From: Leifsonia sp. EB41
GTDB lineage: Bacteria; Actinomycetota; Actinomycetes; Actinomycetales; Microbacteriaceae
Assembly (NCBI RefSeq): GCF_041262565.1
Contig: NZ_JBGCCJ010000001.1
Location: 682,001-746,000 of the forward strand
Length of the DNA stretch: 64,000 nucleotides
Reading direction: 5' to 3'
In this document: positions 1-64,000 of the stretch, in pieces
Layout of the letters: each line of letters begins with the position of its first letter
How positions within the stretch are numbered: position 1 is the first letter of the stretch
Made by a program: the position numbers and the translations under genes
The notes under the pieces: generated by a model
The model's input: the letters and a program-made list of their open reading frames with translations, nothing else
Database searches by the model: none
Told to the model about the DNA's origin: nothing

Positions 1-693
1 GTCCACCGCGGCCTCCCCCTCGCTGTCCGGCGACGCGATGGAGGCCGTCGCGCCCGCGGTGAGCCCGAGCGACATCACGCCGAGGAGGCTCTTCGCGTCC
101 TTGCCGTTCACGGTCACCTTCACCGGGAAGGTGTTGGCGAGCTTGACGAACTCGGCGGCCGGCCGGGCGTGCAGGCCCTGCGGGTTGCGCACGAGCACCT
201 CGCGCGTGTAGCCGTCCGCGCCGCGCACGGCGGCGGTCGCCTGGGACGTGGAGGCCTCGGCGACCGGCGCCGTCTCCGCATCGTCCCACGCCGACCGAGC
301 GCCCTCCACGGCGGCAGCGACCCCCGCGAGGTCGGCTCCGGTCTCCGCGGCGACGGCCGCCGCGACACCGCCCTCCACGAAGGGCCCGTCGACGACGCGC
401 ACGCGGGCGCGCTCGTCCTCCGGCAGCATGTCGAGCACGGTCTCCGCGGTCAGCAGCGCCGAGCCCAGGTCGCTGACGACCACGACGCCGGAGCCCTGGT
501 CGGCCTCCCCCACCGCGGTCATCACCTTGCCGAAGCTGGTGCCGATCCCGTCGTCGTCCGTGCCGCCCGCCGCCAGCAGCGTCACCGACGGCGCCATCTG
601 CCCCGCGAGGGCGACGGCGCCGGCGGCGAGCTGCGAGCTGTGCGAGACGAAGACGAGCCCGACGCGCTCATTCGAATCCGCGGTGCCGGTCAT
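1..693 (-). CDS. dhaM: PTS-dependent dihydroxyacetone kinase, phosphoryl-donor subunit DhaM with fused HPr domain (partial)
   Basis: DhaM relays phosphate from the PTS to the ADP bound in DhaL. I translated the strand directly. The protein begins with a mannose-type EIIA fold carrying the phospho-accepting histidine at residue 18 in the context LVFVSHSS. After a linker of low complexity there is an HPr domain from about residue 155, with the active histidine 175 in NPQGLHARPAA. The 3' end lies outside the window, so any C-terminal EI fragment, as in the E. coli three-domain DhaM, cannot be judged. The ATG overlaps the dhaL stop by 4 bp (ATGA), which points to translational coupling in a dhaK-dhaL-dhaM operon. 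Confidence 0.93.
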   Translation of the reverse strand, partial: MTGTADSNERVGLVFVSHSSQLAAGAVALAGQMAPSVTLLAAGGTDDDGIGTSFGKVMTAVGEADQGSGVVVVSDLGSALLTAETVLDMLPEDERARVRVVDGPFVEGGVAAAVAAETGADLAGVAAAVEGARSAWDDAETAPVAEASTSQATAAVRGADGYTREVLVRNPQGLHARPAAEFVKLANTFPVKVTVNGKDAKSLLGVMSLGLTAGATASIASPDSEGEAAVD

Positions 694-1322
694 CCCGCCG
701 CCTCTGCGGCGGCCCGCAGGATGAGCGCGGTCGACTGGGCGCCGGGGTCGCGGTGGCCGGCCGAGCGCTCGCCCAGGTAGCTCGCGCGGCCCTTGCGGGC
801 CACCAGCGGGATGGTGGCGTCCGAGCCCTGCTCGGCCGCCGTGGCCGCCGCGTCGAGGATCGCGGCGGGGTCGGACCCCGCGGCGAGCGCGGCCGAGGCC
901 GCGTCCACCGCGGGGGTCCAGGCGTCGATCATCGTCTTGTCGCCGGACTGCGCCTTGCCGCGGGACACGATGCCGTCGCGCGCCGCCGTCAGCAGCGCGA
1001 CCAGGGTCGCCCCGTCGATCGGGTCCGCGTCGCCGACCGGCTCGGCCGCCTTGAGGAAGGCCGTGCCGTACAGCGGGCCGGAGGCGCCGCCGACCGTGGA
1101 GATCAGGGTCATCGCCACCGAGCGCAGCGCCGCGGACGGCGTCGTGTCGGCGGGCAGCTTCGACAGCGCGTCCACGGACGCGCGGAGGCCGCGGTCCATG
1201 TTCTCGCCGTGGTCGCCGTCGCCGATCTCCCGGTCGAGCGTGTTCAGCTCACCCTTGTGCTCGCCCACGGCCGTCGCCGCGCCCGAGACCCAGGAGGTGA
1301 CCCAGTTCGTGTCCAGCGCCAT
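690..1322 (-). CDS. dhaL: Dihydroxyacetone kinase ADP-binding subunit DhaL
   Basis: DhaL holds ADP as a cofactor, accepts phosphate from DhaM and passes it to dihydroxyacetone bound on DhaK. The 210-residue length is typical of the family. The Mg-ADP ligand aspartates are present as D30, D35 and D37 in TLDREIGDGDHGENM, the same numbers as in E. coli DhaL. The gene lies 58 bp downstream of dhaK and overlaps dhaM by 4 bp. Family assignment is secure. Confidence 0.96.
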   Translation of the reverse strand: MALDTNWVTSWVSGAATAVGEHKGELNTLDREIGDGDHGENMDRGLRASVDALSKLPADTTPSAALRSVAMTLISTVGGASGPLYGTAFLKAAEPVGDADPIDGATLVALLTAARDGIVSRGKAQSGDKTMIDAWTPAVDAASAALAAGSDPAAILDAAATAAEQGSDATIPLVARKGRASYLGERSAGHRDPGAQSTALILRAAAEAAG

Positions 1323-1380
1323 CAGCGCATCCTTCCTCGTGTCGTTTCCGTCATCCGGTCAGTGGAGCGTACGCCCCGGC

Positions 1381-2382
1381 TCACACACCCCAGCGGAGCG
1401 CAGCGGTGTGCACCGGCGCGTCCCACAGGGCGGTCAGCTCGTCGTCCAGCTTCAGCACCGTGATCGAGGCGCCCTGCATCTCCAGCGAGGTGACGTAGTT
1501 CCCGACCAGCGACCGGCCGAGGACGATGCCCCTCTCGTCGAGGATCTCCGCCGCGCGCCGGAACAGGATGTAGAGCTCGGAGAGCGGCGTACCGCCCATG
1601 CCGTTGACGAACAGCAGCACGGTGTCGCCGGAGGAGAACGGCAGGTCGGTGAGGATGGCGTCCATCATCCGGTCCACCAGGCGGTCGGCCGGCTCGAGCT
1701 TGATCCGCTCGCGGCCCGGCTCGCCGTGGATGCCGACGCCGAACTCGATCTCGTCCTCCGGGAGCACGAAGCCGGGCTCGCCCGCGTGCGGGACGGTGCC
1801 GTCGGTGAGGGCGAGACCGATCGAGCGCACGTTGACGTTGACCTTCTCGGCCACCGCGGTGACGGCGTCGAGGTCGTCGCCCCGGTCGGCCGCCGCTCCG
1901 GCGATCTTCTCCACCAGCACCGTGCCGGCGACGCCGCGGCGACCCGCGGTGTAGAGGGAGTCCTGGACCGCGACGTCGTCGTTGGTGACGACGGCGCGCA
2001 CCGTGATGCCCTCCGCACCCACCAGGTCGGCGGCCGTCTCGAAGTTCAGCACGTCGCCCGTGTAGTTCTTGACGATGTGGAGCACTCCGGCGCCGCCGTC
2101 CGCGGCCTTGGTGGCCTCGACGATCGGCATCGGCGTGGGCGAGGTGAAGACCTCACCGGGAACGGCGGCGTCCAGCATGCCCTTCCCCACGAAACCGGCG
2201 TGCAGCGGCTCGTGGCCACTGCCTCCACCGCTGACCAGGCCGACCTTGCCGCGCACCGGGCCGTCGGCCCGGGAGACGAAGCGGGGGTCCTGCGACACCG
2301 TCACGATGTCCGCGTGAGCCCGTCCGAACCCCGCGAGGGACTCGGTCACGACGTCGGGTACGTCGTTGATGAGCTTCTTCAT
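1381..2382 (-). CDS. dhaK: Dihydroxyacetone kinase substrate-binding subunit DhaK
   Basis: DhaK binds dihydroxyacetone covalently as a hemiaminal on a histidine and is the site of phosphoryl transfer to give dihydroxyacetone phosphate, which feeds glycolysis. It has 333 residues, with the glycine-rich SGGGSGHEP motif near residue 52 and the substrate-binding H219 in VGIHGEPG. I chose the ATG at 2382 because it is preceded by GGAAGG about ten bases upstream and matches the usual MKKLIN start; the open frame continues further upstream without family similarity. It is first in the dha operon, downstream of trpD on the same strand with a 25-bp gap. Confidence 0.95.
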   Translation of the reverse strand: MKKLINDVPDVVTESLAGFGRAHADIVTVSQDPRFVSRADGPVRGKVGLVSGGGSGHEPLHAGFVGKGMLDAAVPGEVFTSPTPMPIVEATKAADGGAGVLHIVKNYTGDVLNFETAADLVGAEGITVRAVVTNDDVAVQDSLYTAGRRGVAGTVLVEKIAGAAADRGDDLDAVTAVAEKVNVNVRSIGLALTDGTVPHAGEPGFVLPEDEIEFGVGIHGEPGRERIKLEPADRLVDRMMDAILTDLPFSSGDTVLLFVNGMGGTPLSELYILFRRAAEILDERGIVLGRSLVGNYVTSLEMQGASITVLKLDDELTALWDAPVHTAALRWGV

Positions 2383-2407
2383 CGAAAACCCTTCCTTCCA
2401 CTTGCTG

Positions 2408-3457
2408 TCAGTGCGTCGCCTCGACCCATTCCTCGAGCTTCGCGGCCGCAGCCCCGGAGTCGATCGCCTGGGCGGCGACCGCCATGTGCGAACGGAACCG
2501 ATCCAGGATGGACACCTGGACCCTCGACGGGTCGGACGCGAGCTCGAATGACACGAGCCCGGCCGCCGCGTTGAGCAGCACGATGTCGCGCACGGGGCCC
2601 TCCTGGCCCGCGAGCACGGCACGCACGACAGCCGCGTTGTACGCGGCGTCCTTCCCGAGCAGGTCCTCGATCCTGGCGCGCGGGATGCCCAGATCGCGCG
2701 GATCGATGTCGTGCTCGGTGACGAGGCCCCTGGAGACCTCCCAGACGTGGCTGTGACCGGTGGTCGACAGCTCGTCGAGGCCGTCGTCGCCGCGGAAGAC
2801 CAGTGCGGTCGCGCCGCGGGTCTGGAACACGCCGACGATCAGCGGGATGCGGTCGAGCGTGGCGACTCCGACCGCGGACGCCTCGGGACGCGCCGGGTTG
2901 CACAGCGGCCCGAGGAAGTTGAACACGGTCGGCACGCCGAGCTGCGAGCGCACGGGCCCTGCGTTGGCGAAGCCCGGGTGGAACGCACTGGCGAACGCGA
3001 AGGTGATCCCGGTGCTCTTCAGCACCTCGGCCACCCGCTCCGGCGGCAGGGTCAGGTCGATGCCGAGTGCGGCAAGCACATCCGACGATCCGGACGACGA
3101 GCTCGCCGCCCGGTTGCCGTGCTTGATGACGGGCACTCCGGCGGCCGCGGCGACGATGGAGGCCGTGGTCGAGACGTTCACGGTGCCGAACCGGTCGCCC
3201 CCTGTCCCGACGATGTCGAGCGCCATCGGGTCGACGGGCAGCGGGACCGCGTGGTCGAGGATGGCGTCGCGGAAGCCGACGATCTCGTCCACGGTCTCGC
3301 CCTTCGCGCGCAGAGCGATGAGGAAAGCGGCGAGCTGGGCCTCCGTGGCCTCGCCCGACATGACCTGGTCCATCGCCCACGCCGCGTCCGCCACACTCAG
3401 GTCCTCGCGGGCCAGAAGGGAGGTGAGCACGGACGACCAGGACTGCTTTTCCGTCAT
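2408..3457 (-). CDS. trpD: Anthranilate phosphoribosyltransferase TrpD
   Basis: TrpD transfers the phosphoribosyl group of PRPP to anthranilate, the second step of tryptophan synthesis. The 349-residue protein shows the PRPP loop DIVGTGGDRFGTVNVST and the HGNRAASSSSG segment, both diagnostic of the family, plus the metal-binding region near VFRGDDGLDE. It stands alone here without other trp genes, as Rv2192c does in M. tuberculosis, where it also sits next to ctaE. The ATG has no Shine-Dalgarno sequence but is preceded by TAGGAT at a 6-bp distance, so the mRNA is probably leaderless. It is divergent from ctaE. Confidence 0.96.
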   Translation of the reverse strand: MTEKQSWSSVLTSLLAREDLSVADAAWAMDQVMSGEATEAQLAAFLIALRAKGETVDEIVGFRDAILDHAVPLPVDPMALDIVGTGGDRFGTVNVSTTASIVAAAAGVPVIKHGNRAASSSSGSSDVLAALGIDLTLPPERVAEVLKSTGITFAFASAFHPGFANAGPVRSQLGVPTVFNFLGPLCNPARPEASAVGVATLDRIPLIVGVFQTRGATALVFRGDDGLDELSTTGHSHVWEVSRGLVTEHDIDPRDLGIPRARIEDLLGKDAAYNAAVVRAVLAGQEGPVRDIVLLNAAAGLVSFELASDPSRVQVSILDRFRSHMAVAAQAIDSGAAAAKLEEWVEATH

Positions 3458-3463
3458 ACAGCG

Positions 3464-3469
3464 ATCCTA
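3464..3469 (-). promoter_or_regulatory. -10 hexamer TAGGAT, leaderless trpD promoter
   Basis: On the minus strand TAGGAT is followed by six bases (CGCTGT) and then the trpD ATG. This spacing puts transcription start on or within a base of the initiation codon. No SD-like purine run is present. Inferred from position only. Confidence 0.6.
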
Positions 3470-3528
3470 TGGGGAGGCGACACGCCACGGGGAGCCGCCC
3501 GTTTGTACCAGGTTCACGGCGGCACTTT

Positions 3529-3559
3529 CCTGAATCGAGGCATATTCGTGCCTTTCAGG
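3529..3559. promoter_or_regulatory. Nested dyad between trpD and ctaE, possible operator
   Basis: Arms CCTGAA (3529-3534) and TTCAGG (3554-3559) enclose a second dyad AGGCA (3538-3542) and TGCCT (3549-3553). The element ends 26 bp before the ctaE -10 hexamer, next to where the -35 region should be. A binding site for a regulator of respiratory genes is plausible; no known consensus is recognised. Confidence 0.4.
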
Positions 3560-3585
3560 TGAGAAAACCACGGCTTCTTTTCAGC

Positions 3586-3591
3586 CATAAT
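3586..3591 (+). promoter_or_regulatory. -10 hexamer CATAAT, leaderless ctaE promoter
   Basis: CATAAT is followed by seven bases (GGGTTTT) and then GTG at 3599. The hexamer overlaps an in-frame ATG at 3590, which argues that the ATG is not the start and that the transcript begins at the GTG. Confidence 0.6.
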
Positions 3592-3598
3592 GGGTTTT

Positions 3599-4234
3599 GT
3601 GACGAGCACCTCCATTTCCCCTGCAACGAGTGCGCCGGCGATCAACCGGCCCAATGTCGTGGCCGTCGGCACGATCGTCTGGCTCGGCTCCGAGGTGATG
3701 TTCTTCGCGGGTCTGTTCGCGATCTACTTCACGCTCAAGTCGACGTCGCCCGATCTGTGGGCCGCCGAGACGCAGCACTTGAACATCCCGTACGCGGCCG
3801 TGAACACCACGATCCTCGTGCTGAGCTCCGTGACCTGCCAGATGGGTGTGTTCGCCGCCGAGCGCCTCCAGCCGCGGCGCACGGGCGGTGTGCTGCAGTT
3901 CTGGAAGTGGGGCCTCGTCGAGTGGTTCGCGCTCTCGTACATCATGGGCGCCATCTTCGTCTCCGGCCAGGTGCTCGAGTACGCCACGCTCGTCTCCGAG
4001 GGCATCTCGCTCGACGCCAACGCCTACGGCTCCGCCTTCTATCTGACGACCGGCTTCCACGCCCTCCACGTCACCGGCGGCCTCATCGCCTTCCTGCTCG
4101 TCATCGGCCGCGCCTTCGCGGTCAAGACCTTCGGCCACAAAGAGGCCACGAGCGCCATCGTCGTGTCGTACTACTGGCACTTCGTCGACGTCGTGTGGAT
4201 CGGACTGTTCGCGGTCATCTACATCATCCGATAG
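3599..4234 (+). CDS. ctaE: Cytochrome c oxidase subunit III (aa3 type)
   Basis: Subunit III of the aa3 oxidase, which stabilises the catalytic subunit I in the membrane. The translation is a haem-copper oxidase subunit III of the short actinobacterial form (211 residues, five membrane segments), with the conserved ending [14 protein letters not shown] followed by a final helix with [12 protein letters not shown] take GTG 3599 rather than ATG 3590 because the ATG lies in the -10 hexamer. It heads the ctaE-qcrC-qcrA-qcrB operon, as in Mycobacterium and Corynebacterium, where the bc1 and aa3 complexes form one supercomplex. Confidence 0.94.
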
Positions 4235-4258
4235 ATCAACAGGAGCTGACCTCACCTC

Positions 4259-5113
4259 ATGCGTCCCCGCGTCCCCGGCACTCAGAAGTCCCGCGCAGCA
4301 GCGCCATCGCGTAACGCGAAGGCCGCGCGCAAGACCGGTCGCCGACACCCGCTCGCCACCGTCGCCCTGCTCGCCATCGGCCTCGGCCTGACCGGCGGAG
4401 CCTACGCCGCGTTCACCACCACCACGGCCTCCGCCGACACCCCGCAGGTCCAGACGGCCTCGAAGTCGTCGGTCTCGCAGGGCGAGAAGCTCTTCCAAGC
4501 CAACTGCGCCACCTGCCACGGCATGAACGCCCAGGGCACGGTCAACGCGCCGTCCCTCATCGGCGTCGGCGCCGCCGCGGTCGACTTCCAGGTCGGCACC
4601 GGCCGCATGCCCATGCAGATGCAGGGCCCGCAGGCCCAGGAGAAGCCGGTCCAGTTCTCGAACGAAGAGGTCGCGGCCCTGGCCGACTACGTCGCCTCCC
4701 TCGCTCCCGGACCGTCCATCCCCGAGCAGAAGTACCTCGACGGCAAGGGCGACGCCGCCAACGGCGCCCAGCTCTTCCGGATCAACTGCGCGATGTGCCA
4801 CAACGTCGCCGGCGCCGGTGGAGCACTCACCGAGGGCAAGTACGCCCCGCCGCTCACCGGTGTGAGCGCCAAGCACATCTACGAGGCCATGGTCACCGGC
4901 CCGCAGAACATGCCGGTGTTCAACGACCTGAACATCTCGCCCCAGGGCAAGGCCGACATCATCACGTACCTCAAGTACATCCAGAACAACCCGTCCCCGG
5001 GCGGCATCGAGCTCGGCTCGCTCGGCCCGGTGGCCGAGGGACTCTTCCTCTGGATCTTCGGTCTCGGCGCCATCGTGGCACTGACCGTGTGGATCACGGC
5101 GAAGTCCAACTGA
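4259..5113 (+). CDS. qcrC: Di-haem cytochrome c subunit of the bc1 complex, QcrC
   Basis: QcrC carries electrons from the Rieske centre to CuA of the oxidase and replaces a soluble cytochrome c in actinobacteria. There is an N-terminal membrane anchor (about residues 26-48), two c-type haem sites, CATCH at 83-87 and CAMCH at 177-181, and a C-terminal membrane helix (about 258-280). The two cytochrome modules look like an old tandem duplication. The gene lies 24 bp after ctaE; AGGAG is 14 bases before the ATG, a rather long spacing. Confidence 0.96.
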   Translation: MRPRVPGTQKSRAAAPSRNAKAARKTGRRHPLATVALLAIGLGLTGGAYAAFTTTTASADTPQVQTASKSSVSQGEKLFQANCATCHGMNAQGTVNAPSLIGVGAAAVDFQVGTGRMPMQMQGPQAQEKPVQFSNEEVAALADYVASLAPGPSIPEQKYLDGKGDAANGAQLFRINCAMCHNVAGAGGALTEGKYAPPLTGVSAKHIYEAMVTGPQNMPVFNDLNISPQGKADIITYLKYIQNNPSPGGIELGSLGPVAEGLFLWIFGLGAIVALTVWITAKSN

Positions 5114-5157
5114 CCGTTCTGTCGTACTTGTAGAAGCACAGCGTAAGAAGGAGAACA

Positions 5158-6228
5158 ATGGCACAGGACGAGAACGGCGGTCACGAGCTGACGCCCAGTT
5201 CGTCGGCCGTCGACGTGCACCGGACCGGCGACCCCGGTACGGCGATCGTCATCCGCGATGCCGTGGAGAACCCCGGCTTCCCGCCGCACCGGCAACGGGT
5301 GACGGACCTCGACCCCAAGAAGGAGCGGCGCGCCGAGCGCACCGTCTACACGCTGTTCTACCTGTCGATCGCGGGCTCCGTCTGGGCGGTCGCCGCCTAC
5401 ATGGCGTTCCCGATCAACGCCAGCGACCCGGGTTCGGTCCGCCTGAACAACCTGTTCATCGGCATCGGCATCACCCTCGCGCTCCTCGCGATCGGCATCG
5501 GCGCGGTGCACTGGGGCAAGGCCCTCATGCACGAGAAGGAGGGCGTCGACCTCCGTCACCCCGTGCGCGGCTCCGAGCAGACCACCGAGCGCGCTGCGGA
5601 GATCTTCCGCCAGGCCGACGAGGAGTCCGGCTTCAACCGCCGTGTCCTCATCCGCAACAGCCTCATCGGCGCGCTGATCGCCTTCCCGCTGCCCGGCATC
5701 ATCCTCTTCCGCGGCCTGGCGCCGCAGGGCGTCGACCCGGCCGAGCTGCTGTCGCAGACCATGTGGGCCAAGGGCATCCGCCTCACCCGCGACCCGTCCG
5801 GCACCCCGATCAAGGCCTCCGACGTCACGCTCGGCAGCGCCTTCCACGTCATCCCCGAGGGTCTCAACGACGCCCCCGACATGCTGGAGCAGAAGGCCAA
5901 GGCGGCCGTCCTGCTCATGCGCCTCAAGCCCGAGGACCTGCACGTGTCCAAGGGCCGCGAGAACTGGAACTACGACGGCATCGTCGCCTACTCCAAGATC
6001 TGCACGCACGTGGGGTGCCCTGTGGCGCTCTACGAGCAGCAGACCCACCACCTGCTGTGCCCGTGCCACCAGTCGCAGTTCGACATCACGCACGAAGCGC
6101 AGGTCATCTTCGGACCGGCGAAGCGGCCACTGCCGCAGCTGCCGATCACCGTTGACGCCGAAGGCTATCTGGTCGCCCGCAGCGACTTCCACGAGCCCGT
6201 CGGCCCGAGTTTCTGGGAGCGTCATTGA
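5158..6228 (+). CDS. qcrA: Rieske iron-sulfur subunit of the bc1 complex, QcrA
   Basis: QcrA holds the 2Fe-2S cluster that takes one electron from menaquinol. The 356-residue protein has the extended actinobacterial form: a hydrophilic N-terminus, three hydrophobic segments (about 63-85, 98-120 and 160-182) and a C-terminal Rieske fold. Cluster ligands are C282 and H284 in CTHVGCP and C301 and H304 in CPCHQS; C287 and C303 can form the usual disulfide. A strong AAGGAGA precedes the ATG. The stop overlaps the qcrB start. Confidence 0.96.
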   Translation: MAQDENGGHELTPSSSAVDVHRTGDPGTAIVIRDAVENPGFPPHRQRVTDLDPKKERRAERTVYTLFYLSIAGSVWAVAAYMAFPINASDPGSVRLNNLFIGIGITLALLAIGIGAVHWGKALMHEKEGVDLRHPVRGSEQTTERAAEIFRQADEESGFNRRVLIRNSLIGALIAFPLPGIILFRGLAPQGVDPAELLSQTMWAKGIRLTRDPSGTPIKASDVTLGSAFHVIPEGLNDAPDMLEQKAKAAVLLMRLKPEDLHVSKGRENWNYDGIVAYSKICTHVGCPVALYEQQTHHLLCPCHQSQFDITHEAQVIFGPAKRPLPQLPITVDAEGYLVARSDFHEPVGPSFWERH

Positions 6229-7844
6229 GCACCTCGACCGCCGCAGCCCCTGCGGCACCCACCACGGCCAAGAGCGGCGGCTTCACCGCTGCCGCCGCCA
6301 ACTACATCGAGGACCGCACCAGCATCTCGGGCGCGGTCAAGGAGTTCGGTCGGAAGATCTTCCCCGACCACTGGTCCTTCCTGCTCGGTGAGGTCGCCCT
6401 CTACAGCTTCATCGTCATCCTGCTGACCGGAACGTTCCTGACGTTCTTCTTCCAGGCGTCGATGGCGGAGGTCGTCTACAACGGCTCCTACGTTCCGCTC
6501 AAGGGCATCCACATGTCTGCGGCGATGGAGTCCACCCTCAACATCTCGTTCGAGGTGCGCGGCGGCCTGCTCGTGCGCCAGATCCACCACTGGGCGGCGC
6601 TGCTGTTCGTGGCCGCGATCGGCCTGCACATGCTCCGCATCTTCTTCACGGGCGCGTTCCGCAAGCCGCGCGAGCTGAACTGGGTGATCGGCTTCACGCT
6701 GTTCATCCTGGCGATGGCCGAGGGCTTCACCGGCTACTCGCTCCCCGACGACCTGCTCTCGGGCAACGGCCTCCGGATCATCGACGGCCTGGTCAAGGGC
6801 CTCCCCGTCGTCGGCACCTGGATCTCGTTCCTGCTCTTCGGCGGCGAGTTCCCCGGCACCGCGATCGTCGGACGCCTCTACACGCTGCACATCCTGCTGC
6901 TGCCCGCTCTGGTCGTGGCGTTCATCGCACTGCACCTCGTGTTCGTGGTCGTCCACAAGCACACGCAGTACGCTGCGCCGGGTCGCACCCAAGGCAACGT
7001 GGTCGGCTACCCGGTCCTCCCGGTGTACGCGGCGAAGGCCGGCGGCTTCTTCTTCATCGTGTTCGGTGTCGTCGCGGCCATGGCGTCGTTCTTCACGATC
7101 AACCCGATCTGGAACTACGGCCCGTACGACCCCTCCCCCGTGTCCGCCGGCACACAGCCGGACTGGTACATCGGCTTCGCGGACGGCGCGCTGCGTCTGG
7201 TCCCGCCGGGCTGGGAGTTCGTCTGGCTGAACCGCACCTGGTCGTTCAACATCATCGTCCCCGTCGCCATCCTCGGTCTCTTCATCGTGACCGTGATGAT
7301 CTACCCCTTCATCGAGGCGTGGGTCACCGGCGACAAGCGCGAGCACCACATCCTGGACCGTCCGCGCAACGCGGCCACCCGCACGGCCATCGGCGCCGCC
7401 GGCGTGACCTTCTACGCGGTGTTCTGGGCTGCAGCCTCGTCGGACATCATCGCGACGCACTTCAAGCTCACGATGGAGGGCGTCATCCACACCCTCCAGG
7501 CGCTGCTCTTCGTCGGCCCGGTCGTGGCCTACTTCCTGACCAAGCGCATCTGCATCGCGCTGGCCAAGAAGGATCGCTCCATCGCCCTGCACGGCTACGA
7601 GACCGGCCGCATCGTGAAGCTCCCCGGTGGCGAGTTCATCGAGGTGCACGAGCAGCTCAGCGACTACGAGCGCTGGCGCCTGATCAGCTACGAGGCGTAT
7701 GAGCCGCTGATGGTCCGCCCGAACAAGCGCGGCAAGATCACGGCCGGCACGCGCATGCGCGCCAGCCTCTCCCGCTGGTTCTTCGAGGACCGCCTGATCC
7801 CGCCGACCCGCACGGAGCTCGAGTCGGGCCACGGCCACCACTGA
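6225..7844 (+). CDS. qcrB: Cytochrome b subunit of the bc1 complex, QcrB
   Basis: QcrB binds two b haems and forms the quinol oxidation and reduction sites. It has 539 residues and eight to nine membrane segments. Paired haem histidines are visible in IHHWAALLFVAAIGLHM and in LHILLLPALVVAFIALH; the Qo-site motif is PDWY, the actinobacterial form of PEWY. A charged C-terminal tail of about 120 residues follows the last helix, as in other actinobacteria. The start is TTG at 6225, overlapping the qcrA TGA (TTGA), with GGGAG seven bases upstream, so translation is probably coupled. Confidence 0.96.
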   Translation: MSTSTAAAPAAPTTAKSGGFTAAAANYIEDRTSISGAVKEFGRKIFPDHWSFLLGEVALYSFIVILLTGTFLTFFFQASMAEVVYNGSYVPLKGIHMSAAMESTLNISFEVRGGLLVRQIHHWAALLFVAAIGLHMLRIFFTGAFRKPRELNWVIGFTLFILAMAEGFTGYSLPDDLLSGNGLRIIDGLVKGLPVVGTWISFLLFGGEFPGTAIVGRLYTLHILLLPALVVAFIALHLVFVVVHKHTQYAAPGRTQGNVVGYPVLPVYAAKAGGFFFIVFGVVAAMASFFTINPIWNYGPYDPSPVSAGTQPDWYIGFADGALRLVPPGWEFVWLNRTWSFNIIVPVAILGLFIVTVMIYPFIEAWVTGDKREHHILDRPRNAATRTAIGAAGVTFYAVFWAAASSDIIATHFKLTMEGVIHTLQALLFVGPVVAYFLTKRICIALAKKDRSIALHGYETGRIVKLPGGEFIEVHEQLSDYERWRLISYEAYEPLMVRPNKRGKITAGTRMRASLSRWFFEDRLIPPTRTELESGHGHH

Positions 7845-7855
7845 TCCATCATGAG

Positions 7856-7887
7856 AGCGCCGGTGCAGTTTCTGCACCGGCGCTTTC
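7856..7887 (+). terminator. Intrinsic terminator of the ctaE-qcrCAB operon
   Basis: A perfect 13-bp stem (7856-7868 with 7872-7884), loop TTT, followed by a short T-rich tail TTCGTGT. It begins 11 bp after the qcrB stop. Confidence 0.85.
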
Positions 7888-7930
7888 GTGTATCCGCGTC
7901 CCCTCGTTCCCGACCCTTCCGGAGGCCGCT

Positions 7931-8737
7931 GTGCCAGACCTGACCCGCCTCGCGTCCTGGCTGCGCTGCCCCGTCTGCGGACAGGACCTGGAGCCGGTCG
8001 ACCGCCTCACGTTGGGCTGCGCCGCGGGGCACCGTCACGACGTCAACAAACGCGGTTACGTGTCCCTCCTCGGCGGCGGGAGCAAGTTCGTCGGGGACAC
8101 AGCTGAGATGCTCGACGCGCGCGACACGGTGCTGGAGGGCGGAGCGTACGCGCCGATCGCCCGGGCCTTGACGGCTGCCGTCCCATCGGCGGAGCGCGTG
8201 CTGGACGCGGGCGCCGGCACCGGCTACTACCTGCGGGCCGTACTCGCCGACTCCCCCGGCGCCGTCGGCCTGGCGATGGACCTCTCCCCCACAGCCGTCG
8301 CCCGGGCCGTGCGCTCGTCGCCGGACGTCGACGGCCTGGTGGCGGACACCTGGCGGCCGCTCCCGGTGCGCTCGCGCAGCGTGGACGCGGTGCTGGACGT
8401 GTTCGCGCCCCGCAACCTCCCCGAGTTCCACCGCGCCCTCCGCCCGGGCGGCACACTCACCGTCGTGGTGCCCCGCGCCGACCACCTCGCGTCGCTGCGG
8501 GCGGCGGGCACAATGCTCGACATCCCGTCGGACAAGGCGGAGGACGTCATCGTCGCCGCAGAGCCGCTGTACGCCCCGCTGACGCGCGAACACGTGTCCT
8601 ACGAGCTAGCGCTCGACGACACCCTCCGGGGCGCCCTGGCCGGCATGGGCCCGTCCGCCCGCCACGCCGCGGCGGCTCCCGCAGCGACCGACGCGACCAC
8701 CGTCTCCGTCGACGTCCTCACCTTCACCCCCCGCTGA
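7931..8737 (+). CDS. 23S rRNA (guanine-N1) methyltransferase, RlmA family
   Basis: Probable SAM-dependent methyltransferase acting on a hairpin-35 guanine of 23S rRNA (the RlmA(I)/RlmA(II)/TlrB family). The N-terminus has a zinc site, CPVCGQDL then CAAGHRHD (about residues 14-38), followed by NKRGYVSLL and a class I methyltransferase fold with VLDAGAGTGYYL (about 92-103). All are family hallmarks. Whether it methylates G745 or G748 cannot be told from sequence. GTG start with GGAGG seven bases before it. It sits between the bc1 operon and the convergent aa3 genes; in M. tuberculosis other genes occupy this place. Confidence 0.88.
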   Translation: MPDLTRLASWLRCPVCGQDLEPVDRLTLGCAAGHRHDVNKRGYVSLLGGGSKFVGDTAEMLDARDTVLEGGAYAPIARALTAAVPSAERVLDAGAGTGYYLRAVLADSPGAVGLAMDLSPTAVARAVRSSPDVDGLVADTWRPLPVRSRSVDAVLDVFAPRNLPEFHRALRPGGTLTVVVPRADHLASLRAAGTMLDIPSDKAEDVIVAAEPLYAPLTREHVSYELALDDTLRGALAGMGPSARHAAAAPAATDATTVSVDVLTFTPR

Positions 8738-8769
8738 CCCGCGCCCGCGCGGGGCGCCGCGCGCCGACG

Positions 8770-8822
8770 AGGGGACGCAACACGCCGCCCTGCCGGCCGC
8801 GACGCGGCGTGTTGCGTCCCCT
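8770..8822. repeat. 53-bp inverted repeat in a convergent junction
   Basis: Perfect 18-bp arms at 8770-8787 and 8805-8822 (outer part AGGGGACGCAAC), with a 17-bp GC-rich centre. It starts 33 bp after the rlmA-like stop. There is no T-run, but a stem of this length could stop transcription or block 3' exonucleases from either side. Confidence 0.9.
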
Positions 8823-8827
8823 GGACG

Positions 8828-8889
8828 ATCTAGCTGACAGGACATGCCGCCTGACACGCCCTCGAGGCGGCGTGTTCTGTCAGCTAGAT
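8828..8889. repeat. 62-bp inverted repeat in a convergent junction
   Basis: Arms of 24 bp at 8828-8851 and 8866-8889 (outer part ATCTAGCTGACAG), paired except for two positions that would be G-U in RNA. The inner part of the arm, AACACGCC on one side, is also the inner part of the palindrome just upstream, which suggests a shared construction. Confidence 0.9.
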
Positions 8890-8969
8890 GGCGGGGCGTC
8901 GAGGCGGGGCGTCGAGGCGGCGCGAAGTGGGGGCCGGAGGCGCGAGGCGGCGGAGAATGCGCCGCCTCG
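8890..8969. repeat. 13-bp tandem duplication followed by a 10-bp hairpin
   Basis: GGCGGGGCGTCGA occurs at 8890-8902 and again at 8903-8915, then continues into GGCGGCG. A further hairpin has arms at 8943-8952 and 8960-8969 (CGAGGCGGCG and complement). No coding frame with family similarity is visible between 8738 and 9022; the whole gap is made of these structures. Confidence 0.75.
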
Positions 8970-8976
8970 GGGAATG

Positions 8977-9007
8977 ACGAAGGCCGCCTCCCGAGGGGAG
9001 ACGGCCT
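8977..9007 (-). terminator. Probable terminator of the ctaC-ctaD-ctaF operon
   Basis: Twelve-base arms at 8981-8992 and 8996-9007 with one mismatch and loop GAG, 16 bp beyond the ctaF stop. The minus-strand tail is TTCGTCATT, only moderately T-rich. Confidence 0.65.
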
Positions 9008-9022
9008 GCGTGCAGTGCGCGC

Positions 9023-9445
9023 TCAGCGCGCGAAGTAGCCGCGGTAGTACTCGTAGACCCAGCCGACCAGGGAGACGATGCTGAAGGCCACACCGATGAA
9101 GCAGATCCAGAAGCCGACCGCGAGGCCGAGCATGACCAGTGCGGCGCCGGTCGCGAGGGCCACCGGCCACCAGCTCCACGGGGAGAAGTGGCCGAGCTCG
9201 GGGTCGCCGTCGTCGATGTTCGCGTCGAGGCGGTCCTCCGGCAGCTCGCCGCCCTGGGAGGAGTGCGAGCGGCCCACGTAGAACGCGATGAAGGCGGCCA
9301 GGATGGCGCTCAGCGTCAGCGCCACGGTGCCGACCCACTCGACCTTCATGTGCATCGGGTCGAGCAGGCTCCACAGCGTGTAGACGATCGCCGAGAGGAT
9401 GAAGAAGACCGACAGGATCCAGAAGAGGATGGAATTGGCTCTCAT
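9023..9445 (-). CDS. ctaF: Cytochrome c oxidase subunit IV, actinobacterial type
   Basis: Small membrane subunit of the aa3 oxidase within the bc1-aa3 supercomplex. The 140-residue protein has four hydrophobic segments, two before and two after a central hydrophilic loop, and the conserved HFSPWSWWP motif in front of the third segment. It begins 4 bp after the ctaD stop, so it is co-transcribed. Family known from Rv2199c and C. glutamicum CtaF. Confidence 0.92.
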   Translation of the reverse strand: MRANSILFWILSVFFILSAIVYTLWSLLDPMHMKVEWVGTVALTLSAILAAFIAFYVGRSHSSQGGELPEDRLDANIDDGDPELGHFSPWSWWPVALATGAALVMLGLAVGFWICFIGVAFSIVSLVGWVYEYYRGYFAR

Positions 9446-9448
9446 GGG

Positions 9449-11197
9449 TTACTTCACCTTGTTGTCTGCGAGGTCGAACACAGGGGCGTCCGGCGCGTCC
9501 TTGCCGCCGCCGATGCCGATCGGGATGCCGGCCTCGGGGTGGTTGAGGTCGAACGCCGGCGACTCGGAGCGGATGCGCGGGATGGACGTGAAGTTGTGCC
9601 GCGGCGGCGGGCAGGAGGTCGCCCACTCGAGCGAGCGGCCGTAGCCCCACGGGTCGTTGACCGTGACCTTCGGGGCGTTGCGCGCCGTCAGGTAGACGTT
9701 CACGAAGAACGGGATCATCGAGATGGCCAGGATGCCGGCGCCGATCGACGAGACCTGGTTCATCCAGGTGAAGCCGTCGGCGGGCGAGTAGGTCGCGTAC
9801 CGGCGGGGCATGCCCACGACGCCCAGCCAGTGCTGGATGAGGAACGTCGTGTGGAAGCCGATGAACAGCAGCCAGAAGTGCCACTTGCCGAGACGGTCGT
9901 TGAGCATCTTGCCCGTCCACTTCGGCCACCAGAAGTAGAAGCCGGCGAACATGGCGAACACGACCGTGCCGAACACGACGTAGTGGAAGTGCGCCACAAC
10001 GAAGTAGGTGTCGGACACATGGAAGTCGAGCGGCGGCGACGCGAGGATGACGCCGGTGAGGCCACCGAAGGTGAAGGTGATCAGGAAGCCGATCGACCAC
10101 AGCATCGGCGACTCGAAGGTCAGCGAGCCGCGCCACATCGTGCCGATCCAGTTGAAGATCTTCACGCCGGTCGGGACCGCGATGAGCATCGTCATCAGCG
10201 AGAACCAGGGCAGCAGCACCGAGCCGGTCACGTACATGTGGTGCGCCCACACGGTGACGGACAGGGCCGCGATGGAGATCGTCGCGTAGATGAGGGTCTT
10301 GTACCCGAAGATCGGCTTGCGGCTGAACACCGGGAAGATCTCGGACACGATGCCGAAGAACGGCAGCGCGATGATGTACACCTCGGGATGGCCGAAGAAC
10401 CAGAACAGGTGCTGCCAGAGCAGCGCTCCGCCGTTCGCGGCGTCGTAGATGTGCGCGTCGAACACGCGGTCGGCAGCGAGGGCGAAGAGCGCGGCGGCGA
10501 GCACCGGGAAGGCCATCAGCACGAGGATCGAGGTGACCATCGCGTTCCAGGTGAAGATCGGCATGCGGAACATCGTCATGCCGGGCGCGCGCATCGTGAT
10601 GATGGTCGTGATGAAGTTGACCGCGCCGAGGATGGTGCCGAAGCCGGAGAGGCCGAGGCCGAGCACCCAGAGGTTGCCGCCGATGCCTGGCGAGAACGTC
10701 GTGCTCGAGAGCGGCGCGTACGCGAACCAGCCGAACGACGCCGCACCCTGCGGGGTGAGGAAGCCGGCGACCGCGATCAGCGAGCCGAACGAGTAGAACC
10801 AGTACGCCAGCGCGTTCAGACGCGGGAAGGCCACGTCGGGGGCGCCGATCTGCAGCGGCATCAGCACGTTCACGAAGCCGGCGAAGAGCGGCGTCGCGAA
10901 CATCAGCAGCATGATCGTGCCGTGCATCGTGAAGAGCTGGTTGTACTGCTCCTTGGTCTGCACCACCTCGAGTCCCGGCTCGAAGAGCTGGGCGCGGATG
11001 ATGAGGGCCATCACGCCGCCGATGAGGAAGTAGATGAACGACGAGATCAGGTACATGTACCCGATCGTCTTGTGGTCCGTCGACGTGATGTAGTTCACGA
11101 GGATGTTGCCCTTGCGCTCCACACCGTTGGCGGTGAGGAGGGTGGGCTTCGGAGCGGGCGCGGTGGTCGCTCCGGGCGCCGGTGCTGTCGTCGTCAT
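9449..11197 (-). CDS. ctaD: Cytochrome c oxidase subunit I (aa3 type)
   Basis: Catalytic subunit that reduces oxygen at the haem a3-CuB centre and pumps protons. The 582-residue sequence has about twelve membrane segments and all metal ligands: the haem a histidine in [13 protein letters not shown], the CuB His-Tyr pair in FFGHPEVYI, the CuB histidines in AHHMYVTG and the haem a3/haem a histidines in [10 protein letters not shown]. The N-terminal 45 residues are hydrophilic and Ala/Pro-rich. It lies 25 bp after ctaC. Assignment is secure. Confidence 0.97.
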
Positions 11198-11222
11198 GCG
11201 TCTGTCCTACTCGTTGCCGGAA

Positions 11223-12113
11223 TCACTCGTTGCCCGTGGTGGGGGCGCCCGTGCCGGGCAGGTTGTTGTTGCGGTCGTACTGGGACCCGAGCTGGCCCGT
11301 GAAGCCCTTGTCGCGGAGCGACTGGATGTGGGCGTCGTACTCGCTCTGCGACACGATCTTCACGTTGAAGAGCATCGCCGAGTGGTACTCGCCGCACAAC
11401 TCCGCGCACTTGCCGACGAAGGTGCCTGTACGGCCGGTGGTGGAGAAGTACATGTAGTTGGTCTTGCCCGGGATGACGTCCTTCTTGTAGAGGAAGGCCG
11501 GCACCCAGAAGGAGTGGATCACGTCGCGCGAGTCGAGCTGGATCGTGATCTTCTTGTTCTCGGGCAGGTAGAGCGTGGGGATCTGGCTCTCCTGGACGGA
11601 GCCCGGCGTCGCGTTCGTGTCGCTCGGCTGCGCCTGGATCCCCGGGTCGTACACGTTGTCGGTGACGTAGTTGAAGTCCCACGCCCACTGCTTCGCGTAG
11701 ACCTGGATCTTGAGGTCGGGGTGCGCGTACGGCTGCTCGATGGCGTTCTGGTCACGCGCCGTGAAGGCGAAGAAGCCGAGGACCAGGATGAGCGGCACGA
11801 TCGTGTAGAAGATCTCGATCGGCATGTTGTACCGGAGCTGGACCGGCAGCCCGGTCTGTCCCTTGCGGCGGCGGTACACGACGACCGCCCAGAGGATCAG
11901 GCCCCAGACGATGATGCCGACGATGAGCAGAACGATCCAGCTGGTCACCCAGAGGCCGCTGATGCGGTCGGTGTGGTTGGTGACGGGCGGCTGGCCCTCG
12001 ACGAAGCCCGGCAGGAATCCGTGGAGCTGGGCCTGCGTGCAGCCCGCGAGGACGATGGCAAGTGTCGCTGCGATCGGGATTGCAACCCATCGGAAACGGC
12101 GATTGTGACGCAC
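11223..12113 (-). CDS. ctaC: Cytochrome c oxidase subunit II (CuA), lipoprotein
   Basis: Subunit II accepts electrons from QcrC at the binuclear CuA centre. A signal peptide ends in the lipobox VLAGC with C25 as the probable lipidated residue; two further membrane segments follow (about 51-76 and 97-118), then an extracytoplasmic cupredoxin domain. CuA ligands are visible in DVIHSFWVP and in KCAELCGEYHSAM; the aromatic electron-entry patch is KQWAWDF. GTG start with AAAGG about nine bases upstream. A dyad ACAGTT-N7-AACTGT at 12139-12157 lies in the leader between this gene and a TAGATA hexamer. Confidence 0.96.
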   Translation of the reverse strand: MRHNRRFRWVAIPIAATLAIVLAGCTQAQLHGFLPGFVEGQPPVTNHTDRISGLWVTSWIVLLIVGIIVWGLILWAVVVYRRRKGQTGLPVQLRYNMPIEIFYTIVPLILVLGFFAFTARDQNAIEQPYAHPDLKIQVYAKQWAWDFNYVTDNVYDPGIQAQPSDTNATPGSVQESQIPTLYLPENKKITIQLDSRDVIHSFWVPAFLYKKDVIPGKTNYMYFSTTGRTGTFVGKCAELCGEYHSAMLFNVKIVSQSEYDAHIQSLRDKGFTGQLGSQYDRNNNLPGTGAPTTGNE

Positions 12114-12138
12114 CGGTGACCTTTCGAGAGACTCGGGG

Positions 12139-12157
12139 ACAGTTCACATGCAACTGT
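12139..12157. promoter_or_regulatory. Dyad in the ctaC leader
   Basis: Perfect 6-bp inverted repeat ACAGTT/AACTGT with a 7-bp spacer, 26 bp before the ctaC start. It could be an operator or a leader hairpin; no known regulator consensus is matched. Confidence 0.35.
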
Positions 12158-12207
12158 ATGTGGCGTTATCTACCCTACTCCGCCGGACACTCGGTTTCGA
12201 ACACAAA

Positions 12208-12243
12208 GGGCCGCCCACAAGGGGCGGCCCAGAGCTGTTTTTT
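12208..12243 (-). terminator. Terminator between erpA and ctaC, usable from both sides
   Basis: Nine-base stem GGGCCGCCC (12208-12216) with 12222-12230. On the minus strand, the direction of erpA, the tail reads TTTGTGTT; on the plus strand it is followed by a run of six T. The outer flanks AACACAAA and TTTTGTGTT also pair. Confidence 0.8.
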
Positions 12244-12257
12244 GTGTTATAGAACGC

Positions 12258-12614
12258 TCAGTGGAACGAGTCTCCACAGGCGCACGAGCCCGTCGCGTTG
12301 GGGTTGTCGATCGTGAATCCCTGCTTCTGGATGGTGTCCTCGAAGTCGATCGTCGCGCCGTCCAGGTAGGGCACGCTCATCTTGTCGACGATGACCTCCA
12401 CGCCGTCGAAGTCGACGGTCGCGTCCCCGTCGAGCATGCGCTCGTCGAAGTAGAGCTGGTAGATCAGGCCCGAGCAGCCGCCGGGCTGGACGGCGACGCG
12501 CAGACGCAGGTCGTCGCGGCCCTCCTGCTCGAGCAGGCTCCTGACCTTGCCCGCTGCGTTGTCGGTCAGGCCGACGCCGTGGGCCTTGGTCGCGGTCAGC
12601 GTTGTGTCGGTCAT
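12258..12614 (-). CDS. erpA: A-type iron-sulfur carrier protein (ErpA/HesB family)
   Basis: Carrier that delivers Fe-S clusters to apo-proteins. The 118-residue protein has the three conserved cysteines of the family, one in PGGCSGLIYQ and two in the C-terminal SCACGDSF. I start at ATG 12614, which has GAGGAG eight bases before it; a GTG four codons upstream lacks this. In M. tuberculosis Rv2204c holds the same place near ctaC, where cluster delivery to the Rieske protein is a reasonable but unproven link. Confidence 0.9.
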   Translation of the reverse strand: MTDTTLTATKAHGVGLTDNAAGKVRSLLEQEGRDDLRLRVAVQPGGCSGLIYQLYFDERMLDGDATVDFDGVEVIVDKMSVPYLDGATIDFEDTIQKQGFTIDNPNATGSCACGDSFH

Positions 12615-12690
12615 TGGACTCCTCACACGTGTTTCAGGGATTCGATTGCGAAATCTGGGTCGATTGTACGTCCCATTCCCGCGAGAGTGC

Positions 12691-14142
12691 TCAGTTCCGG
12701 GCGTCCAGGCGCGCGAGCAGCAGCGCCTCGGCGAGAATCGCCCTCTTGAACACCCCGAGGTGGAGCGACTCGTTCGGGCTGTGGGCGCGGGTGTCGGGGT
12801 CCTCCACGCCGGTGACCAGGATCTGCGCCTCGGGGAACTCGCGCACGAGGTCGGCGATGAACGGGATGGACCCGCCGACGCCGGTCTCGACCGCTTCCGT
12901 GCCCCACGCGTCGGTCATGGCGCGCTTCGCCTCGGTCGCGGCCCAACCCGCGGTGTCGACCAGGAAGGCGTCCCCGGTGTCGACATCACTGATCTCCACG
13001 TGCGCGCCGAAGGGCGCGTGCGCGCGCAGGTGGCGCTCCAGGGCCTGGTAGGCCTCCGCGGCGCTCTGGCCGGGCGCGACTCTGGCGCTCAGCCGCACGG
13101 CGACGCTCGGCAGGAGGGTGTTGGAGGCGTCGACGACGCTGGGCGCGTCGATGCCGGTGATCGTGACGGTCGGCTGCGACCACATCCGGGACAGGATCGC
13201 GCCCGTGCCGATCGGGGTCACGCCCGGCAGCAGCGCGGCCTCCTCGCGGAACTGCTCCTCGCTCAGCGCGGGCGGCTCTGCCGCGTCGTCGTGCGAGCGC
13301 ATGCCCTCGACCGCGACGGAGCCGTTCTCGTCGTGCAGCGTCGCCAGCAGCGCGACGAGCGCGAGCATGGCGTCGGGAGCCGCGCCGCCGTACATGCCGG
13401 AGTGCGACGCGTGCTCCAGCGTCGAGACCGTGAGCTTGAAGGTCACGTTGCCGCGCAGCGACACGGTGAGGGCGGGCGTGTCGATGTCGACGTTGTCGGA
13501 GTCCGCGACCACGATCACGTCGGCGGCCAGCGCCGCCTTGTTCTGCTCCAGGAAGTTCGCGAACGAGCGGGAGCCGAACTCCTCCTCGCCCTCGATGAAG
13601 ACGGCGAGACCGAGGTCGAAGTCGGGTCCGAGCGTGTCCACGAGCGCGCGGACGCTGGCGACGTGCGCCATCACGCCGGCCTTGTCGTCGGCGGCGCCGC
13701 GGCCGTAGAGCCGGTCGCCGCGCACGGTCGGCTCGAACGGCGCGGTGTCCCAGTTCTCGGCGTCGCCCTGCGGCTGGACGTCGTGGTGGGCGTAGAGGAG
13801 GACGGTCGGGCGCCCGTTCTTCGCGGCGCGGGTCGCGAGCACGGCCGGCTGGCCGAGGGCCTCGCCTGCGCCGGTCGACGGCACGGAGATCGGCGCCTGC
13901 TTGACCTCGACGCTCTCGAAGGCGCCGGTGTCGCGCAGCAGCTCCGCCACGGCCTCCGCGCTCTTCCGGACGTTCCCGGGATCGTAGGCGGTCCACGAGA
14001 CCGAGGGGATGCGCACGAGGCGCGAGAGCTCGGCGATGGTCGACGGGAGGCCGGTCTCGACGGAGGAGCGGATGCGCTCCTCCACCTCCGGCCGGTCCCC
14101 GGCTGCGGATCGGCCGGAAGGAGTCTGCTGGGTGTCTGTCAT
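12691..14142 (-). CDS. M20/M28-family dipeptidase (zinc metallopeptidase)
   Basis: Probable cytosolic dipeptidase of the M20A/ArgE-DapE-CPG2 family, 483 residues. Zinc ligands and catalytic residues are in order: YAHHDVQPQGD, GRGAADDKAG, FIEGEEEFGS, VADSDN, and a late SPNESLH histidine. The dimerisation (lid) domain lies about residues 215-330. The substrate is not predictable; annotated relatives in actinobacteria are simply called dipeptidases. ATG 14142 is preceded by TAAGAT at 7 bp, so it is probably leaderless. It is divergent from the DUF3043 gene. Confidence 0.9.
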   Translation of the reverse strand: MTDTQQTPSGRSAAGDRPEVEERIRSSVETGLPSTIAELSRLVRIPSVSWTAYDPGNVRKSAEAVAELLRDTGAFESVEVKQAPISVPSTGAGEALGQPAVLATRAAKNGRPTVLLYAHHDVQPQGDAENWDTAPFEPTVRGDRLYGRGAADDKAGVMAHVASVRALVDTLGPDFDLGLAVFIEGEEEFGSRSFANFLEQNKAALAADVIVVADSDNVDIDTPALTVSLRGNVTFKLTVSTLEHASHSGMYGGAAPDAMLALVALLATLHDENGSVAVEGMRSHDDAAEPPALSEEQFREEAALLPGVTPIGTGAILSRMWSQPTVTITGIDAPSVVDASNTLLPSVAVRLSARVAPGQSAAEAYQALERHLRAHAPFGAHVEISDVDTGDAFLVDTAGWAATEAKRAMTDAWGTEAVETGVGGSIPFIADLVREFPEAQILVTGVEDPDTRAHSPNESLHLGVFKRAILAEALLLARLDARN

Positions 14143-14149
14143 GCGGGTA

Positions 14150-14155
14150 ATCTTA
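14150..14155 (-). promoter_or_regulatory. -10 hexamer TAAGAT, leaderless M20 peptidase promoter
   Basis: TAAGAT is followed by seven bases (TACCCGC) and the ATG at 14142. No SD sequence fits in this space. Confidence 0.6.
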
Positions 14156-14184
14156 AAGGGACCCCACAAACGAAGGCGCAAGCG

Positions 14185-14778
14185 TTGGCGAAACGACAGA
14201 ACCCGGCGGACGAGGCACAGGCGCCCGGCCCCGAGACCCCCGAACAGACCACGGCCCGGCTGCAGGGCAAGGGCGCCCCGACGCCCACCCGCCGCGAGCA
14301 GGAGGCCGCGCGCAAGCGGCCGCTCGTGCCGACCGACCGCAAGGAGGCGGCCAAGGCGGCACGTGCGCACCAGGCCGATGCGCGCGAGCGGGCACGCGTC
14401 GGCATGGCGGCGGGCGACGAGCGCTACCTCACCCAGCGCGACCGCGGGCCGCAGCGCCGGTTCGTGCGCGACTACGTCGACGCCCGGTTCAGCATCGGCG
14501 AGTTCCTCATCCCGGTCATGCTGATCGTGATCGTGCTCAGCTTCCTCCCGTACGCGTTCATGCAGGTCTGGGGCCTCGTGGCCCTGTGGGCCTTCTTCTT
14601 CGTCGCCGTTGTCGACGGCATCGTCCTCGGCCTCCTGGTGACCAGGAAGGTCGGCGACAAGTTCGGCAAGACCAAGGTGGAGCGCGGGCTCAAGTGGTAC
14701 GCAGCCATGCGTGCGTTCCAGCTCCGCGTCATGCGCCTCCCGAAGCCGCAGGTCAAACGCGGCCAGTACCCCGCCTGA
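14185..14778 (+). CDS. DUF3043 family membrane protein
   Basis: Function unknown. The family is confined to actinobacteria. The first 90 residues are very rich in Arg, Lys, Ala and Pro and contain the conserved RGPQRRFVRDYVDARFSIGE entry to the membrane part; two hydrophobic segments follow (about 110-130 and 135-157); the C-terminus is basic. Start taken at TTG 14185 (reads MAKRQNP), which matches the family's MAK start, though no clear SD is present. It ends 1 bp before the RNase H fusion gene, so the two are co-transcribed. Confidence 0.8.
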   Translation: MAKRQNPADEAQAPGPETPEQTTARLQGKGAPTPTRREQEAARKRPLVPTDRKEAAKAARAHQADARERARVGMAAGDERYLTQRDRGPQRRFVRDYVDARFSIGEFLIPVMLIVIVLSFLPYAFMQVWGLVALWAFFFVAVVDGIVLGLLVTRKVGDKFGKTKVERGLKWYAAMRAFQLRVMRLPKPQVKRGQYPA

Positions 14779-14779
14779 C

Positions 14780-15688
14780 GTGACGATCGTCGCAGCGGCG
14801 GACGGCTCCGCCCTCGGTAATCCCGGCCCTGCCGGCTGGTCCTGGTACGTCGACGACGAGCGCTGGTCGGCCGGCGGCTGGCCGCACGGCACCAACAACA
14901 TGGGCGAGCTCATGGCGGTCATCGACCTCCTGGAGTCGACCGCCCACGTGGACGACGACCTGCGCATCCTGTGCGACAGCCAGTACGTGATCAACTCGGT
15001 CACCAAGTGGATGCCGGGCTGGAAGCGCAAGGGCTGGCGCAAGTCCGACGGCGCGCCGGTGCTCAACCGCGAGCTGCTGGAGCGGCTGGACCGGGCGCTG
15101 CAGGGCCGGACCTACACGTTCGAGTGGGTCAAGGGCCACGCCGGGCATGACCTCAACGAGGCGGCGGACAAGCGCGCCCGCGCGGCGGCGACCGCCTACC
15201 GGGACGACGACGCGATCCCGATCGGGCCGGGCTGGCCGGGCGCGGCCGTGCACGAGCCGGCGCCTGCGCTGGCTGTGGCCGAGGCTGCCCCCGCGGCCCC
15301 TGCCGCCGTCGAGCTCGACCTGTTCGACGACCTGCTGTCCGCGACCGAGACCGACGAGGACGTGGTGACGCGGCTGGAGCGCGAGCTCGTTGAGCCGGCC
15401 GTCCGCTCGGACTCCGCCCGGGTCGCCGCGCTGCTGCACCCAGACTTCGAGGAGATCGGCCGCTCGGGCCGCCTGTGGGGCCGCGACGCGATCCTGGAGG
15501 CGCTGGCCGAGGAAGACGCCCCCGCCGCTGAGCTCGCGGTGCTCGGCGCCGAGCGGATCGGCGCGGACGCCATCCTGCTCACGGCGCGCACGGTGGACGA
15601 CCGCGGCGCCAGCCTGCGCAGCTCGCTGTGGCTGCGCGTGGGAGGCCGCTGGCGCTTACGCTTCCACCAGGGCACGCCGGAGGCGTAG
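14780..15688 (+). CDS. rnhA: RNase HI fused to a SnoaL/DUF4440-like domain
   Basis: Residues 1 to about 150 are RNase HI, which cuts the RNA strand of RNA-DNA hybrids. The catalytic residues are present: D8 in AADGSALGNPGP, E43 in NNMGELMAV, D66 in LCDSQYV and the last Asp in NEAADKRAR. After a Pro/Ala-rich linker (about 150-195), residues 200-302 form a second domain that reads like a nuclear-transport-factor-2 fold of DUF4440/SnoaL type (LLHPDFEEIGRSGRLWGRDAI, then ARTVDDRGASLRSSLWLRV). The role of this domain is not known. GTG start one base after the previous stop. The 3' end overlaps pyrD by 33 bp. Confidence 0.88.
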   Translation: MTIVAAADGSALGNPGPAGWSWYVDDERWSAGGWPHGTNNMGELMAVIDLLESTAHVDDDLRILCDSQYVINSVTKWMPGWKRKGWRKSDGAPVLNRELLERLDRALQGRTYTFEWVKGHAGHDLNEAADKRARAAATAYRDDDAIPIGPGWPGAAVHEPAPALAVAEAAPAAPAAVELDLFDDLLSATETDEDVVTRLERELVEPAVRSDSARVAALLHPDFEEIGRSGRLWGRDAILEALAEEDAPAAELAVLGAERIGADAILLTARTVDDRGASLRSSLWLRVGGRWRLRFHQGTPEA

Positions 15689-16699
15689 CAGCCCACGGTT
15701 GATCTGCCGGGCCCACAGCGGGCCGCGGTAGAGGAACGCGGTGTAGCCCTGCACGAGCGTGGCCCCGGCGTCGAGCCGCTGCTGGACGTCCTCCGCGGTC
15801 TCCACGCCGCCGACCGAGATCACGCACAGCTCGGCGGGGACGTGCGCACGGATCAGGCGCAGCACCTCCAGCGAGCGCGCGGCGAGCGGTGCGCCGGACA
15901 GGCCGCCGGCCCCTGCGGCCTCCACCACGGCAGGGTCGGTCACGAGGCCGTCGCGGGAGATCGTGGTGTTCGTCGCGATGATCCCGGCGAGGCCCCGCTC
16001 GACGGCGAGGCCGGCGATCTTCTCGACCTGCTCGTCGGTGAGGTCGGGCGCGATCTTGACCAGCAACGGGGTCTCCCCCGCGACCTGCTTGACGGCGGTG
16101 AGCAGCGGGGCGAGCAGTTCGAGCTCCTGGAGTCCGCGGAGGCCGGGTGTGTTCGGCGAGCTGACGTTGACGACGAGGTAGTCGGCGACCGGCGCGAGCG
16201 CGCGGGCGCTGGTCAGGTAGTCCTGGGTGGCGTCCTCCACGGCGACCACGCGGCTCTTGCCGATGTTCACGCCGAGCACGGGCCGGTGGCCGGCGCGGCG
16301 GACCTTCAGCAGCCGGTTGGCGGCATCCCCCGCACCGTGGTTGTTGAAGCCCATCCGGTTGATCACGGCGCGGTCCGGGATGAGGCGGAACAGCCGCGGC
16401 CGGTCGTTGCCGGGCTGTGGGAGGGCGGTGATGGTTCCGACCTCGACATGGCCGAAGCCGAGGTCGCCGAGGCCGACGACGGCCTCGCCGTCCTTGTCGA
16501 AGCCTGCGGCGACGCCGAACGGGGACGCGAACCGCAGGCCGAGCGCGTCCACCGCGAGCGAGGGGTCGGGCGCGGTGAACCGGCGGACCAAACCGCCGAG
16601 ACCGAGCGCGGGAAGGGCCCGGATCACCAGGAAGGCGAGGTGGTGCGCGCGCTCCGGGTCGAGCTTCGACAGGATGAGGGAGAAGAGTGTGCGATACAT
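15656..16699 (-). CDS. pyrD: Dihydroorotate dehydrogenase, class 2 (quinone-dependent)
   Basis: Oxidises dihydroorotate to orotate in pyrimidine synthesis, passing electrons to the membrane quinone pool. The 347-residue protein has the N-terminal helix extension of class 2 (MYRTLFSLILSKLDPERAHH), FMN and substrate contacts INRMGFNNHG, the catalytic serine region VNVSSPNTPGLR, and GGLSGAPL. A -10-like TATTCT sits nine bases before the ATG (16709-16714), so the leader would be absent or only a few bases long. Converges with and overlaps the RNase H fusion gene. Confidence 0.95.
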   Translation of the reverse strand: MYRTLFSLILSKLDPERAHHLAFLVIRALPALGLGGLVRRFTAPDPSLAVDALGLRFASPFGVAAGFDKDGEAVVGLGDLGFGHVEVGTITALPQPGNDRPRLFRLIPDRAVINRMGFNNHGAGDAANRLLKVRRAGHRPVLGVNIGKSRVVAVEDATQDYLTSARALAPVADYLVVNVSSPNTPGLRGLQELELLAPLLTAVKQVAGETPLLVKIAPDLTDEQVEKIAGLAVERGLAGIIATNTTISRDGLVTDPAVVEAAGAGGLSGAPLAARSLEVLRLIRAHVPAELCVISVGGVETAEDVQQRLDAGATLVQGYTAFLYRGPLWARQINRGLLRLRRALVEA

Positions 16700-16794
16700 G
16701 CCGGTTTGAGAATACCCGCGGTGGAGCTCAAAGGTGGCGCGGAGCGACACCGCGACCCCAGCGCCGAGGGAGCCTGCGACCGAGGTTCCCGGTC

Positions 16795-17265
16795 TTAGAC
16801 TGCATCCGCCGGCTCGCCGTGGTGCTCGACGCGGAGCTGCTGGATGGCCTCCTCGAAGTCCTCCAGCGAGTCGAACGCCTGGTAGACGCTCGCGAAGCGC
16901 AGGTAGGCCACCTCGTCCAGCTCGCGCAGCTCGGGGAGGATGGCCAGCCCGATGTCGTTGGCCTCGATCTGGGAGGCGCCGGTCGAGCGGATCGTCTCCT
17001 CCACCTTCTGCGCGAGCACGGCGAGGTCGGAGTCGGTCACCGGCCGGCCCTGGCAGGCCTTGCGCACGCCGAGCACGATCTTCTCGCGGCTGAACGGCTC
17101 CACCACCCCGCTGCGCTTGATCACGCTGAGGCTCGCGGTCTCCGTCGTGGAGAACCGGCGACCGCACTCCGGGCACTGCCGGCGGCGCCGGATCGAGAGC
17201 CCGTCGTCGCTCGTGCGGGAGTCGATGACGCGGGAGTCCGGGTGGCGGCAGAAGGGGCAGAACAT
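16795..17265 (-). CDS. nrdR: Transcriptional repressor NrdR
   Basis: ATP/dATP-sensing repressor of ribonucleotide reductase genes. The 156-residue protein has the zinc ribbon with C3, C6, C31 and C34, then the [17 protein letters not shown] region, and an ATP-cone domain from about residue 48. No nrd genes are in the window, so its targets lie elsewhere. Start ATG has TAGTAT seven bases upstream and no SD. Confidence 0.95.
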
Positions 17266-17272
17266 GAAAGGA

Positions 17273-17278
17273 ATACTA
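17273..17278 (-). promoter_or_regulatory. -10 hexamer TAGTAT, leaderless nrdR promoter
   Basis: TAGTAT is followed by seven bases (TCCTTTC) and the nrdR ATG at 17265. Confidence 0.6.
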
Positions 17279-17322
17279 CCGGGGTATCGCGGGAGGACGC
17301 CCGGAATGGCCGCCCGTCCGGC

Positions 17323-18627
17323 TCACGCGAAGCGGATGGTGACCGCCTCGCCGTGCGCGGGCAAGTCCTCCGCCGACGACAGCGCGACGATCCGATCGGC
17401 GACCTCCCTCAGCGCGTCCCGGTCGTACCGGATGACCTGCTGCGGCCGCAGGAACGAGTACGCGCCGAGACCCGGCGAGAACCGCGCCTGACCGCCCGTC
17501 GGGAGGACATGGTTCGATCCGGCGAGGTAGTCGCCGAGGCTGACCGGGGCGCTCGGGCCGACGAAGATCGCGCCGGCGTTCTGGATGAGCGCGAGCAGGG
17601 CGTCCGGGTCGGCGGTCTGCAACTCGAGGTGCTCCGGGCCGTACGCATTGCTGAACGCGGCCGCCGCTGCGAGGTCGTCCACGAGCACGAGCGCCGACTG
17701 CTGGCCGGCCAGCGCCGTGCGCACCCGCTCGGCGTGCTTGGTGGCGGCGGCGAGGGTTTCCAGCTCGGCCGCGACCCGCTCGGCGAACGCCGGGCTGTCG
17801 GTGACGAGCAGGGAGGCCGCGGCCTCGTCGTGCTCGGCCTGGCTGATCAGGTCGGCGGCGACGAAGCGGGGATCAGCGGTGTCGTCGGCGATCACGAGGA
17901 TCTCGGTGGTCCCGGCCTCCGAGTCGATGCCGGCCTGGCCGCGGACGACGCGCTTGGCCGCCGCGACGTAGATGTTGCCTGGACCGGTGATGACCTGGAC
18001 CGGGTCGAGGCCGATGTCCTCCACGCCCCAGGCGAGCGCGCCGATCGCACCGGCGCCGCCCATCGCGTAGACCTCGTCGATGCCGAGCAGTCCGGCCGCG
18101 CCGAGGATGACGGGGTGCACCGCGCCGCCGAACGCGCGCTGCGGCGGGCTGGCGAGCGCCACGGAGGCGACGCCCGCGACCTGCGCAGGGACGGCGTTCA
18201 TGACGACGCTCGACGGGTAGACGGCCTTGCCGCCGGGGACGTACAGCCCCGCGCGCTCCACCGGCTGCCAGCGCTGCACGATGGTCGCGCCCGCCCCGAT
18301 CCGGGTCTCGGCGGGCGGAGGGACCTGCGCGGCGGTCGCCTCGCGGACGCGGACGACGGCCTCCTCCAGGGCTGCGCGCACGTCGGCCGGCAGCGCAGCG
18401 ACGGCCGCGGCGATCTCCGAGGCCGGCACGCGCACCGACGCGGGCGCGCCGCCGTCGAACGTCGCCGCCTGCTCCGCGAGGGCGGCCGCTCCCCTGGCCC
18501 GGACGTCGTCGATCAGCTCGGTCGCGACGCGCACGGCGACCTGGATGTCCACGACGGGACGGGGGACGAGGCGCTCGAAAGCGGCCCGGGTAGGCTGGAC
18601 TCCGCGGAGATCGATGGTCTGCATCAT
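17323..18627 (-). CDS. hisD: Histidinol dehydrogenase
   Basis: Zinc enzyme that makes histidine from histidinol in two NAD-dependent oxidations. The 434-residue protein shows the NAD-binding region VITGPGNIYVAAAKR, the metal ligands in ISQAEHDE, and the catalytic Glu-His pair in YGPEHLE. It stands alone; the rest of the his operon is elsewhere. TAGGCT at 18637-18642 lies nine bases before the first of two adjacent ATG codons, so the leader is at most a few bases. Confidence 0.95.
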   Translation of the reverse strand: MMQTIDLRGVQPTRAAFERLVPRPVVDIQVAVRVATELIDDVRARGAAALAEQAATFDGGAPASVRVPASEIAAAVAALPADVRAALEEAVVRVREATAAQVPPPAETRIGAGATIVQRWQPVERAGLYVPGGKAVYPSSVVMNAVPAQVAGVASVALASPPQRAFGGAVHPVILGAAGLLGIDEVYAMGGAGAIGALAWGVEDIGLDPVQVITGPGNIYVAAAKRVVRGQAGIDSEAGTTEILVIADDTADPRFVAADLISQAEHDEAAASLLVTDSPAFAERVAAELETLAAATKHAERVRTALAGQQSALVLVDDLAAAAAFSNAYGPEHLELQTADPDALLALIQNAGAIFVGPSAPVSLGDYLAGSNHVLPTGGQARFSPGLGAYSFLRPQQVIRYDRDALREVADRIVALSSAEDLPAHGEAVTIRFA

Positions 18628-18718
18628 GACCGCTCAAGCCTATCCGCACCACCCGCTCCGCTCAGCCCCGAACGCTGGTGCGGAATTCCTCACCCCGATC
18701 GGCGCTTGATAACTGCGT

Positions 18719-19213
18719 ATGACTGACGCGACTCCCGACCTCTCCGCCTTCCGGCAGGCGTTCCGCCGGCACGCCGCCGGTGTGGCGATCATCACCGCGC
18801 AGACCGGCGACGGCACGCCGGTGGGGTTCACCGCGACCTCGCTCGCCTCGCTGTCCGCCGTCCCGCCGTTGGCGACGTTCAACATGGCGCTGTCGGCGTC
18901 GAGCTGGCCGGCGATCGCGGAGACCGACCGGGTGATCATCCACATGCTCGGCGTGCGGAACAAGGGCGTCGCGGAGATCCTCTCGGACGACAACACGCGC
19001 CGGTTCCTCGGCGACCACTGGCGCCGCGGGCCGTACGGCCTCCCGGTCATCAACGACGTGACCGCCTGGATGGTCGGCCGGATCGTCGACCGCTTCCCCG
19101 TCCACAACAGCGCGGTGGTCGTCGTGCAGATCGAGGAGGGCGAGCTCGGCGCCCCCGACGAGCCGCTGCTGTACCACGAGCGCCGCTACCACCGCCCCAG
19201 CGAACTGGACTGA
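18719..19213 (+). CDS. Flavin reductase domain protein (FMN-binding split barrel)
   Basis: Probable NAD(P)H-dependent flavin reductase or flavin-binding oxidoreductase of the HpaC-like family; 164 residues. The N-terminal FRRHAAGVAIITA and GFTATSLASLSAVPPL are family signatures for FMN binding. No monooxygenase partner is adjacent, so the physiological acceptor is unknown. GATAAC lies five bases and TGATAA six bases before the ATG, giving another likely leaderless start. Confidence 0.85.
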   Translation: MTDATPDLSAFRQAFRRHAAGVAIITAQTGDGTPVGFTATSLASLSAVPPLATFNMALSASSWPAIAETDRVIIHMLGVRNKGVAEILSDDNTRRFLGDHWRRGPYGLPVINDVTAWMVGRIVDRFPVHNSAVVVVQIEEGELGAPDEPLLYHERRYHRPSELD

Positions 19214-19217
19214 CCCC

Positions 19218-19282
19218 CGCTCATTCGTGCCGAATGTGCACAATGGCGCCGCCAAAGGCGACATTCGGCACGAATGTGAGCG
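19218..19282. repeat. 55-bp palindromic element, copy 1 (core 19222-19276)
   Basis: Two 15-bp units, CATTCGTGCCGAATG (19222-19236) and its inverse CATTCGGCACGAATG (19262-19276), are separated by 25 bp. The outer flanks CGCTC and GAGCG also pair, with a 2-base bulge. The right half, from GCCAAAGGCG to the end, is the same as in the copy at 53476-53530. The element fills the junction of two converging genes. Confidence 0.9.
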
Positions 19283-19285
19283 CAG

Positions 19286-22200
19286 CTACACCAAGCAGTT
19301 GGGGCCGAGGAGGCCTTTGAGCTCGCCGTAGAGGTCCGGCGACACCTTCACGGGCCTCGGGACCTCGAACACCCGCGCGACCTGGCCCTTGACCAAGCGC
19401 AGGCGCACCTCGCTGTCACCGGGATGCCGCGACAGCACCTCGGCGAGCGAAGCCACGGTGTCGGTCGTCGCTCGCTGGTCGGCCATCGTGATCATGAGGG
19501 TGCCGATGTCGTCGGCCTGGCCGAGGTCGGGCACCATCAGGCTGAACGCGTGCAGGTTCATCCCGTCGTCGCGCATACTGACGCGCCCGCGCACGACGAC
19601 GATCGAGTCGCCCTGCATCATCGGCGAGAACTCCGTGTACGCCTTGCCCATGAACATGACGGTCATCTCGCCGCCGAAGTCCTCGACCTGGATCATGCCG
19701 TACTGGTTGCCGGACGCCTTCGCCACGCGGTGCTGGACGCTCGTGACGAGCCCGGCGATGACGACGGTGTCGCCGTCCTGCACGCTGTCGGAGGAGAGCA
19801 GCTCAGCGATCGACGTGCTCGCGAGCTTGGCGAGCTGCAGCTCCAGCCCGGCCAGCGGGTGGTCGGAGACGTAGAGCCCGAGCATCTCGCGCTCGAACGC
19901 GAGCTTGTCGCGCTTCACCCACTCGGGGCGGTCGGGGATGTGGTGCTGCGTCTGGTTCTGCTCGTCCTCGCCCCAGAGGCTGTCGAAGTCGAAGCCGACG
20001 TCGCCGTTCGCCTCGCTGCGCTTGATCTTGACCGCGGACTCCACCGCGTCCTCGTGCACCTCCACGAGCGCGCGCCTGGTGTGCCCGAGCGAGTCGAACG
20101 CGCCCGCCTTGATGAGCGACTCGACCGTGCGCTTGTTGGCGGCGTGGACCGGGACCTTGCTGAGGAAGTCGTGGAACGACTCGAACCGGCCCTTCTCCTC
20201 GCGGGCCGCCCGCACGCCGTCCACGACGTTCGCGCCGACATTGCGGACCGCGCCCATGCCGAAGCGGATGTCGGTGCCGACGGCGGCGAAGTACAGGTTG
20301 GACTCGTTGACGTCCGGCGGGAGCACCTTGATGCCCATCCGGCGGCACTCGTTGAGGTAGAGCGCCATCTTGTCCTTGGAGTCGCCGACGCTGGTGAGCA
20401 GCGCGGCCATGTACTCGGCCGGGTAGTGCGCCTTGAGGTATGCCGTCCAGTAGGAGATCACGCCGTAGGCGGCCGAGTGCGCTTTGTTGAACGCGTAGTC
20501 GGAGAACGGCAGCAGGATCTCCCACAGCTTGCCGACGGCGGCCATCGAGAAGCCGCGGTCGACCATGCCCTGCGAGAAGCCCTCGAACTGCTTGTCCAGC
20601 TCGGACTTCTTCTTCTTGCCCATCGCGCGGCGCAGGATGTCGGCCTGCCCGAGCGAGAACCCGGCGACCTTCTGCGCGATGGCCATGACCTGCTCCTGAT
20701 AGATGATCAGGCCGTAGCTGGTCGAGAGGATCTCCGCCAGCGGCTCCGCCAGCTCCGGGTGGATCGGCGTGATGTCCTGCAGCTTGTTCTTGCGCAGCGC
20801 ATAGTTCGTGTGCGAGTTCGCGCCCATCGGACCCGGGCGGTACAGCGCGATGAGCGCCGAGATGTCCTCGAAGTTGTCCGGCTTCATCAGGCGCAGCAGC
20901 GAGCGCATCGGGCCGCCGTCGAGCTGGAACACGCCGAGGGTGTCGCCGCGCGACAGCAGCTCGTAGGCGCCGCGGTCGTCGAGCTCCAGCTCTTCGAGCA
21001 CGAGGTTCTCGCCGCGGTTGTCGCGGATGTTGTCGAGCGCGTCGTTGATGATCGTGAGGTTGCGCAGCCCGAGGAAGTCCATCTTGATCAGGCCGAGCGA
21101 CTCGCAGGCCGGATAGTCGAACTGGGTGACGATCTGGCCGTCCTGCTCGCGCTTCATGATCGGGATGACGTCGATCAGCGGGTCGGACGACATGATGACG
21201 CCCGCCGCGTGCACACCCCACTGGCGCTTGAGGTTCTCGAGGCCGAGCGCGGTGTCGAAGACCGTCTTGGCTTCCGGGTCGCTCTCGACGACCGCGCGGA
21301 TGTCGACGGCCTCCTTGAAGCGCGGGTGCTCCTTGTCGAAGATGCCGGTGAGCGGGATGTCCTTGCCCATGACGGGCGGAGGCATCGCCTTGGTGAGCTT
21401 CTCGCCCATCGAGAACGGGAAGCCGAGCACGCGACCGGAGTCCTTCAGCGCCTGCTTGGCCTTGATGGTGCCGTAGGTGACGATCTGCGCGACACGCTCC
21501 GAGCCGTACTTCTCGGTCACGTACTTGATGACCTCGCCGCGGCGGCGGTCGTCGAAGTCGACGTCGAAGTCGGGCATGGAGACGCGGTCGGGGTTGAGGA
21601 AGCGCTCGAAGATCAGGCCGTGCCGCAGCGGGTCGAGGTCGGTGATCCGCATGGCGTAGGCGGCCATCGAGCCGGCGCCGGAGCCGCGGCCGGGGCCGAC
21701 GCGGATGCCGTTGTTCTTCGACCAGTTGATGAAGTCGGCGACGACGAGGAAGTAGCCGGGGAAGCCCATCTGCGAGATGACGCCGATCTCGTAGTCGGCC
21801 TGCTTGCGGACGTCCTCGGTGATCCCGCCCGGGTAGCGCTCGTGGAGGCCCTTCTCGACCTCCTTGACGAACCAGCTCTGCTCGGTCTCGCCCTCCGGCA
21901 CCGGGAAGCGCGGCATGTAGTTGGCGGCGGTGTCGAACTTCACGTCGACCCGCTCGGCGATCGCCAGCGTGTTGTCGCAGGCGTCCGGGTGGTCGCGGAA
22001 GAGCTGCCGCATCTCCTCCGGCGTCTTGAGGTAGAACTCGTCGGCGTCGAACTTGAAGCGGTTGGGGTCGTCCAGCGTCGAGCCGGACTGCACGCAGAGC
22101 AGTGCCGCATGGCTCTTGGCGTCGGCCGCGTGCGTGTAGTGGAGGTCGTTGGTGGCCACCAGCGGGAGGCCGAGCTCCTTGGCGAGCCGGATCAGGTCGC

Positions 22201-22804
22201 TCATGATCCGGCGCTCGATGCCGAGCCCGTGGTCCATGATCTCGGCGAAGAAGTTCTCCGGGCCGAAGATGTCGCGGAACTCCGCGGCGGCCTTCTTGGC
22301 CTCCTCGTACTGCCCGAGCCGGAGGCGGGTCTGGACCTCGCCGGACGGGCAGCCCGTGGTGGCGATGATGCCCTTCGAGTAGCGGTTCAGCAGCTCGCGG
22401 TCCATGCGCGGCTTGAAGTAGTAGCCCTCGGTGGAGGCGTACGACGAGAGCCGGAAGAGGTTGTGCATGCCCTCGGTCGTCGCCGCGAGCATCGTCATGT
22501 GCGTGTACGCGCCGGAGCCCGACACGTCGTCGCCGCCGCCGTCACCCCAGCGCACGCGGGTCTTGTCGGTGCGGTGGGTGCGCGGGGTCAGGTAGGCCTC
22601 GGTGCCGATGATCGGCTTGATCCCGGCGTCCGTCGCCGTGCGCCAGAAGTCGAACGCGCCGAACATGTTGCCGTGGTCGGTGATCGCGACGGCCGGCATG
22701 CCCTGCTCGACGGCCGCCTCGATGAGCGGCTTGACGCGTGCGGCCCCGTCGAGCATCGAGTACTCGCTGTGGACGTGGAGGTGGACGAAGGAGTCGGTCG
22801 GCAC
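19286..22804 (-). CDS. dnaE: DNA polymerase III alpha subunit DnaE1
   Basis: Replicative DNA polymerase. The 1172-residue protein has an N-terminal PHP domain (FVHLHVHSEYSMLDG), the polymerase core with the catalytic aspartates in MPDFDVDFDDRRR, the (HhH)2 and beta-clamp regions, and a C-terminal OB fold (TVVIAGLVTSVQHR). PHP metal ligands look complete (HLHVHSE, TDHGNMFG), consistent with intrinsic proofreading as in M. tuberculosis DnaE1. GTG start with GGAG seven bases upstream. Same strand as rluD-lspA-wag31, 42 bp after rluD. Confidence 0.97.
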   Translation of the reverse strand: MPTDSFVHLHVHSEYSMLDGAARVKPLIEAAVEQGMPAVAITDHGNMFGAFDFWRTATDAGIKPIIGTEAYLTPRTHRTDKTRVRWGDGGGDDVSGSGAYTHMTMLAATTEGMHNLFRLSSYASTEGYYFKPRMDRELLNRYSKGIIATTGCPSGEVQTRLRLGQYEEAKKAAAEFRDIFGPENFFAEIMDHGLGIERRIMSDLIRLAKELGLPLVATNDLHYTHAADAKSHAALLCVQSGSTLDDPNRFKFDADEFYLKTPEEMRQLFRDHPDACDNTLAIAERVDVKFDTAANYMPRFPVPEGETEQSWFVKEVEKGLHERYPGGITEDVRKQADYEIGVISQMGFPGYFLVVADFINWSKNNGIRVGPGRGSGAGSMAAYAMRITDLDPLRHGLIFERFLNPDRVSMPDFDVDFDDRRRGEVIKYVTEKYGSERVAQIVTYGTIKAKQALKDSGRVLGFPFSMGEKLTKAMPPPVMGKDIPLTGIFDKEHPRFKEAVDIRAVVESDPEAKTVFDTALGLENLKRQWGVHAAGVIMSSDPLIDVIPIMKREQDGQIVTQFDYPACESLGLIKMDFLGLRNLTIINDALDNIRDNRGENLVLEELELDDRGAYELLSRGDTLGVFQLDGGPMRSLLRLMKPDNFEDISALIALYRPGPMGANSHTNYALRKNKLQDITPIHPELAEPLAEILSTSYGLIIYQEQVMAIAQKVAGFSLGQADILRRAMGKKKKSELDKQFEGFSQGMVDRGFSMAAVGKLWEILLPFSDYAFNKAHSAAYGVISYWTAYLKAHYPAEYMAALLTSVGDSKDKMALYLNECRRMGIKVLPPDVNESNLYFAAVGTDIRFGMGAVRNVGANVVDGVRAAREEKGRFESFHDFLSKVPVHAANKRTVESLIKAGAFDSLGHTRRALVEVHEDAVESAVKIKRSEANGDVGFDFDSLWGEDEQNQTQHHIPDRPEWVKRDKLAFEREMLGLYVSDHPLAGLELQLAKLASTSIAELLSSDSVQDGDTVVIAGLVTSVQHRVAKASGNQYGMIQVEDFGGEMTVMFMGKAYTEFSPMMQGDSIVVVRGRVSMRDDGMNLHAFSLMVPDLGQADDIGTLMITMADQRATTDTVASLAEVLSRHPGDSEVRLRLVKGQVARVFEVPRPVKVSPDLYGELKGLLGPNCLV

Positions 22805-22846
22805 TATTGCTCCGGGTCGAGGTGAGGGCTTAAGACTACGTCGGAC

Positions 22847-23767
22847 CTACGACGCTCGGAGCACGTCCAGAGCGTGTTGCAGATCCTCCGGGTAGGTCGT
22901 GGTGAAGGTCACCCACTCCCCCGTCGCCGGGTGGTCGAAGGCGAGCTGGACGGCGTGCAGCCACTGCCGGGTGAGCCCCAGCCGCGCGGACAGCGCGGGG
23001 TCGGCGCCGTACATCGCGTCGCCGGCGCACGGGTGGCGCTGGGCCGCCATGTGCACGCGGATCTGGTGGGTGCGCCCGGTCTCCAGGTGGATCTCCAGCA
23101 GACTCGCGGCCGGGAACGCCTCGATGGTCTCGTAGTGCGTCACGGACGGCTTGCCGCCGGCGACGACGGCGAACTTCCAGTCGCTGCGGGGATGCCGCCC
23201 GATCGGCGCGTCGATGGTGCCGGTGAGCGGGTCGGGGTGGCCCTGGACGACCGCGTGGTAGATCTTCTCCACGGTGCGGTCGTGGAAGGCGCGCTTGAGC
23301 ACGGTGTAGGCGTGCTCGGACTTCGCCACGACCATCAGGCCGCTGGTGCCGGCGTCGAGGCGGTGCACGATCCCGGCGCGCTCGGCGGCGCCGGAGGTCG
23401 AGATGCGGAAGCCTGCGGCGGCCAGGGCGCCGAGGACCGTCGGGCCCTCCCAGCCGACCGACGGATGCGCAGCGACCCCGACCGGCTTGTCGATGACCAC
23501 GATGTCGTCGTCGTCGTGCACGATGGTCAGTTCGGGCACCGCGATCGGCACGATGCGGGCCTCCTCGCGCGGCTGCCAGGAGACCTCGAGCCAGGAGCCG
23601 GCGGAGAGCCGGTCGGACTTGCCGGCCTCGCGGCCGTCGACCGTCACGCCGCCGGCCTCGGCCACCTCGGCGGCGAAGCTGCGCGAGAAGCCGAGGAGCT
23701 TGGCGAGGCCCGCGTCGACGCGGGAGCCTTCGAGGCCGTCCGGGACGGGGAGGCTGCGCGACTCCAT
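22847..23767 (-). CDS. RluD-family 23S rRNA pseudouridine synthase
   Basis: Makes pseudouridine in 23S rRNA. There is an N-terminal S4 RNA-binding domain (about 15-75), followed by the RluA/RluD catalytic domain with the active aspartate in [14 protein letters not shown] and the later [10 protein letters not shown] motif. 306 residues, normal for the family; the exact target uridine is not certain. The ATG shares its A with the lspA stop (TGATG). Confidence 0.92.
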
Positions 23768-24372
23768 CAGGGCTGCGGGTTCCGGGGCTCGTGAGCCTCG
23801 GGGCTCGGCTCGGCCTCGACGGTGTCGCCCACCTCGCCGTCCTCGTCCTCCTCCTCCTCGGCGGGCGCCTGGCCGTCGAGGCCGACACCGCGCAGCGTGA
23901 GGATGAGGAACAGCACCATGCTGGAGACGATGGCGACGTCCGCGAGGTTGAAGATGGCCGGCAGCAGCGGGATCTGCAGGAAGTCCACGACGTGCCCGAC
24001 GCCGAAGCCAGGCTCGCGGAACAGCCGGTCGGTCAGGTTGCCGAGCAGGCCGCCGAGCAGCAGGCCGAAGAGGATGGCCCACGCCGTCGAGCGGATGCGC
24101 GGCGCGTACCAGATGACGAAGCCGAGCACGCCGACGCCGACGATCGAGAAGATCCAGGTCGACCCGCTGCCGATGGAGAAGGCCGCGCCCGGGTTCTTGA
24201 CGAAGTGGAGCTGGAGGAGCTGTCCGAGGAGCTGGACCTGCTGGCCCTCGTAGAGGTTCGAGACGACCAGGACCTTGGCGATCTGGTCCAGGAGGTACAC
24301 GCAGAGCGCGACCACCGCCAGGATCACCAAGGCCCTGATGCTGACCTTGGCCCTCGAGGGGCTAGCCTCCAA
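23767..24372 (-). CDS. lspA: Lipoprotein signal peptidase
   Basis: Aspartic membrane peptidase that cleaves lipoprotein signal peptides (for example that of CtaC). Four membrane segments; catalytic aspartates lie in NLTDRLFR and NLADVAI. After the last helix there is a 40-residue tail very rich in Glu and Asp, longer than in most LspA. The start is TTG at 24372 inside the end of wag31; no better in-frame start exists before the first helix, so it is tentative. Confidence 0.9.
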
Positions 24373-25150
24373 AGCCCGGGAAGACCGGAGGCTGGGCGCC
24401 CTGGTCCTGGCCGTCGGAGGAGCCCGCGGGCACCGGGGTGGGGGCGTTGCCGCCGAAGGAGGACGACTGGCTGTCGAGGTCGCGGAGCTGGCCTTCGATG
24501 TAGCCCTTCAGGCCCTGGCGGTAGTCGCGCTCGAAGCCGCGGAGCTCGTCGATGCGGCGCTCGAGGCCCGCACGCTCCTGGTCGAGGGCGCTGATCTGGG
24601 CGCGCTGCTTGGACTCGGCCTCTGCGACGATCCGAGCGGCGGTGGCGTGCCCCTCCGCGATCAGCGCGTCGCGCTTCTCCACGCCCTCGCGGACGTGCTC
24701 CTCGTGCAGGCGGCGCGCGAGCTGGAGGAGGTTGTTGGTCGCGTTCGGGTCGTTCGCGTCGGTGGCGCCGGCGGCGAAGCCCGCTGCGGCGCCCGCGGCG
24801 GCGGCAGGAGCGGCCGGAGCCTGCTGGGCCTGCGCGGCCTGCTGCTGCGCGGCGGCCAGGCGCTGCTTGAGGTCGTCGTTCTCCTGCTGGAGGCGCTGCA
24901 CCTCGCCGTTGTCGGCGGCGGCGGGCGCGGGAGCCGCGGCCTGACCGGAGCCGCCGCTGCGCTGCAGCTCTGCGATGCGCGAGTCGGCGGCCACGAGGCG
25001 CTGCTTGAGCTCGTCGCTCTCCTGGGTCAGTCGTCGGAGCTCGACGACGACCTCGTCGAGGAAGTCGTCGACCTCGTCCTGATCGTAGCCCTCACGGAAT
25101 TTCGTCGGTTGAAACCGCTTGTTGACCACATCTTCCGGAGTCAGCGCCAT
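24362..25150 (-). CDS. wag31: Polar growth protein Wag31/DivIVA
   Basis: Cytoskeletal protein that marks the poles and directs wall growth in actinobacteria. The 262-residue protein has the N-terminal DivIVA domain (MALTPEDVVNKRFQ, EGYDQDEVDDFLDEV), an Ala/Pro/Gln-rich disordered linker (about 75-145), a second long coiled coil (about 150-225) and a Pro/Gly-rich tail. AAGGTGG lies ten bases before the ATG. It is last in the division cluster, as Rv2145c is. Confidence 0.95.
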   Translation of the reverse strand: MALTPEDVVNKRFQPTKFREGYDQDEVDDFLDEVVVELRRLTQESDELKQRLVAADSRIAELQRSGGSGQAAAPAPAAADNGEVQRLQQENDDLKQRLAAAQQQAAQAQQAPAAPAAAAGAAAGFAAGATDANDPNATNNLLQLARRLHEEHVREGVEKRDALIAEGHATAARIVAEAESKQRAQISALDQERAGLERRIDELRGFERDYRQGLKGYIEGQLRDLDSQSSSFGGNAPTPVPAGSSDGQDQGAQPPVFPGFGG

Positions 25151-25310
25151 GAGAAGCCACCTTAGATCTAAAAAGGACGAACAATGAGTGCGTTCAGCCA
25201 ACGCTAGCAAAGTGCACGGCCGCCGCGCACTCCGCCGCACCCGTGGTGCGTCGGCCTCGACCACACTACAACGGCAGCCCAGCCCGACCCCAACCGACGC
25301 TCGCAGTGCG

Positions 25311-25607
25311 TCAGGTGAAACTCAGGGTCACGTAGAGGCCGATGATGACGACCAGCATGGTGAGGCTCCAGCCGAAGTCGATCGCGACCGGCCCCATCGA
25401 CAGCGGAGGGATGATGCGGCGGAAGAACCGGATCGGCGGGTCGGTGACCACGTAGGTCGACTCGGCGAGCACGAGACCGAAGCCGCGCGGGCGCCATTGC
25501 CGCGCGAACGTGCGCACCAGGTCCAGCACGAACCGGGCCCAGAGGACGAAGAAGTAGATCAGCAGGACGTAGTAGAGCACGTTCGCGATGATCGAGACGA
25601 CAAGCAC
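25311..25607 (-). CDS. YggT family membrane protein
   Basis: Small membrane protein of unknown function found next to sepF in most actinobacteria (Rv2146c). With GTG 25607 it has 98 residues and two hydrophobic segments separated by the conserved TDPPIRFFRRIIPP loop. The start is supported by CATACT six bases before the GTG; the six bases between them also read GGAGGG, so an SD role cannot be excluded. The 160 bp downstream, to wag31, hold no further gene. Confidence 0.88.
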   Translation of the reverse strand: MLVVSIIANVLYYVLLIYFFVLWARFVLDLVRTFARQWRPRGFGLVLAESTYVVTDPPIRFFRRIIPPLSMGPVAIDFGWSLTMLVVIIGLYVTLSFT

Positions 25608-25613
25608 CCCTCC

Positions 25614-25619
25614 AGTATG
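25614..25619 (-). promoter_or_regulatory. -10 hexamer CATACT before yggT
   Basis: CATACT, six bases (GGAGGG), then GTG at 25607. The geometry is that of a leaderless promoter. Confidence 0.5.
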
Positions 25620-25680
25620 AACGACCGCGTATGCACGAAAGCGCACCGCCCTGCCGGACGGTGCGCTTTCGAAGGAACGA

Positions 25681-26202
25681 TCAGGCCTGCGCGAAGAAGG
25701 AGGCGTCGACGTCGGCGTCCTGGCCGCCGTGCTCGCCGGAGACGACGACGTGCGACGGCGAGAGCAGGAACACCTTCGGGGTCACCCGCTCGATCTTGCC
25801 GTACAGGCCCTGCGAGAGACCGCTGGCGAAGTCGATGAGGCGGCGGGCGTCGCCCTCGCTCATCTGCGACAGGTTGATGATCACCGGGATGCCCTCGCGG
25901 AAGGACTCGGCGATCGCCTGGGCGTCGCGGTACTGACGGGGGTGGACTGTGAGGATCTCGTTCATTTCCTGTACCGAAACATTCCGTGCGGTGGACGATT
26001 TGCGCAGCGGGGTCACCGGTGCGCGGCCGGCCACGGGAGCGACCGGTGCAGGGTGCGGGACGGGCTGGACGGGCGACGGGGCCGGAGCCTCACGGCGCGG
26101 CTGCTGCACCGGCTGGTGCTGCACCTGCTCGTGCTCGTCGAACTCCAGCTCTTCGTCGGCGAGGCCGAGGTAGACCATCGTCTTCTTCAGCGGGTTGGCC
26201 AT
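25681..26202 (-). CDS. sepF: Cell division protein SepF
   Basis: SepF anchors FtsZ to the membrane; in actinobacteria, which lack FtsA, it is the main anchor. 173 residues: N-terminal amphipathic [18 protein letters not shown], a Pro/Gln-rich linker (about 25-75), and the SepF core (about 78-160, with [20 protein letters not shown]). GGAGGAA sits before ATG 26202. Part of the ftsZ-yggS-sepF-yggT-wag31 series on one strand. Confidence 0.95.
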
Positions 26203-26272
26203 GCGCTTCCTCCGTGTAGACCGGTGCGCCGACGCCTCGCACGCACTGAATGAACCTTCTTCTCTTTCGAGA

Positions 26273-26977
26273 TTAACGAAGGCTCGGCCGATTCCCGGTA
26301 ATGGCGGTGCCGATGCGAAGGTGTGTCGCACCGGCGGCGATGGCCTCGCGGTAGTCCTGGGACATCCCTGCGGAGATGGCGGTGGCCTCCGGAGCGAGTC
26401 CGCGGACCCGCTCGCTGGCGAGGCGGACGCGCTCGAACGCGCGCGACGGCTCCTCGTCCAGCGGGGCTACCGCCATGACGCCGAGCAGGCGGAGGCCGGG
26501 CGTCGCGAGCACATGCTCGACCAGCGGCTCCAGGTCGCGGTCGGCCACGCCGCCACGGCCCGGGTCGTCGGTGAGGTTGAGCTGGACGAACACGTCCACG
26601 TCGGGCGCGTCGTCGAGCTTCAGGGCGTCGACCAGTGCGATCCGGTCGAGCGAGTGGATGACGGCCGCGTAGCGCCGCACCTGCCGCGCCTTCTTGCTCT
26701 GGAGCTGGCCGACGAAGTGCCAGCGCAGGTCGAGATCGGCGAGCTCCGCCGCCTTCTCCTGCGCCTCCTGGTGGCGGTTCTCCCCCACGTCGCGCACGCC
26801 GAGAGCGGCGAGCTCGCGGACGAGCGACGCCGGGTGGAACTTGGTCACCACGATCGTCGTCAGCTCGTCCGAGGAGCGGCCGGCGGCCCGGGCGGCGTCG
26901 GCGACGCCCTCCCGGACCGCGGCGAGCCGCTCCGCGAGCGGGCTACTTGAGGAAGTCGGGGATGTCGAGGTCGTCAT
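26273..26977 (-). CDS. PLP homeostasis protein, YggS/PROSC family
   Basis: Pyridoxal-phosphate binding protein that buffers PLP; it folds like the alanine racemase barrel but has no known enzyme activity. 234 residues, with the PLP lysine in VVTKFHPA and the later signatures [12 protein letters not shown] and [12 protein letters not shown]. The ATG lies 35 bp inside the end of ftsZ, so the two are translationally linked, as in most actinobacteria (Rv2148c). Confidence 0.93.
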
Positions 26978-28121
26978 TCTCGTCGTCGAACGCCGGGTCC
27001 TTCTGCGTAGTCTCGTTCACCGGGGTCTCGCCGGTCGCGTGCCACTCGGCGGCCGCGGCCTCCGGCTCGGCGTGCTCGACCGTCGCGGACGAGGTGATCG
27101 CGGGCTCCTCGGAGCCGGCCTCCACGTAGGTCGATCGGCGCGCGTCCGCGGCCGAGGCCTGGACCGACTTCGGCTCGCCGCCGTCGAACCCGGCCGCGAT
27201 GACCGTGACGCGGACCTCGTCGCCGAGGGTGTCGTCGATGACCGCGCCGAAGATGATGTTGGCCTCGGGGTGGACGGCCTCCTGCACCAGGCGGGCGGCG
27301 TCGTTGATCTCGAAGATGCCGAGGTTCGATCCGCCCTGGATGGAGAGCAGAACGCCGTGGGCGCCGTCGATGGAGGCCTCCAGCAGCGGGGAGGCGACCG
27401 CCAGCTCCGCGGCCTTGATGGCCCTGTCCGCGCCGCGCGAGGAGCCGATGCCCATGAGCGCGGAGCCCGCGCCCTGCATGACCGACTTGACGTCGGCGAA
27501 GTCGAGGTTGATGAGCCCGGGGGTGGTGATCAGGTCGGTGATGCCCTGCACACCGGCGAGGAGCACCTGGTCGGCGGTGGAGAACGCCTCCAGCATGCTG
27601 ATGCCGCGGTCGCTGATCTCCAGCAGCCGGTCGTTCGGCACGACGATGAGGGTGTCGACCTCTTCCTTGAGCCGCTGCACGCCGGACTCGGCCTGCTGCT
27701 GGCGGCGCTTGCCCTCGAAGGAGAACGGCTTGGTGACGACACCGATGGTCAGGGCGCCGATCGACTTGGCGATGCGGGCCACGACGGGCGCGCCGCCGGT
27801 TCCGGTGCCGCCGCCCTCTCCCGCGGTCACGAAGACCATGTCGGCGCCGGCGAGCGCCTCCTCGATCTCCTCCGCGTGGTCCTCCGCCGCACGGCGGCCG
27901 ACCTCGGGGTCGGCTCCGGCGCCGAGGCCGCGGGTGATCTCCCGGCCCACGTCGAGCTTCACGTCGGCGTCGCTCATCAGCAGCGCCTGGGCGTCCGTGT
28001 TGATGGCGATGAACTCGACGCCGCGAAGGCCGAGCTCGATCATCCGGTTGACGGCGTTGACGCCGCCGCCGCCGATGCCGACGACCTTGATCACGGCGAG
28101 GTAGTTCTGGTTTGCTGTCAC
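26943..28121 (-). CDS. ftsZ: Cell division GTPase FtsZ
   Basis: Tubulin-like GTPase that forms the division ring. 392 residues: GTP-binding signature [15 protein letters not shown], the T7 loop region around [11 protein letters not shown], a variable linker from about residue 315, and a C-terminal DIPDFLK peptide that binds SepF. The GTG start has GGAGG eight bases before it. The 143-bp gap to ftsQ holds promoter-like sequence and a dyad, so ftsZ probably has its own transcript. Confidence 0.97.
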
Positions 28122-28140
28122 GTCCGGCCTCCACGGGAAC

Positions 28141-28166
28141 CTTCAACCTCAACTCGAGGCTTAAAG
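28141..28166. promoter_or_regulatory. Dyad upstream of ftsZ, candidate FtsR operator
   Basis: A 26-bp imperfect palindrome (CTTCAACC at the left end, reading CTTTAAGCC from the right) lies 20 bp before the ftsZ start. CATACT-like hexamers lie just upstream on the minus strand. MerR regulators bind long dyads of this kind, and an FtsR-like MerR gene is at 62539-63234. The link is inference. Confidence 0.45.
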
Positions 28167-28264
28167 TTATGCTGAGTATGCAATTCTCGATTTCGACGCT
28201 AAGGCCGCAGGGGCCGCTCCCGCCGCAGTTCGCAGGCGTGTCGGCAAATGCGCCGTCAACCTGG

Positions 28265-29278
28265 TCATCCTGTCGTCACGCTGTGCGGTGACGAGACGTC
28301 GAAACGACTCGCCTTGGGCGCACCCTTGAGCAGCGCTGCGAGGTCCGCGGACTTGAGCGCTGAGTCCTCCGCGCTCCCCCAGACCACGGTCGCGCCGCCC
28401 TCGCGCAGGGTGAACGACACGTCGTCCTTCGTCTTCGCCGAGATGGTGTCCACGCGGCTCAGCACATCGGCGGGCAGCGACGACAGCACGGCGGCCGCTG
28501 CTGCGAAGCCGGAGTCGGCGTTCGCGTCGGCCGCGGCCCCCGTCGCGGCGATGATCGGATAGCCCGCAGGCCGCGTCGCGCTGGAGGAAATGGGCACCTT
28601 CGCCGCGTCCACGAGGACGAAGGCCGACCCGTGCTGGACCGCGCCGATCGCCTGGCGCTCGACGATGCGCACCACGAGGGTGTCCGGCGGGTGGCTCTCC
28701 AGCGTGTAGCTGCGGATGAGCGGGAAGGCGGCCAGGTCGCTGGAGATCGCGGCCTGGTCGAGCAGCGCGAGCGGCTTTCCGACCTGGTCGCCGAGCTTGG
28801 CCGAGATCGCGCCGGCGTCGAGCCGGGATGCCCCGACGACCTGGATGTGCCGGAGCGCGAGCAGCGGCGAGAGGCCGACCAGGATCACGCCGAGCACGAG
28901 GGCGACAGCGACGCCCGCCGCGCCGAGCCAGGCCATCCTGCGGCGGCGCGAGCGCTTCGTGAACCGGCGCACCTCGCCGCGCTCCACCCGCCGGCGTTCG
29001 GCACGGGCGGCGCGGAGGGCCTTGGAGATCTCGCGGTTGCTCGGCACGCGCTCGGTGAGCGGGAGGCGGTCGGTCGCGCGGGACGGGCGGAGCCCGTGCT
29101 CGGGGATCGGCTCCTGCGTGCGCACGATCGGGATCGGCTCGGTGATCGTCCCGACCGGTGACGCGGATGGCGCACGGCCCGGTTCAGGGCGCGCAGGTGA
29201 CGCGGTCTCCGGCGCGGAGGGCGCAGGGGCGTCGTTCTGCCGTGCCGCCGACCGGTCGAACCCCGCTGGACGCTTCAC
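28265..29278 (-). CDS. ftsQ: Cell division protein FtsQ
   Basis: Bitopic membrane protein of the divisome. A 115-residue cytoplasmic Pro/Ala/Arg-rich region is followed by one membrane helix (about 120-142) and an extracytoplasmic POTRA domain that begins LLALRHIQVVGASRLD, then the FtsQ/DivIB domain (VRIVERQAIGAV). 337 residues. GTG start, 5 bp after murC, with GGGAG in the murC end. Confidence 0.92.
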   Translation of the reverse strand: MKRPAGFDRSAARQNDAPAPSAPETASPARPEPGRAPSASPVGTITEPIPIVRTQEPIPEHGLRPSRATDRLPLTERVPSNREISKALRAARAERRRVERGEVRRFTKRSRRRRMAWLGAAGVAVALVLGVILVGLSPLLALRHIQVVGASRLDAGAISAKLGDQVGKPLALLDQAAISSDLAAFPLIRSYTLESHPPDTLVVRIVERQAIGAVQHGSAFVLVDAAKVPISSSATRPAGYPIIAATGAAADANADSGFAAAAAVLSSLPADVLSRVDTISAKTKDDVSFTLREGGATVVWGSAEDSALKSADLAALLKGAPKASRFDVSSPHSVTTG

Positions 29279-29283
29279 CGCGG

Positions 29284-30696
29284 CTACTCCCGGACGCGGC
29301 GGAGCGAGTCGAGGAGCTGCGGGACGATCCGGTAGACGTCGCCGCAGCCGAGGGTGATGACGAAGTCTCCGTCGCGCGCGATCCGCGCGGTGTGGTCGGC
29401 GGCCTCCTGCCAGTCGGCGATGAACGCGACGTGCTCGGGATGCCGGAACCGGTCGGCGACCAGCGCGCCGGTCACCCCGGGCTCCGGGTCCTCGCGCGCG
29501 CCGTAGACGTCGAGCACGACGGTCTCGTCGGCGTAGGTCTCCAGGGTCTCGGCGAACTCCTGCGCGAACAGGCGGGTGCGGCTGTAGAGGTGCGGCTGGT
29601 GGACCGCGATGATGCGGCCCTCGCCGACGACCGTGCGCGCGGCCGACAGCGCGGCGGCGACCTCGGTCGGGTGGTGGGCGTAGTCGTCGTAGACGCTCAC
29701 GCCGCCGACGTTGCCGTGCAGCTCGAAGCGGCGCTCGGTGCCGCCGAACTCCGCGATGGAGGCGAGCGCGGCGGCGGGGTCGAAGCCGAGGCCGGTCAGC
29801 ACGGCGAACGCTCCGGCGGCGTTGATCGCGTTGTGCCGTCCGGGGACGCGCAGACGCGCCGAGTACTCGGCGCCCGCGTAGGTCAGCGTGAACGCGACGG
29901 GGCCGTCGGTGTCGACCGAGTGGACGCGCACGTCGGCGTCCTCCGCCTCACCGAAGGTGACGACGCGCTTGTCCGGCGCGACCTCCACCAGCCGGCGGTG
30001 GACGTGCTTCGCGCCCGCGTCGTCGGAGGAGACGACGACGAGCTCGTCCGCCTCCCTGGCAAAGGTCACGAAGGCGTCCTCGAACGCCTCCAGCGAGCCG
30101 TAGTGGTCGAGGTGGTCCGGGTCGACGTTGGTGATCAGCGCGACCGCCGTGTCGTAGAGCAGGAAGGAGCCGTCCGACTCGTCGGCCTCCACGACGAACA
30201 GCTCGCCGCTGCCGGTCTGCGAGCTCTTGCCGAGCGAGGCGATGACGCCGCCGTTGACGAAGCTCGGGTCCTCGCCGAGGCCGAGCAGTCCGGTGACGAT
30301 CATGCCGGTCGACGTGGTCTTGCCGTGCGCGCCGGCGACCGCGACGAGGCGCTTCTTGTTGATCAGCCAGGCCAGCGCCTGCGAGCGGTGCAGTACAGGG
30401 ATGCCGTTGGCGAGCGCGAGCTGGTACTCCGGGTTGTCCTGCCAGAGCGCGCCGGTGACCACGAGGGTGTCGGCGTCGCCGACGTTCGCCGCGTCGTGGC
30501 CGATCGCGACGGTGGCGCCGAGGGCGCGCAGCGCGTCGACGTTCGCCGAATGGCGCACGTCGGAGCCGGTGACCGTGTGGCCGGACTCCAGGAACAGGCG
30601 CGCGATGCCGCTCATGCCCGAGCCGCCGATGCCGACGAAGTGGAGGCTGCCCAGCTCGTCGGGGATGGTCGCGTTCAGGTCGGGTTTGATCGTCAC
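29284..30696 (-). CDS. murC: UDP-N-acetylmuramate-L-alanine ligase
   Basis: Adds the first amino acid (L-Ala) to UDP-MurNAc. 470 residues with the nucleotide-binding [15 protein letters not shown] at the N-terminus, ATP loop [13 protein letters not shown] and the Mur-ligase motif [14 protein letters not shown] start. It lies 57 bp after murG in the wall-precursor operon. Confidence 0.96.
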
Positions 30697-30753
30697 AGGT
30701 GCTGCTTTCGGTCCACGAGTCGAGTTGACAGGTTACAGGCTACGCGGCGAACC

Positions 30754-31830
30754 TCAGGATCCGGTCAGGGCGCTCCGGATCAGGGCGACCATGCGGTCGG
30801 AGCCGTCGCGCACGCCCGTGACCGCGGCTTTGCGCGCCATCTCGGCCACGGCCGCGCGGTCGGCGAGCAGCGGGAGCAGCCGCCCGTCGACCCAGGAGGG
30901 CAGGAAGTCCGCGTCGTCCACGAGGATGCCGCCGCCGGCCTCCACGACGCCCGCCGCGTTGAAGCGCTGCTCGCCGTTGCCGATCGGGAAGGGCACGTAG
31001 ACGGCCGGGACACCGAGGCCCGCGAACTCGCAGACGGTCGCGGCGCCCGCACGGGCGACAGCGAAGTCGGTCAGTGCGAAGGCGAGGTCCATGCGGTCGC
31101 AGTAGTCGAGCAGCCGGTAGTGCTCGATGCCGGGATCGGTCAGCTCGCCGCGGCCGCCCTGGATGTGGAGCACCTGCCAGCCGGCGGCGGTGAGCTGCGC
31201 GGCGCGGTCGGCGATGGTGCCGTTGAGCCGACGCGCGCCGAGCGAGCCTCCGGTGACCAGGAGGGTCGGGCGGTCGGCGGATAGTCCGAACTCGGCGAGG
31301 GCGGCCGGGCGGGCGGCCTCCCTGTCGAGCTGCTCGATCTCGCGGCGCAGCGGCATCCCGACGAACCGCGCGTGCCGCAGCGGCGTGCCCTCGAACGCGA
31401 CGCCGACCCACGGGGTGGATCGCGCGCCGAGCCGGTTCGCGAGCCCCGGCCGCGCGTTCGCCTCGTGCAGCGCGTATGGCACGTGCGCGCTCCGGGCGGC
31501 CGAGTAGGCGGGCGCGGCCGCGTAGCCGCCGAAGCCCACCACGACGTCGATGCCGCGCTCGCGGATCAGGTCGGTGACCGAGCGCACCGCGCGCCGGTAC
31601 TCACCGGGGAAGCGCAGCGCAGCGCCGTTCGGGCGGCGCGGGAACGGCAGCTTCGGGATGGTGGCGAGCTCGTAGCCGCGGGCCGGGACGAGCCGTGCCT
31701 CCAGCCCCTCCTTGGTGCCGAGGACCACGACCTCCGCGGACGGGTCGTCGCGGCGCAGGCGGTCGGCGACGGCGAGCAGCGGGTTGACGTGGCCGGCGGT
31801 CCCACCACCGGCCAGGAGGTAGCGGCTCAC
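30754..31830 (-). CDS. murG: N-acetylglucosaminyltransferase MurG
   Basis: Converts lipid I to lipid II on the inner face of the membrane. 358 residues with the N-terminal GGGTAGHVNPLLA loop, GFGGYAAAPAY and the UDP-GlcNAc-binding ARAGAATVCEFAGLGVPAVYVP region. The GTG overlaps the ftsW stop (GTGA). Confidence 0.96.
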   Translation of the reverse strand: MSRYLLAGGGTAGHVNPLLAVADRLRRDDPSAEVVVLGTKEGLEARLVPARGYELATIPKLPFPRRPNGAALRFPGEYRRAVRSVTDLIRERGIDVVVGFGGYAAAPAYSAARSAHVPYALHEANARPGLANRLGARSTPWVGVAFEGTPLRHARFVGMPLRREIEQLDREAARPAALAEFGLSADRPTLLVTGGSLGARRLNGTIADRAAQLTAAGWQVLHIQGGRGELTDPGIEHYRLLDYCDRMDLAFALTDFAVARAGAATVCEFAGLGVPAVYVPFPIGNGEQRFNAAGVVEAGGGILVDDADFLPSWVDGRLLPLLADRAAVAEMARKAAVTGVRDGSDRMVALIRSALTGS

Positions 31831-33077
31831 AGGGCGCTGGCGCGACGGGCGTCGCGGGCGTTCTGGCGGGCGAAGGACATCACGATGCCGATTGCGATCA
31901 TGGAACTGATCATCGCAGTCCCTCCCGCAGAGATCAGTGGGAGCGGCACGCCGAGCACCGGGATGACGCCGAGCACGACGGCGATGTTCACGAACGCCTG
32001 GAAGATCAGCCACACCATGATCGCCGCGGTCGTGACGCGCGGGAAGGTATCCGTCGAGGCGTGGATGATCCGCAGGAACACGATCGCGAGCATCACGAAC
32101 AGCAGGAGCACCACGACGGCCCCGATCAGGCCGAGCTCCTCGCCGATGATGGCGAAGATGAAGTCCGTGTCGGCGGCGGGCAGCCACGACCACTTCGAGT
32201 GCGAGTTGCCGAGGCCGACGCCGAACACGCCGCCGGAGGCCAGCGCGTAGAAGCCGTTGTCGATCTGCCAGTTGACGTCCGGGTTCGCGGCGCTCGTGCC
32301 GCCGAAGAGCGCGGCGATGCGCCCCATCCGGCTGGCGCTCGACATCGCCACCACGACGGCGACGATGGCGACGCCGACGAGTCCCGTGAACAGGTAGCGC
32401 AGCCGTACGCCGGCGAAGTAGAGGCCGCCGAGGACGAACGCCGACATGACGATCGTCGTACCGAGGTCGCCGCCGAGCACGACGACGCCGATGGCGCCGC
32501 CCGCGATCGGGAGCACCGGCAGCGCGACGTGCCGCCAGTCGTCGAGGAGGTCCTGCTTGCGGGCCAGGACGACGCCCAGCCAGATGACGAGCGCGATCTT
32601 GATCGCCTCCGACGGCTGGCCGACGAACCCTCCGACGCGGATCCAGTTGCGGTTGCCGCCGATCTCCACACCGAGCGGTGTCACCAGCACCAGGAACTGC
32701 AGGAAACACGCCGCGCCGAGGATGAACCAGATCGACCGCTTCCAGAAGTTCATCGGGATGCGCGAGACGATGAACATCAGCGGGAGCCCGATGAGCGCGT
32801 ACATGCCCTGCGACCAGAACCGCGAGAAGAAGTTGTCGGTGTCGTTGTGGGACTCGACGGCGGACGACGAGAGCACCATGACCAGCCCGAACACGACCAT
32901 GAAGAGCGTGATGCCGAGCAGCAGGAAGTAGTCGGAGGACTCGCTGTTCATCGCCCGGCCGAGCGAGATGCGGGTGGAGAAGCCGCGGGAGTCCGCGGGC
33001 TGCCCGGACTGTCCCGGCTGCTCCGGCTGATCGCGCGGGTCAGGCCCCCGGCGGACGCGAGGCGGGCTCGTCGTCAT
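31827..33077 (-). CDS. ftsW: Peptidoglycan glycosyltransferase FtsW (SEDS family)
   Basis: Polymerises lipid II at the septum together with the transpeptidase PbpB. 416 residues and about ten membrane segments after a 45-residue cytoplasmic start. SEDS signatures: GGNRNWIRVGGFVGQPSEAIK, GGDLGTTIV, and the final PLISAGGTAMIS. ATG 33077 is preceded by GGAGGTGA and lies inside the end of murD (38-bp overlap). Confidence 0.95.
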   Translation of the reverse strand: MTTSPPRVRRGPDPRDQPEQPGQSGQPADSRGFSTRISLGRAMNSESSDYFLLLGITLFMVVFGLVMVLSSSAVESHNDTDNFFSRFWSQGMYALIGLPLMFIVSRIPMNFWKRSIWFILGAACFLQFLVLVTPLGVEIGGNRNWIRVGGFVGQPSEAIKIALVIWLGVVLARKQDLLDDWRHVALPVLPIAGGAIGVVVLGGDLGTTIVMSAFVLGGLYFAGVRLRYLFTGLVGVAIVAVVVAMSSASRMGRIAALFGGTSAANPDVNWQIDNGFYALASGGVFGVGLGNSHSKWSWLPAADTDFIFAIIGEELGLIGAVVVLLLFVMLAIVFLRIIHASTDTFPRVTTAAIMVWLIFQAFVNIAVVLGVIPVLGVPLPLISAGGTAMISSMIAIGIVMSFARQNARDARRASAL

Positions 33078-34590
33078 CCGCCTCACCTCCAAAGAACTCG
33101 TTGACGGCCGCCTGGAAGAGACGTCCGCGCTCGGCGTAATCGGTGAACTGGTCCATCGACGCCGCCGCCGGTGCGAGCAGGACGGTGTCCCCCTCGCGGG
33201 CGAGACCGCCGGCCAGCCGGACCGCCAGCGGCATGACACCCTCAGTCTCGTCGGCCTCCACCTCGAGCACCGGCAGCCCGGGGGCGTGTCGCTCGAATGC
33301 GGCCAGCAGGGCGGCTCGGTCGACCCCGATCAGGACCGCCCCGCGCAGCCGTTCGGCGTGCGCGGACACGAGCTGGTCGATGTCGACGCCCTTGAGGAGG
33401 CCGCCGACCACCCACACCACGGACGGGTACGCGCGCAACGACGCGTCGGCGGCGTGCGGGTTGGTGGCCTTGGAGTCGTCCACCCAGCTCACGCCGGCCT
33501 CCACCCGCACCAGCTCGATGCGGTGGGCGTCGAGGCGGAACGCGGTGAGCACGTCGCGGATGACCTGCGGCTCGACGCCGTAGGAGCGGGCGAGGGCGCT
33601 GGCGGCGAGGATGTTGGCGACGACGTGCGGGGCGGCGAGGCCGGCCTCCGCGAGCTCGTCGAGAGTGGTCAGCTCGATGGCGCTGTTGCGGCGGTCCTCA
33701 AGGAAGGCGCGGTCGCAGAGGATGCCGTCCACGATGCCGAAATCGCTCGGGCCGGGGATGTCGAGGCCGAAGCCGATGGCGCGGGCGCCCTCGATCACCT
33801 CGGCCTCCTCGACCATGCGCAGGGTGTTCTGGTCGGCGCGGTTGTAGACGCAGGCGACCTGGGCGTTGTCGTAGACCTTGGCCTTGGCGGCGATGTACGC
33901 CTCCATCGAGCCGTGCCAGTCGAGGTGGTCGTCGGCGATGTTCAGGCAGGCGGCCGAGTACGGCGAGAGCACGCCGCCGCGGTTCCGGTTGACCCAGTGG
34001 AGCTGGTAGCTCGACAGCTCCACGACGAGCACGTCGAAGCCCTGCGGGTCGCGGATGGCATCGAGCACCGGCACGCCGATGTTGCCGCACGGCGCGACGC
34101 GGGAGCCGCCGGCGAGCAGCATGGTCGCGGTGAGCTGGACGGTCGTGGTCTTGCCGTTGGTGCCGGTGACGCAGATCCAGTCGGCGGGGCTGTTGCCCGA
34201 TCCGGGAGGGGCTACCTTGTCGCGGAGCCGCCAGGCCAGCTCGATGTCGCCCCAGACCGGGAGGTCGCCCCGGTCGGCCCAGAGCAGCAGCGGGTGGTCC
34301 CAGTGGAAGCCGGGCGAGACGACGATGAGCTCGGGGTCGAACTCCACGAGCCGCGCCGGCGGCGCGCTGAGGTCCGGCTCCTCCAGCAGCTCGGCGCCGA
34401 TGACCTCCAGCAGCATGGCGCGCTCGGCGTCGGCGCGGGAGGCGACCACCAGCACCTGCGCGCCCAGCTCGGCGAGCGTGTCGGCGACGGAGAAGCCGGT
34501 GACGCCGAGGCCGAACACCGCGACCCGCAGCCCCGACCAGTCGTGATGCCAGCTGGTGAGCGCCTCCAGGCGCTCCCGGGATCCGGTCAC
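33040..34590 (-). CDS. murD: UDP-N-acetylmuramoyl-L-alanine-D-glutamate ligase
   Basis: Adds D-Glu in the second ligase step. 516 residues: N-terminal Rossmann region ([15 protein letters not shown]), ATP loop [13 protein letters not shown], then [12 protein letters not shown] and [13 protein letters not shown]. The GTG start overlaps the mraY stop (GTGA). The C-terminus ends in an acidic, Pro-rich stretch that also carries the ftsW SD. Confidence 0.95.
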
Positions 34591-35699
34591 GTCGCGAGCC
34601 ACTCGAGGTAGAACGACCCGACGCCGGCCGCGACGAGGAGGCCGCCGATGATCCAGAACCGGACGACGACCGTCACCTCCGCCCAGCCTTTCAGCTCGAA
34701 GTGGTGGTGGATCGGGCTCATCAGGAAGATGCGCCTGCCGCGGGTGATCTTGAAGTACGCCCGTTGGACGATCACCGAGCCCGCCTCGATCACGAACAGG
34801 CCGCCGATGAGGACGAGCAGCAGCTCGGTGCGGCTGAGGATCGCGAGCGCCGCGACCGCGCCGCCGAGGGCGAGCGAACCGGTGTCGCCGAGGAAGATCT
34901 GTGCGGGCGAGGTGTTCCACCAGAGGAACCCGACCACGGCGCCCACGATCGCCGTCGCGACGATCGCCAGGTCGAACGGATCGCGCACGTCGTAGCACTT
35001 GGCGAGGTTCTCGGGATTGAGGTTGGGGCTCGCGCACGACTGGATCGACTGCCAGAACCCGATGATGATGTACGCGCCGATGGCGAGGATGCTCGCGCCG
35101 GACGCCAGCCCGTCGAGGCCGTCGGTCACGTTCACGCCGTTGGAGGTCGCGGCGACGAGGAAGTTGATCCAGATCAGGTAGAGGCCGTAGCCGACCAGCA
35201 CGCCGATCACGCCGAACTTGGTGATCGAGCCGAAGTCGATCGGCAGATCGCGGATGAACGAGACGCTCATCGTCGCGGGCGTGTAGCCGCGCCCGTCCGG
35301 GAACCGGACGGCCAGGAAGGCCCAGACCGTGGCCACGATGACCTGCCCGGCAACCTTCGCCCAGCCGGTCAGGCCGAGACTGCGCTCCCTGCGGGTCTTG
35401 AGGAAGTCGTCCACGAACCCGACCACACCGAGGCCGACCATGAGGAACAGCACCAGGAGGGCGGACACGCTCGTCTCGTCGCCCGTCAGCAGCAGCGCGG
35501 TGAAGTAGCCGAACAGCGTGCCGAGGATGACGACGATGCCGCCCATCGTGGCCGTGCCGCGCTTGGCGTGGTGGCTCTGCGGCCCGTCGTCGCGGATGAA
35601 CTGGCCCCACTGGAGCCGCCGGAAGAGCCGGATGAAGAGCGGCGTCAGGAACAGCGTGAACGCCATCGACAGCGCGCCGGAGGTCAGAAGGGCTCTCAC
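34587..35699 (-). CDS. mraY: Phospho-N-acetylmuramoyl-pentapeptide transferase MraY
   Basis: Makes lipid I from UDP-MurNAc-pentapeptide and undecaprenyl phosphate. 370 residues, ten membrane segments; catalytic aspartates in VGFVDDFLK and [12 protein letters not shown], then [12 protein letters not shown] and the cytoplasmic HHHFELKGW loop. The GTG start overlaps the murF stop (GTGA). Confidence 0.96.
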
Positions 35700-37129
35700 G
35701 AGAAGAATTCTCCCAGTCGGTCGCCGAGGAAGCGCAGCCCCGCCGAGTTGGAGGATTTGACGAGCACCGTGTCCCCGGAGCGGAGCGCACCGCTGAGGTG
35801 GTCGAACGCCGCGTCCTGGGTCTCGAAGTACAGGGACTCCCCGTCCCACGAGCCCTCGTTGATGGCAGTGATGTGCATGCGCCGCGCGGACGGCCCGACG
35901 ATGATGAGCTGGTCGATGCCCAACCGGACGGCGAGGAGGCCGATCCGGTCGTGCTCCTCGCCGGAGAACTCGCCCAGCTCGCTCATCTCGCCGAGGACGG
36001 CGATGGTGCGCTCCCCCGGCTCGGCGATCTGGGCCAGCGTCTTGATGGCGGCGGACATCGAGTCGGGGCTCGCGTTGTACGCGTCGTTGATGACGGTGAC
36101 GCCGCGGGCGCCGCCCATGACCTCCATCCGCCAGCGCTCGGCGCGCTGGACGGTCTCCAGGGCGCTCACGATCGTGTCGATGTCCACACCGAGGGTGTAC
36201 GCGGCGGCCGCGGCGGCCAGCGCGTTCATGACGTGGTGCTCGCCGAGCACGCGGAACTGCACGGGACGCGACTCCCCCGCGCCCTCGCCGCCGTCGGCCG
36301 GCGGGAGGTGCAGCACGAACGACGTGCCGCGCGCGGTCGAGCGCACGTCGGTGGCCCGCACCGACGCGCGGTCGTCCAGGCCGAACCACAGGACGCGGGC
36401 GAGGGTCTTGTCCGCCATCGAGGCGACGCGCGGGTCGTCCAGGTTGAGGACGGCGACGTCGGACTCCAGGAGGTCGCTGACCATCTCGGTCTTGGCCGCG
36501 AGGGTCTTCTCGATGCCGCCGAACTCGCCGGCGTGCGCGAGGCCCACCTTGAGGACGATGCCGATGTCCGGCCGGGCCATCCGCACCAGCCGGGTGATCT
36601 CGCCGATGCCGCTCGCGCCCATCTCGGCGACGAGGTACTGCGTCTCCTCGGTGACCTCCAGCATCGTGACCGGCGCGCCGACCTCGTTGTTGAACGACGC
36701 CCGCGGGGCGATGGTCGGCCCGAGCTGCTCCAGGATGGCGCGCAGCAGGTTCTTGGTGGTCGTCTTGCCGTTGGAGCCGGTGACGCCGACGATCCTCAGC
36801 GTTCCGAGCGCGCGGACGCGGGCGATCACCTCGGTGGCGAGGTCGCCGAGAGCCACGACGGTGTCGGGCACCAGGAGCTGCGGAACCGGCAGGTCGAGGG
36901 CGTGGTCGACGACCAGGAGGGCCGCGCCGGCCTCGACGGCCTGTGGGGCGAAGAGGTGGCCGTCCGTCGTCTCGCCGGGCTTGGCGAAGAAGATCGTGCC
37001 GGGCACGATCTCCCGGGAGTCGGTGGTGGAGAGCCCCGTCACGACGGTCTCCGGAGTCGCTCCGGTGTCGTCGAGCAGGAGCTCGCCGCGGGTCGCGGCG
37101 GCGACCTCGGCGAGGGTGAGGGCGATCAT
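35696..37129 (-). CDS. murF: UDP-MurNAc-tripeptide D-alanyl-D-alanine ligase
   Basis: Adds the D-Ala-D-Ala dipeptide. 477 residues with ATP loop [14 protein letters not shown], the [12 protein letters not shown] substrate region and [12 protein letters not shown]. The ATG shares its A with the murE stop codon (TGATG), so the two are coupled. Confidence 0.96.
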
Positions 37130-38682
37130 CAGAGCCACCCGGCCTCTCGCAGCGCGAGCCTGGCGTCGTCGCGGGCCGAGTACGGGAGGCGCTTTCCGGC
37201 GACCTCCTGGTAGTCCTCGTGCCCGGGGCCCGCGTAGAGCACCACGTCGCCGTCGCCGGCGAGCGAGAGCGCCGTGCGGAAGGCGGCGCGCGGGTCGGCG
37301 ACTTCGTAGAGCTCGGCGTCCGGCACGGCGGCGCGGGCGCCGTCGAGCAGCGCGGCGCGGATCAGGGCCGGGTCCTCCGAGCGCGGGTGGAAGTCGGTGA
37401 TGACCACCGCGTCGGCGCCGCGCGCGGCGATCGCGCCCATGTCGGCACGCTTGGTGGTGTCGCGGTCGCCGTCGGCGCCGAAGACCATGACGATCCGGCC
37501 GTCGGTGACCCGGCGCAGCGCGCCCAGCAGCGACAGGAAGGCGTCGGGCGTGTGCCCGTAGTCGATGAAGACGACGGGGCCGCGGTCGCCGGAGAGGCGC
37601 TCGGTGCGTCCGGGGACGTAGGCGTCGATCCCGCCGTCGCGCTCCAGCGCCGCGCCGATGGCGTCGAGGTCGTAGCCGGACTCCACCAGCATGACGATCG
37701 CGAGGGCCGCGTTGGCGGCGTTGTAGGCGCCGAGCAGCGGGACGCTGGTCTCCAGGCGGCGCCCGTCCGGGCCGGCGAGCTCGAAGACCGTCTCCTCGAT
37801 GGTCTCCTCGATCACGGTCAGCGTCCAGTCGGCGTCGACGCCCGGCACGCTCGCGAGCGTGGAGACCGGGATGCGGGACTGCTCGACCAGCGAACGGCCC
37901 CACTCGGAGTCGACCGTGACGACGCCGCGGCGTGCGCGGTCCGGCTGGAAGAGCTCCAGCTTGGCCGCGAAGTAGTCGTCCATCGCGGCGTAGTCGTCGA
38001 GGTGGTCGTGGCTGAGGTTGGTGAAGCCGACGACGTCGAACTCGATGCCGTCGACGCGGTGCCGGCTGAGCGCCTGCGCGGAGACCTCGACCGCGACGGC
38101 GCGGACGCCCTCCTCGCGCATCCGGGCGAGCAGCGCGTGCAGCTCGCTGGCCTCCGGGGTGGTCAGCTTGCTGGTGATCGCGTGCTCGCCGATGCGGCGC
38201 TCGGCAGTCGAGGACAGCCCGGCGACGACGCCGAGCTGGCCCAGGATGCCGTAGAGCAGGTAGACGACGCTGGTCTTGCCGTTGGTGCCGGTGACGCCGA
38301 ACAGCGTGGCCGCGTTCTCGTCGGTGCGATAGACCCATCTCGCCACCGCGCCGAGGGCGGCGCGCGGGTCGGGCGTCACGATGACGGGGACTCCCGCGTC
38401 GGCGGCGAGCTCCGCGCCCGCTGCGTCGGTCAGGACCGCGACGGCTCCCGCTTCCACGGCGGCGGCGGCGTAGCTCGCGCCGTGCGCGTTCTTGCCCGGC
38501 ACGCCGACGTACAGGTCGCCCGGCTCGACCGCCGAGCTCGCGAGGGCTGCTCCGGTCACCTCGACGGCGTCGAGGTCTCCCCGGACATCCAGCCCGAACT
38601 CCGCGACCAACTGGGCAAGCGGGCGGGCGACGGGATGCTCGGGGCGCAGGGAGGAGGGCGCCGGTCCTGTCACGGGGCTCAC
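37129..38682 (-). CDS. murE: UDP-MurNAc-L-Ala-D-Glu diamino acid ligase
   Basis: Adds the third residue of the stem peptide. 517 residues; ATP loop [13 protein letters not shown], carbamylated-lysine region AAKLELFQ, and YGHTPDAF. The meso-DAP motif DNPR is replaced: the aligned segment is [11 protein letters not shown], with F431-H432 where DAP enzymes have Asp-Asn. Microbacteriaceae with B-type walls use diaminobutyrate, ornithine or lysine at this position, so a non-DAP substrate is likely but not shown. GTG start taken at 38682; a second in-frame GTG follows three codons later. Confidence 0.93.
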
Positions 38683-38741
38683 TTTCAGTCGGGGGTTCGT
38701 GGATCGCGAGACGGTCGGGGCGACGGCGTCTCGGTCGGGGT

Positions 38742-40484
38742 TCAGTAGTAGGGCGGGTAGTCTGCCGGGCTCGACGTCGACGGCTTCACCCGGTAGGTCT
38801 TCAGCACCTGGCTCATGATCGTGTGGAACAGCGGAGCGGCAGCAGCCGACGAAGTAATGGTAGTCGGGAACCCGAGGTTGACCGAAACGACGTACTGCGG
38901 ATCGTCCACCGGAGCGACCCCCATCACCGACACGTAGTACGACGGCAGATACCCGCCCTTGCCGTCCGGCTGCTGGGCCGTACCGGTCTTCGCGGCGACG
39001 TTGTAGCCGGGGATCTTGAGCTGCTTCGAGAGCTCGCCCTGGGTGGTGACCGACTCCAGCATTCCGAGCGTCGTGCTGGCCGCGCTGGGCGACACGACCT
39101 TCACCGGGGTCGGCTTCGGGACATCGGTGACGGTGCCGTCCGCCTGCTTGCAGCCCTCGACCATCGTCAGCGGGATGCGGGTGCCGCCGTTGGCCAGCGC
39201 CTGGTAGGCGCTCACCATCTGGAGCTGGGTCGTCGAGACGCCCTGGCCGAACATCGTGGCGTACTTGGTCTGGTCGTCCCAGGACGACACCGGGTGCAGG
39301 AGGCCGGAGGACTGGCCGGGGTACGGGAGGCCGGTGTCGTCGCCGATCCCGAACTTCTTGAGGTAGTCGTACCTGGTCTGGTCGGCGAGCGCGCGGCCGA
39401 GCTGCGACATGCCCGTGTTCGAGGAGTTCATCAGCACGCCCGTGAGGGTCAGCCGCTCCGGCGCGTGGTATCCCGAGTCGTGCAGGTCGGCGCCGTTGCC
39501 CGACTTCCACTCGTACGGTGCCAGCACCTGGCTGGTCGGCGACGCCTTGCCCTGGTCGATGAGCATGGCGGCGGTGAGCGCCTTGAAGGTGGAGCCGGGC
39601 TCGCGCGGGTCGGTGAGCGACTGGAGGCGCCAGTACGACGGGTCGGTGGCGTCGATGTTGTTGGGGTCGAGCGCGGGCCACTGGGCGATCGCCTTGATCT
39701 TGCCGGTCTTCGCCTCCGCCACGGTCACGAAGCCGAACTTCGATCCGGTCGCCGTGACCTGCTGGGCCAGCGTCTGCTCGGCGAACCACTGCAGGTCGCT
39801 GTCGACCGTGAGCTCGAGCGTGCCGCCGTCCTTCGCCTTCTGCTGAACCACCGTGCTGCCCGGGATGGCGACCCCGTCCGCGCCACGCTGGTAGGTCTCC
39901 AGCCCGTTCTTGCCGGCCAGGCAGCCGTTCTCGCTGTCCTCCAGGCCGCCGTTGCCGCCCTGCGAGACGTAGCCGATCAGGTTGCCGGCCACGGCGCCGT
40001 TCGGGTAGCTGCGCGCCTGCGTCTTGCCGAAGGTGAGCCACGGGTACGGCAGCTTGTCGAGCTTGTCGAAGGTGGTCACGTCCATGCCCGACTTGATGAG
40101 CACGTACTTGGACTTCGGGTCGGCCTTCAGCGCGTCGTCGAACAGCTTCACGACGGCATCGCCGCCCTGGCCGGTGATCGCGCCGATCTTGGCGGCGGCC
40201 TCCACCATCTTGTCGCGGCCGCCCGCGACCGCGTCGGACGGCGAGGCCTGCGCGGTGTACGTGTAGATCGTCGTCGCAAGGATCTTGCCGCTCGCGTCGA
40301 CGATGTCGCCGCGGTTGCCGTAGAGGGTGTTGGAGTCCTCCTTGGCGTTGACCGACGCCTTCTGCAGGGCGTCGGCGCGGACCACCTGGATGTCGACCAG
40401 CTTGCCGCCGAGGATGGCGACGAACGCGGCGACCGCCACGACGGTGAGGGCTGTGCGCCTCCGCAGCATCTTCCTGTTGATCAC
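38742..40484 (-). CDS. pbpB: Septal penicillin-binding protein PbpB/FtsI (class B transpeptidase)
   Basis: Cross-links peptidoglycan at the septum in partnership with FtsW. 580 residues: short cytoplasmic start, one membrane helix (about 12-32), a dimerisation/pedestal domain, and the transpeptidase domain with S298-x-x-K301 in PGSTFKA, SSN in MNSSNTGM and the K499-T-G motif in AAKTGTAQ. The loop before the SSN region is long. GTG start, 25 bp after ftsL. Confidence 0.96.
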   Translation of the reverse strand: MINRKMLRRRTALTVVAVAAFVAILGGKLVDIQVVRADALQKASVNAKEDSNTLYGNRGDIVDASGKILATTIYTYTAQASPSDAVAGGRDKMVEAAAKIGAITGQGGDAVVKLFDDALKADPKSKYVLIKSGMDVTTFDKLDKLPYPWLTFGKTQARSYPNGAVAGNLIGYVSQGGNGGLEDSENGCLAGKNGLETYQRGADGVAIPGSTVVQQKAKDGGTLELTVDSDLQWFAEQTLAQQVTATGSKFGFVTVAEAKTGKIKAIAQWPALDPNNIDATDPSYWRLQSLTDPREPGSTFKALTAAMLIDQGKASPTSQVLAPYEWKSGNGADLHDSGYHAPERLTLTGVLMNSSNTGMSQLGRALADQTRYDYLKKFGIGDDTGLPYPGQSSGLLHPVSSWDDQTKYATMFGQGVSTTQLQMVSAYQALANGGTRIPLTMVEGCKQADGTVTDVPKPTPVKVVSPSAASTTLGMLESVTTQGELSKQLKIPGYNVAAKTGTAQQPDGKGGYLPSYYVSVMGVAPVDDPQYVVSVNLGFPTTITSSAAAAPLFHTIMSQVLKTYRVKPSTSSPADYPPYY

Positions 40485-40509
40485 GCCCCGCGTCCGTCCC
40501 GTCGCGTCG

Positions 40510-41220
40510 TCAGTGCGTCACCGGTGTCGGCAACGCTCCCTGCAACGGTACGGACGGCTTCGCCGGAGTCGTGGATGCCGCACCCGCGCTTGCGGAACTC
40601 CCAGCTTGCGCGGCCCCCGCGGCGGCCGCGGGAGCGCCGGTCACGGTCTGCCCCGGCGCCGCCGCGAGCGGCACGCCGTTGAGCTGCGAGTTCGGGACCA
40701 GGTTACCCTGGCCTCCGGTCACGGTGCCGGCCGCGCCGGTCGCCGCGATGGGCGCGCCGAGGACCGCGCCGTCGGAGAGGCGCAGGTAGGCGGGGTTGCT
40801 GTTGCTCACCATGCCGAGCGCGTTGGCGTTGGCGGCGAGGTTCTGCGGCGACGTCAGCCGGTTGAGGTCCTCCGAGGCGGCCTGGTAGCTGCGCTGGAGC
40901 TGCGTCTGCTGGGTCTGCAGCGAGCTGAGCTGGTAGGCGCCCTGGGAGACCCCGATGCTGAGCAGGAGCTGCGCGACCACGATCACGAGCAGCGACGACA
41001 CCGCGGTGATGGCGTACACGGTGCGCGGACGCGCACGGCGCTGGCTGCGGGTCGACACCACCTCGAGGTGGGAGCGGCGCTCACGTGCCGGCTGCTCCGG
41101 CCTGTCGAGCAGCGGCGCTGGCGCGTCCAGCTTGGGCGCGGTCGCCGCCGTGGACGCCGGAACGTGCCAGCTCATCGTCGGCCGCCTGCGGACCCCCGTC
41201 CCTATGGTGTTGCTGCTCAC
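40510..41220 (-). CDS. ftsL: FtsL-like division protein with extended Pro/Ala tail
   Basis: Assigned by position (rsmH-ftsL-pbpB) and by form: about 60 cytoplasmic residues, one membrane helix ([20 protein letters not shown], about 70-90), then a leucine-zipper-like coiled coil ([18 protein letters not shown]) ending near [14 protein letters not shown]. The remaining 80 residues are Ala/Gly/Pro/Thr-rich and low in complexity, longer than in E. coli FtsL. FtsL forms a trimer with FtsQ and FtsB and regulates FtsW-PbpB. The GTG overlaps the rsmH stop (GTGA). Confidence 0.8.
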
Positions 41221-42167
41221 GAGTCCCTCCTCACTCGTTCGGCCGCGCGCAGGCGCACCGGAGTGGCCCTCGGGTTCGCGGCCTTCTCCTCGTCGTCCGC
41301 CAGCTCCGCGCCCCGGATCAGCAGCTTCAGCTGAGGCCGGTGCTCCGGCAGCTCGACGGGAAGCCCCGCCGGTGCGCTGGAGCGCGACCGCGTCTGCAGC
41401 TCGCGCTTGACGATGCGGTCCTCCAGCGACTGGTACGCCTCCACGACGATGCGGCCGCCCACCGCCAGCGCGTCGATCGCGGCAGGGATGGCGCGCTCCA
41501 GCACGGCCAGTTCCTGGTTCACCTCGATGCGCAGCGCCTGGAAGACGCGCTTGGCGGGATGCCCCTGCCGCTGAATCGCGACGGGCGTGGCCTTCTGCAG
41601 GATGTCGACGAGTTGGCCGGAACGGACGATCGGCGCGTTCTGCCGCTCCTCCACGATGCGGCGGGCGTAGCGGGCGGCGAGCTTCTCCTCGCCGTAGTCG
41701 CGGAAGATGCGGCGCAGGTCCGCCTCGGAGTAGGTGGCGAGCACGACCTCGGCCGTGAGGTCGCTGGTGCCGTCCATGCGCATGTCGAGCGGCGCGTCCT
41801 TGGAGTACGAGAAGCCGCGCTCGACGCGGTCGAGCTGCAGCGACGAGACGCCGAGGTCGAACAGCACGCCGTCGATCTCGTCGAACCCGAGCCCCTCGAT
41901 GGCGTCACGGATGCCGTCGTACACGGTGTGGACGAGGTGCACTCGGTCGCCGAACCGGGCGAGCCGCTCTCCGGCGATGGCAAGCGCCTCCTGGTCGCGG
42001 TCGAGGCCGACCAGGGTGACCTCGGGGAAGCGCTCCAGCACGCCGGCCGAGTGGCCGCCCATGCCGAGCGTGGCGTCCACGAAGACGGCGCCCGGCTTCT
42101 GGAGGGCGGGGCCGAGCAGCTCGATGCAGCGTTCGAGGAGGACGGGGGTGTGGATGTCGTCTGTCAT
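41217..42167 (-). CDS. rsmH: 16S rRNA (cytosine1402-N4)-methyltransferase
   Basis: Methylates C1402 of 16S rRNA. 316 residues with the SAM-binding [25 protein letters not shown] and a [14 protein letters not shown] helix, all typical of RsmH (MraW). I take ATG 42167 because the family begins with HTPVLL about five residues in; an in-frame ATG at 42209 would add 14 residues and has AGGT upstream, so it cannot be ruled out. Confidence 0.94.
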
Positions 42168-42273
42168 GTCCGCACCCGGGAGGATCGGCTCCTGGTTCCG
42201 GATCCCCATCCATTCCGACCTGCCACCGGGGAAGTGGTGTCAGGGCGTATGGCTGGGAGTCCGGCGCCAGGCG

Positions 42274-42705
42274 CTAGAACAGTCCCGGGATCACCTCCTC
42301 CTCCGTGTTCGCGAATGCTGCCTCCTGCTCGGCGAGGTACGTCTCCCACGCCTCCGCGTCCCAGATCTCGGCGCGGCTGCCCGCGCCGATCACGACCAGG
42401 TCCCTGTCGAGACCCGCGTACGTCCGCAACGAGGTCGGGACGGTGACCCGGTTCTGCTTGTCCGGGACCTCCGCGCTCGCCCCCGAGAGGAAGACGCGCA
42501 GGTAGTCGCGGGCCTGCTTGCTGGTCACCGGCGCCTGCCGGATCTTCTCGTGGAGCGATTCGAACTCGCGCTGCGAGAAGACGTAGACGCAGTGCTCCTG
42601 ACCGCGGGTCAGGACGAGACCGGACGCGAGCTCATCCCGGAACTTGGCCGGCAGGATGATGCGCCCCTTCTCGTCCAGCTTGGGGGCATAGGTGCCGAGG
42701 AACAT
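42274..42705 (-). CDS. mraZ: Transcriptional regulator MraZ
   Basis: AbrB-like DNA-binding protein that represses its own operon. 143 residues made of two repeats; [23 protein letters not shown] is the first, LDKQNR-type [13 protein letters not shown] the second. The start is ATG 42705, with a G-run SD eight to twelve bases upstream; an in-frame GTG three codons earlier is less likely. It heads the division cluster, and a three-box operator lies just upstream. Confidence 0.95.
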
Positions 42706-42751
42706 CGGTGCCACCCCCCACTCTCCCGGCCACGGTTGCGGTGTGTCTCCA

Positions 42752-42772
42752 CTTTACTCCACTCCCATCCAC
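42752..42772 (-). promoter_or_regulatory. MraZ operator: three GTGG boxes at 10-bp spacing
   Basis: Read on the minus strand, GTGG occurs at 42772, 42762 and 42752, that is with an exact 10-bp period (GTGGATGGGA, GTGGAGTAAA, GTGGAG). MraZ proteins bind direct repeats one helical turn apart. The boxes end 46 bp before the mraZ start. Confidence 0.75.
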
Positions 42773-42843
42773 AAAATCTGCCCAATCGGGAATTTTGCCC
42801 CGTTTAGGGGTGTTTGAGGCGCGGAATCACGCGGTAGAAGGCA

Positions 42844-42857
42844 GTGGAGGGAAATGG
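42844..42857 (+). promoter_or_regulatory. Second GTGG/ATGG pair with 10-bp period
   Basis: GTGG at 42844 and ATGG at 42854 on the plus strand, opposite in orientation to the boxes before mraZ; another GTGG pair (42937 and 42947) lies beyond the terminator at 42892. These could be extra MraZ boxes or chance matches in G-rich DNA. Confidence 0.3.
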
Positions 42858-42865
42858 AGGGTGAA

Positions 42866-42884
42866 TGCACTCCCGGGGAGTGCA
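42866..42884. repeat. Short perfect hairpin TGCACTCCC/GGGAGTGCA
   Basis: Nine-base arms around a single base, between mraZ and the DUF3040 terminator. It may be part of the mraZ control region. The remainder of 42706-42955 holds only the boxes and terminator listed here. Confidence 0.5.
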
Positions 42885-42891
42885 GAACGCA

Positions 42892-42920
42892 CGAAAAAGG
42901 GCCGATCCGAAGATCGGCCC
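42892..42920 (-). terminator. Intrinsic terminator of the DUF3040 gene
   Basis: Perfect 9-bp stem GGGCCGATC (42899-42907) with 42912-42920, a four-base loop, and a run of five T on the minus strand just after. It separates DUF3040 from mraZ. Confidence 0.9.
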
Positions 42921-42955
42921 GAAAGGCGGGTGCGGAGTGGAGTGCGGTGGAGGGG

Positions 42956-43336
42956 CTACTGCTGCCCGTCCTGGCGCTTGTCCCAGCGGTCGTTCATGCG
43001 GTCCATGAAGCCGGGCTGGCCACGGGTCGGCTTGCCGGACGAGCCGGCGGCCGCCGCGTCGGGATCGATCGCCACGCGCTTGCCCGGCGCGATGGCCAGG
43101 AGCACGCCGCCGAACATCACCACGAATCCGAGGATCCCGACGATGGGGAGCTGGACGAAGACGCCGGTCACGAGGACCGCCACGCCGATGACGGCGACCA
43201 GGATTCCGAGGACGATCGACCGGTACGCGGGGCGAGCCCGCTTGCCTCCGACCTTCGCGACGAAGTCCGCGTCATTCTGGTAGAGACTGCGTTCCATCTC
43301 TTCGAGGAGGCGCTGCTCATGTTCTGAAAGCGGCAT
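42956..43336 (-). CDS. DUF3040 membrane protein
   Basis: Actinobacterial protein of unknown function, usually found next to mraZ (Rv2169c position). 126 residues with the family start MPLSEHEQRLLEEMERSLY, then two hydrophobic segments (about 40-60 and 63-83) and a hydrophilic tail. ATG 43336 has GAGGGGGA nine bases upstream. Confidence 0.88.
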   Translation of the reverse strand: MPLSEHEQRLLEEMERSLYQNDADFVAKVGGKRARPAYRSIVLGILVAVIGVAVLVTGVFVQLPIVGILGFVVMFGGVLLAIAPGKRVAIDPDAAAAGSSGKPTRGQPGFMDRMNDRWDKRQDGQQ

Positions 43337-43402
43337 CCGGATCCCCCTCTTTCTAGCGGGTTCTAGGCGTTGTGTGGCCGATTGTAGCCGCACCACTCTG
43401 AC

Positions 43403-43408
43403 TAGGCT
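43403..43408 (+). promoter_or_regulatory. -10 hexamer TAGGCT, leaderless idsA promoter
   Basis: TAGGCT is followed by six bases (ATACGT) and then GTG at 43415; no SD sequence is present. Confidence 0.6.
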
Positions 43409-43414
43409 ATACGT

Positions 43415-44536
43415 GTGTCTGAAAGCATCCGATTCGTCGACCTCATCCAGTCAAGAATCGATGGGTTCTTCGATGCACGTGCATCCATTCTCGTCTCCAT
43501 AGCCGACGAACTCGCCCCGATCGCGGCTTTTTCGAGGGATTTTCTCAGCGGCGGGAAGCGTTTCCGGGCGCTGTTCTGCTTCTGGGGCTGGCAGGCGGTG
43601 CGGACGGCGGCCGACGAACCGGGTGAAAGCCCGGCGGTGACCGCGGGCGGCCCGCTCGATGCGGTCGTCTCCGTGGCCTCGGCGCTCGAGCTGTTCCACG
43701 CCGCCGCACTCGTGCACGACGACCTCATCGACAACTCCGACACCCGCCGTGGCGCCCCCTCTGCGCACCGCCGCTTCGAGCGGCTGCACGACCAGGAGGG
43801 CTGGCAGGGCTCGGGGGCGACGTTCGGCACCGGAGCGGCGACGCTTCTCGGCGACTACCTGCTCATCCTCAGCGACGAGCTCTTCGACGAAGGCATGACA
43901 CAGACCGTGAGCGCGTCGGCGCGGCGGTCGGCACGGGCCGAGTTCAACCGGATGCGGCTCGACGTCACCGCCGGCCAGTACCTCGACATCTTCGAAGAGA
44001 TCGGCTGGGCAGGGCGCCCGGACGCCGACCAGCTCGCCAGGGCCGAGCGCGTCATCGTCTACAAGTCGGCCAAGTACTCCATCGAGTCGCCGCTGCTGAT
44101 CGGCGCCAGCCTCGCCGGCGCGACCGTCGGCCAGCTCGACGCGCTCCGCCGCGTCGGCCTCCCGCTCGGCATCGCGTACCAGCTCCGCGACGACCTCCTC
44201 GGTGTCTTCGGCGACGCGGAGGTCACCGGCAAGCCCAGCGGCGACGACCTGCGCGAGGGCAAGCGCACCGTGCTCATCGCGCTCACCAGACAGGCCGTCC
44301 CCGCCGGCGCGCGTGCGACCCTGGACGAGCTGCTCGGCGATCCCGACCTGACGCCGCAGCAGGTCCAGACCCTCCAGATGACGATCCGGGACTCCGGCGC
44401 CGTCGAGAAGGTGGAGCGCATGATCGCGGACAACGTCGCGAGCGCGATCGAGGCCCTCGACGAGGCGCCGATCGGCCCGGCGGCGCGCGCCCAGCTGCGC
44501 GAACTCGCGGTGACGGTCACCCGCCGGGCGTCCTGA
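43415..44536 (+). CDS. Polyprenyl (geranylgeranyl-type) diphosphate synthase
   Basis: Condenses IPP with allylic diphosphates. 373 residues; first aspartate-rich motif in LVHDDLIDNSDTRRG, second in QLRDDLLGVFGD, and the GGKRFRALF start of the fold. The residues before the first motif (ALELFHAAALVHDD) suggest a C20 or longer product, but chain length is not certain. It corresponds to idsA2 (Rv2173) by position, next to the Rv2175c-like and pknL-like genes. Confidence 0.9.
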   Translation: MSESIRFVDLIQSRIDGFFDARASILVSIADELAPIAAFSRDFLSGGKRFRALFCFWGWQAVRTAADEPGESPAVTAGGPLDAVVSVASALELFHAAALVHDDLIDNSDTRRGAPSAHRRFERLHDQEGWQGSGATFGTGAATLLGDYLLILSDELFDEGMTQTVSASARRSARAEFNRMRLDVTAGQYLDIFEEIGWAGRPDADQLARAERVIVYKSAKYSIESPLLIGASLAGATVGQLDALRRVGLPLGIAYQLRDDLLGVFGDAEVTGKPSGDDLREGKRTVLIALTRQAVPAGARATLDELLGDPDLTPQQVQTLQMTIRDSGAVEKVERMIADNVASAIEALDEAPIGPAARAQLRELAVTVTRRAS

Positions 44537-44590
44537 CCGGAGGTCCGGTCAGGCCAGCGCGATCAGGCCGGCGCGATCAGGCCAGCGCCT
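44535..44590. repeat. Hairpin plus three 14-bp tandem repeats at a convergent junction
   Basis: GACCGGA-GG-TCCGGTC forms a 7-bp stem at 44535-44550 over the idsA-type stop. Then TCAGGCCAGCGCGA repeats three times with few changes (44549, 44563, 44577); the last copy starts with the stop codon of the Rv2175c-like gene, so the repeats are copies of that gene's end. Confidence 0.75.
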
Positions 44591-44918
44591 GGGCGACGCG
44601 GCGCACCTCGGCCTTGCGGCCGGCGCGCAGGGCCTCGATGGGGGCGGTGCCGAGGCTCTCCTCGTCGGCGAGCAGCCAGTCCACCGCCTCGTCGTCGTCG
44701 AAGCCGTTGTCCGCGAGCACCATGAGCGTGCCGTGCAGCTCGCCGAGCGGCTCGCCGTCTCGGAGGAACAGCGCGGGGACCTTGAGGACGCCGTTGATGC
44801 GCTTCGCCGCGAGATGACGGTCCTCGATGAGGCGGCGGACACGGCTGACGCCGAGTCCGAGCTGCTCCACGAGGTCGGGGATGGTGAGCCACTCTGTGGC
44901 CTGGACCTGCTCGTTCAC
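44577..44918 (-). CDS. Rv2175c-like winged-helix DNA-binding protein
   Basis: Small DNA-binding protein. 113 residues with an N-terminal helix-turn-helix (WLTIPDLVEQLGLGVSRVRRLIED) and the conserved C-terminal region (LADNGFDDDEAVDWLLADEESLG). In M. tuberculosis the counterpart is phosphorylated by the neighbouring kinase PknL, which abolishes DNA binding; the same kinase neighbour is present here. The N-terminal extension that carries the phosphorylated threonine there is missing; T8 or T12 would be the nearest candidates. GTG start, no SD seen. Confidence 0.82.
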   Translation of the reverse strand: MNEQVQATEWLTIPDLVEQLGLGVSRVRRLIEDRHLAAKRINGVLKVPALFLRDGEPLGELHGTLMVLADNGFDDDEAVDWLLADEESLGTAPIEALRAGRKAEVRRVAQALA

Positions 44919-44966
44919 ACAGACAAGCGTGCCATGTCCGGGGCCAGATCACACGATCGAGTGAAT

Positions 44967-44992
44967 GTTACGGTTGTGTTAACTGTTGTCAC
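44967..44992 (+). promoter_or_regulatory. Candidate MtrA site before the LysM gene
   Basis: GTTAC at 44967, GTTAA at 44978 and GTCAC at 44988 recur at 11- and 10-bp spacing; the last reads GTCACAGCA, close to the GTCACAGCG word reported for mycobacterial MtrA. TTGACT at 45007 may be the -35 of the LysM gene. The assignment to MtrA is inference from sequence and from the type of gene controlled. Confidence 0.45.
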
Positions 44993-45070
44993 AGCAGCCA
45001 CACTGGTTGACTCCTTACTCACTGTGTGCCAGCGTGGACAACGGCTTTGCCACTCATAAGGGGGTCGACC

Positions 45071-46195
45071 ATGTCTCTGAGCGAGAGCACCAACCGGCGG
45101 ATGCTGGGCACGGTGCCGATCGCGATCGCCGGCTCCATCGCGGTGACGCTGAATCTCCTCGCCCCCGCGCAGGCCGCCGTCGGCGAGGTGCGCGACCGGG
45201 CGCCGGAGAAGAGCGATGCCACCGGTCCCCGGAACACGATCCGCGCCGCCGCAGCCCAGGAGGCCGCCACGACCTCCCCCGCCCAGGTCGAGATCGCGGC
45301 CGCGCCCGCCAGCTACCGCGTGCAGACCGGCGACACCGTCTCCGGCATCGCCGCCCGCTTCGGCATGTCCACCGCCGCCGTGCTCGCGCTCAACGGGCTG
45401 AGCTGGAAGAGCCTGATCTTCCCCGGCCAGGTGCTCGCGCTGAGCGGCGCGCTGAGCGGCGCGCCGAAGCCCGCGGCGCCGGCCCCGGCTGCGCCCGCTC
45501 CGGCAGCGGCCCCTGCGCCGTCCCGGACGGCGTACACCGTCGCGCGCGGCGACACGGTCAGCGGCATCGCGGCCAAGTTCGGCCTCCGCACCTCCGCCGT
45601 CCTCGCCGCCAACGGCCTGAGCGGCGCGAGCATCATCTACCCGGGACAGAAGCTCGCCATCCCGGGGATGACCACGGCGGCGGTGAACACCCCGATCGCG
45701 GCGCCCGCCCCGATCCCGGCGCCCGCAGCGGTCGTCAGCGCGCCGGCTCCGGCGCCGGCGCCGGTCATCCAGCCGGGCCAGGTGGTCGCGCTCAGCGACG
45801 AGATGCGGGTGAACGCGCAGCTGATCATCCGCATCGGGCGCCAGGAGGGCGTCCCGGCCCAGGGCATCGTCATCGCTCTCGCAGCGGCAGCCCAGGAGTC
45901 CGGGCTGAAGAACGTGCGCTACGGCGACCGCGACTCCCTCGGCCTGTTCCAGCAGCGGCCGAGCACCGGCTGGGGCACCGCAGCCCAGGTGCTCGACCCC
46001 ACCCGCGCGACCCTGGCCTTCTACGGCGGGGCGAACAACCCCAACAAGGGCCACACGCGCGGCCTCCTCGACATCCCCGGCTGGTCGTCGATGACCGTCG
46101 CGCAGGCCGCCCAGGCGGTGCAGATCTCGGCCTTCCCGACCGCCTACGCCAAGTGGGAGACGTCGGCACGCGCGTGGCTGGCGCAACTCGGCTGA
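45071..46195 (+). CDS. Secreted LysM protein with lysozyme-like C-terminal domain
   Basis: Probable cell-wall hydrolase. 374 residues: signal peptide (cleavage near AQAAVGE, about residue 37), two LysM peptidoglycan-binding domains (about 82-125 and 154-197, both with GDTVSGIAA), Ala/Pro-rich linkers, and a C-terminal domain (about 245-374) of transglycosylase-like type with QESGLKNV, glutamate near 276 as possible acid, and SLGLFQQRPSTGWGT. ATG 45071 has AAGGGGG eight bases upstream. It is followed by the PASTA kinase gene on the same strand. Confidence 0.87.
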   Translation: MSLSESTNRRMLGTVPIAIAGSIAVTLNLLAPAQAAVGEVRDRAPEKSDATGPRNTIRAAAAQEAATTSPAQVEIAAAPASYRVQTGDTVSGIAARFGMSTAAVLALNGLSWKSLIFPGQVLALSGALSGAPKPAAPAPAAPAPAAAPAPSRTAYTVARGDTVSGIAAKFGLRTSAVLAANGLSGASIIYPGQKLAIPGMTTAAVNTPIAAPAPIPAPAAVVSAPAPAPAPVIQPGQVVALSDEMRVNAQLIIRIGRQEGVPAQGIVIALAAAAQESGLKNVRYGDRDSLGLFQQRPSTGWGTAAQVLDPTRATLAFYGGANNPNKGHTRGLLDIPGWSSMTVAQAAQAVQISAFPTAYAKWETSARAWLAQLG

Positions 46196-46213
46196 CGGGC
46201 GCGACGCGCCGAA

Positions 46214-46234
46214 GGTCACAGCCGGGTCACAGCC
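46214..46234 (+). promoter_or_regulatory. Direct repeat GGTCACAGCC x2, candidate MtrA site before the kinase gene
   Basis: GGTCACAGCC occurs at 46214 and 46225, an 11-bp period. It contains the same GTCACAGC word as the site before the LysM gene and ends 46 bp before the -10 hexamer of the kinase promoter. Confidence 0.5.
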
Positions 46235-46280
46235 CCGGCGCACACCGGTGTTTTGCAGGTTTCGCGACCGCCCCGTTCCC

Positions 46281-46286
46281 TAGACT
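46281..46286 (+). promoter_or_regulatory. -10 hexamer TAGACT, leaderless kinase promoter
   Basis: TAGACT, six bases (CGATCC), then GTG at 46293. The same hexamer and the next three bases (CGA) occur before the epimerase gene at 55472. Confidence 0.6.
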
Positions 46287-46292
46287 CGATCC

Positions 46293-48194
46293 GTGACCAC
46301 GAGCCAGACAGACCCGATGATCGGCCGTCTTGTCGACGGCCGCTATCAGGTGCGCTCGCGGATCGCCCGGGGCGGCATGGCGACGGTGTACCTCGCCACC
46401 GATCTGCGGCTGGAACGACGCGTCGCGATCAAGGTCATGCACGGCCACCTCGCCGACGACAACACCTTCAAGAGCCGCTTCGTGCAGGAGGCCCGCTCCG
46501 CCGCCCGGCTCGCCCACCCCAACGTGGTCAACGTCTTCGACCAGGGCCAGGACTCCGACATGGCGTACCTGGTCATGGAGTACCTGCCCGGCATCACGCT
46601 GCGCGACCTGCTCAAGGACTACGGCAAGCTGACGCCGGAGCAGACCATCGACATCATGGAGGCCGTGCTCAGCGGCCTCGCCGCCGCGCACAAGGCCGGC
46701 ATCGTGCACCGCGACCTGAAGCCCGAGAACGTGCTGCTGGCCGACGACGGCCGGATCAAGATCGGCGACTTCGGCCTCGCGCGCGCCGCGAGCGCCAACA
46801 CGGCGACCGGGCAGGCGCTCCTCGGCACGATCGCCTACCTCTCCCCCGAGCTCGTCACCCGCGGCGTCGCCGACGCCCGCAGCGACATCTACGCGCTCGG
46901 CATCATGATGTACGAGATGCTCACCGGCACGCAGCCGTTCCACGGCGAGCAGCCGATGCAGATCGCGTACCAGCACGCGAACGACGCCGTCCCGGCGCCG
47001 AGCAGCGCCAATCCGGCCGTCCCGCCGGAGCTGGACGAGCTGGTGCTGTGGGCGACCGAGAAGGACCCGGACCGCCGGCCCACGGACGCCCGCGAGATGC
47101 TCGACCGGCTCATGGAGGCCGAGAAGTCGATCCGTGGCGACGTGGTGATGCAGCCCACGATGGTGCTGTCCCCCGCCTTCGACATCGCCGACGGCGACAC
47201 CCAGATCATCAACCCCGCCATCCGGCAGCAGGTCGCGTCGAGCACGCCGACCGCGACGGACACGCTGACCCAGGCCGCCCGGCGCCGCCGCGGCAAGGGC
47301 TGGTGGCTCTTCGCCCTCGTGCTGGTGCTGGCGGCGGTCGCCGGCGGGACCGGCTGGTACTTCGGCTCCGGACCCGGCTCGTTCGTGACGGTGCCGAACG
47401 TCGTCTCGCAGGCGCCGGCCGCGGCCGCCACCACGCTGACGAACCTGGGCTTCAAGACCGTTCAGGCGCAGGAGTACAGCATCACGATCCCCACCGGGCA
47501 GGTGTCCAGCACCGATCCGAAGGCCGGCGCGTCGGCCAACCGCGGCAGCACCATCACGATCCGCGTCTCCCAGGGCCCGAAGCCGGTCACCATCCCCGCC
47601 CTCGCCGGCGCGAGCCTCGACGCGGCGAAGACCGCGATCACGGGGACCGGAGCGAAGGTCGGCGACGTCGCGCAGCAGTTCGACGCCAAAGTCCCTGCGA
47701 ATACCGTCATCTCCGCGACCCGTGCCTCCGACGGCAGCGACATCTCCGGTGGCGGCGGCTACTTCCAGGCTGCGGCGGTGAACCTCGTCGTGTCGGTCGG
47801 TCCGATCCCGGACGTCACAGGCAAATCGGTGTCGTCCGCGACGGCCGCGCTCGAGAAGGTCGGCCTGCACGCCACCGCCGGGCCGCAGAGCTACAGCGAC
47901 ACGATCGACAAGAACGACGTGATCTCGGCCCAGGCGCAGAGCCAGCCGGTGCGCCCGGGCGACACGCTGGCGCTCGAGACGTCCCGCGGGCCCGCCCCGG
48001 TGCCGGTGCCCGACGTGGTCGGCCAGACCTGGGACAAGGCGAAGGCGGCCCTCCAGGCGGCGGGCTTCCAGCTCAACTACAGCCCGGCGGCCGACCTCCT
48101 GCCCGGCGGCTTCGTGGTCTCGAAGGTCTCACCCTCCCCCGGAACCGAAGCCCCCAAGGGCTCGACCATCACCGTCAACTTCGCCGGCTTCTGA
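46293..48194 (+). CDS. pknL: PASTA-domain serine/threonine protein kinase (PknL/PknB type)
   Basis: Membrane Ser/Thr kinase. 633 residues: kinase domain (about 12-275) with the glycine loop IARGGMATVYLA, the lysine in VAIKVM, HRDLKPENVL, DFGLA and the LGTIAYLSPEL activation segment; one membrane helix (about 336-357); then four extracellular PASTA repeats that bind muropeptides. It sits where PknL (Rv2176) does, next to the Rv2175c-like gene, although M. tuberculosis PknL lacks PASTA repeats, so it may also do PknB's work. Probable substrates in the window are GarA, Wag31 and the Rv2175c-like protein. Confidence 0.92.
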   Translation: MTTSQTDPMIGRLVDGRYQVRSRIARGGMATVYLATDLRLERRVAIKVMHGHLADDNTFKSRFVQEARSAARLAHPNVVNVFDQGQDSDMAYLVMEYLPGITLRDLLKDYGKLTPEQTIDIMEAVLSGLAAAHKAGIVHRDLKPENVLLADDGRIKIGDFGLARAASANTATGQALLGTIAYLSPELVTRGVADARSDIYALGIMMYEMLTGTQPFHGEQPMQIAYQHANDAVPAPSSANPAVPPELDELVLWATEKDPDRRPTDAREMLDRLMEAEKSIRGDVVMQPTMVLSPAFDIADGDTQIINPAIRQQVASSTPTATDTLTQAARRRRGKGWWLFALVLVLAAVAGGTGWYFGSGPGSFVTVPNVVSQAPAAAATTLTNLGFKTVQAQEYSITIPTGQVSSTDPKAGASANRGSTITIRVSQGPKPVTIPALAGASLDAAKTAITGTGAKVGDVAQQFDAKVPANTVISATRASDGSDISGGGGYFQAAAVNLVVSVGPIPDVTGKSVSSATAALEKVGLHATAGPQSYSDTIDKNDVISAQAQSQPVRPGDTLALETSRGPAPVPVPDVVGQTWDKAKAALQAAGFQLNYSPAADLLPGGFVVSKVSPSPGTEAPKGSTITVNFAGF

Positions 48195-48224
48195 CCCCTA
48201 CCCAAACGCCGAGGGCACAGACGC

Positions 48225-48281
48225 CGAGGGGCACGTAAACGCCCCTAAAACCGGGTTTTAGGGGCGTTTACGTGCCCCTCG
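48225..48281. repeat. 57-bp almost perfect palindrome in a convergent junction
   Basis: Arms of 28 bp (48225-48252 and 48254-48281) around one central base; the arm begins CGAGGGGCACGTAAACGCCC. It is extended by one mismatch to CGTCGAGG-type flanks. It fills the gap between the kinase stop and the DAHP synthase stop. Long for a terminator and without a T-run. Confidence 0.95.
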
Positions 48282-48299
48282 ACGGGACTTCGCGAGGGG

Positions 48300-49670
48300 T
48301 CAGCCTTGGCTGAGCTCCTCGGCGACGAGGAAGGCGAGCTCCAGCGACTGCATGTGGTTCAGTCGCGGGTCGCACAGCGACTCGTAGCGAGTCGCGAGGG
48401 TCTCCTCGTCGATGTGCTCCGAGCCGCCCAGGCATTCCGTGACGTCGTCGCCGGTGAGCTCGACGTGGATGCCGCCCGGGTGCGTGCCCGCGGCGCGGTG
48501 CGCCTCGAAGAAGCCCTGGACCTCGTCCACGACGTCGTCGAAGCGGCGCGTCTTGTAGCCGTTCGGCGTCGTCAGGCCGTTGCCGTGCATCGGGTCGGTG
48601 ACCCACAGCGGGTTGGCGTCGGAGCGCTTCACAGCCTCCAGCAGCGGCGGCAGGGCGTCGCGGATCTTGCCTGCGCCCATCCGGGTGATGAAGGTCAGCC
48701 GGCCGGGCTCGCGGTTCGGGTCGAGCTTGTCGATGAGCTCCAGCATCGTTTCCGCCGTGGTCGCCGGGCCCAGCTTGACGCCGATCGGGTTGCGGACGCG
48801 GGACAGGAAGTCCACGTGCGCGCCGTCGAGGTCGCGGGTGCGCTCGCCGATCCAGACGAAGTGCGCCGACGTGTTGTACGGCGTGCCGGTGCGCGAGTCG
48901 ATGCGGGTCATCGGCCGCTCGTAGTCCATCAGCAGCCCTTCGTGGCTGCTGTAGAACTCGACGCGGGTCAGCTCGTCGAAGTCCGCGCCCGCGGCCTCCA
49001 TGAACTTGATGGCGCGGTCGATCTCGCGGGCCAGGCCTTCGTAGCGCTGGTTGGCCGGGTTCGCCGCGAAGCCCCTGTTCCAGCTGTGCACCTCGCGCAG
49101 GTCGGCGAAGCCACCCTGGGTGAACGCCCGGATCAGGTTCAGCGTGGAGGCGGCCGTGTGGTAGCCCTGGATCAGCCGGCGCGGGTCGGCAGCGCGCGAC
49201 TCCGGCGTGAAGTCGTAGCCGTTGACGATGTCGCCGCGGTAGGCCGGCAGCGTCACATCGCCGCGGGTCTCGGTGTCGCTGGAGCGCGGCTTGGCGAACT
49301 GCCCGGCCATCCGGCCCATCTTGATGACGGGGACCGACGCGCCGTAGGTCAGCACGACCGCCATCTGCAGCACCGTCTTGACGCGGTTGCGGATCTGGTC
49401 GGCCGTCGCTCCCGCGAACGTCTCGGCGCAGTCGCCGCCCTGCAGCAGGAACGCCTTGCCCTCGGCCGCACGGGCGAGCCGGGTACGGAGCTGATCCACC
49501 TCGCCGGCGAACACCAGCGGGGGCAGCGTCGCGATCTCCGCGGACGCCGCTGCGGCAGCCTCCGCGTCGGGCCACTGCGGCTGCTGCTTGATCGGGAGCG
49601 TGCGCCAATAGTCCAGGCCCTCGATCACGGAGTCGTCAGCTTTCACGACGGGATCTGTGGTCTGCAGCAC
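48300..49670 (-). CDS. aroG: DAHP synthase, class II
   Basis: First enzyme of the shikimate pathway (PEP + erythrose 4-phosphate). 456 residues; plant-type class II signatures LLQGGDCAETFA, the KMGRMAGQFAKPRS loop, GFADLREVHSWN, and VTDPMHGNG with metal ligands. In M. tuberculosis this gene (Rv2178c) is also next to the pknL region. GTG start (reads MLQTTDPV); no strong SD. Confidence 0.95.
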   Translation of the reverse strand: MLQTTDPVVKADDSVIEGLDYWRTLPIKQQPQWPDAEAAAAASAEIATLPPLVFAGEVDQLRTRLARAAEGKAFLLQGGDCAETFAGATADQIRNRVKTVLQMAVVLTYGASVPVIKMGRMAGQFAKPRSSDTETRGDVTLPAYRGDIVNGYDFTPESRAADPRRLIQGYHTAASTLNLIRAFTQGGFADLREVHSWNRGFAANPANQRYEGLAREIDRAIKFMEAAGADFDELTRVEFYSSHEGLLMDYERPMTRIDSRTGTPYNTSAHFVWIGERTRDLDGAHVDFLSRVRNPIGVKLGPATTAETMLELIDKLDPNREPGRLTFITRMGAGKIRDALPPLLEAVKRSDANPLWVTDPMHGNGLTTPNGYKTRRFDDVVDEVQGFFEAHRAAGTHPGGIHVELTGDDVTECLGGSEHIDEETLATRYESLCDPRLNHMQSLELAFLVAEELSQG

Positions 49671-49712
49671 TGTTCTGTTTCCGCTCGGTCGGGTGGATTG
49701 GGATAACCGAGC

Positions 49713-50477
49713 CTATCGCGCCGGACGGGCCTCCGGCGCCGAGGGAGCGGATTGTGACGGGACCGCGACCGGCGGCGGGGAGGCCGGGTCGGCGGCGAGC
49801 GCCGCGCGCTTCTCCTTGACCGTGCTGGCGTAGACGTCGACGTACTCCTGCGCGCCCAGGCCGTGCAGCGCGTACATGATCTCGTCGGTGACCGAGCGGA
49901 GGATGAAGCGGTCGCCCTCCATGCCCTCGAACCGGGAGAAGTCGAGCGGCTCCCCGATGACGATGCCGATCCGGCCGATCCGCGGGATGCGGCGGCCGAT
50001 GGGCATGATCTCGGCGGTGTCGATCATCGCGACGGGCACGACGGGGACGCCGGCCTCCAGGATCATCCGCGCGACGCCGGTGCGCCCGCGGTACAGCTTG
50101 CCGTCGGGGCTGCGGGTGCCCTCCGGGTAGATGCCGAGGATCTCGCCGCGCGCCAGGACCGCGAGGCCGGTGTTGAGCGAGGCCTCGGAGGCCTTGCCCC
50201 CCGAGCGGTCGATGGGGAGCTGGCCGGTGGCGTTCATGAACGCTTTGGTCGCCCAGCCCTTCAGGCCGCGCCGGGTGAAGTAGTCGCTCTTGGCGAGGAA
50301 GGAGACGTGCCGGTCGACGACGATCGGCAGGAAGATCGAGTCGATGAACGACAGGTGGTTGCTGGCGAGGATGACCGCGCCGTCGGCGGGAACGTTCTCG
50401 AGGCCGACGACCCACGGGCGGAAGATGCCACGGAGCAACGGCCCCGCGATCAGGTTCTTCATCAGCCAGTAGAACAT
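49713..50477 (-). CDS. 1-acyl-sn-glycerol-3-phosphate acyltransferase family protein
   Basis: Membrane-associated acyltransferase of phospholipid synthesis (PlsC family). 254 residues; catalytic motif NHLSFIDSIF near residue 36 and the acyl-acceptor motif YPEGTRSPDGKLYRG. The C-terminus is Ala/Pro-rich. Same position as Rv2182c. TAGGCT at 50486-50491 lies eight bases before the ATG, so the leader is very short or absent. Confidence 0.9.
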   Translation of the reverse strand: MFYWLMKNLIAGPLLRGIFRPWVVGLENVPADGAVILASNHLSFIDSIFLPIVVDRHVSFLAKSDYFTRRGLKGWATKAFMNATGQLPIDRSGGKASEASLNTGLAVLARGEILGIYPEGTRSPDGKLYRGRTGVARMILEAGVPVVPVAMIDTAEIMPIGRRIPRIGRIGIVIGEPLDFSRFEGMEGDRFILRSVTDEIMYALHGLGAQEYVDVYASTVKEKRAALAADPASPPPVAVPSQSAPSAPEARPAR

Positions 50478-50538
50478 CGATCGAAAGCCTAGTGCCCTGC
50501 TCGGCCCAATGGGAGGACCGGCGCAGGCGAGGACCGGC

Positions 50539-51486
50539 TCAGAGCGCGGCGTGCAGGCGGGCGAGGTCGGCCGCGCCGACCACCCCGGCGTCGTTGACCA
50601 GCTCTGCGATCTTGAACTCCGGCTCCGGGTGGTAGCCGCGTGCAGGGAGGTTCTCCAGGTACGCCTGCCGGATCGGCTCCAGCAGCAGCTCCCCCGCCTG
50701 CGCGACGCCGCCGCCGAAGACGAACAGCTGCGGGTCGAGGACCGCGCCGAGGCTCGCGCAGGCCTGGCCGAGCCAGTCGCCGAGCTGGCGGAGGGCGGCG
50801 AGAGCGCCGGGATCCCCGGCCATGATGAGCCCGGAGATGTCGGAGCCGGTCAGCTCGCCGGTGCGGGTGCGGACGTCCGCGAGCGACTGCCCGATGCCGC
50901 CGGCGTCGGCGAGCTCGTTGGCCATCCGCTGCAGCGCCCGGCCGGAGCCGTACTGCTCGATGCAGCCGTGCGCGCCGCAGCCGCAGGGCAGGCCGCCCGG
51001 GACCACGCGCATGTGACCGATCTCCGCTCCGGCGCCGAAGCCGCCGCGGAACAGCCGGTCGTTGCTGACGATCGCGCCGCCGACGCCGGTGCCGATGGTG
51101 AGGATCACCATGTCGCTGACCAGGCGGCCTGCGCCGTAGCGGAACTCCGCCCAGCCCGCCGCGTTGGCGTCGTTCTCGATGAGCACGGGGAGGTCGATGC
51201 GCTTCTCGAGCTTCTCCCGGAACGGCTCGTGCCGCCAGTTGATGTTCGGGGCGTAGTACACGGTCGACTGTGCCGCGTCGATGAAGCCGGCGGCGGCGAC
51301 GCCGGCGCCCGCGATCTCCTCCGGCCCGTCCGACAGCCGCTCGATCATCGCGACGACGGCGTTCTCGATCTCCTCCGGGCGGCTCGCGTCGGTCGGCACG
51401 CGGTCCTCGCGGACGATCGTGCCGAGCTCGTCGACGACCGCTCCGGCGATCTTGGTCCCGCCGATGTCGATTCCGATGGCATGCAC
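50539..51486 (-). CDS. Glucokinase, ROK family
   Basis: Phosphorylates glucose with ATP (a polyphosphate-using variant cannot be excluded). 315 residues: GIDIGGTKIAGAVVDE phosphate loop, catalytic aspartate in IENDANAAGWAE, the ROK signature with the zinc cysteines in CGCGAHGCIEQY, and FGGGVAQAGE. GTG start with GGAAGGGG upstream. Divergent from fadD across a 162-bp gap in which I see no gene. Confidence 0.92.
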   Translation of the reverse strand: MHAIGIDIGGTKIAGAVVDELGTIVREDRVPTDASRPEEIENAVVAMIERLSDGPEEIAGAGVAAAGFIDAAQSTVYYAPNINWRHEPFREKLEKRIDLPVLIENDANAAGWAEFRYGAGRLVSDMVILTIGTGVGGAIVSNDRLFRGGFGAGAEIGHMRVVPGGLPCGCGAHGCIEQYGSGRALQRMANELADAGGIGQSLADVRTRTGELTGSDISGLIMAGDPGALAALRQLGDWLGQACASLGAVLDPQLFVFGGGVAQAGELLLEPIRQAYLENLPARGYHPEPEFKIAELVNDAGVVGAADLARLHAAL

Positions 51487-51648
51487 AGGCGGGCCCCTTC
51501 CGGATGGGCGTGGGTCGGGCGAAGGTGGAGGGAGCGGACCGGGCTGTCTCGGAAGACTCCCTGCCGCACCATCTAGAGTGTAATCAACCACTGCGAGCCG
51601 GAGCGATTCGGCCCGGACCCCCGCCCGCCCGGTATCGAGGGAGCTACC

Positions 51649-53469
51649 GTGAACCAGTTCGAAACGCCCGTCGTCGTCCCCGCCGACCCGGAGGCCAACG
51701 CGACGGACCTGCTCGTGCAGCGGGTCGCCGCCACCCCGGACGCGCCGCTGTTCAGCCTCCCGGACGGCGACGGCTGGAAGGACGTGACCGCAGCCGAGTT
51801 CCACCGCCAGGTCGTCGCGCTCGCCAAGGGCCTGGTCGCCGCCGGCATCCAGCCGGGCGACATGATCGGCCTGATGTGCAAGACCCGCTACGAGTGGACG
51901 CTGATCGACTTCGCCACCTGGTTCGCCGGGGCCGTGCTCGTGCCGATCTATGAGACATCGTCGCCCGCGCAGGTGCAGTGGAACATGTCCGACTCCGGCG
52001 CGAAGGCCGTCATCCTGGAGACCGCGGAGATGTTCTCCCGGTTCGACGAGGTGCACGCCGACCTGCCGCTCATCCAGGACGTCTGGCAGCTCCACCTGGG
52101 CGACCTGGACAAGCTCGTCGCCGCCGGCGTGGATGTTCCGGACGCCGAGATCGAGCGGCGCAGGAACCTGGCCCGCGGCGAGGACATCGGCACCCTGATC
52201 TACACCTCCGGCTCGACCGGCCGCCCCAAGGGCTGCGTGCTCACCCACTCCAACTTCGTGGAGCTGTCGCGCAATGCCACCGAAGCGCTCGGCGAAGTCC
52301 TGGAGGGCGCCTCCACCCTGCTCTTCATCACGACGGCGCACGTGTTCGCCCGGTTCATCGCGGCGCTCTGCGTCACCGCGGGCGTGAAGGTGGGCCACCA
52401 GGCCGACACCAAGCAGCTCCTGCCCGCGCTCGCGAGCTTCAAGCCGACCTTCCTGCTCGCGGTCCCGCGCGTGTTCGAGAAGGTCTACAACTCGGCCGAG
52501 CAGAAGGCGGAGGCCGGCGGCCGCGGCAAGATCTTCCGCGCGGCCGCCGAGGTCGCCGTCGAGCATTCCAAGGCCGTCGAGGCCGGCTCGGTGCCGTTCG
52601 GCCTCAAGCTCAAGTTCGCGCTCTACGACCGGCTGGTGTTCTCCAAGCTGCGCGCCGCGATGGGCGGCCGCGTGAAGTACGCGGTCTCCGGCTCCGCCCC
52701 GCTCGGCTCCCACCTCGGCCACTTCTTCCACAGCCTCGGCATCAAGATCCTGGAGGGCTACGGCCTCACCGAGACCACGGCGCCCGCGACCGTGAACCGG
52801 CCCGACATGTTCAAGATCGGCACCGTCGGCCCCGCCCTCCCCGGCGTCGACCTCCGGCTGGTCGAGGACGGCGAGATCGAGGTCCGCGGCATCAACGTCT
52901 TCAAGGAGTACTGGAAGAACCCGGAGGCGACGGCCGCGGCGTTCGACGACGGCTGGTTCCGCACCGGCGACCTCGGCTCCTTCGACGCGGACGGCTACCT
53001 GACCATCACCGGCCGCAAGAAGGAGATCATCGTCACCGCCGGCGGCAAGAACGTTTCCCCCGCCGTGCTGGAGGATCCGATCCGCGCCAACCCGCTGGTC
53101 GGCCAGGTGATCGTCGTCGGCGACCAGAAGCCGTTCATCGCGGCGCTGGTGACGCTCGACACCGAGATGCTGCCGACCTGGCTGGCGAACAACGGCGAGG
53201 ACAAGGACATGACCCTCGCCGAGGCGTCCGTGAACCCGGCGGTGAACGCCGAGATCCAGCGGGCGATCGACGCGGCCAACGAGGGCGTCTCCCGCGCGGA
53301 GAGCATCCGCAAGTTCGTCATCCTCGCCACGGAGCTGACGGAGGCCAGCGGCCACCTCACGCCCAAGCTGAGCATCAAGCGCAACGTCATCCTCGCCGAC
53401 TTCGCCGACGTGATCGACGGCGTCTACAGCGGCAACCCCAGCACGCAAGGAATCTCGCTCGCCCACTAG
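51649..53469 (+). CDS. Long-chain fatty acid-CoA ligase (AMP-forming)
   Basis: Activates fatty acids to acyl-CoA. 606 residues; AMP-binding signature IYTSGSTGRPKGCVLTH, the GYGLTETTAPATVN motif, and the C-terminal hinge TGDLGSFDADGYLTITGRKKE with a catalytic lysine region ASGHLTPKLSIKR. Position and length match FadD15 (Rv2187). GTG start with GGGAG eight bases upstream. Its stop TAG lies in a CTAG shared with the gene on the other strand. Confidence 0.94.
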   Translation: MNQFETPVVVPADPEANATDLLVQRVAATPDAPLFSLPDGDGWKDVTAAEFHRQVVALAKGLVAAGIQPGDMIGLMCKTRYEWTLIDFATWFAGAVLVPIYETSSPAQVQWNMSDSGAKAVILETAEMFSRFDEVHADLPLIQDVWQLHLGDLDKLVAAGVDVPDAEIERRRNLARGEDIGTLIYTSGSTGRPKGCVLTHSNFVELSRNATEALGEVLEGASTLLFITTAHVFARFIAALCVTAGVKVGHQADTKQLLPALASFKPTFLLAVPRVFEKVYNSAEQKAEAGGRGKIFRAAAEVAVEHSKAVEAGSVPFGLKLKFALYDRLVFSKLRAAMGGRVKYAVSGSAPLGSHLGHFFHSLGIKILEGYGLTETTAPATVNRPDMFKIGTVGPALPGVDLRLVEDGEIEVRGINVFKEYWKNPEATAAAFDDGWFRTGDLGSFDADGYLTITGRKKEIIVTAGGKNVSPAVLEDPIRANPLVGQVIVVGDQKPFIAALVTLDTEMLPTWLANNGEDKDMTLAEASVNPAVNAEIQRAIDAANEGVSRAESIRKFVILATELTEASGHLTPKLSIKRNVILADFADVIDGVYSGNPSTQGISLAH

Positions 53470-54446
53470 GCACGCAATTCGTGCCGAATGTCGCCTTTGG
53501 TGGCGCCAAAGGCGACATTCGGCACGAATCTGTTGAGTCGTTCCGCGAAAGCGTCGCGATCTCCGAAGAGGTCGTGCGCAGTCACGCGGACGACGCGCCA
53601 GTCGTGCGCCTCGAGAAGGTCCCGCCGTGCGATGTCGGCATGCCACTGCCGCCGTTCCACGCGGTGTCCGTCACCTTCGTACTCGAACGCGAGTCGGCGC
53701 TCCGGGATGCTGAGATCCGGATGCAGCACGAGACGACGCCCGACGGAAACCGGACGGTTGACCTGGAGACCTCTGTAGCCCTGATCCTCCAGGAAGAGAC
53801 GCATCAGTGTCTCGGGACGCGAATCCGCGCCCGGACGAATTCGAGGGAGCGCCCAGGCACGCGCCCGTGCACCCTTGGTGCGGTTCAGCGCTGCCGATGC
53901 TGCGGCGAGCTCGTCGAGAGTTGCGAGCGCGGGGCGTTTGCGGGCGCCGACGAGATGGTCGCCCACGGCGACCAGGTCCTCGCGGGTGAGCACTCCGGAG
54001 AGCTGGCACCACAGGTGGGCCGGAGAGCTCACCGGTAGGCCATCGACTACGGTGCCGCTCACCGCGCCCAGACTGTGACCCACCACTCCGCGAGCCCGCG
54101 GGGGCGACCGCGGGAACTCCACGGCCACGTGCAGCGGCCCGTCCTGAGCCGATTCCGGAAGCGGGACCCCGAGAAGCACTGCGGCGGTCTCGTGGCTGAA
54201 GTAGACACCTTCGGTCAACAGCGGGAGGTAGGCGAGGCATCGTTCTCGGACCGTGATCGCCGGAATCGTCAGGTGAACGCCGTGGAAGGGATTGTGGAGG
54301 TCTCGCGCACGCAGGCGGGAGGCACTCACTCCGGCGCGACGCGCCTCCGACGGCGTGAAGGCGACACCGGCCAAGAGACCGGAAGCGGTTGTGGCGTTCG
54401 CATGCACCCATCGTGGCCGCCGCGCTCCGCGCCCCGTCGCCTGCAT
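53466..54446 (-). CDS. DUF559-type protein with AbiEi-like N-terminal part
   Basis: Function unknown. 326 residues: an N-terminal helix-turn-helix-like part (about 15-45, AFTPSEARRAGVSASRL), a middle part like AbiEi-type antitoxin domains (LAYLPLLTEGVYFSHETAAVLLG), and a C-terminal Vsr-like endonuclease fold of DUF559 type (ETLMRLFLEDQGYRGL, HPDLSIPERRLAFEYEGDGH). Catalytic competence is uncertain. Common in Microbacteriaceae as a lone accessory gene. The last 20 codons (RFVPNVAFGATKGD and on) are encoded by a palindromic repeat. Start taken at ATG 54446; a GTG 11-14 codons later is possible. Confidence 0.7.
   Translation of the reverse strand: MQATGRGARRPRWVHANATTASGLLAGVAFTPSEARRAGVSASRLRARDLHNPFHGVHLTIPAITVRERCLAYLPLLTEGVYFSHETAAVLLGVPLPESAQDGPLHVAVEFPRSPPRARGVVGHSLGAVSGTVVDGLPVSSPAHLWCQLSGVLTREDLVAVGDHLVGARKRPALATLDELAAASAALNRTKGARARAWALPRIRPGADSRPETLMRLFLEDQGYRGLQVNRPVSVGRRLVLHPDLSIPERRLAFEYEGDGHRVERRQWHADIARRDLLEAHDWRVVRVTAHDLFGDRDAFAERLNRFVPNVAFGATKGDIRHELRA
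53476..53530. repeat. 55-bp palindromic element, copy 2
   Basis: Perfect 24-bp arms (53477-53500 and 53506-53529) around TGGCG. It has the same 15-25-15 layout as the copy at 19222-19276 and shares about 25 bp of identical sequence with it. It lies 7 bp past the fadD stop and wholly inside the 3' coding end of the DUF559 gene. Confidence 0.95.
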
Positions 54447-54500
54447 CCAAACCCGTGGACAACTCACATTCTCCACAGCCGCACGCGCGCACTCCCAGCA

Positions 54501-54620
54501 CATTCGGCACGAATGTTGCGAATAGCGCTCGCTTACGCACCATTCGGCACGAATGCGCCGCGACGCATTCGGCACGAATGTCGCGAAAGGCGCGGGCATT
54601 CGCGACATTCGGCACGAATG
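54501..54620. repeat. Two adjacent copies of the 55-bp element (copies 3 and 4)
   Basis: CATTCGGCACGAATG occurs without change at 54501, 54541, 54566 and 54606, all in the same orientation. The pairs 54501/54541 and 54566/54606 each have the 40-bp step seen at the other loci, and a 10-bp linker joins them. The 25-bp inner parts are related to each other. The array starts 4 bp beyond the epimerase stop and ends 54 bp before the DUF559 start. Confidence 0.92.
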
Positions 54621-54623
54621 TCG

Positions 54624-55472
54624 TTACACCTCGTCGCGCCAGGAGTGTTGCGGGGCGTAGCCCAGCACGCGGCGGGCCTTGTCGATCGAGAGGAGGGTGT
54701 CGTTGTTGTCGAGGTCGTCGCGCTTCAGGGGGACGCCGGGGAAGACCTCCGCGACGAGCTCCGCGTTCGAGCGGGTCATCACGGTGTCGGCGGCGGCGAT
54801 GATGAAGCGGTCGAAGCCGGTGGTGTCCCACTCCAGGGCCTTCTGGATGGCGTGGGCGCCGTCGCGGGCGTCGATGTAGCCCCACAGGTTCCACTTCCGG
54901 CCGCGGGCGTTCTCGTCGTACGACGGGAAGGCTGCGTAGTCGGCCGGCTCCATCACGTTCGAGAAGCGCAGCGCCACGATCTTCAGGGACGGGTCCCAGC
55001 GCACCAGCTCGATCGCCATCTGCTCTTCGAGGTGCTTGACCAGGGAGTAGGTGGACTCCGGGCGGGCAGGGTAGTCCTCGTCCACCGGGATGTAGGGCGG
55101 CGGCACGTCGAACGGGAGGCCGAGCACGGTCTCGCTGGACGCGTAGACGATGTTCTTGATGCCGGCCCGGCGGGCGGCCTGGAAGACGTTGTAGGTGACC
55201 CGGATGTTGTTGTGGAAGGTGGCGACGTCGCTCAGGATGGCCGGCGCCGGGATCGCGGCCAGGTGCACGATGGCGTCGAAGCCGCCGTGCGCGTCGTCGA
55301 CCCCGAGGATCGCGTCGATCGTCTGGCCGTAGTCGGTCAGGTCGACGCCGACGAAGCCGGGGCCGCGGTCCCCCGACGCGTCCAGGTTGACGACGGTGTG
55401 ACCCGCCGCGCGTAGTTCGCGGACGACTGTGCGCCCGAGCTTGCCCGATCCTCCGGTGACTGCGATGTCCAT
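54624..55472 (-). CDS. NAD(P)-dependent epimerase/dehydratase (extended SDR)
   Basis: Probable sugar-nucleotide or sugar epimerase/dehydrogenase. 282 residues; the nucleotide loop TGGSGKLG at residues 6-13, NNIRVTYNVFQAARRAG, and the active-site YSLVK with the preceding VYASSETV. The substrate is not predictable; close forms in actinobacteria include uronate dehydrogenase-like proteins. The start has TAGACT seven bases upstream. Co-directional with def, but with its own promoter. Confidence 0.85.
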   Translation of the reverse strand: MDIAVTGGSGKLGRTVVRELRAAGHTVVNLDASGDRGPGFVGVDLTDYGQTIDAILGVDDAHGGFDAIVHLAAIPAPAILSDVATFHNNIRVTYNVFQAARRAGIKNIVYASSETVLGLPFDVPPPYIPVDEDYPARPESTYSLVKHLEEQMAIELVRWDPSLKIVALRFSNVMEPADYAAFPSYDENARGRKWNLWGYIDARDGAHAIQKALEWDTTGFDRFIIAAADTVMTRSNAELVAEVFPGVPLKRDDLDNNDTLLSIDKARRVLGYAPQHSWRDEV

Positions 55473-55479
55473 GCAGTCG

Positions 55480-55485
55480 AGTCTA
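55480..55485 (-). promoter_or_regulatory. -10 hexamer TAGACT, leaderless epimerase promoter
   Basis: TAGACT, seven bases (CGACTGC), then ATG at 55472; it lies in the 18-bp gap after the def stop. Confidence 0.6.
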
Positions 55486-55490
55486 CGGAC

Positions 55491-55982
55491 TCAGAACCAG
55501 TCGCTCTCCCGGACCTGGCGCATGGCCTCGCGGCGGGTGTCCTTGTCGAGGCGGTCGAGGTAGAGCTTGCCGTCGAGGTGGTCGGTCTCGTGCTGCAGTG
55601 CCTGCGCCATGACGCCGGTGCCGCTGAGCTCGATCTCTTCGCCGTCGAGGTCGACGCCGCGGACCCGCGCGAACGGGTAGCGGGCGGTCTTGAACCACAG
55701 GCCCGGCACCGAAAGGCAGCCCTCGTCCACCAGTTCGGGCTCGCCGGAGACCTCCACGAGCTCCGGGTTGATGATGTAGCCGACCTCGCCGTCCACGTTG
55801 TAGCTGAACGCCCGGAGGCCGACGCCGATCTGCGGGGCGGCGACACCCGCGCGGCCCGGCGCGATGACGCTGTCGATCAGGTCCTCGACCAGGCCGCGGA
55901 CGCCTTCGTCGATGGCGCCGACAGGCGCGGACGGGGTCTTCAGGACGGGGTCGCCGAACAGGCGGATCTGACGTTCGGTCAC
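55491..55982 (-). CDS. def: Peptide deformylase
   Basis: Removes the formyl group from nascent proteins. 163 residues with all three metal motifs: GVAAPQIG (the usual G-x-G-x-A-A-P-Q with V in the third position), EGCLSVPG and [12 protein letters not shown] start with GAGGAG ten bases upstream. It follows the MinD/ParA-like gene by 46 bp on the same strand. Confidence 0.95.
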
Positions 55983-56028
55983 GGGGATCTCCTCGGGCGC
56001 GGGATGCGCGGGGTGGGACGGGAGCGGA

Positions 56029-57342
56029 TCAGGCCCGCTCGGCGGGCAGGCCCTCCACCACGAGCGCGGCGAGCGCCCGGGCGGACAGCTTGGTCAGGGG
56101 CTTGAGGTCCTTCCAGTTGACCACGGAGCCGGCGGCGAGCTGCGGGTCGTACGGGATGCGGACGATCTCGCGCACGCGCGAGCGGAAGTGCGACTCGATC
56201 TCCTCGAGCTTCACCAGGTTGGTCGCGTGCGTCGCGGTGTTGAGGGCGACGACGGCGTTGCGGACCAGGTCCGTGTAGCCGTTCGCCTCCAGCCAGGTGA
56301 GCGTCTCGGACGCCAGCCGCGCCTCGTCCACGCTGCCGCCGGAGACGATCACGATCTCGTCCGCGCGCTGCAGGGTGGCCCGCATCACCGAGTGGACGAT
56401 GCCGGTGCCGCAGTCGGTCAGCACGATCGAGTAGAACCGGGCGGCCAGGTCGGCGACGACGTTGTAGTCGTTCTCGTCGAACGCCTCGGACAGCATCGGG
56501 TCGGTGTCGGAGGCGAGGATGTCGAGCCGGGTCTCGTCGCGCGAGACGAGCGCGGAGAAGTCGGTGAACCCGCCGATGCTCGCCGCCTTGTGCACGACGT
56601 CGCGCACGGTCGCGCGGGTCTGCTTGGGGACGCGCTCGGAGAGCGTGCCGCGGTCGGGGTTGGCGTCGACCGCGATGATGCGGTCCTCGCGCGCGTCGGC
56701 CAGCGCCATCCCGAGCAGCGTCGTGACGGTGGTCTTGCCGACGCCGCCCTTGCGGGTGAGCACCGGCACGAAGCGCGTGCCGCCCTCGAACGCCTTCTGG
56801 ATGCGGTGGTCGAGCTCCTTGCGGGCGCGCACCTTGGCGGAGTCGCCCAGGTTCACCGTGCGGAACGTCGTGTTGTAGACGAAGCGCTGCCACGGCCCCT
56901 CCGGGCCCGGCCGCGTCTTGCGGTTGACCTCGAGCAGGCGGTCGGCGGTCAGCATCGCAGCCGGCTCGGGCTGCGGCGAGTGCTCTCCGCGCAGGCGGTC
57001 GCGGCGCGACTGGGCGTAGGCGTCCTGGCCGGGCAGCGGCGCGACACCGTCGCCCTGCGCGGAGTCCTGCGTCGGCGTCGGGCCGGTCGCCAGCCGGGAG
57101 GCGACGATGGCGACGGACATCGTGGTCGGCTCGGTCGGCGACGCGACGAAACCGGGGTCGACCGGGACGTCGTCGATCGCGACGGCGGCCTCGTCCTCCG
57201 GCACCTCCTGGGGCGGGGCGGGAGGCAGGTCGACGGCGATGCTCAGCTTCGTGTCGATCTCGAGCGGGGACGGCCTGAACGCCGGCTCGACGTCCCGGGA
57301 CGCGAGGTCGCCGTGTTCCGGCTCCTCCGGCTTGTCTGCCAC
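56029..57342 (-). CDS. MinD/ParA-like ATPase with long N-terminal region
   Basis: P-loop ATPase of the MinD/ParA group, partner unknown. 437 residues: about 120 residues of acidic, Pro-rich, probably disordered sequence, a short conserved segment ([20 protein letters not shown]), then the ATPase domain with deviant Walker [18 protein letters not shown] near 195-212, VDANPDRGT and the switch region TDCGTG. Similar actinobacterial proteins are linked to type VII secretion (EspI-like) or to polar sorting, but no esx gene is near. GTG start with AGGAGGAG upstream. Confidence 0.8.
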
Positions 57343-57480
57343 GCGTGCACTCCTCCTGCCGCTCGACGGCGGCGACTGCGACAGTTTACCGGGCGGCCGC
57401 CCGCGTCGACAGCGAGCGATGCCCGCCGGACGTGCCGCAGCGCTCCCCGCACGGGCGGAGAGCGCTGCGGACGGGGCCGG

Positions 57481-60400
57481 TCAGGCCGGGGTGATGACGA
57501 CCAGGAGGTCGCCCGCGTCCACCTGCTGGGTCTTCGGGATGGCGAGGCGCTCGATCGTGCCTGCGACGGGGGCGGTGATCCCCGCCTCCATCTTCATGGC
57601 CTCGATCGACGCGACGGCCTGGCCCGCGGCGACGACGTCGCCGGGGACCACGTGCAGCGTCACGACGCCGGAGAACGGCGCGGCGACATGACCGGGCTTG
57701 GCGGAGTCGGCCTTCTCGGCCGCCTTCGTCTCGACCGTGATGCTGCGGTCGCGCACGAACACCGGCCGGAGCTGGCCGTTGAGCGTGGTCATGACCGTGC
57801 GCATGCCCTTCTCGTCCGCCTCGCCGATGGCCTCCAAGCCGATGTAGAGCCGCACGCCCTTGCTGAACTCGATGACGTGCTCCTCGCCGGCGCCGAGGCC
57901 GTAGAGGTAGTCGATCGAGTCGACCACCGAGAGGTCCCCGAAGAGCTCCCGGATCTGCTCCTGGATGCGGGTCGGCGCCGGGAAGAGCAGCCGGTTGAGC
58001 GTCGCCCGGCGCTCGGCGCTGGAGCCCTCCAGCGCCTGCGCGTCGGCGGCGGAGACGTCCTCCACGCCGATCTTGATGTTCTTGCCCGCGAGCACCTTGG
58101 TGCGGAACGGCTCCGGCCAGCCGCCGGGCAGCTCCCCCAGCTCGCCGGCCATAAAGCCGACCACCGAGTCGGGGATGTCGTAGTTCTGCGGGTTCTCGGC
58201 GAAGTCGTCCGGGTCCGCCCGCACGGCCGCCAGGTGCAGGGCGAGGTCGCCGACCACCTTCGACGACGGCGTGACCTTGGGGATGCGGCCCAGGATCCGG
58301 TTCGCCGCGGCGTACATGTCCTCGACCAGCTCGAAGTCCTCCGCGAGACCCAGCGCCTTGGCCTGCTGGCGCAGGTTGGACAGCTGGCCGCCGGGGATCT
58401 CGTGCTTGTACACGCGACCGGTGGGGCCGGGCAGGCCCGACTCGAACGGGCGGTACACCTGGCGCACGGCCTCCCAGTACGGCTCGAGGTCCTCGACCGC
58501 GGTCAGCGAGATGCCGGTGTCGCGCTCGGTGTGGGCCAGGGCCGCGACGAGAGCGGAGGCGCTCGGCTGGCTCGTGGTGCCCGACATCGGCGCGCTCGCG
58601 ACGTCGACCGCGTCGGCTCCGGCGCGCGACGCCGCGAGCAGGGTCGCGAGCTGGCCGCCGGGGGTGTCGTGCGTGTGGACGTGGACCGGGAGGTCGAACC
58701 GCTCGCGGAACGCGCTCACCAGCTTCTCGGCGGCGGACGGGCGCAGCAGGCCCGCCATGTCCTTGATCGCGAGGATGTGCGCGCCGGACTCCACGATCTG
58801 CTCCGCGAGGCGCAGGTAGTAGTCGAGCGTGTAGAGGTCCTCGGCCGGGTCGAGCAGGTCGGCGGTGTAGCAGACCGCGACCTCGGCGATCGAGGTGCCG
58901 GTGGCGAGCACCGACTCGATCGCCGGGCGCATCTGCGACACGTCGTTGAGCGCGTCGAAGATGCGGAAGATGTCGACTCCGGTCGACGCGGCCTCCCGCA
59001 CGAACGCGTCGGTCACCTGGGTCGGGTACGGGGTGTAGCCGACGGTGTTGCGGCCGCGCAGCAGCATCTGGATGTTGATGTTCGGCAGCGCCTCGCGCAG
59101 CGACGCGAGCCGCTCCCACGGGTCCTCGCCGAGGAACCGGAGGGCGACGTCGTAGGTCGCGCCGCCCCAGGCCTCCACCGAGAGCAGCTCCGGGGTGAGC
59201 CGGGCGACGTACGGCGCCACGGCCAGGAGGTCCTTGGTGCGCACGCGGGTCGCGAGCAGCGACTGGTGCGCGTCGCGGAAGGTGGTCTCGGTGACCGCGA
59301 GCGCCGTCTGCGCACGCAGCGCCTCGGCGAAGCCCTTCGGGCCCAGCTCCAGCAGCTTCTGCCGCGAGCCGGACGGCGCGGGCACGCTGAGGTCGAGGTG
59401 CGGGAGCTTCTGTGCCGGGTCGGCGACCTCCGGCCGCGGGCCGTTGGGCTGGTTGACGGTGACGTCGGCCAGCCAGTTGAGCACCTTGGTGCCGCGGTCC
59501 TTGGACTCCCGGCCCTTGAAGAGCTGGGGGCGCTCCTCGATGAATGAGGTGGAGACGTTGCCCGCGATGAAGTCCGGGTCCTCCATGACGGCCTGCAGGA
59601 ACGGGATGTTCGTGGCGACGCCGCGGACGCGGAACTCGGCCAGCGCACGCCGCGCGCGCAGCACGGCGGCCGGGAAGTCCCGGCCCCGGGTGATGAGCTT
59701 CGCCAGCATGGAGTCGAAGTGCGGGCTGATCTGCGCGCCGGGGTTGATCGTGCCGCCGTCCAGGCGGATGCCCGCGCCGCCCGGCGACCGGTACGTGGTG
59801 ATCTTGCCGGTGTCGGGACGGAACCCGGCGGTCGGGTCCTCGGTCGTGATTCGGCACTGGAGGGCCGCGCCTCGCATCTGCACCGTGTCCTGGCTGAGGC
59901 CGAGGTCGGCGAGGGTGTCCCCCGCCGCGATGCGGATCTGCGACTGCACCAGGTCGACGTCGGTGATCTCCTCGGTGACCGTGTGCTCCACCTGGATGCG
60001 CGGGTTCATCTCGATGAAGACGTGCTCACCCGCACGGTCACCCGCGGTGTCGAGCAGGAACTCCACGGTGCCGGCGTTCTCGTAGCCGATCGACTTCGCG
60101 AAGGCGATGGCGTCGCGGTACAGCGACTGGCGGATGTCGTCGGACAGGTTCGGCGCCGGCGCGATCTCGACCACCTTCTGGTGGCGGCGCTGCACCGAGC
60201 AGTCGCGCTCGAACAGGTGGATGGTGTCGCCCTGAGAGTCGGCGAGGATCTGCACCTCGATGTGGCGCGGGCGCAGCACGGCCTGCTCCAGGAACATGGT
60301 GGGGTCGCCGAACGCGCTGTCGGCCTCGCGCATGGCCTCCTCGAGCGAGCCGCGCAGCTCCTCCTTGGTCGCGACCCGGCGCATGCCTCGGCCGCCACCG

Positions 60401-60885
60401 CCGGCGACCGCCTTGGCGAAGATCGGGAACCCGATCGCGTCGGCTCCCGCGAGCAGCTCCTCGATGTCGCGCGACGGCGGGGTGGACTTCAGGACGGGGA
60501 CGCCCGCCGCGATGGCGTGCTCCTTGGCGGTCACCTTGTTGCCGGCCATCTCGAGCACCTCAGCGCGCGGGCCGATGAACGCGATGCCCGCCGCGCGGGC
60601 GGCCTCGGCCAGCTCGGGGTTCTCGGAGAGGAAACCGTAACCGGGGTAGATCGCGTCCGCGCCGGACTCCTTGGCGACCCTGATGATCTCCTGCACATCC
60701 AGGTAGGCGCGCACCGGGTGGCCCGGCTCGCCGATCTGGTAGGCCTCATCCGCCTTCAGCCGGTGCATCGAGTTGCGGTCTTCGTACGGGAAGACGGCGA
60801 CCGTGGCGGCGCCCAGTTCGTAGGCGGCGCGGAAGGCCCTGATGGCGATTTCACCGCGATTGGCAACGAGGATCTTACGGAACAT
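57481..60885 (-). CDS. pyc: Pyruvate carboxylase
   Basis: ATP-dependent, biotin-dependent carboxylation of pyruvate to oxaloacetate. 1134 residues: biotin carboxylase domain (1 to about 450; MFRKILVANRGEIA, GGGGRGMRRV), carboxyltransferase domain (about 530-800; the metal-binding HTHDTPGGQ), PYC/allosteric domain, and a biotinyl domain with the modified lysine K1098 in IEAMKMEAG. I start at ATG 60885, with AAAGG upstream and the canonical first residues. Divergent from parA. Confidence 0.96.
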   Translation of the reverse strand: MFRKILVANRGEIAIRAFRAAYELGAATVAVFPYEDRNSMHRLKADEAYQIGEPGHPVRAYLDVQEIIRVAKESGADAIYPGYGFLSENPELAEAARAAGIAFIGPRAEVLEMAGNKVTAKEHAIAAGVPVLKSTPPSRDIEELLAGADAIGFPIFAKAVAGGGGRGMRRVATKEELRGSLEEAMREADSAFGDPTMFLEQAVLRPRHIEVQILADSQGDTIHLFERDCSVQRRHQKVVEIAPAPNLSDDIRQSLYRDAIAFAKSIGYENAGTVEFLLDTAGDRAGEHVFIEMNPRIQVEHTVTEEITDVDLVQSQIRIAAGDTLADLGLSQDTVQMRGAALQCRITTEDPTAGFRPDTGKITTYRSPGGAGIRLDGGTINPGAQISPHFDSMLAKLITRGRDFPAAVLRARRALAEFRVRGVATNIPFLQAVMEDPDFIAGNVSTSFIEERPQLFKGRESKDRGTKVLNWLADVTVNQPNGPRPEVADPAQKLPHLDLSVPAPSGSRQKLLELGPKGFAEALRAQTALAVTETTFRDAHQSLLATRVRTKDLLAVAPYVARLTPELLSVEAWGGATYDVALRFLGEDPWERLASLREALPNINIQMLLRGRNTVGYTPYPTQVTDAFVREAASTGVDIFRIFDALNDVSQMRPAIESVLATGTSIAEVAVCYTADLLDPAEDLYTLDYYLRLAEQIVESGAHILAIKDMAGLLRPSAAEKLVSAFRERFDLPVHVHTHDTPGGQLATLLAASRAGADAVDVASAPMSGTTSQPSASALVAALAHTERDTGISLTAVEDLEPYWEAVRQVYRPFESGLPGPTGRVYKHEIPGGQLSNLRQQAKALGLAEDFELVEDMYAAANRILGRIPKVTPSSKVVGDLALHLAAVRADPDDFAENPQNYDIPDSVVGFMAGELGELPGGWPEPFRTKVLAGKNIKIGVEDVSAADAQALEGSSAERRATLNRLLFPAPTRIQEQIRELFGDLSVVDSIDYLYGLGAGEEHVIEFSKGVRLYIGLEAIGEADEKGMRTVMTTLNGQLRPVFVRDRSITVETKAAEKADSAKPGHVAAPFSGVVTLHVVPGDVVAAGQAVASIEAMKMEAGITAPVAGTIERLAIPKTQQVDAGDLLVVITPA

Positions 60886-60955
60886 GGGGACCTTTCGAGC
60901 AGGGGTCGGCACCACACAGCAAACGGTTAGGTAGTCCAAGACTAGTGAAGGTAAC

Positions 60956-61774
60956 GTGGCTGTCGTGCACGTACTCAGCGTTAGTTCCCTCAAGGGCGGT
61001 GTCGGAAAGACCACGGTGACACTTGGTCTGGCCTCGGCGGCGTTCGCGAAAGGGCTCCGTACGCTGGTCGTCGACCTCGACCCGCAGTCCGACGTCTCGA
61101 CCGGCATGGACATCCAGGTCGCCGGTCACCTCAACGTGGCCGACGTGCTCGCGTCGCCCAAGGAGAAGATCGTCCGCGCGGCGATCGCGCCCTCCGGCTG
61201 GACCAGGGGCCGCGCCGGCAAGGTCGATGTGATGATCGGCAGCCCGTCCGCGATCAACTTCGACGGCCCGCACCCGAGCATCCGCGACATCTGGAAGCTC
61301 GAGGAGGCGCTGGCCAACGTCGAGCACGACTACGAGCTGGTGCTGATCGACTGCGCCCCGTCGCTGAACGCGCTCACCCGCACGGCCTGGGCGGCCAGCG
61401 ACCGCGTGGCGGTCGTGACCGAGCCCGGCCTGTTCTCGGTGGCCGCCGCCGACCGCGCCCTGCGCGCGATCGAGGAGATCCGCCGCGGCCTCTCGCCGCG
61501 CCTCCAGCCGCTCGGGATCATCGTCAACCGCGCCCGCGTGCAGTCGCTGGAGCACCAGTTCCGCATCAAGGAGCTGCGCGACATGTTCGGCCCCCTAGTG
61601 CTCGCGCCCCAGCTCCCCGAGCGCACGTCCCTGCAGCAGGCGCAGGGCGCGGCGAAGCCGCTGCACGTCTGGCCGGGTGAAAGTGCGCAGGAGATGGCGC
61701 ACAACTTCGACCTGCTCCTGGAGCGCGTCCTCCGCACCGCCAAAATCGGCGAATACGCCGTAGCCGGCAACTGA
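60956..61774 (+). CDS. Orphan ParA-family ATPase
   Basis: ParA/Soj-like ATPase. 272 residues; deviant Walker [10 protein letters not shown] at 12-20, Walker A' VDLDPQSDVSTG and Walker B LVLIDCAPSLN. No parB or parS site is nearby, so this is not the chromosomal parAB locus; similar lone ParA genes lie near MerR genes in other actinobacteria. GTG start with GAAGGT seven bases before it; TAGTGA at a 7-bp distance would also fit a leaderless start. Confidence 0.88.
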   Translation: MAVVHVLSVSSLKGGVGKTTVTLGLASAAFAKGLRTLVVDLDPQSDVSTGMDIQVAGHLNVADVLASPKEKIVRAAIAPSGWTRGRAGKVDVMIGSPSAINFDGPHPSIRDIWKLEEALANVEHDYELVLIDCAPSLNALTRTAWAASDRVAVVTEPGLFSVAAADRALRAIEEIRRGLSPRLQPLGIIVNRARVQSLEHQFRIKELRDMFGPLVLAPQLPERTSLQQAQGAAKPLHVWPGESAQEMAHNFDLLLERVLRTAKIGEYAVAGN

Positions 61775-61787
61775 CCCCGACTCCCTC

Positions 61788-61854
61788 ACCGTCGAGTACG
61801 TAATAAATCGACGAAAAACCGCCGAGTACGCGGATCATCGACGTACTCGACGGT
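61788..61854. repeat. 67-bp inverted repeat in a convergent junction
   Basis: Perfect 14-bp arms ACCGTCGAGTACGT (61788-61801) and its complement (61841-61854). The centre holds a further GCCGAGTACG copy at 61821 and ATCGACG on both sides. It fills the 93-bp gap between parA and the MerR gene and is richer in A+T than its surroundings. Confidence 0.88.
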
Positions 61855-61867
61855 CAGGTCAGGTGGG

Positions 61868-62419
61868 TCAGGAGGCCTTGGACTTGGAGGCGCGGCGGGC
61901 GGCGAGCTCGTCGAGGTCCTCGCCCTGGGTGTCCAGCTCGACGAGGGAGGACTCCACCTCGCGGAGCACCTTGCCGACGGCGATGCCGAACACGCCCTGG
62001 CCGCGGCTGACGAGGTCGATGACCTCGTCGTTCGACGTGCACAGGTAGACGCTCGCGCCGTCGCTCATCAGCGTGGTCTGGGCCAGGTCGTTGACCCCCG
62101 ACTCGCGGAGCTGGTTGACGGCGGTGCGGATCTGCTGGAGCGAGATGCCGGTGTCGAGCAGCCGCTTGACCAGCTTGAGCACGAGGATGTCGCGGAAGCC
62201 GTAGAGGCGCTGCGAGCCGGAGCCGGCCGCGCCGCGGACCGTGGGCTCCACGAGGCCGGTGCGCGCCCAGTAGTCGAGCTGGCGGTAGGAGATGCCGGCC
62301 GCGCGGGCCGCGACGGCGCCGCGGTAGCCGTTGGCGTCGTCCATCTCGGGGAGGCCGTCGGTGAACAACAGCCCCAGGTCGTACCGGGCGGCGTCGTTGT
62401 CACGACTCAGTTCGCTCAT
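61868..62419 (-). CDS. MerR-family transcriptional regulator (Rv1830-like)
   Basis: DNA-binding regulator. 183 residues: an N-terminal 35-residue extension, a MerR helix-turn-helix (GISYRQLDYWARTGLVEPTV) and a C-terminal part with LCTSNDEVIDLVSRGQGVFGI. The last feature fits the Rv1830 group, which stands near garA. GAGGGG before the ATG. Its targets cannot be read from sequence. Confidence 0.86.
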   Translation of the reverse strand: MSELSRDNDAARYDLGLLFTDGLPEMDDANGYRGAVAARAAGISYRQLDYWARTGLVEPTVRGAAGSGSQRLYGFRDILVLKLVKRLLDTGISLQQIRTAVNQLRESGVNDLAQTTLMSDGASVYLCTSNDEVIDLVSRGQGVFGIAVGKVLREVESSLVELDTQGEDLDELAARRASKSKAS

Positions 62420-62538
62420 GATGACTGCCCCTCGGTTGACGGATCGTGCGCTTCATGATGAGGCGCTTCAACCACGGTACCCATCCCCCGGTCGCCGGGC
62501 AACGACATCCGGAAAACGTCCTCGGCGTGTCGAGTCGG

Positions 62539-63234
62539 TCAGGGCTGGAGGCGCGTCAGGGCGGCGCGGATGATGCTGCCCCGGACGACGTCGAGCTGCC
62601 CCGCGATCTCGCGGGCGAGCTCGGCGGTCTGCGGTCCCGCCGTCACGTCCTTGCGGCGCGCCAGCGGAACGAGAGCGGTCTCGATCAGCCCGATCTCCCG
62701 CTCGGCGGCGGCGCGGAACCCGCGGAGGTGGCGCGGCCCGATCCCGGTGCTGGACAGTTCGGCGAGCGCTCGGAGCATGGTCAGCGTGTCCTCGCCGTAG
62801 ACCTCTGCCGGCACGACGAGCGAGGCGCTGATGGCCTCCTGCAGCAGTTCGGGGGTGGCGCCGGCCTCGCGGAGCAGCTCGTCGCGGTGGAACCGGCGGC
62901 CGGCCGGAAGCATCGACGCCGAGTCGCGGGCTCCCCCGGGAAGCGGCGGGTTCTCGCCCGCGTCGAGAGCGGCGAGGTACTTCTTGATGACCTTGAGCGG
63001 AAGGTAGTTGTCCCGCTGCATCGCCAGCACGGTGTGCAGCCGCTCCACATCGGCGGGCGAGAACTTGCGGTAGCCCGACGCCGTGCGCGACGGCGCGATG
63101 AGCCCGCGCTCCTCGAGGAAGCGCAGCTTGGACGACGACAGGTCCGGGAACTCGGGGGTCAGGCGCGCCAGCACCTGGCCGATCGAGAGCAGTGCGGGCG
63201 AGGCCGTGTGCGCCCTCGCTGCTTGCCGGGCCAC
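62539..63234 (-). CDS. ftsR: MerR-family regulator FtsR
   Basis: Counterpart of Rv1828 and of C. glutamicum FtsR, which activates ftsZ. 231 residues: MerR helix-turn-helix (LSIGQVLARLTPEFPDLSSSKLRFLEERGLI and on), YRKFSPADVERLHTVLAMQRD, and a C-terminal domain to about 225. It starts 7 bp after the garA stop. The 119-bp gap to the next MerR gene holds no gene. A dyad before ftsZ at 28141 may be its site. Confidence 0.85.
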   Translation of the reverse strand: MARQAARAHTASPALLSIGQVLARLTPEFPDLSSSKLRFLEERGLIAPSRTASGYRKFSPADVERLHTVLAMQRDNYLPLKVIKKYLAALDAGENPPLPGGARDSASMLPAGRRFHRDELLREAGATPELLQEAISASLVVPAEVYGEDTLTMLRALAELSSTGIGPRHLRGFRAAAEREIGLIETALVPLARRKDVTAGPQTAELAREIAGQLDVVRGSIIRAALTRLQP

Positions 63235-63241
63235 TGGTTCG

Positions 63242-63757
63242 TTAGTTCTTCGCCGCAGCGGCGAGGTCTTGCCGTGAGGCGTAGAACGTGAGCCGGAACT
63301 TGCCGATCTGGACCTCGGACGAGTCGCTGAGCAGGGCGCTCTCGATGCGCACGCCGTCGTAGTACGTGCCGTTGAGCGAGCCCAGGTCGCGGACCTCGAA
63401 GGCCGTGCCGCGGCGCGTGAACTCCGCGTGGCGGCGCGAGACGGTCACGTCGTCGAGGAAGATGTCGGCGTTCGGGTGGCGACCCGCGCTGGTGACATCG
63501 GCGTCGAGGAGGAAGCGGGCTCCCGTATTGGGACCGCGCCGCACGATGAGCAGGGCGGAGCCCGACGGCAGCGCCGCGATCGCCTCCTGCTCCTCCGGGC
63601 TGATCTCACCGTCCATCGGGAACATCTTGGAGATGAACTCCTCGCCGAAGCGCGCGGTCGTGTCCTCGTTCCCCGTCGCGGCGTCGCGCAGGGGGTTCTC
63701 GGCGTCGCGGCCGTCGTCGGCAGCAGAAGCCCATTCAGGGTAGTTCTCGTCAGGCAC
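63242..63757 (-). CDS. garA: FHA-domain metabolic regulator GarA/OdhI
   Basis: Binds and inhibits 2-oxoglutarate dehydrogenase until phosphorylated by PknB-type kinases. 171 residues: N-terminal tail with the kinase target pair T33-T34 in NEDTTARF (ETTS-type in M. tuberculosis), and the FHA domain (about 75-155) with GRHPNADIFLDD, SRRHAEF and LNGTYYDG. GTG start with GAGGAGG upstream, overlapping the phosphatidyltransferase end by 8 bp. The kinase at 46293 is a candidate regulator. Confidence 0.92.
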   Translation of the reverse strand: MPDENYPEWASAADDGRDAENPLRDAATGNEDTTARFGEEFISKMFPMDGEISPEEQEAIAALPSGSALLIVRRGPNTGARFLLDADVTSAGRHPNADIFLDDVTVSRRHAEFTRRGTAFEVRDLGSLNGTYYDGVRIESALLSDSSEVQIGKFRLTFYASRQDLAAAAKN

Positions 63758-64000
63758 CGTCAACCTCCTCGTGGTCAAGCCTATCGGAATGTGGCCCGCT
63801 GTCATCGGCCGGGAGGCGGATGACCCGTGCGGTCTCGCGAATGTAGACGATGCCGGCCCACCAGTAGAGGAAGGCGCCCCACAGTGCGAAGGCCCAGCCG
63901 AGCGGCAGAGAGAAGGGCGCGAGCGGGTCGAACGCCTCCCCTAGCATGAGCAGCGGGAGGGCGCAGAACAGGCAGAACGTGGCGATCTTGCCGAGGCGGT
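63750..64000 (-). CDS. CDP-alcohol phosphatidyltransferase family protein, C-terminal part
   Basis: Only the last 80 or so residues are in the window. They begin with RLGKIATF, the end of the conserved catalytic region that follows the family motif, and continue with two hydrophobic segments and a hydrophilic tail. PgsA-type genes lie next to gcvH-garA in M. tuberculosis (Rv1822), which supports the call; the diagnostic aspartate motif is outside the window. Confidence 0.65.
   Translation of the reverse strand, partial: RLGKIATFCLFCALPLLMLGEAFDPLAPFSLPLGWAFALWGAFLYWWAGIVYIRETARVIRLPADDSGPHSDRLDHEEVDGA

Follow-up and report, generated by a model that had tools for sequence, protein, structure and literature searches.

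Dispersed hairpins in Leifsonia and a candidate cognate Vsr/MTES_1575-like nuclease: a possible REP/RAYT-like system on an unrelated enzyme

REP-type repeats are usually explained by the HUH RAYTs, members of a single enzyme superfamily. In two descriptions (PMC3116915, PMC3733652), the REP/REPIN sequences with their RAYTs, and the REPtrons, appear as short extragenic hairpins present in tens to hundreds of copies and in several classes, each class being tied to a specific enzyme gene that is sometimes itself flanked by the repeat. Both traits recur in the elements discussed here. According to one of these sources, a GTAG/CGTC tetranucleotide tag lies at the foot of the REP hairpin, while the TIRtrons resemble the present case in that every enzyme gene has a bracketing repeat of its own and only some of these repeats belong to dispersed families (PMC3733652). 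On the enzyme side, published work describes the MTES_1575 REase as a Vsr-family protein fused to HEPN and wHTH (PMC3710099), and makes a DUF559 Vsr-like nuclease responsible for an SOS response in Caulobacter cells without a methyltransferase (PMC12907096).

The window considered here is the whole stretch of 64,000 nucleotides from Leifsonia sp. EB41 (contig NZ_JBGCCJ010000001.1, positions 682,001 to 746,000). It contains four copies of one element, together with a nuclease gene and the two genes at its borders:

19222..19276, no strand: dialect-1 hairpin element, halves inverted; fills the gap between the convergent genes 18719-19213 (+) and 19286-22804 (-)
53476..53530, no strand: dialect-1 hairpin, halves inverted; 3' side of the nuclease gene, overlapping its C-terminal codons, and just past the stop of gene 51649-53469
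54501..54555, no strand: dialect-1 hairpin, halves direct; 5' side of the nuclease gene
54566..54620, no strand: dialect-1 hairpin, halves direct; in the 5' flank of the nuclease gene, with the stop of gene 54624-55472 (-) 3 bp away
53466..54446, minus strand: nuclease gene flanked by elements; 326 aa without the stop, start proposed at 54446 (MQATGR), reading frame open to 54608
51649..53469, plus strand: left border gene, AMP-binding enzyme; edge of the hairpin-nuclease-hairpin unit
54624..55472, minus strand: right border gene, NAD-dependent epimerase family; edge of the hairpin-nuclease-hairpin unit

The original prediction had described these copies as eight half-sites forming four pairs with a 40-bp step, inverted at 19222 and 53476 and direct at 54501 and 54566, and all of this was recovered. 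The half-site CATTCGNNNCGAATG has 8 matches in the window at up to 2 mismatches, against a mean of 2.59 and a maximum of 6 in shuffled sequence. The inner columns that had been called constant (T1, G10, G12, C17, G22 and C23) are so in the window's four copies but not among 296 distinct pairs. Likewise, the proposed layout of a 15-bp palindrome, 25 bp and a second 15-bp palindrome captures real pairs, but a hairpin of 55-57 bp describes the unit better. Folding gives a single long hairpin for every 55-bp element, with z between -5.0 and -10.9 for eight single-element folds on both strands. An Rfam search of the window matched no family. Covariation between the arms was clear in G001 (47 exact pairs; 0/2000 shuffles as high) and weak in the source genome G000 (50 of 53 pairs; 56.9% paired vs 53.2% shuffled, with 55/2000 shuffles as high). 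Pooling the genomes gave 57% vs 43.6%, which was dropped as proof of selection on the hairpin since it is confounded by the dialects; for this reason, and given the weak G000 test, covariation does not serve as main support. A CGA end shared by the hairpins was also considered and dropped, being present in only 19/85.

The copies form one dispersed family, as the original prediction had it, and are numerous across the genome. The exact sequence ATTCGGCACGAAT occurs 101 times (59 on the plus and 42 on the minus strand; reversed-pattern control 0), and there are 55 exact NNN-pairs at the 40-bp step, or 66 with up to 2 mismatches. Clusters with 20-, 40-, 65/66- and 88-bp spacings are found in the source genome and its relatives. 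ATTCG pairs with up to 2 mismatches are present in 23/28 Leifsonia genomes, at 0 to 351 pairs per genome. Exact ATTCG pairs were found in 6/299 Microbacteriaceae genomes, every one of them Leifsonia; of 85 genera sampled in the family, only this one has them. Neither outcome named by the original prediction as its refutation was thus observed. A search of viral contigs for the pair pattern found none. The palindrome is also present, in an irregular array, in L135, a MAG labelled Bacteroidia.

An ortholog of the nuclease is encoded in 24/28 Leifsonia genomes; ATTCG pairs accompany it in 23 of these 24 and occur in 0/4 genomes without it. The exception, G004, has the ortholog and no ATTCG pairs, and different palindromes occupy the same places. 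In G012 and G014 the entire hairpin-nuclease-hairpin unit is absent and the left and right border genes adjoin. The C-terminus of the window protein is a Vsr/MTES_1575/DUF559-like PD-(D/E)XK domain, and its residues 80-197 are weakly AbiEi-like. The protein resembles the Vsr-like/DUF559/MTES_1575 group at scores below the Pfam cut-offs (PF18741, 29.8 bits, E 6.4e-7, cut-off 38.2; DUF559, 18.3 bits, cut-off 20.6), and a sequence search of the PDB with it returned no match. Within its family the residues around the presumed acidic active site of the PD-(D/E)XK type are conserved: S209, E212, R216, D244, Y256, G258, H261, D271 and R274 are invariant in 95/95 rows and E255 is kept in 90/95. With a dN/dS of 0.12-0.17 in nine pairs, the nuclease is under purifying selection. 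Homologs are carried by 101/150 Microbacteriaceae genomes, in 62/85 genera, and by Arthrobacter.

Most of the homolog loci compared are bracketed by repeats that match each other. A flank match was defined as a score above the 99th percentile of 1500 random cross-genome pairs (exceeded by 13/1500), and by this measure a homolog's own 5' and 3' flanks match in 51/70 loci, from 33/42 genomes. When paralogs of one genome were swapped, 1/108 matched; ordinary genes gave 0/270 in five genomes of four other genera and 3/226 in the element-rich G007. All three Arthrobacter plasmid homologs (3/3; two strains, another family) are flanked by hairpins that match each other, and in other Microbacteriaceae genera most of the matching repeats are hairpins and have their own dialects. 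The remaining 19/70 loci lack a significant flank match, some for technical reasons. A strict hairpin score, with the shuffled maximum under the cut, found long hairpins on both flanks in only 28 of 73 homolog loci, on one flank in 29 and on none in 16; the case therefore rests on the flank-match test. The two top cross-genome flank scores, 164 and 114, both involve L300 and exceed or rival own scores.

The palindromic 15-bp half is one sequence dialect among several. Palindromic halves are a trait of the dialect-1 group, other dialects being plain hairpins, and the source genome has four nuclease homologs with four dialects. Two of these are dispersed in it, one as the 55 exact pairs and one as 51 hairpins (up to 3 mismatches), and each also flanks its own homolog. 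Hairpins of other dialects lie in the window as well:

8765..8827, no strand: second-dialect hairpin, GAGGGGACGCAACACGCCG; the same dialect is found on both sides of the nuclease paralog located at genome position 252557
8831..8886, no strand: further-dialect hairpin, TAGCTGACAG...
48225..48281, no strand: hairpin of 57 bp in a convergent gap, CGAGGGGCACGTAAACGCCCC dialect; the dialect is also found at three sites of the relative G007

Dispersal is seen in some lineages. In G033, of another genus, there are 15 hairpins of the dialect adjoining its nuclease, the three nearby ones all on one side. Among other dialects, tested in 80-kb samples of five other genomes, an extra copy was found for only 3/16, which implies that many dialects may not spread and may be confined to their own nuclease.

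A joint change of enzyme and dialect between close relatives is seen at one syntenic site: in G000 and G007 the borders are 88-94% identical, the nucleases 56%, and the dialects wholly different. It was expected that the G007 nuclease at this syntenic dialect-2 site would carry the dispersed G007 dialect CGAGGGGCACGTAAACGCC; this failed, and the nuclease's own dialect was found nowhere else in 410 kb. Within Leifsonia, the flanks of nuclease-1 are ATTTG-type in G009, G020, G021, G024 and G025 (irregular in G024 and G025), genomes in which ATTCGGCACGAAT is dispersed too. One concerted change was considered for such clade dialects and dropped, because in G021 the ATTTG-type and ATTCGGCACGAAT dialects are dispersed side by side (with 7/20 of the G021 windows chosen at ATTCG-type sites already known). 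It is safer to see here a turnover between dialects that share a genome.

Direct signs of movement were looked for and none was found. MITEs are similar in being small non-coding elements dispersed near genes; unlike them, the present copies have no target-site duplication of 4 bp (0/16 for dialect-1 and 0/30 for dialect-2) or more. A 3-bp direct repeat adjoins 2/30 copies vs 0.5 expected, inverted repeats directly at the flanks are within the shuffle range, and exact element junctions are hidden by intergenic divergence between relatives. PD-(D/E)XK enzymes hydrolyse, and are not known to bring about transposition by themselves. Mobilisation of the hairpins by the nuclease is what we infer. 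By eye, the interiors of the listed 40-bp arrays are similar to each other, which the unique spacers of a CRISPR array are not.

With dispersal in some lineages, matching repeats, conserved residues, purifying selection, one joint change and placement at gene 3' ends in hand, we consider it probable that the 55-57-bp hairpins are a repeat family with a cognate trans-acting Vsr/MTES_1575-like nuclease, a REP/RAYT-like system on an unrelated enzyme. The full unit would be hairpin-nuclease-hairpin, and single hairpins its non-coding offspring. Nuclease lineages would own their dialects, enzyme and hairpin evolving or being replaced together. The N-terminal half of the protein may recognise the dialect and the Vsr-like domain may nick at or near the hairpin, after which repair copying, by gene conversion or template switching and not by HUH strand transfer, could spread hairpins and cassettes. 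Copies would then persist at gene 3' ends, either being tolerated there or acting as bidirectional terminators.

Another explanation is that convergent genes of the host use the hairpins to terminate transcription or to protect mRNA 3' ends, with an incidental nuclease and dialects spread by ordinary recombination. The original prediction had placed every copy at a gene 3' end, which is true in the window, with the nuance that 53476-53530 codes for the C-terminal end of the minus-strand gene. Genome copies agree with such a role: counted by eye, 41 of 45 examined are no more than 31 bp away from a predicted stop codon, and 31/45 are in convergent gaps by automatic calls, or 29 after correction of two near a nuclease that the gene finder missed, against a background (gaps of at least 20 bp) of 32/181 in G007 stretches and 6/43 in the window. 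The folds are very stable, and some other species carry unrelated hairpins in the same gap, as if any long hairpin sufficed. However, no T-tract terminator was found at 53300-54800, where three of the four window elements lie, and a host role leaves unexplained both the locus-specific matching flanks (51/70 homologs vs 0/270 other genes) and the joint change of nuclease and dialect; we hold it to be unlikely. Decidedly unlikely, in our judgement, is a defence or addiction module with a DNA-attacking nuclease, whose cognate hairpins serve as self marks or restrain it, forcing the two to change together. It would suit the Vsr-type and AbiEi-like similarity, the several divergent homologs with distinct dialects per genome and the joint change at one locus; yet the AbiEi match, the only one PADLOC gave for the window protein, is weak (17.7 bits), and many dialects perhaps have bracketing copies alone, which would be poor genome-wide marks of self.

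The palindromic halves, which occur in either orientation, could also suggest sites for a nucleoid or segregation protein, a dimer reading regularly spaced 13-bp palindromes in double-stranded DNA. Phased arrays of 20 and 40 bp in some species fit this, as does an interior symmetry that mostly reflects a common consensus, pair covariation being weak in the source genome. A copy number of 0 to 351 inside one genus and the restriction of palindromic halves to this dialect group, the others being plain hairpins, make it highly improbable. Ordinary REP/BIME elements moved by a RAYT were the nearest idea of the original prediction, which had also seen no RAYT. The resemblance in copy number, extragenic position and hairpin form holds, and the elements are REP-like in behaviour, but the candidate partner gene between its own copies encodes a Vsr/MTES_1575-like nuclease, not a RAYT. 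PF01797, the Y1 transposase family, matches in 0/28 Leifsonia genomes vs 5/14 control genomes; by eye, GTAG adjoins the hairpin foot in 0/46 copies (16 dialect-1, 30 dialect-2) and CGTC in 1/46. This already disfavoured reading is barely credible.

Returning to the hairpins with their cognate nuclease, the system differs from REP/RAYT in having a Vsr/MTES_1575-like PD-(D/E)XK nuclease in place of an HUH/Y1 transposase, and a single 55-57-bp hairpin without a GTAG tag, with several homolog-dialect pairs per genome. TIRtrons combine a tyrosine transposase with terminal inverted repeats, whereas an unrelated nuclease is found here with mostly self-complementary hairpins. The Caulobacter text uses neither 'hairpin' nor 'palindrom-' (PMC12907096); the gene here is tied to matching hairpins. 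In the open-licence literature outside preprints, mostly at the level of titles and abstracts, no paper was found that connects palindromic repeats with DUF559, Vsr or MTES_1575 proteins. We lean, with some reserve, towards a hitherto unnamed class of actinobacterial DNA, mobile or self-propagating, in which hairpins and dialect-specific Vsr/MTES_1575-type nucleases would form co-evolving lock-and-key pairs, swappable as cassettes, some of the nucleases having seeded hairpins by the tens to hundreds at the ends of genes, a PD-(D/E)XK counterpart of REP/RAYT reached by convergence.

Nature supplies many enzyme-dialect pairs on which sequence-specific recognition of hairpins can be tested directly, and the locus that differs in both parts between close relatives is a natural exchange experiment. 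If the proposal is true, the arrangement of a hairpin plus a cognate nuclease would have evolved more than once, in unrelated nuclease families, and the large set of DUF559/MTES_1575-like proteins that so far lack a known role would gain a suggested function.

The eight occurrences of CATTCGGCACGAATG or its inverse in the window were all confirmed, forming four pairs with a 40-bp step (19222/19262, 53476/53516, 54501/54541 and 54566/54606). At up to two mismatches the window holds eight matches to CATTCGGCACGAATG, against a shuffle mean of 2.59 and a shuffle maximum of 6. The expectation that many more copies would exist genome-wide was borne out, as the whole genome of the strain (G000) carries 55 exact pairs at the 40-bp step, or 66 at up to two mismatches; exact ATTCGGCACGAAT occurs 101 times and the reversed control pattern 0 times. 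Pairs at up to two mismatches are found in 23 of the 28 Leifsonia genomes compared (G000-G027), with 4 to 351 per genome, and five have none. Across the family, exact pairs are confined to 6 of 299 genomes, every one Leifsonia (1/85 genera), which speaks against the original refuting case of the same sequence in distant genera. Among the matches listed in a separate pattern scan, two lie outside Leifsonia by name, in a Microbacterium record (L081) and in a MAG labelled Bacteroidia (L135); a search of viral contigs for the pair pattern gave no match. The L135 match (1087-1366) consists of irregularly arrayed ATTCGGNNCGAAT-type palindromes whose kinship to the Leifsonia element is doubtful. In G022, the genome with 351 pairs (e.g. 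contig C10 13852-14104), and in record L088, TCA/TGA palindromes repeat in long arrays with a step of exactly 40 bp, a satellite-like growth of one sequence version, or dialect.

The original layout of two 15-bp palindromes around 25 bp holds for the pairing and its step, but from folding it was evident that every 55-bp element forms a single long hairpin (-30 to -48 kcal/mol, z -5.0 to -10.9 in eight single-element folds), with the palindromes as its stem foot. Covariation of pairs is weak within G000 (56.9% vs 53.2%; 55/2000 shuffles as high; 50 of 53 listed pairs) and clear within G001 (62.5% vs 54.9%; 0/2000; 47 pairs). Besides the ATTCG type (dialect 1), at least three more dialects are represented by hairpins in the window.

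Further hairpins and the nuclease gene of the window
8765-8827, strong hairpin at the 3' end of a gene; its dialect, GAGGGGACGCAACACGCCG, is also the one bracketing the nuclease paralog at genome position 252557
8831-8886, strong hairpin of a further dialect beside the preceding one, at the same gene 3' end
48225-48281, hairpin of 57 bp in a gap between convergent genes; CGAGGGGCACGTAAACGCCCC dialect
53466-54446, minus strand, nuclease gene, 326 aa from the proposed start; bracketed by three of the four window elements (53476-53530, 54501-54555, 54566-54620)

The CGAGGGGCACGTAAACGCCCC dialect occupies three sites in G007, a close relative, where G000 has another dialect. Junctions were read at site A (53470) in 28/28 Leifsonia genomes and at site B (54623) in 24/28. 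By eye, the palindromes at site A are kept in 24/28 genomes with the sequence altered on both sides.

Forms of the palindromes at site A
TGC/GCA centres: G000, G001, G002, G006, G007, G013, G018
TCA/TGA centres: G008, G011, G017, G023
ATTTG forms: G009, G020, G021; irregular in G024, G025
Third palindrome at a 20-bp step: G019; less perfect in G010, G016, G026

The gene between these elements escaped a codon-usage gene finder trained on the window, and its last codons are formed by the hairpin itself (RFVPNV...). In its C-terminal part, Pfam matches fall below the cut-offs (MTES_1575, 29.8 bits against 38.2; DUF559, 18.3 against 20.6). PADLOC gave a weak AbiEi match at residues 80-197, and searches of NCBIfam and PDB sequences with the protein gave no match. 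The MTES_1575 nuclease is described as Vsr-family in the portion of the source consulted (PMC3710099). Presumed active-site residues are conserved: among 30 positions checked, S209, E212, R216, D244, Y256, G258, H261, D271 and R274 are invariant in 95/95 aligned rows (two from the window protein and 93 from others). Nine ortholog pairs have dN/dS of 0.12-0.17, indicating purifying selection. A 29% homolog is encoded in a short human-faecal record labelled Bacteriophage sp. (MT837503.1, 5022-5930).

Within Leifsonia, gene and elements occur together. An ortholog was found in 24/28 genomes, and 23 of these 24 also carry ATTCG pairs, against none of the four without it (G003, G012, G014, G027), although shared ancestry means that this is not 28 independent tests. 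The exception, G004, carries other palindromes in both positions. The border genes (51649-53469, plus strand, and 54624-55472, minus strand, in the window) adjoin in G012 and G014, with 18 and 12 bases between their stop codons as counted in the sequences, so the hairpin-gene-hairpin unit is there present or absent as a whole. G012 has at least one distant nuclease paralog elsewhere.

Beyond the genus, protein search found homologs in 101/150 Microbacteriaceae genomes and 62/85 genera, with one to eight listed per genome. Seventy loci were examined (the 30 best matches and 40 picked from the homolog listing), and many have matching hairpins on both sides, unlike those of most other loci. With the threshold at the 99th percentile of 1500 random cross-genome pairs, a locus's own 5' and 3' flanks match in 51/70 loci, from 33/42 genomes, compared with 1/108 for swapped flanks of different paralogs in one genome; ordinary genes gave 0/270 in five genomes of four other genera and 3/226 in element-rich G007. 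Matching is locus-specific. Thirteen of the 1500 cross-genome pairs exceed the threshold, and the highest (164) is above every own score (maximum 130). A stricter long-hairpin test of 73 loci found hairpins in both flanks of 28, one flank of 29 and neither of 16. The 19 flank-test misses include the window gene, since its protein match extends as far as the 3' element, and locus L271, yet the latter has three hairpins of one dialect on one side. Outside the family, homologs on plasmids of two Arthrobacter strains (32-35% identity) are flanked on both sides by matching hairpins in 3/3 cases. L081 encodes a 44% homolog between two 40-bp-step hairpins, the left one degenerate, and a paralog in the G021 samples lies between matching 75-bp repeats.

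A single genome may hold several such pairings. In G000, four homologs score above the search threshold, and each lies between hairpins of a dialect of its own. Two of these dialects are dispersed: that of the window and CGAGGGGCACGTTGTTGTCACTT (dialect 2), with 51 matches to its 57-bp hairpin pattern at up to three mismatches. A broader half-site pattern of the CGAGGGGCACGTTGTTGTCACTT group (one mismatch allowed; 0 to 2 matches for reversed-pattern controls) counts 100 in G000, 178 in G022, 163 in G017 and 90 in G008, and 1 and 2 in the close relatives G006 and G007. G033, of another genus, has 15 hairpins of the dialect beside its nuclease; the search that showed this matched in 3/10 genomes, both matches in G154 being its bracketing copies. 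Dispersal is not universal: 80-kb samples of the own genome held an extra copy for 3/16 dialects, a weak test since it found none of the 15 G033 copies either.

Comparison with G007 points to gain, loss and joint change. Fifteen loci of each dispersed dialect of G000 were mapped onto G007 stretches; six of dialect 1 and seven of dialect 2 did not map. The nine mapped dialect-1 loci (eight sites) are occupied at five sites and empty at three. Among the eight dialect-2 loci, five have no hairpin in G007 (one checked in full) and three have one that shares the outer stem but differs in the inner stem. Intergenic divergence is too great to define junctions, and no 4-bp target duplication, a feature named among the original checks, was seen around 46 copies. 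Around the dialect-2 nuclease, the bordering stretches of G000 share 88-94% identity with those of G006/G007 (81% for the G006 stretch that includes the nuclease). The nucleases themselves, in contrast, share 56% identity and are bracketed by hairpins of different dialects, a joint change of enzyme and hairpin. Our own prediction that G007's dispersed dialect would bracket its nuclease there failed; another dialect does, seen nowhere else in 410 kb.

The elements reside at gene ends. Automatic gene calls placed 31 of 45 elements of the two G000 dialects between convergent genes, corrected to 29 because copies 736502 and 736567 are really tandem, the nuclease gene having been missed by the gene finder. 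For comparison, convergent gaps make up 32/181 of intergenic gaps of at least 20 bp in G007 stretches, themselves chosen near element sites, and 6/43 in the window. The original statement that all lie at gene 3' ends holds for the four copies of the window, and of the 45 elements 41 have, by count, a predicted stop codon within 31 bp. The exceptions are one divergent copy, the outer member of a tandem pair and two copies that overlap predicted coding sequence. At site C (19213-19286), orthologous places in five genomes (G010, G016, G024, G012, G022) have unrelated hairpin families, e.g. of CCGAGTGG type, or nothing. Such positions would suit hairpins that are pure terminators, but we consider this unlikely, and no T-tract terminator was found at 53300-54800. 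Terminator activity may explain the retention of copies at gene ends and is compatible with our main reading.

That reading, a repeat family that propagates in partnership with a cognate nuclease, is the best supported and probably correct. The nuclease would recognise its hairpin dialect, perhaps via its N-terminal half, the Vsr-like domain would nick at the hairpin, and hairpins would spread by repair copying. It is improbable that gene and hairpins form a defence or addiction module, and very improbable that the elements are protein-binding arrays.

A hydrolytic nuclease is not known to form a covalent intermediate, which makes RAYT-type strand transfer unlikely. The original remark that no RAYT is visible extends to the genus, with a Y1 transposase in 0/28 Leifsonia genomes versus 5/14 controls. 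As far as the portions consulted describe REP/RAYT and TIRtron systems (PMC3116915; PMC3733652), the partnership works like them, in keeping with REP/BIME-like elements as the nearest idea, but it lacks what defines them, a Y1 enzyme and a GTAG tag. That an enzyme gene may be bracketed by its own repeat is already known in general. Searches of open-licence PMC papers gave no report of an association between such repeats and this enzyme, and the pairing of the two is therefore probably new.
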